In this document: piece after piece, positions 1-64,000 of the stretch
Layout: every line of letters begins with the position of its first letter
Position numbering within the stretch: the stretch's first letter is position 1
Source of the DNA: Plumapathes pennacea
Taxonomy: Eukaryota > Cnidaria > Anthozoa > Antipatharia > Myriopathidae
DNA: 64,000 nucleotides
Assembly: GCA_964036295.1 (NCBI GenBank)
Contig: OZ038463.1
Coordinates: 18,277,069-18,341,068, forward strand
Direction: 5' to 3'
Translations under genes and position numbers: made by a program
Notes under the pieces: generated by a model
The model's database searches: none
What the model saw: the letters and a program-made list of their open reading frames with translations, nothing else
Told to the model about the DNA's origin: nothing

Positions 1-763
1 CCGAGAAGACGAGTGCAGAGAAGGAGACAGAAACCTTTGATAGCGAGGTGAGTTTGGCGTTCAGAGAAGGTTTACATGAGGGTTGTGATGATTGAGATAA
101 AGTGAGGGAAATAACTAAAACAGATGAAGCAGAAAGTGAGGACGTACACTGTAAGTAGAAAGGAAGGGAGTGAGGAAGTGGTGCAAGAATCGAATGGATG
201 TGAAAAAGAGGAAAACGGCGAACGGAAGGAAAAGCGAAGGAAAAGAGATGGGAGAAAACTAAATGAACAATTTGGCGCTGTAAAAGGGGAAGAGTAAAGG
301 AGGAGAGGAGGAGGTAATGATAAGGGTGTCAAACTAGATAAACGAGGAAGGAGATGAGAAATCAAACGAAAACGTTTTTTAGAAGCCCGCTTTTCATTTG
401 TTCCGGTAGCTTTGCTTGGTTTTTGATGTATAGAACCGTTTAAATAATCTTTTTAGATACAGTTGCACCGGCTGTAAAATACTACAAATCTAACTTACTT
501 TCTTGTCGTTTTTTTTTCAGGCGGTGCGCTATCCTGTACCCGCTGTTAGCATGTGGTGCCGTCTATACTCTACTCTATCACACACACAAGAGGTACGGAT
601 AGCCCACATATTATGGCTTTTGTGTTTCTTCTGTGATCTATATAGAGGGGATTCTACACCCCAGTAACGACATTAAGAGTTTAACTGGTTTGCCCTGTAA
701 CTCACATCCTCTCGGTTCATTTTTGCAGCTGGTATTCCTGGATAATTCGTTGCCTGGTCAATG
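1..763 (+). CDS. CLPTM1L: CLPTM1L-like gene, exons upstream of the transposon insertion (partial)
   Basis: Three exons: 1-47 (enters from outside the window, donor gtgagt), 521-592 (acceptor cag, donor gtacgg) and 729-763 (donor gtgagc). The last two read ILYPLLACGAVYTLL and then WYSWIIRCLVN, which match the conserved transmembrane C-terminal half of CLPTM1/CLPTM1L proteins. These are multi-pass ER/Golgi membrane proteins; CLPTM1L has been reported as an ER lipid scramblase. The downstream exons at 26928-28938 continue in phase, so this is one gene. Oddity: exon 1-47 joins exon 521-592 in the frame ...FDSE-AVRY, but the conserved LYPL stretch lies in another frame, as if about 11 nt were missing near position 532. 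This could be a real lesion or a sequence error. The family call rests on remembered conserved motifs, not on a search. Confidence 0.8.
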
Positions 764-992
764 GTGAGCATTGAGTTGCGACTGAAATACCGTATTTAAC
801 CAGATTTACTATGTGGCCTTAATCCTTAGAGACACGAGCTCTCCCCTTGATCTCCGAGGACGTGTAGCCTTGTGGAAATTGAAACGCGTACATAAGAACT
901 TCTTTGTCAACCAGACATCTGACTTTGGCCTTTCTTGATAACGCTTGTCTGGTTTATGCCTTCATATATGAGGCTACTTAGCTCAGATTATG

Positions 993-999
993 CAGCGGC
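993..999. repeat. Target-site duplication, left copy
   Basis: CAGCGGC directly outside the left terminal repeat; the same 7 bases lie at 26875-26881 outside the right one. If the first base of the preceding G is counted (992, 26874) the duplication is 8 bp, GCAGCGGC. Zisupton/KDZ elements are, as I recall, flanked by 8-bp duplications. Confidence 0.85.
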
Positions 1000-1127
1000 C
1001 ACTCGTCTCTTGTATTCTAAAAGGGTAACACCCACTTTTTCTGAATTTAGAATTGTGGATCACACCCATAACAGATGAGCATCCCCGCCAGCTCAGTGAA
1101 CAATCAAACTGATTGAGCCAATCAGAG
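1000..1127 (+). repeat. Left terminal inverted repeat of the KDZ element, promoter-bearing
   Basis: Begins CACTCGTCTCTTG and runs to ...AGCCAATCAGAG. Its inverted partner begins CACCCGTCTCTCG at 26874 and runs leftward. The inner end holds a CCAAT-box-like AGCCAATCAG about 65 bp before the KDZ ATG at 1184; the partner has the same box in front of the HMG-box gene. Positions 1111-1120 show the uninterrupted sequence into which the ISL2EU element jumped in the other repeat. Confidence 0.9.
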
Positions 1128-3734
1128 CGCTATATTTTTTCCGAAAAGAAAGTACGTGAGCACTGCGAGCGGTGAACTGAATTATGAAGCGCGTAAAATT
1201 CAGTGCGAAATTCATAGATCGGAGTGGGACTCGAAGGGAGAATATTTCATTGTCTTTACACGGCGGGACTTCTCAAGCATCCAGTTCTCCAGCCACTGTG
1301 CAGCCCGAGACACACGATGTTGCAGATCGCGAAGTGCAGGTCGAGTTATCGGACGATGGCGATGGAGATACGACAGTAACCGCTCACCAGAAACGACGGA
1401 TCAGCGAGATAAAAAATGGTGCAATCTACGAGAGCCCCTCGTTAGGGCTTTTATCGAGGAGTTATGTTTACTTCCGAACACGCGTTGTGTTCACTGCCTT
1501 GAAGTCCCAGCTGTAGCCCGTTGTACCTACTGTGGCCCAAGACAGTTTCTCTGTTTGGATTGCAGCAGAGATCTTCACCGATCGAGGAATGTTTTCCATG
1601 TCCTTGAGTTGTGGAAGGTTAGTATTCAGATTTCTCTCACAATTGCCGCGAACGAAAATGATCAAAGCTGTCTGATAGGTTGTTTTGCATGTGAGATTGC
1701 TTCGTTTTGATAGTCCAGAAGACTCTATAGCTATGTAATTATTCCTTGGTTTTACAGAATATTTGTTTGCAATTCATGTGTTATTTCCCTTTCTTTCTTT
1801 CTTATACTAAAGGATGGCATGTTTGTACCACTTTTCCCTAACCATGGTTCCTTGGAACTGAATGGGCACAACTGCTCATCTCTGGAGAAAAGAATATTGA
1901 GCTGCATAGATGGTCAAGGTTATAATAATTTTGTTTATATATACATGTTATATGTATATACATATGTATACCATCTCGATCAATTCCATGCATGTAATTT
2001 TTTCAATTACATTTTGATTTTTTTTTCTAGGAAATCACCATTCTAAAATGGTGACATTTTGCCAGTGTGAGAGTCCAGCTGAGACATTGCTATGACTAGG
2101 GTTATGGCCAGGTTCACCAGAACGTCCATCATGCGCCTTTGATTTACGCCTGATGGATCTTGCAGAACGCTTGTTTATTCACTGCAAAGTGTCCCTTAAT
2201 GAGTTCACAGAAATACTGGATATGCAGAGACCACCCTTGCAGCCTAAACTGGTACAGTATGGACTTAAATGCAGGTTTTGTAACTCTTGGTCTCATTTAC
2301 TTATTTGTAGTTGAAAGTAGTATAATACAGTGTATTAGTGTAGGCAATGATCTGGAAAATAGCATAACTTGCCAGTCTGATGTTACAGGAAGTGCAAATT
2401 GCCATTGGGGTATTGCCTGTGTGCCAGTGATTTATCTTATTTTGCAGTTGAATTCTGTGTACTCTATTTTGAATTCTGGTTGTTTTGAAGAATACAGGTA
2501 TAGTGCATCAATTCCCCCTTCAGCTGATTTAAAATCTAAAAAAAATTAGCAGATATTGTATATGATGTTTTTTCTATACAAATGTACACATGCACAGATC
2601 AATGACTTACATTCTACTCACTCTTTCATTTCACAAGCTCAATAAAATATCTGTGTCCAATCTTTATGGGCACTTTTTACAAAGGCTCGCCACTAATGAT
2701 TGGCTGCGCATATTTTATCTATTGGTATTGTACTGTTATGTACTACTTTGGGGTGTGGCAAGGTTCGATTCCTTGAGTTATCTTTTTCTGTAGCTGGTGC
2801 TACCCGTATGCCCTTTCCTGCAAACACCATGCTGACCAGTGACAAAAATACAAAAAAAAATGTTATCATAATGTTTTTGCATACATAAATAACTGCATGA
2901 TTGTATAAGTTTACAAAAAATGTATTTATATATTACCGGTACTCTGCGTGATATGTCAAATGGCTGTAATTTATATAATATCATATTATAATAATATATG
3001 ATAATGCTAATTTTATTTCATACATGGTTTGTGTTCAACATAAATAATTAAATATTAAATATTTGTAGTGCAATATGTTTCACATTATTTTACAGGTTCT
3101 TTAAGCACCAACTTAGATATCTGAGTAATGAATTCCCTGACCTGCATAATGGCTCTGACTGTCCCATTTGCCCAAAGGTACATATGTACTTGTTGTGCAT
3201 ATTTAGTGTTTAGTTGCCTGAGTGTATAGTCATGTTTGATGTGTTTGATATTATTTTGTATGATTTTGCAGTTTATTCATACAACAAAATCGCAGAGTTA
3301 AAGTATGTTACTTTTAGGCTGGTACTAACACTTTTCCTGTAAGTTTAGTATTTTGATAATGCTCACCTGTTGTTATATTGCTTGATTACTTTTTTTAATT
3401 AATTATCAATTCTTTACTGGTACATTTTTCGGCTTCTTTTAGGCTGAGGGAGTGCTCATTGAGAGCATGGATGCATGTTTTGGTCTAGCCAGGAAGAAAG
3501 CTCAGGGACAAGGAATGGGCACACAAAGCATGAAAATCTGTTTTTTGGAGACCAAGACGATGTTGACAACTTTGTTAACAATTACCAAGAAAGTCGTGGG
3601 AAAACAGAAAATGTATGCACAATTATATGCATGTGATATCTACATTTTGTTATTGGTGTTGGCACCTTCTTTTTAATAATGTTGTATGCAATTTGGTATG
3701 TAGGTAAATGCAAGAACGGTAATGATTTAATTTT

Positions 3735-4347
3735 CCCCGAACGAAGTGAGGGAAATACTCACGACACTAATGCAGTATTATTATACCGCCTACTTGGGGA
3801 CTCCAAGCCTGTCGCCATCTCGAAATTTAACGTTGTCTGTCAGTCTGTCTGTCTGGCGTACGACTTTAGGCGCGGTTACTCCGCTAACCAATAACAAAGG
3901 CCGGATCGATCACGTGTGCCTTGTTGTTTTACTCGGAATAACTTAGAGAATTAACAAATTGACGTCAGTTTTTTATGTGTCTGTCCTCTTATTGATCATG
4001 AAACGCGTCATAACATTGTCAAAAAGTTGTGGATCCACGTGGCGCTTCGCCGAAAATTGATGCTGATATATATGTTGTTTTCTTATTGGGTCAGAGCTTA
4101 GTAACACAAAGTTACTATATTTCAGGCCACTCTTTTTCTCCTTTAAGTGTTCAGCACTTGGTATAGTACAAGTAGTAAAACGTTATTTTAATACGCTTGT
4201 CCCATCAACTACAACAAGCTGGTTACATCAAAGGTTGTATGAAATAGACACATTACTTCTATGTTTATTTTTTTGCGTCGGAACTTCTAATATATGCCAG
4301 TGCAGGACGGAGTGAGGGGGGTATCTGCGATTATCGTATTTCTAGTA
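3735..4347 (+). mobile_element. Helitron-like non-autonomous fragment, copy 1
   Basis: Sits in the KDZ intron after 3612. It starts TTCCCCGAACGAAGTGAGGG and ends GATTATCGTATTTCTAG; the same two ends bound the longer copy at 59137-60440. The CTAG terminus and the link to an STPR-type coding fragment in the long copy point to Helitron or Helentron, but no clear terminal hairpin is visible. No coding content of its own. Confidence 0.5.
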
Positions 4348-6446
4348 TGCAATTGATGCCCCTTATAGGACTGCAACCAATTTCATGCGGGGGAGGTGCT
4401 TCCATCTCTTCGCTCAAAAGGAAAAAATAAACTTTTTGATGAGAAGGGCATATTTGGAAGGGTCTGCAGGCGTGATTTTCCAAAGGGCTTTACAAGTATA
4501 AAACATGGTGAAAGGTACAGTCATCAAATTAACCTCTCTCAGCACAATTCCTGTATACAGTAGTGGTTCTCATGTACATGTATGTCAAAAGCATTCTGGT
4601 TGTGGGTCTATGTATCCATATAGAGTTGAAAGATAATCCAGCAAATGCTTTTTCTTATGTGATCAGTCCATGTCCATCAATGTCAATAAATTGTCTTTTT
4701 CAGGATTTCCTACTCTGTATATGAACTGCAGAGACTAAAAAGAGCACTGAGTGACAAGCCAAACACCAAGCTTATTATGATGTATGACATTGCATGCATT
4801 TTGAATAAGCACATTAAGGTGGGTTAGAAGATATTATAAGCCAAAACAGTATTACAGGTACCATGATTGTTGTCTAACTTCAAGCAAGCTATCCTGTGCC
4901 TGAATGCAGCACTTATGCTAACTTGCATACTATTTCTGAAACTGTAATTTGTTTATAGGCATATATACTCATAATAATTCCTTTAGTTGATTTTACAGCA
5001 AAAAAAGCCTAATTCCTGTACAGGGGATACAAAGAAAGGAATGTTTACCACTGTTATTTGCTTTTGCAGAATAACCCTCGTCTAGAAGCTCCTTTTGGAG
5101 ATATTCCATTGGCAATTCCCATTTTTCACTGCTATGGGCATAAAGCTTCTTGTCAGGTATTTCACAATATTCTGTTGTTTCTATTTTGTTGTATAATATC
5201 AGATAATGATAAGTTTAACTGCCTTTAACTGGATACACAGATCTTTTATGTGTAACAATCTGTGCTGTTGCTTTTTACTACAAATTAATGTAGGTCCAGT
5301 TCAGTCCAAGGCGAACTGAAGGGATTGGTTTGACTGATGGCGAGGGTACTGAACGACTGTGGTCCTTCCTCAGAGACTTCTCTAGGATTACTAAAGAGAT
5401 GAGTCCTGAAAAGCGGATAGACACTTTGAGTGATGGCCTGTTGCATTATGGCAGGGGGCCTCATCAAGAAAATGGGTAACTCGGAATAGCAGTTCACTAC
5501 TCATTTTACTTTATTGTTTTAATTTTTACTTCAATATTTTGTTATCCAGATTTTCCATGATAGTAATGTAAAACATGTGTGTACTAATTTTAATTATACA
5601 GGTTTATCATTAAAGGTGAAGCTTATAAAGGCAAGAGACCTTGAAAGCAGTGTATGCAAAGAAGAGAAGGAGATTATAAAGGGTCTTCCAGGTAAATGCC
5701 ATGTAAATCATGGATTAATTAATTACGATAATTTTATGTTTTAACTGAACATTGTGTTTAGATTGGTGTTCTGTATAAAATCAATTCCTCCGTAGAAATT
5801 CACGAGCTGCCGATTGAGGAATGGGTAAAAGAAGAGATAAGTGACAATGTCGGCCCAGTTGAGGATGGTGAGCTTTGTTGACCTCATAATCTCTACGCTG
5901 GTAGTTTGTTTTCATTACTTTAATATATAAATTACAAAATAGAAGTTCCCTATGTCTTTTTTGGCTCCCTGCAGTTCTGGAGAAACAGTGGGATGAGACG
6001 TACGTTGATCTCTTGGACAATGCAAAGAAATTAAGGTGGGCACATCACTTTAGTTAACCAGTTAATGTTTTCTGTTTAAAGCCGCATTCGGATGATTGTC
6101 AATAAACCAAAGCCAAGGTAGGGTTTTGTTTTACCACGATGCTGAGCAGAAAGCCGGCTGAAAAACTTGTGTGGACCAATGCAAAAGCATACCAAAGTAG
6201 CGCAAAACAAACGCAATCACACGATTACTTTCAACAATCAACTTAAAACAACTCATGAACAACACCATTCAGGACAACAACAATTTGGGATTGATCTTTC
6301 CTATTTTTGTTTCAAGAAATGATGCTATGATGGCGTCGGACGATCAGCAGAACATCCTGGAAACTCAACGGAAACGAAACAGGTGGCTAGCCATGTAAAG
6401 AAATGATGCATTTTGATTAAGAAAGAAGAATGCGAATAATAGTAAT

Positions 6447-6452
6447 TGTTCT

Positions 6453-6494
<42 letters not shown>

Positions 6495-6496
6495 AG
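6447..6496 (+). repeat. (TTGCTG)n microsatellite forming a splice acceptor
   Basis: About seven TTGCTG/CTGTTG units end in TTGCAG, which is the acceptor of the KDZ exon starting at 6497. The repeat itself supplies the pyrimidine-rich tract. Confidence 0.8.
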
Positions 6497-8087
6497 AAAC
6501 GAAAAGGCACTTCAGTCATTCGAAAGGAAGAACGGTGTGCGCAAGCGATGGAAAGAAGGCGAACCTTCCTTCTCTAACGCAAAGAAAAGGCTGGTTATAA
6601 AGTGCAGAAAAAAGCTCCTTCTCCGGCTGCGCAAAATTGCATCTGAAAGACTGTTCCTTTTGGAAATGAAGAGAAAGTATGCTGGTCAGTATGTACTATG
6701 CATATGATAATTCAGTAGTCTCGTGACTCATATTTGTTTGGTAACAGAGTACTTCATTTTGATCGAGAGGATTATTTGCGTATATATCTGGATTATTTGC
6801 GTGTATTTGCGTATTTGTATTGTTTAACATTTACTGCATAAAAATTGGATGGGTTATTCTGTAAGACCCATGACATTTCTATTGTGCATGTTATTACTGT
6901 ACATTACCTTACGAGTTCCCTTACAAAAGGTAAAAGATGTTACTTCTCTTTTCTTTGTTTAGTTTGTAGATGGACAAGGTATCGCCATCAAGTTATCCAA
7001 GCAAATCAACAAGGCAACACTCCATTTGCAGAAAGGTCTGGTGAACCTTAATGCCATGCAGGAAGAGGGCCAGGAAATCCCGTTTGAAGAGGCGAAAGAT
7101 CCAGGCAGCAGTATTTACTCTGATGTGACATCGGCACAAACGGCTCCTAGAAATGTTTTTGTGCCATATCCAGTAAAAAGAAGTTTGATTGAGCTACACT
7201 GTTTGCGGAAGAGATGCGAAGAGGAGCGACTTCTGGTCAAAGAAGAGATGAGGAGACTTGTCTTGTTCTATACTGATCAGAGGGCAATTATCTCTTCACA
7301 TCTCCTTCTGCTAGCAAATGGTGCAGTACCTCACTCACTAGGTCTCCGAAACGTTCTTCTGCATGTGACAGCTGAATACCACCAGGAGCTGCTCTTCCTG
7401 AAAAGGATATGGGAAGGTATTGTGGAAGTTGAAGTAGAGGAAGATGGTCCGTCGTTTCTGGAATTGACCGACACTGACGTTGCAAGCATTCATCGCCTAG
7501 CGGAGGATAATGATCCAATGATGATGACTGACCTAAATTCTGACGATGACGACGACGACGACGACGACGAAGACGAAGATGAAGATGGAGATGATGATAA
7601 AGATTATCATCCCTTGGATAATTAGCAATAATTAGTAGGATAATAAAGAACTATGAACTATCGATAGAGAATGGCAGAGAAAGTGCCCGGCCTCGCCTCG
7701 CAGCTGTGAATCAAGTAAAGCCATTAAAAATCTTATTCCTGCCCATTCCAATGAGCATGCATTGCAATGGGTGACACGTAAATTAGTTTATGTCTATCAA
7801 AAATAAAGATGTTCGTTTAACGCACTTTGCCGCTGAACTTTGCCGCTAAACCGCATTTTGCACACATGACTTTCATGTAGCCTTATATAAGTGTGGGAAC
7901 ATCGTATTTCAAATGGTTAGCTTGGAGAGTTGTGGATAAGGCAACGACTATATACCAGAATTAGAGTCGGAAGAACAAAATATCTTGATTGGCAAGAATC
8001 TATTTTGACATTATGTGAAACGTTAACTTTCCAATTTCGCGCACAACGTGTAGTCAGTCGGGATGGAAAACATCGGATCAGATGTCT

Positions 8088-8877
8088 AAAATGGAAAGTT
8101 CTACATATAAACTGAGACACGATATAGCTATATATCAACGTTTCGTAGAATCGATTGCAGAAAAGTATACAGAACTTCATCCTACAGTATGCGAATTTTT
8201 CCGTTTTATGCGTAAAACGCATTGATAAACGTAGCAGAGTGTGGGGTTGTACACTTCACTTGGACTCTTTCGCACATATACCCCACCAGACAAACCAGAC
8301 CAAATATAAATTCACTGTAAAATCAGGCCAAGTATATAAAATATTCGAATGTAAACTCAATCGCAAAAAGACCATTGGAGAAAACCAAATCAATTGTTGA
8401 ACAACTGTCCATGTCATGTTTGATTTTATGCGAAGTTTTCATCCACCTTATACGCACAGCGGAACATGGAGTCGGAAGGTTAAAATGGAAAGTTTCGCAT
8501 ATAAACTGAGACAAACATAGCTACATGTCAACAATTTGTAGAACATATTGCGGAAAAGTATACAGAAATTCATGCATCCTATGCGAATTTTTCCGTTTTA
8601 TGCGTAACGCGCATTGATAAACGTAGTAGAGTTTGGGGTTGTACTTTTACTTTTTTCGCTCATACACCCCACCAGACAAACCAGGCCAAATGTATATAAT
8701 ATTCATTGTAAAATCAATCGCAAAATGACCATTGAAGAAAAGAAAATAATTTGGTGAACAAGAGTCTATGTTGTGTGATTGTTATGCGAAATTTTCCATC
8801 TTACGCATGAGACCCAGTGATATACATGTCGGAACATCAAGTCGGATGGTCAAAATGGAAAGTTTCGCATATACTTC
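8088..8877 (+). repeat. Tandem repeat, unit about 370-396 bp
   Basis: The phrase AAAATGGAAAGTT recurs at about 8088, 8484 and 8853, and each is followed by related text (GAAAAGTATACAGAA, TTTTTCCGTTTTATGCGTAA, CCCCACCAGACAAACCAG). About two full units plus a partial third. No coding potential seen. Confidence 0.75.
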
Positions 8878-9470
8878 AAAAAAACATAAAATAAATTGTT
8901 TTTGTGCCAAGCTTACTAGGTGAAGTTTCCCAGTTAATTTATAATTAATTTAAGGCTCTAAAAAGGCTATAAGAAATCCCTACAATTGTGAGGGTGGGGG
9001 TGGGGGAAAAGAAAGCTTTCTTTCTGGTCGGCTCAGTTTATTCATTTAGATAGAAAAAGAGTAATTTTATTACTAAATAGACACACACAATTGTGGTGAG
9101 CCGTATGTGCAGCCATCAATTCAAACAAAAACACGTGTATTTATCAGAATTTGCTTACCCAGGGGGTGGGGGTGGAGTAAGTTTGCGACACTCTTATTTA
9201 CCCGTCGTATGTGTTTGTATCTTGTTATACGGATACTTTTTATATTCACCTTCAAAAAAATGTTCGCCTCCTTTTTTTTGGTGGTAAAAGTGGTAAAACT
9301 CATCTTTGAAGAGAATTTTTTATATAAAAATAGTCCTGCTTTACGTTGCCACGGGCTTTAGCTTTTGAAAACATAAATCAGCAGATATATTTTAGACCTG
9401 TAGACATGAAAAGGGCAGTTTGAGCATAGAAGCCGCAGAATCTATCTATTCTTGACTGAACCACTTCTCT

Positions 9471-9521
9471 TGGGGTGGGGGTGGGAGTGGGGCTGGGAGT
9501 GGGGGGTAGGGGTGGGGCTGG
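9471..9521 (+). other. G-rich tract with G-quadruplex potential
   Basis: At least eight runs of three or more G separated by one to three bases, on the + strand, about 280 bp upstream of the C2H2 gene start. Confidence 0.55.
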
Positions 9522-9799
9522 AGTACTCCATTCACGCTGTTGTCAACGTTAACGCCAGCGCATTCTCTGTGCAAAACTGGTGTAATTTTGTATGTGTAAA
9601 ACACATCTAAGAAAACATGATACGTAGGAAAATAAAATAACTAAGGTCGCTGTCAAATAGCTGAGACCACAGTATTGTCGGCCAGCGCGTATCCAATCAT
9701 AACATTTCGCGGGAAACACACTTTTGGACACAAATTTCTGCAGTTTAGACGCAACGCGGTGCTTTTTTTTCCAATTGCCACCGTCACGTAATTCTTGAG

Positions 9800-10607
9800 A
9801 TGGTAAGTTCTCATTTATCTAGTATACAGAGGGTACATTTCCATATAAATGTCTAAAATGGGTGAATACTTTGGGATATACAGGTCGTGATATTGGGTCG
9901 ATATAAGCAGACTCTGATACTCGACGCCGTTTTTATTCTTTCTTTATTTGCAGAGTAGGGGAGGCTCATGCAGAATCACAGGCTGTCCGAAAAGCGGACA
10001 ATGGCTGAAGTGCTTGGCGAAGCATCTAAAGAGGAATCACCCGTCCATTTCAATGAAGGAGCATCAGCGTTTTCCAATAATAAGAACACCTGCAAGGCCA
10101 AAACATATGAAGTACAGGAAAAAATGTGGATTGTGTGGAAAGGTAGCATTGCTCCTTCCACACTTGAAAAACTCCCACAACATTCGAAGTATAGATGCTT
10201 ATGTTGAAGAACTTCGCATGAAGAAAGCAAAGAAGGACAAGAATACCACAAGGTTTGATGAAAAAGTTAATGCACCTTCACTTCCTTTGAAAGCTGAGGC
10301 AAAGTTTACAGGAAAGAGAGAGGAAACTCTATCACACTTTCTAAAAAGAATTTATGTTCCAGTCAACAAATTCCAAGCCAAAATTCCAAGCACCGATGGA
10401 GCCCCCAATGATGCCTTGGGAGCAACTTTGGAAGTGATGGATGCAGTTGTCGAGGAAACATATAATAATGCTACAGAGGATGAGATTGTCAGATATCTAC
10501 TACATCAAAATCTGGGAACATTTGCGATGACTGCTTTATGCAGGGCAACAAAACATATGGACTTGACAGACACGTCTCAAAAATTGAATGAAATCAAGCA
10601 ACGTTAA
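9800..10607 (+). CDS. Unknown protein with two C2H2-like zinc fingers, probable transposon cargo
   Basis: The first exon appears to be just the start codon: ATG at 9800-9802 directly followed by donor gtaagt, with acceptor ...tttgcag at 9951-9953 and exon 9954-10607. Joined, it reads MSRGGSCRITGCP. About 218 residues. Finger 1 is C-x4-C ... H-x4-H near residues 7-28; finger 2 is CGLCG ... H-x4-H near residues 60-78. The middle is Lys-rich and the C-terminal 90 residues are mostly helical-looking with acidic patches. Opening directly at a non-AUG codon at 9948 is less likely than the spliced start. No family recognised. It lies between KDZ transposase and a convergent unknown gene, so it is probably DNA-binding cargo of the element, but that is inference. 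Confidence 0.6.
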
Positions 10608-11229
10608 TTTCCTGGAATGTCAAACAAAGATTTTTGGCTTACTATTCAACACCGAAAGGTTCTGTTCAATTATTACCGTTTTTCAATGTACCATCCGTTC
10701 CCTTCATATGGGCCGTGCCTAATCTGTGAAGAAGAATGCTGCTGCTCTGCCCCCCTTCAAAGTTTGTATATTTTTGTCAGATTTGGCACTTGTAAAAGTT
10801 CCTTTCAATGCAAGAGATGCCTATCTGATGTTCAAAATAATAATCGTATGCACCCCTGTTTTGATTTCTTTTTTTGTAAAAGGTGTGATGAGGAGTTTTA
10901 CGCAAGCCTTAAGTACAAGTAATTTTTCCATTCTAGTAATTCTTGCACAGATGTCCATTAACACTGAATGTATTTAACCCTAACTTTCAACATTTACTTT
11001 TGCTGTGATAACCTAATATTATCAGAAATAATTATACCAAAACCATCAATTCATCTACATCTTTAGAACTTTGTGTGAGGTTATACTTGCTGTACTTAGA
11101 GACTTCACGATTGTGTCATCTATGAAGAGATAATGGCTAAGGGAAATCCCAAAATCCCAAATAATTATGCATTGATTTGATTTACTTGATGTGGCATGCA
11201 CATTAGATCCAAACATGAAAAAAATAACC
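10608..11229. other. Spacer between convergent genes
   Basis: Likely shared 3' flanks. AT-rich with short accidental ORFs; no feature recognised. Confidence 0.5.
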
Positions 11230-11977
11230 TTATATCAAGTTATTCTTCCTGAGAACTCCAAGAACACAATTCTTAAACTGTGCTGGCATTAAAAACTGTG
11301 CACCCTCCACTACATCAAGTTCCTGCTCATAGTACAAAGGACCATGGTCACATTTGATGATCCATTTAAAGAGGATTTCTGTGGGAGTTTTTGCATGGAG
11401 GAACAAGAAGCTCATACTTGCTGGTACTTACATCACTTAGATTTAACCAAAAGCCTTTAAGCCTGGCTTTGCCACTTTTCAGCTTAGTGATATCCCCTAG
11501 AGGGGTTAGATGACAATAAAAAAGCCAAAATGGTTCATCTCTGGCCTCTGTGTATAGAGGGAGTACCACTCCCTTGTGCCTAGCATTCACTTTTATGTTA
11601 TTACCTACGGCTAACCACGCATCTACATCAAAGTAGGATGGGCAGTGGGTGTACAGGATTAGTCTCTCCTCTTGTGTCAAAGACAAATCCTGTACCTCCA
11701 CCTGCTCCTCAGAAATTAAGTTGTGCTCATCGGGTTCTGCAGCTTGCAACACAGCATTTGTAACTTCTTCACCAACTATCTTCTGCAATGTTGATCTGAT
11801 GATGTCTTGCCAGCCATTTGCAGGTGGAGTAGGTACAGGAAGGTTTGAATTCTGACCAGCTTCAGCATCCTGCTCTGGATGTATCAGGAACGTAATCTTG
11901 TCTTTGGCTTCCATGATGATTGTAGCCTGGTTGCTACCATAATTGAATGGTTTCTTGAAAACTATGCCTTCAGGCAA
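11230..11977 (-). pseudogene. Unknown protein, two overlapping frames (probable frameshift)
   Basis: Reading leftward, one frame runs from 11977 to 11366 (about 200 residues) and another from about 11415 to 11230. The second continues with IIKCDHGPLYYEQELDVVEG. The switch lies near 11400-11415, where GATGTAAGTACCAGCAAG could be a relic donor, but no acceptor fits, so a one-base shift is more likely. The 5' exon is not resolved; an in-frame stop precedes 11977. Visible traits: an acidic stretch followed by aromatic-rich text (PFWLFYCHLTPLG, LKGFWLNL). I recognise no family. It converges on the C2H2 gene and reads in the same direction as the HMG-box gene. Confidence 0.45.
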
Positions 11978-12944
11978 TTTTCAACTGAGAAACCACCCTT
12001 TAGGTATGGGACTCTGGAGCCTGATTTGCCAATTGCTTCACCTTTCAATCAAAGCAGAGAATGATGACAATAAGGAAAAATTGGCATTTCCACTTGTTGA
12101 ACATAGTGGAGCATCAGCTTGGTAGAAATATTTTGGAAATGGATTGAAAACCTGCATTACCCTTCAATAGCTCAAACTAGTTGTTTTCTTCTGGGTTGAT
12201 TGTGTGGGTGTAAAGGAAAAAATTCTCAGATAAGGCCAAAGTAAAAGCTGGGGCATTTGTCTATATGACAATATAAAATAACTGTTGAAATTGTGTTAGT
12301 CATCATCTGCAGGAACTACCCATGCATATAATAATAATCATTATTTTATAAGATAATAAGTAGCAGTTACAGAAATGCTAAGATACACAGTTAGCCTGAT
12401 GTATAAGTCAGGCTATAATATATACACTGAGGGCAGCAAATAATGACTGCAAGTCTGAAGATAATGTCACATTAGACACCTACTATATTTCTTATTGAAT
12501 AATTTCTGCGCATCCTGATAATTATACTTCTTGGTTTGGGCATCTAGAAATAGGTGGACAAAATTAAATATATATAAGAAACAAATATGAACTTATGAAA
12601 TGCCCAAAACATCATGCACCCCTGCATTATTGTGTGTTCATACATGCAATTATTCATCAGCAATTATTGCCCTATAGTTATTTGCAGGCATTATTATAAT
12701 AACATTACAACATATACGTTACCCTTACTGCATCATAGTCTTATTCATTGAACCAGCTACCAAGTTCCCACAAAAAAAGTCTATATTTATTTGATGTCAT
12801 TATTTATGTTAGATAGTATAAAAAACCATACTAGAAAATATACACAAACTATATACTGACTAAATACACATATAAAAAAATGTAAACAATTTTTATTTTT
12901 CTGCAGTATATGGACTGTCTGAAATGCATTGAACATAGTAAATT
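11978..12944. other. AT-rich spacer, no gene seen
   Basis: May hold undetected 5' exons of the minus-strand gene ending at 11230 and the 3' flank of the HMG-box gene, but nothing can be supported. Confidence 0.4.
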
Positions 12945-13019
12945 TTAATCTTTGTAGTCTGCATTTAACTTACAAAAGTGCTGTCTAAACTTCAGAATAA
13001 CATCTGGGTTAATGCTTAA

Positions 13020-14185
13020 GAGCGGCTTTCTGTAAATATCGAGAATCGGGCGCCAACTGCCAAATTTCGAAATTCATTTTATTTTATCCAAAGAACCTCT
13101 TTGGTGAACTGTCTTCGAAAATAATATTCAAAAGTTCAACTGCCTTTTCGTTTCGACAAAATCGCGGATAGTCTAAAATGCCCTCCCGACCCCTCGAACC
13201 GACACAAAAATGGCGCATATTTAACAAGCTCGTGTAATAAAACGGTAAACAATCTGGCCATTGCAACTCGTCAGTGATTCAAAGTACCTCTTCTTATTTC
13301 TAAAGCACCTAAAATAACTATGGAAACTTGAACTTGTGGTAGTGTTTTGATTTTTCAAAAAGACCAAGGTAAAACCTCTGAGCGGCAGGTCAAATTTTAG
13401 CCAATTTTAATTTCACCAGGAACATTTGGTACATGTCGTTTGAGCAAAAACCCAACGTCAACTGAACTAATAAACATTTAAATTTCTTGTCTCAAAAGGT
13501 TTTCCGCGGCCCGCAAAAAGCCTCGCGTTGAGAAACATAAACAGTGAGGGTAGTTTGACACAATCGGTACTGGATGCGGGAAATGGCTTCGGCTAAAACG
13601 AGGCATTAAGTAGGTACACAGATGAGAAAATTATCAAACGCTTGACAATTTAAAACTCGATTTGCTATATTCTTTTCCAATGTGTGACTTAGAGTGTCAT
13701 TTTTGCAGAAAACGGCGATGTTGTGATGAATAATGAGCACTGATAAGAACCGACGCGGGTACGGATCAGATTACATCTTCCGGAATTCAAGAAATTCTTA
13801 ATACAGAAAGTTTCAACAGTACCACTGCAGTAAAAGCAGGTGTATATTACCAAGTATTTCCACTACAAGCCATAAGAGTGACTGGGTGGAGTTAAATCAA
13901 AAGCTACGGCACGACTTTCAGATAGATTTCAGTGAATTATACACAATAATCCACTTACCACGGTCAACATAACATCTAATTTGCCAACACCAGCTAACAG
14001 TAATACGTACTTGCAAACCGAAATCCTTGCTTTCCCATTGAAAAGGGCTTATTATATCAAGACACGAAAGCCCTTTAACAGAAATTTGATGTTTTCGTGA
14101 TCAATTCGATGTCCCGCAACCCAAGTGGTGGTAGTAAATTGACATTCGCTTTAGCAATTCAGTGCTGTTACCGTAAAATGTTTGA
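13020..14185 (+). repeat. Left inverted arm of the TTAA element
   Basis: Reverse complement of 15768-16924. Contains a 60-codon ORF mirrored in the other arm; read as a by-product of the repeat, not a gene. Confidence 0.85.
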
Positions 14186-14288
14186 TGGGGGTTTGATCAC
14201 TGTTTAAACCTTCGCTATTAAATTAAATTATGATCGTCGACTTCATGTGGAATCGTATAGTCGTGTTTTGCTGACCCGCTACATATTA

Positions 14289-14566
14289 GGGCCTTTTATA
14301 CGAGAGAAAATACGCCGCGGCTCACATAAGACTTGCACGTACTATAAATGGCACGCAATCCACACGTTCACGGCTAACACAAGGCGCAGCAGTATCCTGG
14401 CCTAGGGATTTTGAGCTGTTCTTATCTAAGCCGCGGCTTATACCTCAGTCGTGAAACCGTAAATCATTTATACGAGCAGTTCGCGTCTTGTGAAAGCCGT
14501 ACTCGTATGAATGGGTCTGCACGTCTTATGTAAGCCGCGGCTTATTTTCTCTCGTATGAATGGCCC
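14289..14566. mobile_element. 278-bp MITE nested in the TTAA element
   Basis: Ends GGGCCTTTTATACGAGAGAA and, inverted, GGGCCATTCATACGAGAGAA; about 50 bp of terminal repeat including GCCGCGGCT. Flanked by TA at 14287-14288 and 14567-14568, as in Tc1/mariner-type elements. The CCGCGG block also occurs once more inside. Confidence 0.8.
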
Positions 14567-15767
14567 TATTGTCTCCTTTTTGACAAGTATTCATGCAATA
14601 GTTTTATCACGTTTATGCCTACTCACTTAATATGTTCGACTTTTTCCGTGAAATAATTAGTGCATCTCTGGCTAATCATTCTCGGTGAATTTTTTGAAGT
14701 ATTTGAAGCACTTCAATCTGATCTTCGACAGGCATTTGCAGTGGACATTTTAGATAGAGTGTAGTGAGCGAGTGCAGCTGACGTGTTCCTTCAGCCAGTG
14801 TTTGCTTTAGTCTCAACTTTAAAAAAATCCTAAGGCTGATCTGTAATACACGATGTAGGTTCAATGCTCATAATTGAGCAATCCATTCCAGTGTGAGTAC
14901 TGATTGACTGCAGCAGTGAAAAAGACAACTCGAGAACATGCAACGTGCACTATTTACATGTGCGCGTCCAACCAGACATTCAGTTCTGTAATATCTTAAA
15001 GTCTGTTTAGAGGCTTGTAAGCTTCGGGGGGTGGGGGCACTTCGTATTTGATGGGCTGTACGGGATGGGGAGGCTCTGCCCGAATGGGCGGGTTCTTTTT
15101 AATGAAGCCTCAGGTCATAACTAAATTTGGTACTTCAAAGGGTCGGTAAGAATGTCTGGACAAGGAAAAATCGTATTGGCATCTTCTAGAGTTTCTAACA
15201 ATCATGCCTCCACTGAAGTATTCGTAAATATCGTGTTGCTGAGTTGTCGCTTGCGGTTTTTCAGCGCTTCTTCCTGTTCAAAGGTATGAAAGGTTGGGAG
15301 GGGGGGGGATGTTTATAAGTATGGAAAAGGGTCACTACGTCGACCCAGGATGGTAAGGGGTTGAAAGTCTCGGCGGAGCCTCTCCGTTTTAAATTTATGG
15401 TGCGAGTGCCTCTCCCTCTAACCTTTTTCTTAAATCCAGATATGCCTTTATGTTTTGTTCCTGGCATACAGAAACGGCTCAGTAGATCCTAACGTCTAGT
15501 AGATGGCATCCTCTGGCTTATCTGGCCGGGTGAAAGGTTTCTGCGGCTGAGCAACAGATCACCGGCTGAATTGTTTCCGACAGCACTGATATGGATATAC
15601 AATAGAACTGCTGATGACGTTTATTTTAGAACTCGGTCACAGGCCGGTTTGTTTTGCTTGCTGAGATGTTATTTGGTGGATCTGCAAGACACGACTGTAC
15701 GATTTCAAATAAAACCGCACTTCATGAACCAATTCAACAGCAAAGGTTTTAAAGTCGAGAAATTCAA
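14567..15767. other. Unique spacer of the TTAA element
   Basis: No transposase seen. A 62-codon minus ORF at 14676-14864 looks peptide-like (LQMPVEDQIEVLQILQKI) but has no recognised relative. G-rich run at 15298-15309. Confidence 0.4.
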
Positions 15768-16924
15768 ACCATTTCACGGTAACACTTGCTAAAGCGAATG
15801 TTGATTAATTTACCACCAACATTTTGGCGGGACATTTAAAAGTCACGCAAACGGCATCGAATTTCTGTTAAAGGGCTTTCGTGTGTTAAAATGACAAGCT
15901 CTTTCCAATTGTAAAGCAAGGATTTCAAGTTACAAGTACGTATTACTGTTAGCTGGTGTTGGCAAATTAGATGTTATGTTGACCGCGGTAAGTGGTTATT
16001 GTGTATAACTCACTGAAATCTATCTGAAAGTCGTGCTGTAGCTTTTGATTTAACTCCACCCAGTCACTCTTATGGCTTGTAGTGGAAATACTTGGTAATA
16101 TACACCTGCTTTTACTGCAGTGGTACTGTTAAAACTTTCTGTAATTAAGAATTTCTTGAATTCCGGAAAATGTAATCTGATCCGTACCCGCGTCGGTTCT
16201 TGTCAGTGCTCATTCATCACAACATCGCCGTTTTTCTGCGAAAATGACACTCTAAGTCACACAATGGAAAAGAATATAGCAAATCGAGTTTTGAATTGTC
16301 AAGCGTTTGATAATTTTCTAATCTGTGTACCTACTTAATGCCTCGTTTTAGCCGAAGCCATTTCCCGCATCCAGTACCGATTGTGTCAAACTACCCTCAC
16401 TGTTTATGTTTCTCAACGCGAGGCTTTTTGCGGGCCGCGGAAAACCTTTTGAGACAAGAAATTTAAATGTTTATTAGTTCAGTTGACGTTGGGTTTTTGC
16501 TCAAACGACATGTACCAAATGTTCCTGGTGAAATTAAAATTGGCTAAAATTTGACCTGCCGCTCAGAGGTTTTACCTTGGTCTTTTTGAAAAATCAAAAC
16601 ACTACCACAAGTTAAAGTTTCCATAGTTATTTTAGGTGCTTTAGAAATAAGAAGAGGTACTTTGAATCACTGACGAGTTGCAATGGCCAGATTGTTTACC
16701 GTTTTATTACACGAGCTTGTTAAATATGCACCATTTTCGTGTCGGTTCGAGGGGTCGGGAGGGCATTTTAGACTATCCGCGATTTTGTCAAAACGAAAAG
16801 GCAGTTGAACTTTTGAATATTATTTTCGAAGACAGTTCACCAAAGGGGTTCTTTGGATAAAATAAAATGAATTTCGAAATTTGGCAGTTGGCGCCCGATT
16901 CTCGATATTTACAGAGAGCCTCTC
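15768..16924 (-). repeat. Right inverted arm of the TTAA element
   Basis: Inverted copy of 13020-14185, with small indels, for example an extra C and single-base changes near 16616 and 16730. Confidence 0.85.
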
Positions 16925-17835
16925 TTAAGAATTGGAGTCCTTCCGCTGAACCCAGGTTAAACATTTCTCCAGCAGGATTCAGGAACAATGTACAGCTGTT
17001 GCACCCAAGATCTTCCAAAAGCATTACCTTTACAGTCATAACAGAATACATAAAACGAAATATAATCAACAGGTACATCCATGCATGCAGTATCTTTTTG
17101 CGAGAAATGACAATCAAAATATATATAAGCTCCGAGTGTATAGTATGTAGCTTAAGGCTCAGAATAAAGCTAAATAAATTTGGGCCTCCATTGCTTGCCT
17201 CTGCAAGTAACTGCCTTTTATGTTTGGCAATTAACTTCCTTTTTTCATCCTCAGATGAGGAAGAAATGTCAGGGGCTCTGTAGTTCTTAGCTGTTTCGTG
17301 GTACTTGTTCTTATCTTCCTCTGGCAGATTCTTCCACCTTTCTCCAGCAACAGCATTCTTTTCTTCCATCTTTAGATTCTTGCATTCATCTGAAAAATAT
17401 ATATCAGAAAGAAGGAGCTTCACAAAAGCTACAAATATGGAATTAACATCTGCAATTAATGTTTTTTTCCCCAAAATATACAGTAAAGATTCAATACAAA
17501 TTATGTGCAAGAGAGAACATTAACCTTTCACTATCTCTGCAGGCTAAAATGGTACTTATTTATTTACCTGGAGACCAACTTTATGCTATACCCATCCCTG
17601 CACAGCCCAGGAAAGTATGTCAATTCTATTCTTTCGTGAATGATTAAATTTTATGGTTCTCTAATCCAGTTAACACAGGAATACTGATTGACCTAAAGTA
17701 AAACATGACAATGAAAATATACAAATGTAGTTTAATATTTAGCACCACATTTAACACTCGTGAGATTATCGAGATGAACACTCGAAGATAAGTTTTATAT
17801 CTCCAAGTGTCCATGTATTATTCTGTTTATATAAT

Positions 17836-17985
17836 GAACTTTTGTGTGATACAGAGATTTCTGCCACTTAAGAAATGTGACAACATGCTAGATCACTGCA
17901 TCACATGTAAAAATATCTTATTTTTTTACGTATGTTCAAATACAACATTTCTCAGTGGCGGAAATCTCTGTGTCACACCAAAGTT
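17836..17985. repeat. Short hairpin repeat
   Basis: Arms of about 45 bp: TGAACTTTTGTGTGATACAG at 17836 and its inverted relative near 17941-17985, with a loop of about 65 bp. Likely a small MITE in intron 2 of the HMG-box gene. Confidence 0.55.
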
Positions 17986-18681
17986 TATGTAATAAATATC
18001 TATATTTGATATAATAAATTATAAATAATTATAAAAATCATGGATATAGGTCAGCCATCACAGCTCCGTTAATTATCATGGTACATACATAATAAATAGG
18101 TCTTTCTGTCTTGTCTAATGGTCTGAATGCCGTGGTAAAAAAGTAATTATTATTATAGTTAACCATCATTGCTTGTGACGTCACAAGCTTTAAAATGCAA
18201 CGATTTTTTTTTATTTTTTTATTTTTCTGGGTTAGAAATCTGCATGCGGTGATTGGTTCATATTATCATGTGATTTGTGATGACGTTGTGATCAAGTGAC
18301 TTGGCGGGCGAGCAGTTTCGCCATTTTGAAGACAGCAAGTTGCTTGCCTTAGTTGGCTCTGTGGATTATTTTATGGACCGCTCATCTTACTTACAAACGC
18401 ATACGCCGGCTGCGGTAGACCCATACTAAATTTCATTGAGCGGTTTTGGCTTGGGTCGGTCCGTTCAGCCTCAAAAGCCATATTGAAAGCCATGAAAGCA
18501 AATGCAATGAACTTATCAATGAACTGCATAACTATGCACAACTGTACAGAAATGTACGAAGAATCTGACATCCAGAACCTTGAGAACTTGAAGGAACAAG
18601 CTGAACGAAGCCGCTCGACATACAAAGACGAGAACCTGTGTAAAGACGGCGATTCTTGACAAGCGCTTGATAGCGGATTAT

Positions 18682-19248
18682 ATGGAACTGTTTAGTATGA
18701 GGGTGAACTTGAAGGTACTTTGTATTCTTTTACTTTGTATTATTCTTGCTGATACAAGTAAAGCGTCAGAAAATCTGACTTTTGTTTGGGATCAAAATTT
18801 CACTCTGCTGTGCATTTATGTTGTTGTTGCGACATTTTGGCTCGGTGCCATGAAGGTCAAACAATCAGTGGAACAGATGGCGTTGTTATTTGAAAATTGG
18901 GAAATGGCTGAAGAAAACGTGACCGTTGGTAGATCTCGCTTCGTTCAGTTTTATTGTATTCCCACAAATGTTTATGTGAAAGAAAACCGAAGTCCTGCAA
19001 GACGAAGTCGTGAGCCAAGCCACGTACCCTTGAATAACCTTTCACGCATTTTGAACAGAAACATTTTGAGTAGAAAAAGCAGGCGACTAATACAAGAATA
19101 CATTTCAAAGAATGTCCCAAAGTCGTCAAAAGTCCATGGTTATACCCGAGCTTACGTACTTCACAATGCTAATGCGTTCCGAGAACGTGCATGTAAACAA
19201 CATGTAAACAATAAAAAGCCACAGATGGAAATGGAAAGAGAAAATTAG
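18682..19248 (+). CDS. Unknown 188-residue protein of the 2.7 kb repeat
   Basis: First ATG in the open frame is at 18682. The N terminus resembles a signal anchor (LKVLCILLLCIILA), followed by a second hydrophobic segment (LCIYVVVATFWLGAM), then a basic, Arg/Ser-rich tail ending MEMEREN. The same frame is open over the first 118 residues in copies B and C, where a shared one-base insertion after SHVPL and a short deletion close it. Not recognised. Sequence conservation across copies could reflect recent spread, not selection. Confidence 0.4.
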   Translation: MELFSMRVNLKVLCILLLCIILADTSKASENLTFVWDQNFTLLCIYVVVATFWLGAMKVKQSVEQMALLFENWEMAEENVTVGRSRFVQFYCIPTNVYVKENRSPARRSREPSHVPLNNLSRILNRNILSRKSRRLIQEYISKNVPKSSKVHGYTRAYVLHNANAFRERACKQHVNNKKPQMEMEREN

Positions 19249-19741
19249 GATCAATAAACCATCGCTGCGAGAAAGCTAGAAGCTCAAAAAGAAGATTGCC
19301 AAAAGTAACCGAGGTGCTAAGATACGTTTTTATCTTAAAACGTGTTAAAAAACAGGCATTGCAAGATCAGACGTACTCAGAGATCAAAATCACAGAACCA
19401 AGTACAATGGGTTTTCTCTGTCAAGGGATATAGAAAAAAATTCCGGTCCTTCAATTGTTGATCCAAACAAAACGATCATCGGTTGGCTTTCTGGATGCAC
19501 GGAATCCATACTTTAAGAGCGATTTTGGCTTGCATTGTTTTTAAGCGTCGGAAGACTTGAAAATAGCCGTACACAAATGCTTGATGTGTTACCAGCGGGA
19601 CCCCCGTAAAGTACGAAGGGTTGTGTTTTGCAAATGCTCGATTATAGATACCGCTTCAACCAATGTATCTGTGTTCTGAGCAATATTTGTGTGAAAGAAC
19701 ATCGAATAAGTAGTAGAAGACGAGTCGAAACTTGATAGAAC

Positions 19742-20146
19742 TTGAACTTTTCCCTGCGGGCAGAGCGTCTCCCTTTGTCGGAAACTCTGCGGCTTTGTGT
19801 AACGCGCGGCGTATACGAACAGTCGGCGTTTAACTTCGTTTTGCGTGCAGTAAAGGTTCTTTGTTTATTGTCTGAGGATATTGAATTACTAATAGGTTTG
19901 AGGGAAATATCAAGCGAGATTAAGATACAAGATCTGTCAATGAAATGTCACGAGCATAATATCATAGAACGGGGAATCCCGAATCATCAGCTAATTAGCT
20001 TTCACTCACGCCGCTTTAACACAAGCAGGAAAGACCGGCAGGCGATTACATCGAGAATATTTGTCACTGAATACCTCGAAGTCTTCAAAAGCTCAAGGTT
20101 GATATCCGACTATCCGAGCCGTAATGTTCGCTCCACAAGCCCGTGA
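19742..20146 (+). other. Conserved 134-codon open frame of the 2.7 kb repeat
   Basis: The same open frame occurs in copy B (48237-48641) and, shortened, copy C (56329-56613). It opens at a TTG, with the first ATG only well inside, so translation is doubtful. It may be an exon of a spliced product. Confidence 0.3.
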
Positions 20147-21841
20147 TGCACGCCTTTGTTGTCACGGTATTCAAACGTCTGCAGCTTCCGATAGAGATTA
20201 ATTTCGTATCGACCCAGAATTTTAAGCGTTAAAGCTTAATGCATAGCAGTCTTGAACATATTAGTAATCAGACTTGTACATGTAGGATGAGTAACGTCTG
20301 AGATGGCTTTTTCATACGAAGTAATTTCATCATGGGAAGTGTCATGCTTTAATGTGCTACAGAGATAAGTCTGAAAGCTTTCAATTACAGCTACTTGAAC
20401 ATGATGCACACGCTGGGAAGATGAGATAAGGCTATTACGCTGTCTTACAGCTACTTAAGATGTCGGGTGTTCCCCAGTCAATCCCATTACAAAATAACAA
20501 CACAGTTCCTCCACAAAACATGTCAGCTTGAAAATTCACTCAACAAGGTTGCCAGGTTGTATAGCAAGCGTCACACAAGTACTGTCACGTGCATCGGAAA
20601 GCAATGAAAACTGGGTTGTTGCAAACGAAGAATATTCCTACGGGGCCTTCGATAATTGTTTTCTCTCAATTTTTATAATACACTTTTTCGTGAATATCTG
20701 TTTGACCGAAATTAGAAGAAAACAGGGCAAGAAAAATAAAGGGAGCTCTTGGATCCGTCATGTGCAAAAACTGACTCGGCTATAATATCTTTTGCATATA
20801 AACGCACGACAAAAGTTCCTCTCCCGGGACCCCTCGTGTCTCTATTCATTGTACTAATGACGTCACAAGCGCACTGGCCACGGGCCTGTCTTGTTAAAAC
20901 AAAAATACACACCATAAATACATTTACAGTTGCTATGCTACAGATACAACTGTGCAGCAATCACTATTTACAATACAGAATGTATATATGTGTATTTGAA
21001 AGCGTAAAATTACTTGTCTGGAAGAACTCGGCACAAAATACGTTGTATGCATTTGGTCCTTTCACGAGGGCTGGACGTTTAACCCGCTTTGACTGCTGCT
21101 GGGATTCAGGGTTTTCCATTTTTCTCTTCGCCTTTTCGTTTCCAATCCACTTCTGCAATCAAAAACCAAAAAAGTTATCGATAATTACTATACATATTCA
21201 TGATCAAACAAATTACACACATTTATTATTACACACGCACGAGGGACAAATTGCTTAATTGTTTGTGTAATGCATATATTAAATATTTTCCAAACTGTAC
21301 AATTAATCCTTAATCAGACAGTTTGAAAAACTAAGCCGTAAAAACAGTGGTTGCTTGAATGGGATTTCGAGTGTACAATATAATTATGATGAAGAATCGA
21401 TTAGGCAAACCGCGAGGCGCGGGGTGCAGATATTTTGAAACAGCTTGCGCTGGCGTACTGACAGCTGGCCGGAGTCGAGATTACCAAACACATTACGTTA
21501 AATTTTTCACAGAAAAACTACAGTATTAATACTGGGACTCTGTCGAAATTGCTGCCACATGCATAATACCTGAACTTTTTCCTTGCTGAGCCCAGTTTTG
21601 GTGCACGCTTGATCTATCAGTGCGGTGTACTGACGGCCCGTACCGACCATTCCTTGGTCGTAAAATCTCCTCAACGCTTCTTTCTTCGTATCGGACAGTA
21701 ATTGATAACGTGAATTTCCAGACATTGTTATTGAAAAAAGTGTCAGGAGTGATGCAAAATATGGAAAATAAAGCGCAAGCCACCGAAATCCGTACAGAAA
21801 TTTCTTCCGTACAATTCAACAAGCACTCTGATTGGCTCAAT

Positions 21842-21915
21842 TGGTGGTTTGCATGTGACGTCACGAGAAAAGTCACGTGGGGTCATCCGCCATGTTGGTG
21901 TACAACCTGATTGCT
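21842..21915 (+). promoter_or_regulatory. Left terminal repeat of the ISL2EU element, promoter-like
   Basis: Contains TGACGTCA (CRE-like), GTCACGTG (E-box-like) and CCGCCATGTTGG (YY1-like), about 55 bp before the ATG at 21954. The inverted end repeats GTCACGTG and GCCGCCATGTTGG in front of the transposase start. Confidence 0.55.
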
Positions 21916-21953
21916 TAATTCCAAGTCTGTTCGATCAGTAGCGATTACTTTCT

Positions 21954-24866
21954 ATGGCTTATATCAATTTGAATACCTCCGGGTCTTCCGAAAACCTTAA
22001 AAATAAAGTTCCTCTCCTATCGAATTATGCAAGTAAGCTTGAACCGCACGTGAAGCGGCGTTATTTGGAGAAAATAGCCGTCATTGGAGTCGACCCGGCG
22101 ACGATCTCAGACAAACACTTTAACCCGGAATGTTTGCCACCAATTGAGGCTACAGATATGCTGTGCTACCTTGTTTTGGAGACGAGCTTTTACACTCGAG
22201 AACAGTTTAAAGCCTTTAAAAGTCTCGAAGCGTACAACCAGATGGTTTCCGGCTTTATCACAAGCGTCCAAGGCCACTCCGTAGCGGGCAAATATGTAGT
22301 GCTAGCCAAGGTCCGTCACTCGCAGAGAATGAACGATCCGCCATTATCAGTCTGGATCATTACCGACAGGGAAGGAACTATTTTGTCTTCGCACTGCCTC
22401 GGATGTATGGCTGGGCTTTCGGAGACATGTTCACACGTGGCAAGCGTCCTCTTCTACATCGAGGCGTGGGTAAGAATCCATGGGAAGCTGGCGTGCACGC
22501 AAGTGAAATGTTCGTGGATTCTACCCACATATGTGAAGGAAGTGCCGTACGCTAGAATCAGGGACATCAATTTTTCTTCGGCTGGGAAAATGAAAGCAGA
22601 CATGGACAAGAAGATTGCAAACCTACAAGCGGCGGTTCATGCTGACACCTCTCCATCACCTGTTCCTACACCTTCACCACCAGCATCTGTACTCTCTACC
22701 CCAACGGCTTCAGATATGGCCTCTTTCTATGCAGAACTCAATCAATGCAGTATCAAGCCCGTTGCTTTGAACCTTATTAAGCCATATGCTGAAAGCTCTG
22801 TCAAGAAAAGTCGCATGGTTTCTACCATTTCTGACTTTTTTGACAAAAGATATTTAGACTACTCTTACCCTGATCTTCTTCATGCTTGTTCAGAAGTGAG
22901 AGTCCACTTAGGTGACGCTGACATCCAACAAGTAGAAAGGGACACACGGAAGCAAGCGAAAGGAAGTGGCTTTTTTAAGCACAGGGCTGGGCGTATTGGT
23001 GCTTCTCAAAGCAAAGCAGCATGCCACACAGATACAACTCAACCTTCCCAGTCTCTAATTACATCAATCTGCTACCCCAATTTATTTAAAGTAACTACAA
23101 AGGCAATCCTGCATGGCTGTAAACATGAGGGTGATGCTATTCAGGCCTTTGAAGCTGTAATGAAACCACAACATGCTTCTTTTGTAGTTAAGGAATGTGG
23201 GACCTTTATAAATAGAGAACATCAATTTCTACATGCCACTCCTGACTTTTTGTGTTCCTGTACATGCTGTGGAGAAGGATGTGGGGAGGTCAGGTGCCCT
23301 GCCTGTATTGATGACTGTGACTTTGATTCTTATGTTGGAAAGAAGGCATCTTGCCTCGAAAAAGTTGAGGGCACATACAAACTCAAAAGGGATCACCAGT
23401 ACTATTACCAAGTGCAACAGCAACTCTTTACCACACACAAGAAGTATTGTGATTTTGTAGTGTATGCTTTTGATGCCAACCTTCAAGCATTTGTGCATGA
23501 GCGCATCTATCCAGATAGTGCCTTCTGGGAAAATAACCTGCCCAAATTGAAAACATTCTGGAGAACATGTGTCCTATCTGAAATTTTGGGTAGGTGGTAC
23601 ACTAGAAGGGCTAATCTTCCAGTGGTTGCTGACATCAGTGATGACATATGCTACTGTAGAATGGACAAGGGGGCTGAGGCTACAGTGACTTGCTCCAATT
23701 CGTCATGTCCATTTTCCAAGTTTCACCTCTCTTGTCTGAGGATTACTACACCCACTCCAAAAACGTGGTACTGTCCAAACTGCAGAAAGCTGCCGGAGTT
23801 TCAGAAATCCAGGGCCAAGAAGCCAGCAGAAAAGAACATGCCAAGTGAAGCACTTACCATGGAACACATCTGTTTGTGTAAGACCAAGGCAGCCCCAGGT
23901 GACAAGCTTCTAAAGTGCCACAGGGACCAGTGTGATAGTGGGAGATTCTTTCATCTGGACTGCCTAAAGTACAAGCGTTTTCCAAACAACAGCAGAACCA
24001 GATGGTTGTGCCCAAGCTGCAGAAAAAAGCAGGGCTCTACCCCCACCCCCCAGCCCACCCCAAGATTCACCCCCTCCCCAACCCCCACTCCAAGATTCAC
24101 ACCCTCATCTACCCCAGGATTCAGCCCCTCCCCAACTCCAAGATTCACCCCCTCCCAAAACACCACTCCAAGATTCACAACCTCATCTACCCCAGGATTC
24201 AGCCCCTCCCCAAACACCACTCCAAGATTCACAACCTCATCTACCCCAGGATTCAGCCCCTCCCCAACCTCCAGCCCCCAGCCCAACTGCAGCGCTACAC
24301 CCACAACTCAGTCTGTTCAAATAACCGGAGTCAGCCACTGTGAGCCCAACCGAATGGCAGCATTTGAAAACCTGAAAAAAGAAGACTATGATACAATTTT
24401 GTCACCCACTGGATGGCTGGATTGTGTCATTATTCAACAGGCTCAAGTTTATCTCCAACAAGTCAATCCCTTACTACAAGGTTTTCAGAGAACAACCCTG
24501 GGACCAGTGAGAAATTTTGAGGTTATGACATCGGAATTTGTTCAGATTCTCCACACTGGTAATTCACACTGGGTTTGTGTCAGTTCACTAGGATGTTCAG
24601 CTGGATTTGTAAAACTGTATGATAGTTTGTTTCATAATTCAATTCCAGAAGAAGTCACCAGACAAGTTGAAAGCCTACTGCCCAGTGTGCCTGTGCAGCA
24701 ACAAAGAAATGGCAGTGACTGTGGCGTATTTGCCATCGCATTTGCTACGGCACTAGTTCATGGCATCCAGCCTGAGAATGTGACATTCAATATTTCTAGA
24801 ATGCGCCCACATTTGGCGCATTGCTTAAGAGCTGGTAGAATTACACCTTTTCCAACTGGAGTGTGA
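21954..24866 (+). CDS. ISL2EU second protein: SWIM finger, YqaJ nuclease, two PHD fingers, Ulp1-like protease
   Basis: Single exon, 970 residues, intact. SWIM-type finger near 148-161 (C148, C151, C159, H161). YqaJ/PD-(D/E)xK nuclease region about 325-500 with RAGRIGAS, Glu392/400, ATPDF (Asp431) and GEVRCP (Glu445); the usual Lys of E-x-K is Arg447. PHD finger 1 at 566-610 and PHD finger 2 at 640-689 with complete C4HC3 ligands. A Pro/Ser/Thr repeat at 696-775 (units like TPRFTPS, STPGFSPSP). C48/Ulp1-like cysteine protease at about 815-930 with His872, Asp890, Gln917 and Cys923 in NGSDCG. Probably a nuclear accessory factor of transposition. It converges on the transposase gene. The Arg at 447 could impair cutting. 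Confidence 0.88.
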   Translation: MAYINLNTSGSSENLKNKVPLLSNYASKLEPHVKRRYLEKIAVIGVDPATISDKHFNPECLPPIEATDMLCYLVLETSFYTREQFKAFKSLEAYNQMVSGFITSVQGHSVAGKYVVLAKVRHSQRMNDPPLSVWIITDREGTILSSHCLGCMAGLSETCSHVASVLFYIEAWVRIHGKLACTQVKCSWILPTYVKEVPYARIRDINFSSAGKMKADMDKKIANLQAAVHADTSPSPVPTPSPPASVLSTPTASDMASFYAELNQCSIKPVALNLIKPYAESSVKKSRMVSTISDFFDKRYLDYSYPDLLHACSEVRVHLGDADIQQVERDTRKQAKGSGFFKHRAGRIGASQSKAACHTDTTQPSQSLITSICYPNLFKVTTKAILHGCKHEGDAIQAFEAVMKPQHASFVVKECGTFINREHQFLHATPDFLCSCTCCGEGCGEVRCPACIDDCDFDSYVGKKASCLEKVEGTYKLKRDHQYYYQVQQQLFTTHKKYCDFVVYAFDANLQAFVHERIYPDSAFWENNLPKLKTFWRTCVLSEILGRWYTRRANLPVVADISDDICYCRMDKGAEATVTCSNSSCPFSKFHLSCLRITTPTPKTWYCPNCRKLPEFQKSRAKKPAEKNMPSEALTMEHICLCKTKAAPGDKLLKCHRDQCDSGRFFHLDCLKYKRFPNNSRTRWLCPSCRKKQGSTPTPQPTPRFTPSPTPTPRFTPSSTPGFSPSPTPRFTPSQNTTPRFTTSSTPGFSPSPNTTPRFTTSSTPGFSPSPTSSPQPNCSATPTTQSVQITGVSHCEPNRMAAFENLKKEDYDTILSPTGWLDCVIIQQAQVYLQQVNPLLQGFQRTTLGPVRNFEVMTSEFVQILHTGNSHWVCVSSLGCSAGFVKLYDSLFHNSIPEEVTRQVESLLPSVPVQQQRNGSDCGVFAIAFATALVHGIQPENVTFNISRMRPHLAHCLRAGRITPFPTGV

Positions 24867-24910
24867 TGGAGCCGGGAGTGTAGACAGTAAAATATTTTCC
24901 ATACAATGGA

Positions 24911-25010
24911 GTCAAAAAATAATCATGACACTAATGCAGTAGTATCGTTTTATTTGGAGACTCCAAGTGGGTCGCCATCTTGAAATATAATGTTTGTCAC
25001 ACTGAGGATG
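24911..25010 (+). repeat. Helitron-like 5' fragment, copy 3
   Basis: TAATCATGACACTAATGCAG and the following GGAGACTCCAAGTGGGTCGC match the 5' parts of the copies at 3735 and 59137. Lies between the two ISL2EU genes; truncated at both ends. Confidence 0.55.
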
Positions 25011-25104
25011 TTCAAAGTTTTGACAAGACCGTATGCTAATTGCAAATGTCTATAGACAATATAGACAATAAAATTGGTTGTACTGTCAGTATTAAATATT
25101 GCAT

Positions 25105-26645
25105 CTAATCAAAAGGAACAATTGGTGGAAAAAGATTGACAAGAGCTGAACAGACTCTAAGAATACGGTCAATCATAGGTACTCTGCTGTTTGGTGTTGC
25201 ACTACTTGGATCACAAGCAAGAAAATCAGTGGGTATATCACCCTCAAGGATAGTGTATTTTCTTCGTAAGAGGCCAATCACCCTCTCTACATGAATTCGA
25301 ACATTGGCAATACCTCTAGTACGCTCCACATCAATGGGGTCCAGTTGATCCTTGCCCTTAGTAAAAGCCGGGATCACCAACTTTGCTTGCTTGAACATCA
25401 AGCTTTCATCAATGGTAAAACCACGGTCTGCCATAACCATATCTCCTGGCAGTAGTTTGTCCAAGAAACCAAAATTTTCTGTCAAACATTTGTCAGAGGT
25501 GCGTCCACCCCAAGCTTCAGAAACAAATGATATGGTGCCTTGGGGGGTTATCCCAATCAAAACTTTGATGGTGTTATGATGCTTGTATGATGAAAACGTT
25601 TGAGCACGAGCAAGGAGATTACTAGGACGATCAATGAAAACCTCAAATCAATCAATAATTACAGTAGTCTTCTTGCCAAATGAAAATTGAAAACACTGGG
25701 GCATTGTTAACCACAGGCTTTCACGATCTGGCCACGATATTAGAGGTGAAAGGCGTGCATCCATTATTACCATCCAGGTGGTAAATATTCTGGACACCGA
25801 GGAAATATGGATCCTAAAACGGTACGCTAGGTCTTGAAATGGCATGTTTAGTCTGACCTTCAACAGCACCATCACATATTCTTGAAACTTTGAGAGAGTC
25901 AATGACCGACGTGTTACATGCGGGAAACATGGTTAAATGTTTTCAAGAGGACGTCGTAACATGAAAGACCAGTGTAAAAACGTACCTTTTCGTCGTTGCC
26001 TACAAAATCACTCTCTTCAAAAGGTAGCACACTGTTGGGTCTCTCAAATAAGAATTTGAATTCCTCAGTCTGTGAGTCTTTCTCAGCGAATGTTGCAGTG
26101 TACTCCTCAGTCTGTGTGCCTTTCTCAGCATACGCAATTTCCGACTCATCCTCCGCACCTGAGTCACATTCTGTTGGAGGTTCGTCATCTTCACCGACGG
26201 GAACGTCAAAGTGAACAGAAGAGATTGGCTCTCCAGGTTCGTTCATTTTTTTTCTTTTTTCCTCTGCTTCTTGCCTCTGAATTTCGATTGCCCTCTTAGC
26301 CCTTGCTTTTGACCTTTCGGCCCTTCCTACTCGCGCTTCATGATCGACAACTTTGCTTTTCGTATGTCCAAGATGAAGCGTCGGAACCCAGTCTGTGTTG
26401 TGTTTGTCCCACAAGGTTGCTGGGCGACCAGAAACAAAGTGCCGACTACATACACGGTCGTTTTCAAGAATTTTATCGGACAACTTGTCGCGACTAATCG
26501 CCGAGATCCATCGCATGCGTCTTTCTGCTGTTAATTCCTCCTGCTGTTCCCCTTGATTTGTTATCAAGGACGGCATCCGGAAGAACCTAATATCTTTATC
26601 ACGACTTGATCTGGTCGAACATCCAACAATTAGGCATAAAACCAT
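25105..26645 (-). pseudogene. THAP-domain DDE transposase of the ISL2EU element, inactivated
   Basis: Read leftward from ATG at 26645-26643 (MVLCLIVGC). THAP zinc finger in the first 90 residues: C-x5-C, Trp, then C-x2-H in VCSRHF. Then a basic stretch (RAERSKARAKRA) and an acidic linker. DDE_Tnp_4-type core: helix-turn-helix-like [16 protein letters not shown], first Asp in VIID, second in MADRGF, Glu in HVERVIG. Lesions: a one-base frameshift near 25914-25920 and an in-frame TGA at 25648-25650, directly after the first catalytic Asp, where relatives have Cys. ORF ends at 25105. It converges on the intact partner gene. Confidence 0.9.
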
Positions 26646-26762
26646 CTCAAAACTCACTCGGATACTTCACTGCACACAGGTTTGTTTACATAGGTTGTAC
26701 ACCAACATGGCGGCGTAGCAACTGTTGTCAAGGTACTGGTCACGTGAGTGCAAACCACGAAT

Positions 26763-26874
26763 CAGTTTGATTGTTCACTGAGCTGGCGGGGATGCTCATC
26801 TGTCATGGGTGTGATCCACAATTCTAAATTCAGAAAAAGTGGGTGTTACCCTTTTAGAATACGAGAGACGGGTG
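26763..26874 (-). repeat. Right terminal inverted repeat of the KDZ element
   Basis: Inverted match to 1000-1113 with 3 differences (positions 4 and 12 from the end, and one A/G in the CACACCCAT region). Its inner 16 bases were displaced to 21826-21841 by the ISL2EU insertion. Confidence 0.9.
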
Positions 26875-26881
26875 CAGCGGC
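26875..26881. repeat. Target-site duplication, right copy
   Basis: CAGCGGC, same as 993-999. Confidence 0.85.
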
Positions 26882-26927
26882 ATGGTTACCCAAGTTGATC
26901 GTTTGTCTATTTATTAATTTTGAACAG

Positions 26928-28938
26928 GTGTTTACGCATTTGGATTTGTCTTCATGCTTCCACAATTGTTTGTCAATTATAAGGTAAACCTCCCTTTTCT
27001 TGCAAAGTACTCATGGAATTTGGAAACTATACAGAAATTTCAGTGCATACAGTATATAGAATACACTAAACTCTTATGTAAAGTAATTATGAAAGTCTAT
27101 GATATTTAGGATTAAAAAGTGTACATTTTCCTAAAAGACGTCAGTAGAAGTCTGAGACATGTGCATGCATAACTGAGGCCCTGTCCACACGTATCCATAT
27201 ATTCTTGAATCCGCAACTTTTTCGTTGTGGATTGGCCTCCCGTCCACACGTATCCGGTGAATACGGTTGACGAATCCGCAACTTTTTGAAAACGCTTCCC
27301 AGAGTGGATTTTTTAATACGCTGTGAATGCGGCGTCGTGTGGACGGTCTAATCCGTATATTTTTTAATACGCTAATCAAAAAGTTGCGGATTCATCAACC
27401 GTATTAACCGGATACGTGTGGACGGGAGGCCAATCCGTAACAAAAAAGTTGGCCAATCCGTAACAAAAAAGTTGCGGATTCAAAAATATCCGGATACGTG
27501 TGGAGGCGAATTTTTCTTAAATAATGTGAAATTTCAGACTGACCTACTGTAATCACTCAATACCTCCATACCAGTCTCGTGTAATGACTCCGTACCGAGT
27601 TCGTGCCAGTCTCGTGTAATGACTGCCTTGCCGACTGCCTGATCGATCGATTAAGATATAACTTTACGTATGATCGATTGCGGATTATCCTGGTCTCAGA
27701 GGTTTATTTCCAGAGAACGTGGAACAGTTGTAGTAGTTAATTAATTGATTGATTTCCAGATGAAGTCTGTGGCGCACCTTCCTTGGCGGGCTTTCATGTA
27801 TAAGGTGAGGCCCCAGAATGAAAATACCTACGATTTACTTGCTATATAGTTTTACTTGTTTTGCTATAGCTTTACTTGCTATAGTTTTGTCGTTCAGGGC
27901 CTCGCTGAAAATCACATTGTGACGTGAGCCCCCTTGTTAAAGTATTATTATTATTAAGTTTATTATTACATTATTACTGAAGAAAGATTACACTGGGAAA
28001 ATTATGTAAATGATCGAGTGGACATACTGTAGTTGCTTAAGAAGGATATGTAGTTGGGAGGCAAGGATGATGTTGTGGATAATTGGACATTTCAGCCAGG
28101 AAGTTTTAGGTGGAGGTGATGCCCAGTTTGATGCCCTAATCTCTTGCATTCCTTCAGGCGTTCAACACCTTCATCAATGATGTGTTCGCGTTTATTATCC
28201 ACATGCCAACAGCGCACAGACTGGCCTGTTTCAGGGACGACTTGGTGTTTGTGATCTACCTTTATCAGCGATGGTGAGTGATTAGACTGAAACAGTGTAG
28301 GGACCAGAAAGCACACAAACTCGATCAAAAGCATAACATAGAACAGAAACGAGCACAGCACATAACGTCACATCACGCCGTGGCATAGCGCAGCCACCAA
28401 GCCCACCTACAGCACTGCCAGTGCCGAGGATACTAAAGTTAAACAACTTACAGTACTGGCCAGGGAATAAGTGGTTCCGGGATGGGGGCGGGGGATATAG
28501 AGGATACTCCTATATGTGCTGCTTACAAGGGGTATCGTTTTAGTCGTGTATATATAGTGTGGTATATATTTTGTCTCCCAAAATTTGGATATAGGTCTGA
28601 AAGAGTGTGGAGAAATCGTATTTTTTGGTCTTGGTCTGAAATCTCTGAAATCGGGCAAGGGTTTCCAGAAGCAGGCGGCACATTCACACCCAGAACTATG
28701 AGAAATACCCCCCCCCCCCCCGTCGCCCCGCTCCACGTTCGACAGTGCTGAAAAAAACCGTGGCAAACAAAACATCAAGGCTTCATAAAGACATGTAGGT
28801 CAGGAGAGAAGGAATGCAACTGGATTTGATTCATTTCCTTCCCATAGGTTGTATCCGGTTGACATGAAGAGAGTGAACGAGTACGGAGTTTCCTATGAAG
28901 AGCAGGAAGCCAAAGAAGAAAAACCACACAAGGAGTGA
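26928..28938 (+). CDS. CLPTM1L: CLPTM1L-like gene, 3' exons
   Basis: Exons 26928-26983 (VYAFGFVFMLPQLFVNYK), 27760-27804 (KSVAHLPWRAFMYK), 28158-28273 (AFNTFINDVFAFII, CFRDDLVFVIYLYQR) and 28848-28938 (LYPVDMKRVNEYGVSYEE, stop at 28936-28938). All have GT-AG borders and matching phases, and continue the exon ending at 763. The motifs match CLPTM1L more closely than CLPTM1, from memory (LACFRDD, WLYPVD, SYEE). The short charged tail fits CLPTM1L. AATAAATAAAG follows at about 28964. The first of these exons starts only 46 bp after the transposon's right duplication. Confidence 0.87.
27176..27510. mobile_element. MITE in a CLPTM1L intron
   Basis: Ends CCCTGTCCACACGTATCC and, inverted, CGCCTCCACACGTATCCGG; inner blocks GAATCCGCAACTTTTT appear four times in both orientations. 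No coding content. Class not determined. Confidence 0.75.
28484..28721. mobile_element. MITE-like repeat with G/C homopolymer ends, copy 1
   Basis: G-rich start with GATACTCCTATAT, ends AGAAATACCCCCC. Shares order of motifs (TACTCCTATAT, GGTATCGTTTTAG, GTCTGAAA, GGCGGCACATTCACACCCA) with 30188-30512. Lies in the last CLPTM1L intron. Confidence 0.65.
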
Positions 28939-31147
28939 CATGCTAGATTTTAACCAGGCGGAGAATAAATAAAGAAACTAAAAACGTTGTCGTGCATCGT
29001 GTTTATCTGTTATTTGATGGGTCGATTTGTAACAGAGCCAGTTGCTTGTCTCGAGTGATCGTCCTTTCATCCTCTTGAGAATAACGAGGAATTGCGAAGT
29101 TAATGTCATGCAGGAAACGGAAGACATAACCCAGCTATTATTATTTGCATGCTATTTTCTTTTTTTATTTGGTGCTTTCCTTGTACTGTAATACTCTACA
29201 TTGTGCATTCGTTTGTTTTTGCTGTATTTCAGATCATCGGCATAGCTGGAAAAACCCGAAAAAGACTTTGTTCTGGGGCCACAGTTTGGTTGCCATGCAT
29301 TTGCGGGACAAGCTCAACCTTTTGCGCCGAAAGTCAAGGCAATCCTTTACTAGTTGTGTTTAACCAGTTTACTTATTTTTCCATGTCTTTGATTAATTGA
29401 TTTTTCAACAACAAGAGCGAGAACGGTAAAACCGGCCCGCCCGGAAGTGAAAGCACCAATTCTGTGTCATGTGATCCCTGGAGCTGTAGTGCATGCTGGG
29501 AATCAATGTAAGCGCGGGATTTCCGCAACCTCGTTAGGAGTTTCCAATTCTTTGTTCCGAAAGCCAAGAAGAGGTAAGGCTAAATGAAGTTTTACTTGGA
29601 TTGCTCCCGCGATTTGGTCTTTCAGCTAAGCACAAGTAGCAACGATCAACTTGATGTCACGCCAGAAAAGCCGTCGCCGGGATACTTCACAGGTATGTTG
29701 GTTTTGCCGTTCCGCTTAATTATCTCAGAAAAGGCCTCCGATCATATTAAACAGATAAGGACAGAAGTGTTGTCGTGAGGCCACTAATCCGTGCACTGAC
29801 TGAACATGTAAACAAACAACCTGACATAAGTTAACGTTTTATACCAATTGTAAACAAGCCTGCTTTGTGTGCAGGTCAGTCAAATGAAAACGCTGGTTTA
29901 TAGGCAGTCGGTATACACAAAATATGTCCGTACTCGTGCCAAAGTTCAGCGAAGGGTGATAGTCGTATAGTCTCAGTATAGTCACTTCTCTGTCTTTCAC
30001 ACGTGAACTGAATTGGAAATTGGAAATTGTTATTAAAAATCAAGTGGAATCCTGTGTTGCAATTTGTTCATTTTCTCTGAACCGGTTTGCTATGTGGAGA
30101 TTCATTTCTCGACTTTTTCGTGTTTCTAACAGCTGTGTGTACAGTCCCACTCGACCTTCACTGAGCTGATTTCAAATCACATTGAAACCCCCCCCCCGGG
30201 GGGGTACTCCTATATATGAGCCATATAGGTATGTGCCGCCCCAAAGGGTATCATTTTCAGCATTTTAGTCTGAAATAGGGTATCGATTTTAGCATTTTAG
30301 TCTGAAATAGGGCCGGAGATTTTGATATTTGGTCTGAAATAGGGTCGAAAATTGCGCACTCTGGTGTGAAATAGGGTCGAAACTTACAAATTTTGGTCTG
30401 AAATACTGTCAAAAATTGCAAGTTTTGGTCTGAAATAGGGTAAGGGTTTTCAGTCCCGGGCGGCACTCTCCCACCCAAAATTTTGAGAAGTACCCCCCCC
30501 CCCCCCCCCGGGATCGATTGGCGGCCAGCCTGCAAACGGTCAGGGTGGGGGCTGGGGATTGTTTTGCGGCCTCTGAAATGTCGCCGGGGCAGTGGGGTTG
30601 GAGCGGTGTGAAAATCCGACCGAAAATCTTAGAAAACACAAATAGAAGTACCTGAGTGCGACAGAAAAGAAAGTAGAATAAACTGTGTGAGGATAAGAGA
30701 CAAGAAAAAGAACGAGAGAGAAGGAAGAGGAAGAAAGAAGGAAAGAAAGACAAGAAAGACAAGAAGGAAACAAATGAAGGTGACGAAGTAGAAAAACAAG
30801 GATGATAAGGAAAGAAATGTAGTCGTCGGCCTGGAATTTTACATCTTAGCAGAAAGTCCCACCAAAATGTGAAGCGAGTAGACGCAACCTCGTCCTGCGA
30901 AGATTGTGACCAGAGGCATTAGTTGGGGTTGTCAGATGAAAAATCGCTCAAATCCACCCGGAACTGACACAAGGAATAAAAGCACACGTCAAAGAGCAAG
31001 TTGAGTGAAGTAGAATTATGTTTTTAAACATTTCTATTCTGACATCTAACCGAGTTGGGTGCCTGTGGTGTGACCGAGTTAATGTTTTACCATGCTGATC
31101 TTGTGATTTTGGCGTGACGCCGGTCGTTTCACCATCCTGTCGTAGCC
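28939..31147. other. Intergenic, with one MITE-like repeat
   Basis: CLPTM1L polyadenylation region, then no supported gene. A short promoter-like patch near 29480-29510 (GCATGCTGGGAAT) precedes a GT donor at about 29573, possibly an untranslated first exon of an unseen transcript. GA-rich run at 30700-30770. Confidence 0.4.
30188..30512. mobile_element. MITE-like repeat with G/C homopolymer ends, copy 2
   Basis: Begins with a C-run/G-run then GTACTCCTATATATGAG; ends GAGAAGTACCCCC. The interior has at least six degenerate copies of TTTGGTCTGAAATAGGGT. Confidence 0.7.
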
Positions 31148-32632
31148 ATGTTGTTTCTAGCAGTCCTCCTGTGCTTCTCGCTTGCCACGGGATCTAATGG
31201 AACATTGTTGCCGATCTCCGTAAATCCTGAAAACCAGAGGTTTGTGGACGTAATGGGTCGCGAGATGTTTTTCCATGGAACGAATGTCGTGGTGAAGGAA
31301 TTCCCTTGGCACCCGAAGACAGAAGGCTTTGACGTGGGCACGTTTTCTATCGAAGACATGAAACTGTTGAAGTCACTCGGGCTAAACGTGCTACGGCTTG
31401 GGTTCATGTGGCCAGGCTTAGAACCGACAAGAGGAAACTACAACAACACCTATTTGCAAGTCATGCAGAAGATTGTCAACATCTCGGTAGAATATGGCAT
31501 TTACGTTCTACTGGACATGCACCAGGACGTGATGTCGCGCAAGTTTTGCGTGGAGGGATTCCCGTCTTGGGCCGCAAATCCAGGAAATGCGAAAAACTTT
31601 CCCGAACCTTTGCACGAGCCGTTTAAGTTAGACCCCAAGACCGGGCTTCCTAGTGACGAGGACTGCGCTAAATTTAGCTGGAGCACGTATTACTTTTCCG
31701 AAGCCGCTAGTGTCGCTTTTCAGAATCTTTACAACAATACGGATGGTCTTTTAGATAGCTGGGCTGCATTCTGGGCAAAAGCTGCCGAAGCCTTTAAGAA
31801 CGCCGACAGTGTGATCGGGTATGAACTGATCAACGAACCTTGGGCGGGAGATATTTATGCAGATCCACTTCTGATGGTGCCAAAAGTGGCTGATAGGATC
31901 AACTCAAGTCCTGCGTACGAGGTAGTTAGCAAGGCTATCAGAGAGAAGGATTCAAAGCATTGCATATTCTTCGAGCCCGTTACTTGGGATGATTTTGGCG
32001 TGGGGTTCGAGTCAGTACCAGGCGGCGAATCATACAGGAACAGAAGTGTATTGAGTTATCATTACTACAAACTGCCGTCCTTATCACAAGGTATAAACTT
32101 CGAAGCGAGACGATTAGATCTGGAGCGCCTGAAGTGCGGTGGGATGCTCACAGAGTTCCTCACGACCGGAGACGAAATAGAATACATGGAGAAAACGATG
32201 GCAGCAGCCGACCAACACCTCGTTTCTTGGATCGGTTGGGATTACAAACCCTACCATCCAAAAAAACGCCTGAGTAAGCAAGACAAATGCTGCTATCTCT
32301 GGAACGAGCAAGGTCTGGATGCAACGTACGTCCAGAATACAAGTCGCACATACCCCCAGGCGGTCGCAGGGCACACGATCAAGTTCAGCTATGACCCCTC
32401 TAGTAAAGAGTTCGCCTTGGTGTATGAAATCTCCCAAAGCTGCATATCTAACCAGACGGTGATTTATTTGAACGAGGATATGCACTACCCCAGTGGATAT
32501 GAAGTGCGACTTGACGCTCCCGCTTCACTCGTGACGTGGTCCTCTCCAGAAAAAAAACAAGTTGTCGTTGCTCATATCACTTACACCCCTCCAGAAACAA
32601 GTATTACCGTCAGTATCAGCAAGAAGCAGTGA
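31148..32632 (+). CDS. Endoglycoceramidase (GH5), secreted
   Basis: Single uninterrupted exon, 494 residues, ATG in GTAGCCATG. N-terminal signal peptide (LFLAVLLCFSLATG). GH5 TIM barrel: FFHGTNVV, LRLGFMWPG, VLLDMHQD, acid/base Glu230 in ELINEPW, nucleophile Glu336 in MLTEF, and SWIGWDY. A C-terminal beta domain follows from about 400. It should release intact oligosaccharide from glycosphingolipids, as known for Hydra and jellyfish enzymes, in the gut lumen or lysosome. Length is normal for the family. AATAAAATATTG at 32777 is a likely polyadenylation signal. No frameshift or missing catalytic residue. Confidence 0.93.
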   Translation: MLFLAVLLCFSLATGSNGTLLPISVNPENQRFVDVMGREMFFHGTNVVVKEFPWHPKTEGFDVGTFSIEDMKLLKSLGLNVLRLGFMWPGLEPTRGNYNNTYLQVMQKIVNISVEYGIYVLLDMHQDVMSRKFCVEGFPSWAANPGNAKNFPEPLHEPFKLDPKTGLPSDEDCAKFSWSTYYFSEAASVAFQNLYNNTDGLLDSWAAFWAKAAEAFKNADSVIGYELINEPWAGDIYADPLLMVPKVADRINSSPAYEVVSKAIREKDSKHCIFFEPVTWDDFGVGFESVPGGESYRNRSVLSYHYYKLPSLSQGINFEARRLDLERLKCGGMLTEFLTTGDEIEYMEKTMAAADQHLVSWIGWDYKPYHPKKRLSKQDKCCYLWNEQGLDATYVQNTSRTYPQAVAGHTIKFSYDPSSKEFALVYEISQSCISNQTVIYLNEDMHYPSGYEVRLDAPASLVTWSSPEKKQVVVAHITYTPPETSITVSISKKQ

Positions 32633-35600
32633 GAAACGCTCTCTGGTTCTTTTGAAAAATCATTGAAATATCCTTCCAAAAGAGACTTGATTCGGTTAAC
32701 GGAATCTTCGCCCTTTCAGCTCTCAGGCTCTTCATGGTCGTGATTTCTCTTGCATTCTTTAGCTGATTCAATCGAATAAAATATTGTCACGCCATATTTG
32801 CTTGTGTCACGCTAGTTAGTCTGTTGTATTTTCTGACGTGAAGTTTCCTGTACCGTAAATGCTTCAATGCCCCCCCCTGCTCTACGAGGTCGATTTGTTT
32901 TAATTATACCATTTGGGGGGGGGGGGGGGGCGGAGGAAGGACCGCCATAAAAAGGACGGGGATACTAAATTATGTTATAATAGAAGACATCCGTAAAATT
33001 ACTTGACTCTCAGCTTGTGCATTGATAAATCTTTTTCTCGTGGGGTAAAATATTCCATTTTACGGACACTTGATTCCGAAACGATACCACGTCACATAAA
33101 ACTGTCAGCGTTTGATGTTGAGCACCACAAGCGGTACGTTGGTACAATAGCCTGACTAAAACTTTTGAAATTGATTCGTAATAAACGATTATGAACTGAA
33201 AATTGAACTTAAAGTACGGGTTAAATTTAATCGAAAAGGAAACGACTTCCGCACTATGTCCGTGAAGGCTATATGCTAGTCGAAGCGAACGTGTCTCCAT
33301 GCATTTTTAATGTTTTGTGTCTTCACCCTCCCACTAGCTATGGCAAATAATCCATTAGGAACGTGATAGGGAAAAAAACTCACAGGTAAACAGCGCAATG
33401 ACAAAAGAGAGCAATAAAACTGCATCAAAAGCGCCATTCCTTGTTCGTAAACACCCAATGAGACGGCGGCTGTGAAAAAGGCTTCGCGCCATACATTGTT
33501 TATTAAAAAGACGAACTGGACAATTCGGCAACGTTTATGCTAACGGTGGACTTCTGTGTCAGAGAAGATTTTCGTATTTGGTTTTTAATTAACTATTCTC
33601 AATCATTCTAGAAGTTCTTCTCATATTGGCTCTTTTCGTTGATCGTATTACCAAACACACACCAATCCACCTATCACGCTCGTTCAACTGGTGATTCATT
33701 AATCGTATTTGCTCTTTATTTGAATTTCAAAATGTAAAATTGCTCTGTATTCAGAACCCTTAATGATGTTGTTTTAGACTGAATTCCTTTTAAATAAGTG
33801 ATAACCCACAAAGAGGTCGAAGTTTCCAGATATATATGTGACTCAATGTTTTTATGAATTGCCTCGGATCTGCACCGCGAAATTGACCGTTTCAGTTGAC
33901 CATTCCACTGCTGTATTTTTCCGTGTCCAAATTAAAGCTGCACGTGAAGAAATATAGGTCTTGTTAAGTACGCTCAAAACCAGCATGAAAGTGCTTATCT
34001 CTTTCTCTAAGGCTTTGCAGCCATTTATTGCCATACTCTTCTACTCTTCTCGTGTATTTATGCAAATGGTATACACTGATAATAGAATATTTTATCCCAA
34101 TTCTATGTCCGTAACTGCGAATAGCACGTCAATTTTTAATAAGAAGGGCTTCATGAAGTCAAAGAAAATCAGCCAAACATTTTTAAAAACATTCAACTTC
34201 AAACAGGTCATTGCACGAAATAACTTTAAATACAAGGTATTACATATAATTATTATATTTTACACCAGTATTTTCTGCTGAATTGATGCTATAAACACAG
34301 TTGCTAAAGAACATAGACTATGGAACGGCACTTTGTCTTTGGTTTGAAAGGTTCTCAGTGTTGATCACGTCCCGTCGGGATTGCCCATTAAAGTTACGCT
34401 AGCTTGCGCCTGCGCGAACGTCTTTGCTTACGAGGAAGGACTCAGTGCTATTTCCTTGCATTCGTCCATAAACCGCCAAGCTCTGACTTCGTGCTTGTAG
34501 TTTGTGAGAAAGCTCCATGCTTAAACGTAATGTATGCATCTCAGAACACAGTAAGGTTTGAGCTTTCAGTGTCCGACAATGGTACATCTTTCGGTTTTCA
34601 AAAGGACTGAGTCCCTTTTTATGTTTCCGCAGTTTGTCTAGGACTTTTAAAATAAAATGCAAACTGCAATTTGGTATATGAAAGGTGTGCACCCACGGAT
34701 GCATTATAGTTTATAAAGCAATTGATTTTTGACTGAAATTGTATTTTTGCCAAGAAACCTTAGTTACTCTCTTTCGCACCCAATGTTTTTTCCTCCCCGC
34801 ATCTTTTCTTCTTAACGCGATGAAAGTATTTTCATACTCGTACCAAGCTCATACTGAATAAATGGTAACATTTCTCTGGGGAGAAAGAACATGCAAGGAA
34901 CTCTAGTTTGCTCTAGTGGCTGGAGAAACGGTTTTTACATCAGTCAGGGAGCTAAATTGTTTGCCTTATCGCTGACACCGTGGTCAATATTGAAATTTGC
35001 CCAGTCCAGCTACAGCGTCACTGCCAACCGAAAGTTTTTCTTTTTTCTACCTATGGGACTTTTTTTAAGTGGGCAGACGGCGACATGAAAAATATATTTC
35101 TCAGTAAAAAAAAAAAAAAAAACAAACAAAAAAAAAACAGAGAGAGGGAGACGTTTTGGAAACCAAAAAAATGAGCGTGCGTAATTATGCAGTTTACTGT
35201 CAAAATGGGCGTTTCAATTTTTAAAAGCATAGTAAAGTTCTAAAAATATCGAAAAACAGGGAATCATGTGGCAAATTATATTTCTACAACAGACAGATGT
35301 TTTATATTTTTTCAAGGGTCGTTCTCTAGCGGAAATCTTACCAGGGGCCAATTTAAAGTCTGAAAGTATTTGAATTTGCGACAATGTTTTAATGTATGTT
35401 CGATGGACAGCAACCTAATTTTTTAGTCAGTATTTTTTTTCCTGTTTGCCGCATCCGGATTGTTCCAGATGACGTTTATCAAAGGCACATAAACAGCCCT
35501 TAGTTGGTGCTTTAATTGTTAAACGGTCCGATGTTTGCTTTGAAAAATTGCCGTCAATGTTCTGTTTGCACGAGTCGCCAAGCCAAGTCTTTATCACCCC

Positions 35601-36330
35601 GAAGCACATCAAATGCACATCAAAATTAAGATAAAGCCTTCAAGTTTCAGGCACCGTGCGAGTATTTTGACATAACGGCAGAACTTTAGAGAAATAAATG
35701 AAAACATACCGGCTCCCAGTCATTTTTCGTATATTTGCGGGAGCGGAAATGGCGACGCGACAGGGAGCGCGGTCAATCGATACAGAGTATTTCTTCACAC
35801 ATTTTTTGCCATGTTGATTTTGACAGTGAGCACATCCGTTGACACAAAGTGAATGACGTGTTCTATTCTTTTGCACATCGCTAATTTCTCTGAGCTTGTT
35901 GTCTTTTTCCCTCCCTCTTGTCCTATTATTTCTTGAGCTTACTGACGAATAAAACATTAGGCATTTTATGATTTTGAGCTCAGTATTTTTTACAAATGTT
36001 CCGTTTGCTAAGGTATAGAATTACCATACGTCTATTTTGCATATTCAAGTCCCACGCAATTTAGCTGAACGGGTGCAACGCAGGTTTTCTTGAACCTCGA
36101 ACAGTTGGCCGGTCATCGGTTGTTATGAGTATTTGCGGTCCGGATACTCGAATTCAAGGGGCATTATTTTGGGGTAACGGATGAAGTAACATGGCGTTCT
36201 TATCTCTGTTGTTATTCCTCGGATTATCTCACCTTTTGCAAAAGGTTCCTAGCATTTTGCGTCAATTGAGAATGTTACAGACAGACGTTTTAGAGTTTTA
36301 CATTTACACATTTCCTGATTTTTTTTGTAG
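32633..36330. other. Region without recognised gene
   Basis: Holds a C-run at 32870 and a G-run at 32916-32931, an A-run at 35107-35140 that may be a retroposon tail, and scattered short ORFs with no recognisable content. Confidence 0.4.
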
Positions 36331-39300
36331 GGTCCTTACCTGGTTAAAGCGGAAAACATCATTGTAAACGGTACGTATATGCAGACCTTCGCATTTTGTT
36401 CCATGGAAAGGTCCTTTTCTGCTGTCGCCTTAAACTTTATTGTTCAGACGTGCTAACTTGGGTCCAAATGCGTTATAGTTTGCTCGTAAAAATTGTCACT
36501 AATTGCTTTGCTGCGGATGTTCCACACAAAGGCCGGGCAAAAGATATGTATGATTTGGAACTGATGTTCAATTCTTCAATGCCAATTTTTTGTAAGATAT
36601 TTTATAAATGTCAATAAGTGGTTCATAAACGGATTAGTTTGCATCTTCCCGACAGCTAAACTCGCAGCCCAGCTATAGGATGTTGCAAATTTAGGCAAAA
36701 TAAGAATATCCACAACCTTTGGTCAGAAACATTGAATTATTATTGACCCATCTGCTGATTTCACGACTTGAAACTAACTCTTTGAGAAAAAAATTGGAAC
36801 TTGAAAATACAGATTAATTTCTGCAGTATCCCGTCATCTTCGTTTTTATTTGTAAAACGAAATGTCTCCTGATAGAACTTTGGCAAGAACATAGCGGCGA
36901 AATTTCTGGTAAAACTGACTTCTCTCTCTTAATTGTCGGCCTTGATAATCAAAGCGGTGTGCACCAGCCTCAACCATAATTTTAAAAGCTGCGATTTATC
37001 AGCAGCAAATTAGCTCAGAAAAGGAAGAAATCACACAATTGTGACGGCAGAAGCTACACTAAGCCTAGATGGTTAACTATAGATTTCAACACACGTCCGA
37101 TTTGACTTTATAGTCAAAATACAATCTTGCAGGTAAATTAGAAAGTAATCTTATATTCTTCATTGCCGATGTTGACATCTCCTTGCATGGAAATATTAAA
37201 TAAAAACTGTGCATGCAAATAAGATTGATGCTTGTTTTGTCCCAAAACTGGGCATATGTCTCTGGAAAAGAAAATTTTGCTGTTGAGACTGATTGTAGAG
37301 CTCGCAGTATGATTTTGTCTGAAATTTAATATTTTAGTGCTCGAGCAACAGTCAAGAGAAACTCAGTACTTGGAATGGGCAACAGTAGTTCCCCGAAACA
37401 ATTACACTTCATTTTCGGCTGACAGAAGTTGTTTTAGTCCGTTTGGTCCTTGATTGTTTTGAAAGGAAAGAGAAGGAAAGCCTCAAGAATCTCCGCGATC
37501 TTTTCAGAACCATTGCAGATTATTCTGAATTGGTTTTGCGCACCACTTGCCACCCTTTTATGATGATCTACTAAATTAAAACCACTTCTTGAATAGCGAC
37601 GTTATTGCCTTTATTACAATCGTCGGTAAAACGACGCTTAAAAACTCTTTTTTGAAGTTCTGAAAGCAAGACAAAAATCGAAAACAAGTCGAGCTATATC
37701 TAACGTCAAAGTACACATCACGTGATGGATTATTTATATTTTGTAATATTTGATATATTATTTGTAATATTTGATACCACCCGAGCTAAACACAATAGAA
37801 AATATGTATTTTGGGTAACGAATCTAGGCTTGTGTGATAAATATGTTTTATCGGATTGCTGAACATCCACACAGCAATATGCTATTTATTTTATGTACTG
37901 AAAACCTTTATTGAGGAACTTAGTTTATAAGAGGCAGATACAGTTAACATGATCGTGTAGCACTTAAACATAGATACTTTCGCCAAAATCTTCGGCAAAG
38001 ATGGCAGTTATTAGTGGCTCATGTTTGTCTTGCCTTAACGTTTTCAAGAAGTTATCCGCTCAAGTTGAAAATCACTAAACTAGTAAAATGTCCAGCAGAC
38101 GACGTCGAAGAACAGGGACAATTTTTAAGTTTGTTGCACGTTCGTGGAACTAATGTCTCTGGTTTGACGGTGACACACCAATACAGAGACTATTTTCTAC
38201 TTGGTTAGTTTGAAAAACTGCGAATACGATGCCGGGTTTAAATTCGCAACTAATGGTCCTCAATTTTAACTTATGTGCTACGCGCCTGAACTAGATTTTA
38301 TGCACATGACTCTTCATCGACATACTGTATATTATTTATGTTTCGTTTCGACTGTGATAACAGAAACACCCCAAAAATATGTTCGCCAGCTACACAAGCA
38401 GTAATTAAACAAAGCTACAGATGTGATCATCTTTCGGTTGAAAATGTTCACTGAAACAGAGGGGTATACCTTCTTCAGAGCGTTGAAGCACTCAACTGTG
38501 GAAGACCATCTGATAATAACAGACTTGAATTTGGTAGATTGGCACGTACAACATCAAAATGGAGCGGTTCTCGATGCCCATGTATTAAAACCAATTCAAA
38601 ACTATGCGCTAGTGCTTTTAAGAAACTACCAAGCACATTCTGGAGTTTGCTTCTTGATTGATGCCCTCGGATGGAAGATTTTCTTTCTGTTTGTCTCTCT
38701 CTATTTCCACTTTTCGCTCAACTCAACTGCACACAGAGCGAATGGTGGTCACCTCTTGGTCAAGGCCATTACCTTTTTTTGACTTAGTGGTCTCGTCATG
38801 TCTTATGCTGCAATAACTTCCCGAAGATATTGGCTTTCCTTATCTGTACTGCCTTAACGGGACACTTTTGATGTCCGTCCCACTTTGGAGTGTTTTTTCT
38901 TGAATGTCCTGTTTTGTTCGACTTTCTTCCAAATTCTCAAATTCTGGTTTCCTTGCGTTATGGACAGGAAGATAGGATGGGGCGGATCGATGGCGAATGC
39001 TTGCGTGGGATCAGTGGCTCTCTTTTCGATTGCTAAATATCTTGTGCTCAACATATTTTCCAATTTCGCATTTTCTCTTTGAAATCATAGTTTCATGCCT
39101 TCACCATTCTTTGTTCAGCAAATTCTTTCATCGCAGAACGTATTCTAGATAACATATCTACTAGGCAATAAGTCCATCGGAGTTACAGCTGATCCAACTA
39201 CAATGATCTCCAGAAGAAGGTGGAAGCCCGAGCTTGATCATCGAAGCTGATGACAAGGAAATTTGACAATGAAGTAAACTTCATACAGCTTGTCGCGGCA

Positions 39301-42300
39301 AAAAATCCTTTATGTGCGATTTGGGTGATCTCTCCCGATCCGACAAAGACAACATTTCATCGTCTCGTTTACATTCCTCACGTTCACTTGGTGCTGGTCA
39401 TTTTTGCCTTGTCAGACATTTTCGTCTTGAGATTTCCTCGCATGTCAGTACTAGATGGTCCACTGCAATCATTTTTGACTAAAAGTATTTCCTGACAAGG
39501 AGCCAACACTAATCGACTTATCTCCAGAGGGTGGTAGGGTATCCTTCTGTGCTCGCACTACATGGAAGGTAAAGACAAAGGTTGCTCAGCGTCTTTTTCT
39601 AAAATCTGGTTGAATAGAAATTTGACAAAAGTGGTTGCACAACACTGCGTCATGAGCGACTCGAGTGATCAAACCCCAAGCTGCAAAAAGTAACATTTCA
39701 TTGTCCTTTTTGCACTGATTGTTGCATTCTTACATGATGGATGTCAGTTTCGCTTTTTCAAATCCACGATTTCAACTCGTGACTAATTTCTTCTGGGCTT
39801 AAGGTGCTTCTAGTAATTCTGCGCTCCAGAAAAAAAAAAAGAGCGATAATATGCAATTGCAATTGCCTTCAATGAGGGACAAGCAATATTGGCATAACCA
39901 AGCACTTATCAACAACTCTAGAAGTTTATCTGTGATTAAGTTGCCAGTTCTCAGACCAAACTTAGAATGACCTGCCTCATCATTATGTGAGAGGCTTGCT
40001 GGAAAGCACAGCCCTAAACCGCGATTACTGGATTGTCACTGACGGAATCAAATTATGGGTCCATTATTATGGTTTTGAATGAGATTTTCTGTGTTAAAAA
40101 GCTGATATAAGTTCACACATGGAGTCCCTCCTTAACTGTCTCCTGCTACATCGAGATATGACATTGTTGAAGCAAGGGGATGCCTTTGGAACTGCATCAG
40201 AAATGTATGATTACGTGCTTGTATAGTGCCAGTCATGGTAAATTGATTGCTAGAGGAGCTTTGACTCGTCATAACCCGGCACTTTAAGAGTGGACTGTGG
40301 CATCTTAGCATCAAGGGGAGGATTTAGGTCAGGGAGGGGCGCAGCTTCACAAGTAAACCAGTGGAATACCAGTGCTTCGAAACTAACTTTTTTTAGGTGT
40401 CAGGCTATTGGGCTTAAGTAGGTCTAAAAAAGCAGTAGCCCAAAACGACTTTTACCAGCCAGCCTGAAAAATTGGTAAATCGCATCCATGCAAAAAACAT
40501 TCCATTTGGGTTGAAACTGCCTTTGTCGCTGTTCGTTGCATTTCTTTTCCTTTTTATCCTCCTTGTGGACCTATGGTGAAGCACCATCTGGGACTTCTGG
40601 CTCAGGATGACGCTTGCGTGGAGATTATGAGGCAAGAAAAGTCGAAATCTTCTTCATCTGGTCCCGCGAAAAAAACAGCAAGTCGGCTGCGTGTAACATT
40701 GAAGCGAGGACTAAACGTCATTCCAAGATGGCGCCCGTTTCGATCCTTCGATAGCGAATGCATGTTTGCCAGTTTTATTGATCAAACTTTACAACCTTAG
40801 TAGAGCCCAATAAAACTCTCAAAAAGAAAAATCATTCAGATATGTCTTGCGTTTGCTATGGGTTGATAATGTGTCCAAAAATAATCCAATGCAAATCATC
40901 GAAACAGTCCACTCTGACTAGGACCCCGTTACCACTTGGCGTCCTCTTGCAATGCGGAATTTCGTTCGCACTTGGACCAGGGTTTCTTGTACTCCGTTGT
41001 GCATCACATCGTCATGACAGCGCAGGACTATCAGCTTTGTCGGGTAGTAGGATGGGGACTTGGAATCATGTGGTAAAGGCGCATTGTCGATTCTGCCATG
41101 ACAGCGCAGATTTAATCTTTACCTCGTGCATATTTATTGACAACTTCGTTTGCTTGAACTTTTCACTATTCTTTATCGAAGCTTGTGCCTCCTTGATCCA
41201 CTCTTTCTTTCAGTAACACTTGTTTTTTCAGTGGTGAGTTCATCTTTCTTTGGCGTTGATTTCGCAAATTGGCATCTAATGTTGTGCACAAAACGTAGCA
41301 ATCCCGTACCCAGACCCTCCGATGTCTTACGCGCATGCCCGACAAAATCAAAGGCTCTGGGAGAATCCATTTCAAAAGTCCGCGATTTTCGGACTTCCGG
41401 TTTTTCTGCGCATGCCCGTGGATAAATGGCAAGCCAGAATAATTTTTTATTTTTGCAGCTTTTATTGTTATGTATAGGGTTTGAAAGTGAATAAAACACC
41501 ACTATATCGTTGAACGGAAACATCAAGTTTTAAAAAGTCAGACCGTGTTTTAATATCGACTTTTATTGCTTGTTAAGATGAACTGAATAATAAAAAGAAC
41601 TGAAAAACAACGTGTTCGCAGCCTGTGCTGCGGGGTGGCCCTACAGTAACGTCAGGGCTTCAAGTCCCCTGGGGTTGGTAGTCAAGTTTTAACTTGGGAA
41701 TATTACAACATCTCTCCCCTAATAGGATTCAATGTATCTTTGAGGTTTCTTGACTGGTTTTCCAGACTTTGTTGTGGTAGGTGAATGTTCCACTGTCTGT
41801 GGAGATTGCTCAGGTACTTCCAATGGTCTTGGTTCTGGTCTCACTGCATCAGGCGGCTTTGAATGCATAGGAGGATTACTTATCTGTGGACTCATAGGTC
41901 GGTCATTTGGAACTGAGATGAGCTGTCGCCTATTCCGTCTGAGGACACGGCCGCGTTCATCCTGCACTAGGTAAGACCTTGGTAAGATTTCAGCTTTACG
42001 CCACTCGTGATCCCTGTTTGGTCGAATCCGCACCTTATCTCCAACTGCAAGTGGAGGTAAGTCTCTACTTTGCTTGTCATAGTTCTTCTTGGAACTGTTC
42101 TGGCGATCTTGAAGTACTTTCGCAACTCGATCGGGCTCAACCACTTGTGGCTGTAAGAGACGTCGATGGGTCGGTATCATAGTGCGAGTTCGTTGACTCA
42201 TCAGGAGCTGTGCAGGGGATACACAAATATCTTCGAAAGGTGTATTTCGATACTTCAAGAGCCCTTCAAATGGGTCTTTGTTGTCTGCTGCAGCTTTCTT

Positions 42301-45300
42301 CAGAATACGTTTTGCAGTTTGTACTGCCCGTTCTGCAGCACCATTGGATTGAGGATACTCTGGTGAGCTTGTTGTATGACGGAATCCCCACTCACTGTCA
42401 AATTGTTTGAACTGGTGTGTAGTGTTGAATAAATTCCTGGTATTGCTGTACTGAGAACCATTGTCACTCACCACCTCATCTGGAATTCCAAATCTTGCAA
42501 ATATCTTCTTAAAGTTGTTGACGAGGCAAGTGGCAGTCTGCTGGCGAGGCAGTTCTATTTCAAAGTACTTTGAATAGAAGTCAGTGACCAGTAGGTATGT
42601 CTGACCAGCAAATTCAAAGAGGTCTGTCCCGACCACTTGCCATGATAATCCTGGAATGTCATGGGGATGCAATGATTCTTTCTGTTGTCTGTTGCGGAAG
42701 GCATTGCAGATGGGACAGGAACTGACTTTATCTTTGATTTGAGATGTAATTGAGGGCCAGAATACGTAATCTCGGGTAAAGCATAGACTTTTGCTTTCTC
42801 CCATATGTGCTCCATGGATTTCATCCCACACATCAGCTCTCAGTGATCTTGGGACAACTATTCTGTCAAGTTTAAATAGTAGTCCATCCTCTACACTGAG
42901 CTCTTCTCTGTAGCTCCAATACTCTTTGGCCAGTTCATCCACCTGGTCTTTCTCAGCAGGCCAACCTTTAGTGACATAGTCCATGACTACTCGTGAAGTC
43001 TCATCAGCACCTGAACTGTCTCTGAATCTCTGAAGTATGGTGGTTTCAAAACCAAGTTTCTCAATGAGATTGACTCCTATTACATCTTCAGGTGGGCTGG
43101 CTGGTTCAGTATCCTGGAGTGGTGCTCTGCTAAGACAGTCGGATAAGACCTGTTTCTTCCCAGGAACATATCGTACAGTGAGATCATACTTGGTCAGTTT
43201 CAGGAGCATCCTCTGTAGTCGGGGTGGGGCATCATTGAGTGGCTTTTTGAATATAGACTCCAGTGGTTTGTGATCCGTTTCCATAATGACCCTGCACCCA
43301 TACATGTATATGTGAAATTTCTGTGCTCCCCATACAATAACCAACAGTTCTCTCTCAATATTTGCATACCTTGTCTCACAGGTAGTCAGTGTCTTTGAGC
43401 TGTATGCCACTGGTCTGCCCTCTTGCATGATCACTGCACCAAGTCCAGTGCTGCTGACATCCACATTTAGAACTGTCTCTTTGCTGTTGTCAAAGTATGC
43501 CAGCACAGGTGCGCTGGTGATGACTGTCTTCAGCTTACTGAAGGCCTCTTGTTGTGGTGTGTCCCACACAAATGCTGCACCTTTCTGGGTCAGTTGTGAA
43601 ATGGGTCCTTGAAGATCAGCCCTGTGCTCAATGAATTTGCCTAGGTAGTTAAAAGTTCCCAATAACCGTAGCACGCCTTCCTTGACTGTTGGAGCTGGCA
43701 TTTCGTTGATAGCTCTGATCTTCTCAGGATCTGGCTTTAATCCTTCAGCTGAAAGGACATGCCCAACATACCCTACTTCTGGAACTCTGAGTTTGAGTTT
43801 CTTAGGATTGAACTTCAAGCCCACTTCTCGACTCTTGTCGAGCACTTCCATCAGTTTCTGGTCAATGTCTCTTTGATTATCCCCATGTATCATTTCCACA
43901 GGAATTCCTGCAAAAAGTCAGAAGTCAAGAATAAAACACCACTATATCGTTGAACGGAAACATCAAGTTTTAAAAAGTCAGACCGTGTTTTAATATCAAC
44001 TTTTATTGCTTGTTAAGATGAACTGAATAATAAAAAGAACTGAAAAACAACGTGTTCGCAGCCTGTGCTGCGGGGTGGCCCTACAGTAACGTCAGGGTTT
44101 CAAGTCCCCTGGGGGTGGTAGTCAAGTCTTAACTGGGGAATATTACAACAGACCGTCGAAGGATGTTCCGTTGCACGAACGGATTTTTTATACGACAAGT
44201 CCACCGATTGATCGACTGATTTTATCGATACTGCAAATACAGCAACTCTGTTAGCCTGGTCAGGTTAACATGCTCACGATGTACATATGAAGAATGCCGT
44301 ACACATAATCTGTGCACGTATTGCGCACAAAGCAGTTGCACAGAAAACAAATTACCGCTTTAATAAATAAAGAGTGGTCACTGAGTTGGACTTATCGAAA
44401 CGACAGCATATGGCACGGGTACAAATATCTGACTTGACACTTGTCGCTCTCAGCTGGTTCTTTAGGGACAGAAATGTGCTTCAAAGTTGCCTGAAGACAT
44501 AATGTACTGACGGGAGGTTGCTTCAAAATTTGAAGTGCTAGATCGCGAAGGCCGCGTTTAACAACAATTGCCGGGGCCAGAATTTGGTTGCAAAGCCACC
44601 GTTGGGTCAAGCTGCAATCTGGAGAACTGCTTCATCTTGTTATCTTTGCTGCCTTATGCAGATGCAATCAACTGGGTCCCCGCAAACTTCATCGTCGCTG
44701 TGAAAGTTCCGCCGTCGTTGGTGCTGTTCCGGCTGTTTTGCGTTGTATTTAAAATAACCAATCAGGATCATCTAAAAAATCGGATTCTCCCAGAGCCTTT
44801 GATTTCGTCGGGCATGCGCGTAAGACATCGGAGGGTCTGGGTACGAGATTGAAAACGTAGCACATACGCAGCTCTTAGTATCTTGTAACCTTCACTACCC
44901 TCTCGAGGCTGGAGTTGTGGCTGGTGGTAGTGCTGACGACGGTTACTGCAACACTTGCTTTGCTGGATTTCAACTCTTGGCTAACTTGGCCAGCAGAACG
45001 TTCTTTAACTGTTTCGGCCATTCTCTATCAGCCTTCAACAAGAAGAAAATACCACGCCACTACTTCTTGCTGTTCGCTAACTCGGTTGCCGGAGCTCTCC
45101 GTGATGCAATGTCTGTTGGATTTCTTGGGTGGGGCAGTACTTCCATGATTGCACTGGGTCGTTTTCCGAGTCTCTGTCACTCGGTTCTGCACAAACTGCT
45201 TGTGTATCTTATTCTTTGCGGGTTGATCTTGGGCTGATGTGTCGACTCTCAATGTATGTGTTGAGTTGACGCTAACTATACACTCTGGGCTACACTTGCA

Positions 45301-48300
45301 GTTCAGGTCGACTGGTCCTGACACAACCGTCTGCACCAATGAGAACAATAGCTTCAACTTCATTTGAAGTAGCAGGTATGTCTGCTAGCTGCAATCCTTG
45401 CAGGTGCGGATATTTGCCATGTTAATTCCACTGCTTGGTTACTTGAGGCAGTGCAAGTGGTGGGTACACTGTAGGCATTTACGTAAAGCTCCATGCCATC
45501 AAATCTGGCAATGGATAGTTGTACTAAATCACAATTTCTCAATTTGGGAGACTCATCATCAAGTGTCTTGATCTTTCTCTCGGTTCTATAGCTCATTTAG
45601 GCAGCAGCCAAGGAAATTTCTCTGAATAAGAGAAAGACCTTAGTTTTGGAGGAGGCAGTGTGGCCCAGTGGTTAGAGCGCCGGACTTGAAATCCGGAGGT
45701 CTCAGGTTCAAGTCCCTCTCTGGCCACTAGCTGAATTTGCAACACGGTAGCCCCGAGTTCAAATCCTCGGCCACACTATGTAAATAGCCAACTGGTTAGC
45801 CTCAGACCAGTTGGGATTCTTAATGAATTTGCCTTAAGTTTATGATATTTCGTTTCTGCATTTTCAAGTCTCCCCGTTTAGCACGGCAGTGCTAAATACA
45901 TTGAGACTTAAATAAAGTGATTTATTTTATTTTTATTTTATTTTATTCTTACCACATGACCAAATCTAAAGCACACAAAACAACACTTTCCTTTCGTTCG
46001 AAAGGCTCGACGGGTTGTCACATGGGTTACCATGTTGCATTTGACTGAGGGGTGCTATTTACTGCAGAAGGTGCAGGACCGACCAGTAGACATGGCGGTG
46101 CAGAAAAAATAATAATTCGATGACTATGACCAAGAGTTCATGGGTGTCTCTGGATCATCCCGGACTGCTCTGCATCTCGATGCGTTCAAAAACACGAAGA
46201 ATCCAGATTAGGTCGCCCTAAACCAAAAAAGCGAAATCTTTACGTGAACAGGCCCTTAATTTGTTGGCTTTGACTACACAATTGTGTCGTTATCTTTTTA
46301 GGTACAGGCTGTGATGCGATGAAGTCGGTTCTATAGCTCAATTAGGCAGCAACCTAGGAAATTGCTCTCAATAAGAGAAAGGCCTTAGCCTTTAGTTAAT
46401 GGACAAATTACAAAGGTATATATTCATTTGACTGCTGGCAACTCCGGACCAAAATCCACCACATGCAAAGCATTGCATACTCGCATACATACCTCCATGT
46501 ATACAAGCAATGCTACAAGCAATAAAGTACACAATTATGTATAGATTATATAATTTGTACATATTATTTGCAATAAATATAGTTAAATAAACTTTCATTC
46601 ATGCAAGTATATACATTCAAAAGTGCTTACATTCTTTTGTCCCGACCAAACGCCCAGTCATTTTCTTATCAGAAAACAAAACCATTAATCCGATCACCCC
46701 GTTAAAGCGACCAACGATCACTTTATTGGAAATCCAAACAGTTAACGAAATGCATCGATCAAAATGAGGCCGAGTGATGACGTACAAGAACTCATCGTGC
46801 AGAATTTGATTACACATCCGGGAACTATTGTGGACGCCGGCGCCAAATTTGAAAGCTAATTAGGCAAACATCGCTCGGAACAATAAGGAAAATGGTCGAA
46901 AACGGCCGAGGTGGCATCACGTTTTGCAATCCGTAATTCGCAGTAGTCTTTTACAATATGGCATTTTTAATAGAGAGGCCAAGAAAAAATTATTGCCGAG
47001 TCTACGTCTTCTCCCGTTCCTGGAACTATTTTAAAAATGGTATTGGATTTTGATTATTTCACCATCCAGCTGGTATGGTAAATCGCTTCTGTTGCATCTT
47101 GAGTAGGAACATCTCTTGAAAGCATTGATTAATTTTCAGTTTACGATATTGCTTTGGTTGTGTGGGGTTTGAAGACGTCTCTTGCGAAGTTTTGTGGGGT
47201 AAGAGTGATTAGAAGTATTTTATTTTATTTTTAAAATGCATAAAATGCATAAAATGTATCCAGGTTGCTTTGGGTTTTAAGCGCTTTTGGAAACTCCCAG
47301 GAGTACTCATTTTGAATTACGCGCGGTGTAATCAATGGTCTTAGCCCCGCCTCCGCAAGCAATAGCACGCATACCGCCGCAATTTGCATAGAAATTTAAG
47401 TGCTTGTGTAAAGATGCACAACATTTAAATAGGTCTTGACATTGGGAAAAGAAATCAAATCGAGGTGCCTGCGTGACAAAGACGCGGTGAACCTGTAACA
47501 CTTAAATAACAAGACAGGCCCGTGGCCAGTGCGCTTGTGACGTCATTAGTACAATGAATAGAGACACGCGGGGTCCCGGGAGAGGAACTTTTGTCGTGCG
47601 TTTATATGCAAAAGATATTATAGCCGAGTCAGTTTTTGCACATGACGGATCCAAGAGCTCCCTTTATTTTTCTTGCCCTCTTTTCTTCTAATTTCGGTCA
47701 AACAGATATTCACGAAAAAGTGCATTATAATAATTGAGAGAAAACAATTATCGAAGGCCCCGTAGGAATATTCTTCGTTTGCAACATCCCAGTTTTCATT
47801 GCTTTCCGATGCACGTGACAGTACTTGTGTGACGCTTGCTATACAACCTGGCAACCTTGTTGAGTGAATTTTCAAGCTGATATGTTTTGTGGAGGAACTG
47901 TGACAACACGTGTTGTCATTTTGTAATGGGATTGACTGGGGAATACCCGACATCTTAAGTAGCTGTAAGACAGCGTAATAGCCTTATCTCATCTTCCCAG
48001 CGTGTGCATCATGTTCAAGTAGCTGTAGCACATTAAAACATGACACTTCCCATGATGAAATTACTTCGTATGAAAAAGCCATCTCAGACGTTACGCATCC
48101 TACATGTACAAGTCTGATCACTAATATGTTCAAGACTGCTATGCATTAAGCTTTAACGCAAAATTCTGGGTCGATACGAAATTAATCTCTATCGGAAGCT
48201 GCAGACGTTTGAATACCGTGACAACAAAGGCGTGCATCACGGGCTTGTGGAGCGAACATTACGGCTCGGATAGTCGGATATCAACCTTGAGCTTTTGAAG

Positions 48301-51300
48301 ACTTCGAGGTATTCAGTGACAAATATTCTCGATGTAATCGCCTGCCGGTCTTTCCTGCTTTTGTTAAAGCGGCGTGAGTGAAAGCTAAGTAGCTGATGAT
48401 TCGGGATTTCCCGTTCTATGATATTATGCTCGTGACATTTCATTGACAGATCTTGTATCTTAATCTCGCGTGATATTTGCCTCAAACCTATTAGTAATTC
48501 AATATCCTCAGACAATAAACAAAGAACCTTTACTGCACGCAAAACGAAGTTAAACGCCGACTGCTCGTATACGCCGCGCGTTACACAAAGCCGCAGAGTT
48601 TCCGACAAAGGGAGACGCTCTGCCCGCAGGGAAAAGTTCAAGTTCTATCAAGTTTCGACACGTCTTCTACTACTTATTCGATGTTCTTTCACACAATTAT
48701 TGCTCAGAACACAGATACATTGGTTGAAGCGGTATCTATAATCGAGCATTTGCAAAACACAACCCTTCGTACTTTACGGGGGTCCCGCTGGTAACACATC
48801 AAGCATTTGTGTACGGCTATTTTCAAGTCTTCCGACGCTTAAAAACAATGCAAGCCAAAATCGCTCTTAAAGTATGGCTTCCGTGCATCCAGAAAGCCAA
48901 CCGATGATCGTTTTGTTTGGATCAACAACTGAAGAACCGGAATTTTTTCTATATCCCTTGACAGAGAAAACCCATTGTACTTGGTTCTGTGATTTTGATC
49001 TCTGAATACGTCTGATCTTGCAATGCCTGTGTTTTAACACATTTTAAAATACAAACGTATCTTAGCACCTCGGTTACTTTTGGCAATCTTCTTTTTGAGC
49101 TTCTAGCTTTCTCGCAGCGATGGTTTATTGATCCTAATTTTCTCTTTCCATTTCCATCTGTGGCTTTTTATTGTTTCCATGTTGTTTACATGCACGTTCA
49201 CGGAATGCATTAGCATTGTGAAGTACGTAAGCTCGGGTATAATCATGAACTTTTGACGACTTTGGGACATTCTTTGAAATGTATTCTCGTATTAGTCGCC
49301 TGCTTTTTCTACTCTTGTTCAAAATGCGTGAAAGGTTATTTCAAGGGTACGTGGCTCGGCTCACGACTTCGTCTTGGAGGACTTCGGTTTTCTTTCACAT
49401 AAACATTTGTGGGAATACAATAAAACTGAGCGAAGCGAGATCTACCAACGGTCACTTTTTCCTCAGCCATTTCCCAATTTTCAAATAATAACGCCATCTG
49501 TTCCACTGATTGTTTGACCTTCATGGCACCGAGCCAAAATGTCGCAACAACAACATAAATGCACAGCAGAGTGAAATTTTGATCCCAAACAAAAGTCAGA
49601 TTTTCTGACGCTTTACTTGTATCAGCAAGAATAATACAAAGTAAAAGAATACAAATTACCTTCAAGTTCACCCTCATACTAAACAGTTCCATATAATCCG
49701 CTATCAAGCGCTTGTCAAGAATCGCCGTCTTTACACAGGTTCTCGTCTTTGTATCTCGAGCGCCTTCGTTCAGCTTGTTCCTTCAAGTTCTCAAGGTTCT
49801 GGATATCAGATTCTTCGTACATTTCTGTACAGTTGTGCATAGTTATGCAGTTCATTGATAAGTTCAATGCATTTGCTTTCATGGCTTTCAATATGGCTTT
49901 TGAGTCTGAACGGACCGACCTAAGCCAAAACTGCTCAATGAAATTTAGTATGGGTCTACCGCAGCCGGCGTATGCGTTTGTAAGTAAGATGAGCGGTCCA
50001 TAAAATAATCCACAGAGCCAACTAAGGCAAGCAACTTGCTGTCTTCAAAATGGCGAAACTGCTCGCCCGCCAAGTCACTTGATCACAACGTCGTCACAAA
50101 TCACATGATAATATGAACCAATCACCGCATGCAGATTTCTAACCCAGAAAAAAAGAAAAAAAGAAATTGTTCCATTTTAAAGCTTGTGTCGTCACAAGCA
50201 ATAATAGTGGCACAAGAGCGCTTCTCTTGAATACGAAAAGCTATCGATTTTAGAGCAAAAGGCCTTCTACCCGCGTGCCCGCGCACCGACATGCGTGCTG
50301 AGAGAAATATTCGCTATGGCTGCATTGCCGACTGGGCTCTAATAAAAAGGCGGTACGGACGTTTGTCAAAGGGGAATTCGAGAACAGCAAATAACTCTCC
50401 AAAGTAACTTACCAGACACAAAAAGTGGCCCGAAGCCAGTCGAAGCTCACAGTTTCTTTTTCTTTTTCTTTTTTTTTTTTTTTGTTTTCGAACCGGTTGG
50501 AAGTTGCTGTAGTGTGCTGGCTGTGAAAGTAACATGCAAAACTAGGAGAGCTCGAGATCATTGTTTTGAAGCAAAATACTTTTATCAGTTAAATCTTGTT
50601 TTTAAAACTCAGTTTTGCTCGACGTGTATCCATTGCAATAAAGTGCATTTGCATTCCGGATAATTTTATTATACTTGTCACGACGTCCTTTGAAAGAGAG
50701 CCAGCCACAAAGTTGGACCCTACCCCAATGTTAATACAACCAGATTTTTATGGCCCGTCCCATTCTGTTTATTTTCACAGATGAAGAGTTGACTGTTTCC
50801 TCTGGACAAAGTTTGATCGTCAACACAACGGCAGGGAGAGCACATTTGAACAATACTTCAATCAATCTTTACAATCTTTCTATTGTGGGACATTCCCTCA
50901 ATAAATGGAACTACGCGGTTGCCCACTTGGTGTTTACAGGGAATATTGTTTTTGAGAAAGGCTCGACCGTAAATGTGACAGGCTCAAATGCACTTTCCAT
51001 TGAGAGCAGGAAAGGAAGCATTGCTGTGAGTACTTCGATAAATATGACGTGCACAACAACTAAGATGGACAACGAGACGTGTCTTGGGGGTTACGGCGTG
51101 TCAGTTTCACCAATAACCAATACGGAAGGGCGGGATATATATCCAGGTGCGTATATTACGTGCTACTGGTAGTTTGTATTAGTATTGTACACTGCAATAT
51201 ATAAGACAAGATGGACAGTACGCTCGGTCTGATTACAGTCAAACCTGTATTAAGCAGACACCCTTTATTCAGCGGACAATCCCTATGATTTATTCAGTTT

Positions 51301-54300
51301 TCAGATATTGTGAATGTTATCTTATCGTTTGAAACGTACACCTCTATCAAGCGGACGCGGACATATTTCGTTCAGTTCCAATGGGTAACTTTATTTTATT
51401 ATTGTCACTGGACAGTCTGAATTGATACTTTTCATTCCCTTCCGGAAACGTCCAAAAGGAAAGTTGCACTCGTTGCACCGCGGCAGCAACAAACACGCAT
51501 ACTTTAAATGACTCTTTTTCAAGTGAACCATAGCCAATTGCACTTTAAGTAATATTTTTGGCCACACACTCATAGCTATTTTTAGCGGGCCTGTATTAAG
51601 ACACTTCACAATTCCCCAAGGGTGTCCGCGTAATGGAGGTTTGACTGTAAGTGCCGCGTGCATTGTACCTCAACATGACGCCAGTCTGGCATTCAGATCA
51701 AACCACCTTTTTTTCCGTATTTTTTGCCTTCTTTATCCCTACTCCCGAAACAAACGAACTTTGAATGAAACTTGAACGCCTTAATGCAGACTACTCAATC
51801 GATAACACCGTGACATCACGGGACCGCTGAAACTAACGCATTTGCGTGAGCAATCTGGGAGTCCAGGAACGCGCTCTACCGAGAAAATTGAAATCTAATG
51901 TCTTCTTAAAGGGCTGGAAATGTATCGAAAGTTGTGAAGCATCAAAGAAGTTATAAATCTATGTGGACTAAAAATAACGTTTTTTTAATAAAGAATTAAA
52001 GTTACCCTGCAATGCAATGTATTTCTGAACTCAATACTTGGCTCACATTGTTTAAAAATGAACAACTCTTCTTCCTCCAAGAAACAGTGAAACAATCCAT
52101 AATATATTCTAATAGCTGCCCGCGATCAAATATAACGTGTGTCATGAAATATCATGAAATGAAGGCAGGTTTTCTGTTTTTGTTCCGGATCAGTGTTCAG
52201 TTGTCCGATTGGCAAAACCTTGCTTTCATTATCATCGAAAAAAACCACGTCAGTCTTAATCGTGGAACAACGAGTACCGATTTTCGTCGGCTCTACTGAT
52301 TGCTGGATTAACAAGACAAAGCGTCGTAGACAGTCATGATTGATTTATCACGTTCTTCACAGGCTCCGGCAAGTAATAAGATTGCATCACCGTCATCTCC
52401 AGCTGAGCCTTTAAACACGAAGACGCGCTATAAAAGGGAATGCTCCGCCCCCTAATTAGTATTCAAATGGCTGCCAACGGTCAAAATGCTCTCCGAGAAA
52501 TTCAAATAAAAACTAACAATCTGCCTTGATTCCATCTCTTAGACTAAAGAAATGGAAGCTCTTTACTGATTATAAAGCATCTGTGAAGTTTTACGCCCGT
52601 TTATTGACTTTTTACATCACTAGGAGAACAGCCGTTGTACGATTCAAATTTCGCGCTTCGAACTTCTTCGTCTCGGGGTTCTTCTTCGGCCTTCTGAGCC
52701 TTCTATCGCTAGATATGCTAAGAAGCAGTGTTTTCATGATATTATGCGCGGACATCTAAATTGTAATTGCGCAAAAATATAATGTAGCATTGTGTCGAGC
52801 AACGAGAGTTACAATTATCGCTCGATCAACGCTACAGCGATAGTTGTTGCTTCCGTTTCTCTTCGGCAACGACTCTTTGCTTTCCTGGATTTGTTTTTCT
52901 CGATGTGGCGACCAGTAATCATTCTACAGCAGGGAGGAAACGTCGATCGGCTGAAGAACGCCGCGGGTTATACTTTTCAGTCGATCAACATCAAGCTGAG
53001 CTGCAAGAGAATCATTTCATGGCGACTTTTTGACGGATTTTAAAATTCAGTAGACGGAATATCGACAAGAATTTATCGCTAGACGTGTTCGGTGGGATTT
53101 GACGGAGTTCTGACCATTCTGAACGTATTTATTGGGCTTTGAGCTAAGACCGTTGGTAATCGGAAACTCCAGCCGTGTTGTTTTCACACGGCTTCCCTTC
53201 CGTGTAAAGCTGGCTAAAATGTCTCAAAATCCCACCAGAGACACAGGTAATCCGGGTAAGCGTTAATCTAGGCTTTACTTTATACATTAAAATCGTTTAC
53301 TTGCGGTCTTGTGAAATTTCCATGCATATTTGCGTCGGCTCGGGCGCCTGTGTCGAAAATTTATTTTGAAGTGGCAAGACGTTGACCTTTTCTGTTTACC
53401 GATAACCTCAGCATCACATTCCTCCATCATTTCAACATCTGAATTCTTATATTTACAACGGTATATCCTGAACTCTACAGATTCACACGTATAATGGCAA
53501 ATGACGGAACAATTTTTATTTCACAGAGAGATCCCATAAGAGCGTCCGGCACGGACGGCGGTTGATTGACAACTGAAGGCGAGAAACCTTAGGCACCTCT
53601 TCTTTCACCGCGTCTTCGTGATTAACGCTCCAGTATCGACATCATCACCGTCAGGAGTTTGTCTCAAGTAAATGCGATTCTGTTAAATAGTTTCGTCCGT
53701 TTAGAACCTTTACCCTTTTACTTTTGTCGAGTGCCATTTGTCAGCAGTGCCTCTTTCGAACACACGATTCTGTGGATGCTAGCCACGCCGCATAAAAGAC
53801 GAAAAAACGTAAAATAATACATACTATCTTTTAGAAATACATAAAAATATTCACACTAAATTAAATGTAGACCAGGTAAATTTAATTCGCCTCACTCAAA
53901 AACGTCAACAAAAATTTACAAGTCTTATGAAAAGAATGTGATCCAGAAAAAGAACACATTCTTGCAGTGGTCATTTCTTTGGATAGTGTACTAACGGAAC
54001 ATCAAAATTCCGGAATCAAGATATTGCCATCCCTTCTTAAATAATATGGAGACCACACCTTCAGTGCTCCTTGTGGAAATCAGTCATGGAGTGCTAGAAA
54101 GTGAAACTTTAACCTCCTTTTCAGCACCAACTTCAGAATCCCTCTGCATTAAAGAAGAATCGACAACAAGCTTTAACAATTTATTTTTAATCATCTTTGA
54201 AAAGAAACTTCAAAACCGCAGCAATCAAAGTAATAATATTGCACACCAAATGATAAGATGAACAAGAACATGATTGCATAATTATTTTTGGGATTGCAGC

Positions 54301-55260
54301 ACTTTTGCAATAATTCTTGTCGTTGTCTGTTATCAGAATGAAACTCCCATTTACAGTCCCGAGATCCTGTTCAATTAAACAGTCACTCGCCAAGCTCGAC
54401 ATTAAGGTTTTAGATTGGTTGCCCTCGGGACTGTAGACTGACGTTACGTAGTTTCTGGTTGCCCGTACATAATTACCTGAATTTGCCTGCCCGACCAAAT
54501 TTTTTAGTTGTTCCGGGCATGGCGGGCAACCGTTAATGTCGAGTACTGTACTGCATCAACAATTCTTTTTTATAAGTGCTTCAACAAAAATATCTCGCAT
54601 TGCCACAACTACATATTTTTTGGAGCAAAAAATCGCCATATTTTTACATCTGAATGTTCCACATAAAAGCACACAACGCTTTGACTTCCAACGCAATGTT
54701 CTAAAACAGGTCACCTGGGCTATATGCTACCAATAGTTGCACACGAAGTTACTGTACATGAAGGAGAGATTTTTGAAGAATAAAAGTGACTAACGGGACC
54801 TCCGTAAAATACGGTAATCGAAATTTTTCCTTTTTTTTTCTTTTTTTCCTTTTTGAATTCTATTTTGAGCATCTCGAATGCCGTTTACAGTGTCAAAGTA
54901 CAAACTTCTGTAGTGCATGTACCACTCGACCGTACTTGCCTCGTCGAACCACCGATAGACATCGACCGATAGACATCAAAATCTCCCCGTTTTTTGAACA
55001 TGCGGCAGCATCAGCCCGCCATCCAGTCACCTGAAAGCTGAAATTCTCTTTCTAAACTCAAACGGAATTCTCACCTTCAGAAGTCGCGTCCTCGGCTTGA
55101 AAGAAAGGCAAAGGTCGAGACGATTTCTGGCTTGTTTGTGCCGGCGGTTCAGTTCGACTTGTGCGATAATTTGTTGCGTCAGAAATCCAAATCAACACAC
55201 ATTTACTTATTACCGCTTTAACTTGTCCATATAAGAAATAAGGAGGCCTGGGAAATAGCG

Positions 55261-55295
<35 letters not shown>

Positions 55296-58200
55296 AGCCA
55301 GGTCCGGTTGCTTAGCGTAATATTACCTACAGTACAAAAACACTAAACGATTATCAACATTAAATGCTTCTCAGGCGTACTTTGTTACCACTACTTCTGC
55401 GGCAGCTGACGTAGGGAGCAATCTGACAAACAAATCTGCGTTCTTCAAAAATTTCGGCACATGACAAATGAGGATCAGAATTATGTTGGATAAATCAGCC
55501 ACAGGACCATTTTCATTTATACTTCTATGTGTTTTGTATTTTCTTGCATAAAGAAACCGCTCGAATTCCATGACGTTGGTTTCAGAGCAGCCTTAGCTCT
55601 GTCTTGGTCTGTGAACTCCGAAGGATAAGCAAAATAATAAAAACAAGACAGGCCCGTGGCCAGTGCGCTTGTGACGTCATTAGTACAATGAATAGAGACA
55701 CGCGGGGTCCCGGGAGAGGAACTTTTGTCGTGCGTTTATATGCAAAAGATATTATAGCCGAGTCAGTTTTTGCACATGACGGATCCAAGAGCTCCCCTTA
55801 TTTTTCTTGCCCTCTTTTCTTCTAATTTCGGTCAAACAGATATTCACGAAAAAGTGTATTATAATAATTGAGAGAAAACAATTATCGAAGGCCCCGTAGG
55901 AATATTCTTCGTTTGCAACAACCCAGTTTTCATAGCTCCCGACTCATGCCGGGTATGGTGTTTCATACGGAATAATATTTTCAATGAGTGATTTGCTTTT
56001 GCCTTGAGTGATCGTTTTTTCCGGGAGCATTTTGAACTTGCTTTCCGATGCACGTGACAGTACTTGTGTGACGCTTGCTATACAACCTGGCAACCTGGCA
56101 ACCTTTAGCCATCTCTGTAGCACATTAAAACATGACACTTCCCATGATGAAATTACTTCGTATGAAAAAGACATCTCAGACGTTACGCATCCTACATGTA
56201 CAAGTCTGATCACTAATATGTTCAAGACTGCTATGCATTAAGCTTTAACGCAAAATTCTGGGTCGATACGAAATTAATCTCTATCGGAAGCTGCAGACGT
56301 TTGAATACCGTGACAACAAAGGTGTGCATCACGGGCTTGTGGGGCGAACATTACGGCTCGGATAGTCGGATATCAACCTTGAGCTTTTGAAGACTTCGAG
56401 GTATTCAGTGACAAATATTCTCGATGTAATCGCCTGCCGGTCTTTCCTGCTTTTGTTAAAGCGGCGCGAGTGAAAGATAAGTAGCTGATGATTCGGGATT
56501 CCCCGTTCTATGATATTATGCTCGTGACATTTCATTGACAGATCTTGTATCTTAATCTCGCGTGATATTTGCCTCAAACCTATTAGTAACTCAGTATCCT
56601 CAGAAATAAACAAAGAACCTTTACTGCACGCAACACGAAGTTAAACGCCGACTGCTCGTATACGCCGCGCGTTACACAAAGCCGCAGAGTTTCCGACAAA
56701 GGGAGACGCTCTGCCCGCAGGGAAAAGTTCAAGTTCTATCAAGTTTCGACACGTCTTCTACTACTTATTCGATGTTCTTTCACACAAATATTGCTCAGAA
56801 CACAGATACATTGGTTGAAGCGGTATCTATAATCGAGCATTTGCAAAACACAACCCTTCGTACTTTACGGGGGTCCCGCTGGTAACACATCAAGCATTTG
56901 TGTACGGCTATTTTCAAGTCTTCCGACGCTTAAAAACAATGCAAGCTAAAGTCGCTCTTAAAGTATGGCTTCCGTGCATCCAGAAAGCCAACCAATGATC
57001 GTTTTGTTTGGATCAACAACTGAAGAACCGGAATTTTTTTCTATATCCCTTGACAGAGAAAACAAATTGTACTTGGTTCTGTGATTTTGATCTCTGAATA
57101 CGTCTGATCTTGCAATGCCTGTTTTTTAACACATTTTAAAATACAAACGTATCTTAGCACCTCGGTTACTTTTGGCAATCTTCTTTTTGAGCTTCTAGCT
57201 TTCTCGCAGCGATGGTTTATTGATCCTAATTTTCTCTTTCCATTTCCATCTGTGGCTTTTTATTGTTTCCATGTTGTTTACATGCACGTTCACGGAACGC
57301 ATTAGCATTGTGAAGTACGTAAGCTCGGGTATAATCATGAACTTTTGACGACTTTGGGACATTCTTTGAAATGTATTCTCGTATTAGTCGCCTGCTTTTT
57401 CTACTCTTGTTCAAATTGCGTGAAAGGTTATTTCAAGGGTACGTGGCTCGGCTCACAACTTCGTCTTGGAGGACTTCGGTTTTCTTTCACATAAACATTT
57501 GTGGGAATACAATAAAACTGAACGAAGCGAGATCTACCAACGGTCACTTTTTCCTCAGCCATTTCCCAATTTTCAAATAATAACGCCATCTGTTCCACTG
57601 ATTGTTTGACCTTCATGGCACCGAGCCAAAATGTCGCAACAACAACATAAATGCACAGCAGAGTGAAATTTTGATCCCAAACAAAAGTCAGATTTTCTGA
57701 CGCTTTACTTGTATCAGCAAGAATAATACAAAGTAAAAGAATACAAAGTACCTTCAAGTTCACCCTCATACTAAACAGTTCCATATAATCCGCTATCAAG
57801 CGCTTGTCAAGAATCGAAGTTGCACAGGTTCTCGCTGTCTTTGTATCTCGAGCGCCTTCGTTCTGCTTGTTCCTTCAAGTTCTCAATGTTCTGGATATCA
57901 GATTCTTCGTACATCTCTGTACAGTTGTGCATAGTTATGCAGTTCATTGATAAGTTCATTGCATTTGCTTTCATGGCTTTCAATATGGCTTTTGAGGCTG
58001 AACGGACCGACCCAAGCTAAAACCGCTCAATGAAATTTAGTGTGGGTCTACCGCAGCCGGCGTATGCGTTTGTAAGTAAGATGAGCGGTCCATAAAATAA
58101 TCCACAGAGCCAACTAAGGCAAGCAACTTGCTGTCTTCAAAATGGCGAAACTACTCGCCCGCCAAGTCACTTGATCACAACGTCATCACAAATCACATGA

Positions 58201-61200
58201 TAATATGAACCAATCACCGCATGCAGATTTCTAACCCAGAAAAAAAAAAAGATTGTTCCAATTTAAAGCTTGTGTCGTCACAAGCAACTAGGCAGAGATG
58301 CCGTAGATTTGACCGGATTAACCACGTCTCTTTCAACTTTGATCTCTGTTACTTCCTGAACAAAAATCAAAGGACGCGCACGCCCAGAATCGGGACCTGC
58401 GCCATATTACAATACATTCATAAAGCGCAAGACATTTAATTGACGCTGACTAGTATATTATGTGTTAGAATGGCATAAGTCATAATTAGATAAGACTGGA
58501 ATGGGTCATGCATTCTTAAGTTCTGGTGGCTTGTCGACCCAGCAGGCGTGACCCTTTTGTAGTACAACTTATCGCTTTTCATAAGGAGAGTACACGTATA
58601 AAGTAATTAACTGATGTTATTACTGTTTGACTCAATAAGGTTTAGGACCTGGACTAAATATCGACGAAAACAATTGGAGAAGCATAATTCCTGATACTAG
58701 CGGGGAGTGCATACCTTCTTCTGGTCACGGTGGTTATGGTGGATTCAATGGGAACCTCGATCAACTTGAAGTGCCTTTTTATGGAAGAAAACCAAACGAT
58801 ACTCTTGGTGGAAGTGGAGGTGGGTGTCAAGTAAGACTGATCAAGATCCAAATCAAAACGTCCATAATAATATGAAATTTGCTAATGTTAAAGTGAAAGT
58901 GGAAATGATTAAAGTAAAAAACTTGACCACAGTTTGGTTTTTCCATGTTTCTGTCAGGAGCATGTTTTAAACACAAAGGGAGAGCAGCAGGAGGAGGAGC
59001 GCTCGAGCTTGTGGCCCTAAAGGGGAGAATTACTATAAGTGAGTACGTTAAACTTAGGGTGATGGCCAGCGCAATGTTGCGTTTGTGCAGACGCAGCATC
59101 TGGTAGCCAGATTGTGTCGTGTGTAACATACTCTTTTCCTCCGAGCGAAGCGAGGGTAATAATCACGACACTAACGCTGCAAAATCGCCTTATTTGAAGA
59201 CTCCAAGTGGGTCTCCATCTCGAAATTTAATGTTCGTCATTCAGTGTGTCAATCATACGAGCTACTTTTCAGGCCAGGTGCCTAAGGCAATGACGTAATA
59301 ATAATTTCCGATTAGCGTCAAAGCGAGGTCAAAAAAGGCTTGAACGAAGCAGCAATTGTACGTAACTGCGTTCACGAAAATGAATTTGAAAAGTGGAAAA
59401 CTTGAAACAGAACGGTCTTGCCTTCAAAAGAGAAGGGAACAGGCACGGGCAAGGCGGAATCGTGAAACGAGCGAACAGCGCCAAATACGTCTAGACGAAA
59501 GACGACAAGCATGTTATAACCGACAGCATCATGAACGGAAGCGTACCGAAGAAACGGCTCCGCAAAGGCAACAGCGCTTGAAAGCAAACCGGGAGATTCA
59601 GACGCCGTTTTGTGTTAAACTCACTCAGATACTTATTCAGAAAGGACAAGCAACAAAGTTTAGTCAGTGGAAATCGAACAATCACCTTGACAATTATATT
59701 CTACCCGTATCTTGTAACTCGATCACTTCAGGAATTAAAATCTTTATGCTGATCATTTTCCCTCGAAGTACTGTTTTAATAAACTTCTGTCGCCAGTTTC
59801 GGCTATCGTATTCGCTCGGAGCAATCGGAACTTGGAGTCTTGAATGATTTAGTCAGATGTCTTATTTTTTCTTTCAAGACTAAAACTGTAGCAAATGCTG
59901 TAATCTGACACGCGGTGATTGCAGCGAGAATCTTTCACAAGACCTTAGAAGTATGACTAGGTCTAAAGCCCGTGTATAATTTAAAGTAAACCGTTCAAGT
60001 TTTGCTTCGATTCTGGGAGAAATCATGCTGTTTTGAGCGGGTTCACAAACAAAACAATTCGAGCTCATTAAATATGCACACCTGAGTCTGGTGCATGCAG
60101 TCTAGAGTAAAACAAATCGCACAGGAAGCCTATCTAATTGTACTGCCTATGAATTTAAAATCGGAAAATCAGTGTTCCTTTTTTCCCGTACTACGACGGC
60201 CGACCAACTTCGTGAACGTGCTTGGCAGATTGTGTATGAATTAATTTGACGTGCCGACCGTGGGAAATACGTACTTCGTCATGCAATCGACTCTTTCGTC
60301 AACGCAAAAGTATAAACACCATTCTTTTTCTCCTTCCTTTACGTGTAGTACTTGAGGCTACTCTTGTTGGGAGTACCAAAGTAAAAGTCCCATCAATGGC
60401 GAAGCGAGGGAGTATCTGCGATTATCGTATTTCTAGTACGACAACAAAGTTAAACCCAATCGTAGTCAGCTTCGTTTCAATGACTAGGCTGCATTAGAAC
60501 TGTGTATTACTCTCATTTCAGGTAAAGCAATTGATGCAAACGCTCAGAGTACGCCCGTCAATTGCAGCGGAGGATCTGGAGGATCAATTCGTTTAAAAGC
60601 AAGAGAGGTAAACATTTACGCTATGGTAGTCTAAGAAAGCAAAACGAAACGAAAAGGATAATACCTTCAGCTAAAAAAGAACAACAATTATGTCTAATGT
60701 TACTGTTGACCTTCTTACAACATATATCGTTTAAATACACTAGTACGTAGCATTAGTACAACACAAATGCGCTCTTATTGGCTACTCAATCTCGGAATAC
60801 CAGGTACCATTCAGTTCCCGGCGACTTCCGGTTTGAAACAAATAGCGCCTGTTTTGCTGCTGTCACCGAAACAGGATTGTTTCGGTAAACAAGGCAGTTT
60901 TACCGGCAACACAAGAAAAGCTATAACCTTCGTTTTAGCAGTGTTCACTGGTCAGCTTTTGTGTTTCTTTTTGAAATTGGTACGAAGTGTTTATGTTTTG
61001 TTTTCTACGAGTGTCCATTTACGCAAGCTTGCATAAAGCTGAATGTTTTTCAACTCTAAGGTGAAGCATTTAATGTTTTGCAGAATGGTTTCAACAGCAA
61101 GAAAAAATTAAAGCTCTGCTAAAAGAAATGTGTCCGGCACAATTACACAAATTCCGTCAAAACTCTTACGCTGCTTTTGGGTGCGAATCGGTCTCGCGCG

Positions 61201-63354
61201 CGCAATCAGTAAAATTGCCTCAACTTTTTACCCATTTTTGTCAGAAATAAAAACACAAATAGGAGTCTGGCTATTAAACTTGTGTTGTATATACTAAAAC
61301 CAATTATTCGTCGAACTCAGGAGGTGAATAGCGGTGTCTATTAGCGAGCTAAATATTTTATAACCTGGGAAAAAGTTACAAACTAATTTTTCAACCCAAT
61401 GAAGACCAAATCACTACGGATTGCTTGTGTTAACGACTCACACAAATAGTTGGAAGAGCAGCTCGCGCATGCTCAACACACTGTAAAAGGGATTTCTGCC
61501 TCTAACCACTTTTCTTTTGGAGTAAGTTGAGCGAGGCTCAAGAAGGTGTCAAAAAGTGTCCCGGTTGTTTGTGCATACACCCGTCAATGATGTCAAAAAG
61601 CAAAAGTTGTAGTACCAAGGAGAGTTTTACTGACACGTTCCTAAATTAACGAATACAAGTATCGTTTATTTGTAAGGTTAACATTCAGTCGGGGGCGACT
61701 TTATCTGTGAACGGAGCGTCTCCACAACCTTCAAATATCAACCTTCATGGTGGAGCAGGCGGAGTCATTCAGATAATTGCATCATCGGGTGTAATTCACG
61801 ATGGATCCAGACTGATGCTCGAAAAAGGAAAGAAGACATGTGAGGACGACCCAGAGGACTCCGAACATGGTTTTTTATTCATAAAAGGTATCTACAGTAT
61901 AATTGCATTTACATGGAATGTTAATGAACTTGCTTCAAACTTTTCATTAGGGAGATCCAACTGAAGTAAACATTTGAAGATGGTAAATAACATGTAAAAT
62001 TGAAACAGTGGGGAGAGTGATTGATTGCCGGCGATGTCCGGCTGCATTTTTTTTTTTTTGTTTAGAAAGTTTAGAAAATTAGAAATTATTTACTGCAATG
62101 AAACATAAATAAAATTTCCTACAAAATCATTATTAATTGAACATCTTTTGCGTTGGTAATCTTCATGACCAATAAAAACCGATAAAAACCCTAGATGAAT
62201 TGCTCTTCGACTTGCCAATCCACATTCTTGCAATTGTGGTCACATGAAAACGCTGACATAGAACCAATTTGCATTTCCAGTCTTAGAAAAGTAAATGAGA
62301 AACAAACAGCAGTGGGTGGTGTCTGTTTCTACCAAAATTTATAGTTTTGGTCTGCATCAAGGAAAGGTTGGGTAGAGATGCAATGTGCTGACTGACGTGT
62401 ATAGTACAAGCCTTAGTCAAAACACTTCCTCCAAGCGCCAGCCAGCACATTTATTTTTTGCGGCGTTAAGCATCCGCCTTTTATAGATACTGGGTGGAAC
62501 TCCGCCTTACGGCCACTCTGTTTATACAGCCACCTCGTTACATACGGTAACATTTTATGTCCCGCGGAACAAACGCCCCTTCATTTATTTTTTATCTGAA
62601 AGCCAAGTTAATACGTATTATCGTATTAACGGAGTTCCACTTTAGAATGATTTTTGTGCGTTCACAAGCTTTATTCCAAATTTAGATTTCAAATTCATTT
62701 TATGACACATTATTTTGGGGAACAAATGATTACGTGACAGTTTGTTGCACCACGTTATTTTTGATTGTTTTAATTTCAGAGCCTAATGGAACGATCCACC
62801 GCAAAAATATTATGCACACGTTTCCTTCGAATGGAAATTTTTCGTGGGGCCCACAGAATCCAAATACACCACTACCATCACCATCTGCCTCTCTGGAGAT
62901 AAACTCCACACCAACAATAGGTCGGTATCTCAATTATCTTAGACAGAATTGAGTTAGCTTTACTCTTAGCCTTTCCTAGTGTGGTTCAATGTAAGTGTCA
63001 GTTCTCAGTTTTTAGCACCGCTTTACTGAGTTGCTTGGAGCGCTTTAAGTCTAATTATATGTGGGTTGGCAGTAGTGTTGGTGTTTGGTGTTATCACAAG
63101 CAGCACACCAGCAAACAGCCACCAAGTCCTGTGACTAAATCTGATAAAGCCTCAATATGTGCATTATATGTTCTCTGGGGCGTGTTGTATCTTTTGTGTT
63201 TTCAGAGTCGAGCACAACGGTATCTAAAACTAAAAAATATAACCTCAAGCCTAACAGCATCTGTATCAACCACTTCAGGGTCGTAATCATCTGTAACAAT
63301 CAACTCTTCAACAAAACCAGGTTCATATTAATATTAATATACTTGCATTACTAA
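36331..63354 (+). CDS. Large extracellular glycine-rich repeat protein, partial, long introns
   Basis: Exons with GT-AG borders: 36331-36370 (tentative), 50781-51146, 58646-58819, 58958-59038, 60522-60607, 61677-61887, 62780-62920, and one from 63206. Phases join at all junctions up to 62920. Text is rich in N-x-S/T sites (NTTA, NNTS, NVT, NMT) and in Gly motifs (GGYGGFNG, GGSGGG, AGGGALELVALKGRITI, CSGGSGGSIRLKARE, GGAGGVIQIIAS). Alternating hydrophobics suggest a beta-solenoid, as in large secreted proteins of early animals and protists. No signal peptide or terminus is in the window; the frame after 63206 is uncertain, one option being Ser/Thr-rich. Function unknown; extracellular matrix or surface role is inferred. 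Confidence 0.6.
41290..41298. repeat. 9-bp target-site duplication, left copy
   Basis: AAAACGTAG, repeated at 44852-44860. Confidence 0.8.
41488..41710 (-). repeat. 3' LTR of the gypsy element
   Basis: Direct repeat of 43929-44150 with a few substitutions; includes GAACTGAATAATAAAAAG and CTGTGCTGCGGGGTGG. Confidence 0.85.
41719..43899 (-). pseudogene. Gypsy pol remnant: RT thumb, RNase H, integrase
   Basis: Open for 726 codons, but the N terminus is truncated and opens at a GTG or the ATG at 43893. Order: RT connection (VGYVGHVLSAEGLKPD), RNase H (LNVDVSSTGLGAVI, ETDHKPLESIF), integrase zinc finger (HGAHMGE ... CPIC), integrase core (GTDLFEF, SDNGSQYS, PQSNGAAERA), and a Pro-rich tail. The RT catalytic Asp pair is gone; the text jumps to MIHGDNQ. 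Integrase and RNase H residues look intact. It cannot copy itself. Confidence 0.88.
43929..44150 (-). repeat. 5' LTR of the gypsy element
   Basis: Matches 41488-41710; directly abuts pol sequence. Confidence 0.85.
44940..45596 (-). pseudogene. BEL/Pao retrotransposon pol remnant
   Basis: Read leftward in shifting frames: a DUF1758-like stretch (IKTLDDESPKLRNCDLVQ, then YPHLQGLQLADIP and AIVLIGADG), a fragment like VSGPVDL, and then an integrase-proximal stretch (HPRNPTDIASRRAP, ANSKKWWRGI, WPKQL) in another frame. These are BEL/Pao landmarks in the correct order with large deletions between them. No LTRs recognised. Confidence 0.65.
45584..45640. repeat. 57-bp direct repeat, copy 1
   Basis: GGTTCTATAGCTCATTTAGG and following text recur at about 46326-46386 with several changes; the SINE lies between the two. 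Confidence 0.6.
45653..45950 (+). mobile_element. tRNA-derived SINE
   Basis: The head has pol III box A (TGGCCCAGTGG) and box B (GGTTCAAGTCC) with a 5-6 bp anticodon stem around CTTGAAA (anticodon TGA). It lacks the long variable arm of a serine tRNA and has a body (GCCTCAGACCAGTTGGGATT) and a TTTTA-rich tail at 45920-45947. A second box-B-like GAGTTCAAATCC lies in the body. Confidence 0.75.
45951..47507. other. Intronic sequence, no gene seen
   Basis: Contains the second copy of the 57-bp repeat at 46326-46386 and AT-rich text. Nothing else supported. Confidence 0.4.
47508..50201 (-). mobile_element. 2.7 kb dispersed repeat, copy B
   Basis: Inverted relative to copy A; ends AACAAGACAGGCCCGTGG (left) and GTCGTCACAAGCAA (right). 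Its first ORF (49707-49336) is closed by a one-base insertion shared with copy C; the 134-codon frame lies at 48641-48237. Confidence 0.8.
50202..50780. other. Intron end before the 50781 exon
   Basis: A pyrimidine/T tract at 50456-50483 and unremarkable intronic text. Confidence 0.4.
51147..55641. other. Long intron segment, no gene supported
   Basis: A TATA-like CTATAAAAGG at 52429 with short ATG frames downstream, and an ATG exon-like patch at 53219-53257 followed by gtaagc, hint at an unseen transcript, but no protein family is visible. Palindromic GGTTGCC/GGCAACC text at about 54417-54532 may be a small MITE. Confidence 0.35.
55263..55293 (+). repeat. (CA)n microsatellite
   Basis: About 15 uninterrupted CA units. 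Confidence 0.95.
55642..58287 (-). mobile_element. 2.7 kb dispersed repeat, copy C
   Basis: Same orientation as copy B and sharing its frameshift and deletion. It differs by an insertion of about 110 bp near 55935-56037 and by a deletion near 56100-56115. Confidence 0.8.
55935..56037. repeat. Small insertion in copy C, possible MITE
   Basis: Starts AGCTCCCGACTC and ends CCGGGAGCATT, absent from copies A and B at the same point; GCTCCC/GGGAGC are inverted. Confidence 0.4.
59137..60440 (+). mobile_element. Helitron-like element, copy 2, with STPR-type coding fragment
   Basis: Starts TTTCCTCCGAGCGAAGCGAG and ends GATTATCGTATTTCTAG, like copy 1. At 59380-59610 an open frame reads Arg/Gln/Glu-rich 23-residue-like repeats (ARRNRETSEQRQIRLDERR, RQHHERKRTEETAPQRQQRL). 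Such STPR-like repeats lead many animal Helitron helicase ORFs. The helicase itself is missing. Lies in the intron after 59038. Confidence 0.55.
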
Positions 63355-64000
63355 CTTTAGGTTTTACACTCAATAATGTTAGTCTCACTAGTCATTAAAA
63401 TTTTAATGCTTGACAAGGTCAAATTTTTTACAACTTACTACTGTATAACTCATTTTAGCATTTAGCCTTTAATGCTTCAAAGATACTGTTAGCCATTTAT
63501 AATTGTCATGCCTGCCAGTAAATTAGACTTCATCAATGAAAACAGTTTTGTTTTCTTGTGTATACTCTTTTGTGTTTTCATAACCTATTACAACCGTCAC
63601 AGCGTCTAAAATTGAACTATTAACGTTTAATTTCCGTTTTCCGCGGCCAACAAACTCCAAGCTTGATTTCAACACTTACATCGTAACAATAAACTCTTGA
63701 ACAAATATAGCTTCATGTTAAAATTACTTGTCACTACCAATTATGTTTACCCTTTGTAATGCTACAAAATTGATGTTAGTCTCACAAGTTAACAATATTT
63801 AACTATTAATTGTATAACCCTCCAACGAAAATATGTCCATATGACAATTATCTAGAGCTACTTTGTTTGTTATTTTAAGAGGTGCTTTGATACTTATGCG
63901 AAGAATAATCACACTGTATTATCAGGCAGTCTATGGAAGGGAGCTTGGACCAAAAACGGGTCCTGAAGTATTCATTGTTCCTTTATTTATTCCCATACGC

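What the first reader, a model, noticed from the sequence alone, without database searches (positions are those of the whole stretch)
1000..26874. A 26 kb multi-gene KDZ transposon with terminal repeats, duplication and four gene units
The sequence shows 128-bp inverted ends (3 differences), a CAGCGGC duplication, a KDZ transposase at one end, an HMG-box gene at the other, and two unknown genes between. The host gene continues on both sides. KDZ transposases are known; an anthozoan element pairing one with an HMG-box protein and a C2H2 protein under matching terminal promoters is, to my knowledge, not a standard described architecture.
Basis: partly seen in the sequence, partly recalled or inferred. 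Interest (0 to 1): 0.92.

Follow-up and report, generated by a model that had tools for sequence, protein, structure and literature searches.

The report
KDZ transposon with DNA-binding helper genes
An animal genome carries a 13.7 kb KDZ-type jumping gene, swollen in this window to 26 kb by other jumping genes that landed inside it, and besides its transposase it encodes two putative DNA-binding proteins, one of which holds a domain known from the vertebrate transcription factor TFII-I.

Summary
The insertion is real: window 1000-26874 is one KDZ DNA transposon with inverted ends (115 bp, 3 mismatches) and a perfect 7-bp duplication; an independent copy elsewhere has its own 7-bp duplication. 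It is not a 26 kb element. Against that 13,696-bp copy, four later insertions (about 12.2 kb) are visible. One, 21842-26760, is an ISL2EU transposon that landed inside the right inverted repeat. The element's own cargo is three genes: KDZ transposase, a C2H2-like gene, and a reverse-strand gene with an HMG box, a GTF2I (TFII-I) repeat and, judged mainly from coral relatives, a homeodomain-like start. All three are open in the 13.7 kb copy and broken in the window. Four loci (two proven independent insertions, one duplicate, one decayed copy) keep the same order. Soft- and stony-coral relatives of the third protein exist (37-45% identity). All 4 GTF2I matches found in this 290 Mb genome belong to this gene family. 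I read it as a self-supplied end-binding and bending cofactor; that function is inferred. New variant of a known kind; linkage to KDZ in other species is only hinted at.

The parts
993..999 (.). 7-bp target-site duplication CAGCGGC, left
26875..26881 (.). 7-bp target-site duplication CAGCGGC, right
1000..1131 (+). left terminal inverted repeat, begins CACTCG; about 132 bp by comparison with the clean copy
26760..26874 (-). right terminal inverted repeat, outer ~115 bp (ends CGGGTG)
21826..21841 (-). inner piece of the right inverted repeat, split off by the nested ISL2EU
1184..7625 (+). KDZ transposase gene, 16 predicted exons; broken here by one new stop (codon 202), two one-base deletions and an insertion; predicted frame open in copies B and C
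9800..10922 (+). C2H2-like gene (ATG 9800-9802, main exon 9954-10922, 325 aa in copy C); stop at codon 221 here and in copy B
11230..21725 (-). homeodomain-like / HMG-box / GTF2I-repeat gene, 6 predicted exons (21570-21725, 21014-21152, 17199-17389, 16924-17027 with its remainder next to 13021, ~12484-12543, 11230-12041); exon 4 split by an insertion, last exon with two one-base indels
21842..26760 (.). nested ISL2EU transposon (4,919 bp), AT duplication at 21840-21841 and 26761-26762
21942..24866 (+). ISL2EU second gene: YqaJ and Ulp1-type (C48) peptidase matches, 974-aa open frame
25105..26666 (-). ISL2EU transposase: THAP (frame 25914-26666) and DDE_Tnp_4 (frame 25105-25647)
13022..16923 (.). 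nested fold-back element with ~1.1 kb inverted arms, 7-bp duplication CTTAAGA at 13015-13021 and 16924-16930; not at this site in copies B and C
18171..20893 (.). nested 2.7 kb repeat, not at this site in copies B and C; relatives at about 47.5-50.2 kb and 55.7-58.3 kb of the window
3735..4345 (.). nested 0.6 kb insertion absent from copy C

Best explanation
The element is a cut-and-paste KDZ transposon of about 13.7 kb with ~132-bp inverted ends and 7-bp target duplications. It carries three genes: the CxC-KDZ transposase from the left end, a homeodomain-like/HMG/GTF2I protein from the right end, and a C2H2-like protein between them. The KDZ transposase cuts and joins. The three-domain protein most likely recognises the element's ends (homeodomain-like region and GTF2I repeat) and bends them (HMG box) so that the two ends can be paired, much as the RAG enzyme borrows HMGB1 from the host (recalled); here the element brings its own. 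The C2H2-like protein is probably a second end-binding or regulatory factor. Shown: anatomy, mobility, domain content, conservation of the third protein. Inferred: what the two extra proteins do. The confidence given is for the anatomy and mobility; within that, I give the cofactor role about 0.4 against the two functional rivals below.
For: Two independent insertions with perfect 7-bp duplications and matching ends: window CAGCGGC and copy C CTCTCAA (flanks printed). Copy C: three complete spliced frames with no internal stop under my models. Same gene order and orientation at 4 of 4 loci where all three genes were matched: window, its duplicate B, C, and a decayed copy at C2:19647256-19682181. 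KDZ, CxC1 and CxC2 above Pfam cut-off. HMG 7e-7 and GTF2I 7e-13 in our protein, both above cut-off. Family profile against solved GTF2IRD1/GTF2I repeats 1e-15 to 1e-7. Relative P0001 aligns over 97% of the query at 44% identity and has GTF2I, HMG and homeodomain matches, the last two below Pfam's curated cut-offs. Non-synonymous to synonymous changes over the three genes: C versus window 17 to 16, C versus B 25 to 17; I would expect roughly 3 to 1 without constraint (recalled rule of thumb, no formal test).
Against: No expression, binding or excision data. Gene models are predictions, one with a GC donor site. Pfam gave no homeodomain match at E<=1 in our own protein; the call rests on alignment to relatives, of which 2 of 6 match weakly. 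Other KDZ loci in the genome (and diverged hits) have no match near them to the third protein, so it is not a general KDZ partner. Two diverged relatives of it, C7:10406436 and C1:39908112, have no KDZ match within the stretches I read nor in the genome-wide KDZ search. Of 4 named relatives in other species only 1 is listed on a contig whose length equals that of a KDZ-bearing one. The decayed copy's ends and duplication were not found.
Confidence: 0.82

Rival explanations
1. Passenger capture (same anatomy): a KDZ transposon of this lineage picked up a host gene for the three-domain protein and a C2H2-like gene; they ride along without serving transposition.
For: Two diverged relatives of the three-domain protein lie away from detectable KDZ genes; other KDZ loci in the genome show no such partner.
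Against: All three frames are open in copy C and the order is kept at four loci; the gene starts just inside the inverted repeat; in the stretches read, both off-element relatives match only part of the protein.
Confidence: 0.3
2. Anti-silencing cargo (same anatomy): the homeodomain-like/HMG/GTF2I protein and the C2H2-like protein act on host chromatin or transcription to keep the element expressed, as TET/JBP genes are thought to do in fungal KDZ elements.
For: Fungal KDZ elements carry TET/JBP dioxygenases interpreted as escape from silencing (PMC12730594, abstract and passages); GTF2I repeats and HMG boxes occur in transcription factors.
Against: Pfam found no enzyme domain in the three-domain protein or its relatives.
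Confidence: 0.3
3. The whole 26 kb with ISL2EU genes is one composite element that moves together.
For: The outer inverted repeats and duplication enclose everything.
Against: Copy C lacks 21842-26760 precisely, with the target uninterrupted; the insert has its own AT duplication, THAP, DDE and YqaJ genes as ISL2EU does; B lacks two other inserts.
Confidence: 0.02

Closest known systems
Kyakuja branch of KDZ transposons (fungi)
   Same: KDZ transposase, 7-bp duplications, CA..TG termini, extra gene carried alongside the transposase (PMC12730594, section 3.2.1 read)
   Different: The two fungal families characterised there have no inverted repeats and carry TET/JBP; this one has ~132-bp inverted repeats and carries a homeodomain-like/HMG/GTF2I gene and a C2H2-like gene
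Zisupton (KDZ)
   Same: KDZ transposase, terminal inverted repeats
   Different: 8-bp duplications reported for Zisupton (PMC12730594 passages); here 7 bp in two independent insertions
ISL2EU (for the nested 21842-26760 insert only)
   Same: AT duplication, THAP plus DDE transposase, second gene with YqaJ domain (PMC4482050 passages)
   Different: Second gene also has an Ulp1-type peptidase match; termini TGG/TCG rather than the usual GG
Vertebrate TFII-I (GTF2I) family
   Same: GTF2I repeat, profile E 1e-15 to the solved GTF2IRD1 repeat
   Different: One repeat only, joined to an HMG box and a homeodomain-like region, and carried by a transposon
RAG recombinase with HMGB1 (analogy, recalled)
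   Same: A DNA-cutting transposase-like enzyme working with an HMG-box DNA bender
   Different: Here the HMG protein would be element-encoded; no relationship of the enzymes is claimed

Membership tests
KDZ transposon superfamily | KDZ transposase domain with CxC cysteine cluster | tested here: met
   Pfam KDZ 4.1e-38, CxC1 2.4e-11, CxC2 1.7e-8, all above cut-off
KDZ transposon superfamily | mobile unit with ends and target-site duplication | tested here: met
   two independent insertions with perfect 7-bp duplications
Kyakuja | 7-bp duplication and CA..TG termini | tested here: met
   CAC..GTG termini, CAGCGGC and CTCTCAA duplications; criterion from PMC12730594
Kyakuja | no terminal inverted repeats, as reported for two fungal families | tested here: not met
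   ~132-bp inverted repeats at 96% in copy C; so it is not filed as Kyakuja
Kyakuja | groups with Kyakuja in a transposase tree | not tested
   no fungal reference sequences fetched
Zisupton | 8-bp duplication | tested here: not met
   7 bp if the termini are read as CAC..GTG; an 8-bp reading needs asymmetric termini
ISL2EU (nested insert) | AT duplication | tested here: met
   AT at 21840-21841 and 26761-26762; empty site seen in copy C
ISL2EU (nested insert) | THAP plus DDE transposase and a YqaJ protein | tested here: met
   THAP 2.6e-11, DDE_Tnp_4 8.8e-49, YqaJ 3.3e-13
TFII-I (GTF2I) protein family | GTF2I repeat | tested here: met
   7.1e-13, above cut-off
TFII-I (GTF2I) protein family | several repeats (recalled) in a vertebrate host gene | tested here: not met
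   one matched stretch only, transposon-borne; not filed as TFII-I
homeodomain proteins | homeodomain match in the element's own protein | tested here: inconclusive
   none at E<=1 in our protein; weak matches in 2 of 6 relatives, best 0.0018, below cut-off; the regions align
element-encoded synapsis cofactor | binds the inverted repeats and is needed for excision | not testable with these tools
   needs biochemistry

The most novel reading that the evidence does not exclude
The TFII-I (GTF2I) repeat, called vertebrate-specific in recent papers, was carried in animals by a KDZ-transposon accessory protein (homeodomain-like + HMG + one GTF2I repeat), and the vertebrate TFII-I genes of the Williams syndrome region descend from a domesticated copy of such a transposon gene.
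Probability: 0.13. Interest if true: 0.88.

Novelty: new variant of a known kind. Interest (0 to 1): 0.6.

Why it matters
In the papers I saw, KDZ elements with cargo are described from fungi, where they carry TET/JBP enzymes. A KDZ element, probably anthozoan, that supplies its own HMG/GTF2I protein would be a case of an element carrying its own end-bending cofactor. It also puts the GTF2I repeat, which belongs to a factor that two papers call vertebrate-specific (passages of PMC10721858 and PMC9900109), inside a non-vertebrate transposon. That makes the origin of the TFII-I family a testable question.

Tried and rejected
Considered and rejected. (1) A 26 kb composite element: copy C has the uninterrupted sites. 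(2) Ends from a chance MITE: the 7 genome matches found for the end all belong to this family (one search gives a lower bound). (3) The GTF2I exons as a separate gene: splice phases chain exon to exon and the soft-coral relatives have HMG and GTF2I in one protein. (4) Copy B as an independent insertion: its flanks match the window's over about 50 kb in inverted orientation, so it is a duplicate or misplaced haplotype.

Led nowhere. A link of the diverged relatives on C7 and C1 to KDZ genes was not found. The C2H2-like gene has one partial protein relative (P0031, 57% over 26% of the query, 1 of 471 candidates); Pfam gave only a below-cut-off Sina_ZnF match to the window's frame (9.5e-6), so 'C2H2-like' is by eye. 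An automated exon chain gave spurious small exons and was replaced by a homology-guided one. One exon set had two wrong ends and was corrected. The exon 5 donor of the three-domain gene has two in-frame choices; one search uses the first. In my scripts copy C was cut one base too long at its right end, so one search prints its right duplication shifted by one base and a meaningless count of 96 mismatches between its ends; the duplication is read and the ~96% identity. No structure was predicted.

Literature: searches. In what they listed I saw no KDZ element carrying an HMG, homeodomain or GTF2I gene. The library holds open-licence papers only, and the founding KDZ paper (PNAS 2014, recalled) was not held. 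One search was too broad (7,313 papers, 30 listed, none with the term Zisupton).
Full report
The observation. The window lies at C2:18277069-18341068 of a 290 Mb genome in 24 contigs. Its ends at 1000 and 26874 carry inverted repeats of 115 bp with 3 mismatches and a perfect CAGCGGC duplication. The search with the 128-bp end returned 7 matches, a lower bound: two in the window, two in copy B (C2:17787033-17808162), two in copy C (C2:35556360-35570055) and one at C3:5557699 (copy D, where about 508 bp of left end match). None of the 7 is a short MITE.

Copies. B shares the window's flanks on both sides, about 98-99% identical over about 50 kb and inverted; it is a duplicate of the same insertion or a misplaced haplotype, not a second event. 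C lies in unrelated flanks and has its own 7-bp duplication CTCTCAA, so it is an independent insertion of the same element, 13,696 bp long. A decayed copy at C2:19647256-19682181 carries pieces of the transposase gene, the C2H2-like region and the end of the third gene, in the same order and orientation, 93-97% identical. I found neither its ends nor a duplication, so its independence is inferred from its place and unmatched flanks. Smaller transposase fragments lie on C5:11.38-11.40 Mb (83% identical) and C2:23.59 Mb (55-89%). More diverged transposase matches (28-48%) lie on C1:33.86 Mb, C3:6.23 Mb, C8:4.51 Mb and C12:4.63 Mb. None of these has a third-gene match nearby.

Nested insertions. 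Against C, the window holds four extra blocks: 3735-4345, 13022-16923, 18171-20893 and 21842-26760. They sum to about 12.2 kb; 25,875 minus that is close to C's 13.7 kb. The last is an ISL2EU transposon by published criteria: AT duplication, THAP plus DDE transposase, YqaJ protein. It landed inside the right inverted repeat, whose inner piece is left at 21826-21841. B has the ISL2EU but lacks the second and third blocks, so most simply those two came after the duplication.

Genes of the element, read on copy C. Left gene: 16 predicted exons, 908 aa; an earlier 929-aa model gave Pfam KDZ 4.1e-38 and CxC1 2.4e-11. Its relatives run from anemone (Actinostola, 61%) and stony coral (Oculina, 55%) through soft coral (Dendronephthya, up to 47%) and jellyfish (Rhopilema, 35%) to mussel and lancelet (33-37%); 24 of 5012 scored candidates pass 1e-3. 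From these I infer an anthozoan host; the genome itself is unnamed. Middle gene: a short first exon ending in ATG, then one exon, 325 aa, two C2H2-like fingers by eye. Right gene, reverse strand: six exons, about 500 aa, starting about 90 bp inside the right repeat. It contains an HMG box (7e-7) and a GTF2I repeat (7e-13), both above cut-off. Pfam found no homeodomain in it. Its N-terminus aligns with that of soft-coral relatives P0001 and P0002; 2 of 6 relatives match the Pfam homeodomain, best 0.0018, below cut-off, and P0001 weakly matches chain 2da4_A at 0.016, which I recall as a divergent homeodomain.

State of the copies. In the window the transposase has one new stop, two one-base deletions and one insertion; the C2H2-like gene has one stop; the third gene is split in exon 4 by the fold-back insertion and has two one-base indels in its last exon. 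In B the transposase frame is open under the model, while a deletion removes the ends of the other two genes. In C all three are open. So the window copy is very probably not autonomous.

Is the third gene a true partner? Six of 7993 scored proteins pass 1e-3: three from Dendronephthya, one from Desmophyllum, two unnamed. In this genome its close matches are at four loci, all of them these elements; two diverged relatives, C7:10406436 and C1:39908112, match only in part and showed no KDZ gene nearby in the roughly 20 kb and 10 kb read or in the genome-wide search. The C2H2-like gene is likewise matched at the four loci plus one decayed relic at C1:24.09 Mb. Other KDZ loci from the Pfam search have no such partner match. 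One Dendronephthya relative (P0005) and one Dendronephthya KDZ protein (P0013) are listed on contigs of identical length, 1,936,687 bases; the other three named relatives (P0001, P0002, P0003) share no contig length with the 24 KDZ rows. That is a hint of linkage outside this genome, not proof.

The GTF2I repeat. A genome-wide search at E<=0.01 found 4 matches (6 candidates scored): copies W, B and C and the C7 relative; the tool's 14 control genomes gave none. All 4 belong to this gene family. The family profile matches solved GTF2IRD1, GTF2I and GTF2IRD2 repeats at 1e-15 to 1e-7. Two papers state in passing that TFII-I is vertebrate-specific (passages). A 2023 paper warns that 'GTF2IRD2' annotations in non-mammalian species can be transposons, because the gene has a fused hAT transposase (abstract and passages); here the repeat itself is matched, so that error does not apply.

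How it probably works. Both outer genes start just inside near-identical inverted repeats, so the repeats may serve as promoters as well as transposase sites (inferred). The KDZ enzyme cuts and joins (from family knowledge). The three-domain protein has DNA-binding-type modules and no enzyme domain found; I take it to bind and bend the ends so they can be paired (inferred, about 0.4 against 0.3 each for the passenger and anti-silencing readings). Gene retention at these loci and 44% identity to a soft-coral protein argue for a kept function.

What is known. Fungal Kyakuja elements characterised in PMC12730594 have 7-bp duplications and CA..TG termini but no inverted repeats, and Zisupton has 8-bp duplications (section 3.2.1 and passages). 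This element shares the first pair of features but has long inverted repeats, so I file it as KDZ and not further. Cargo genes on KDZ elements are known from fungi; this cargo I did not see in the searches listed.

Noticed in passing
window -5.4 kb to 47 kb versus C2:17766854-17814624: An inverted, 98-99% identical stretch of about 50 kb lies about 470 kb away: true inverted duplication or misplaced haplotype.
   Followed up: partly
window 13022-16923: Fold-back element with ~1.1 kb inverted arms and 7-bp duplication CTTAAGA; another copy at C2:17814620-17818534.
   Followed up: partly
window 18171-20893, 47.5-50.2 kb, 55.7-58.3 kb: A repeat family of about 2.7 kb with an open frame, three times in the window and again, interrupted, inside the decayed copy at C2:19673440-19681610.
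   Followed up: partly
window 21942-24866: The ISL2EU second protein joins YqaJ with an Ulp1-type peptidase match and a proline-rich tandem repeat (24027-24268); SWIM-like and PHD-like stretches by eye only.
   Followed up: no
window 8069-8883: Three direct repeat units about 390 bp apart between the transposase and C2H2-like genes.
   Followed up: no
window 31118-32632: Open frame of a glycoside hydrolase family 5 protein (Pfam Cellulase 5e-22).
   Followed up: no
G000 C7:10406436-10407107: A diverged GTF2I-repeat relative with a 207-aa open frame, the only GTF2I match outside the element copies.
   Followed up: partly
G000 C1:39904001-39913900: Diverged relative of the three-domain gene whose matched pieces break near where the element gene's exons do, with a LINE-like open frame between them.
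   Followed up: partly
window 41719-43917: Gypsy-like retroelement open frame of 732 aa, reverse strand, judged by eye.
   Followed up: no
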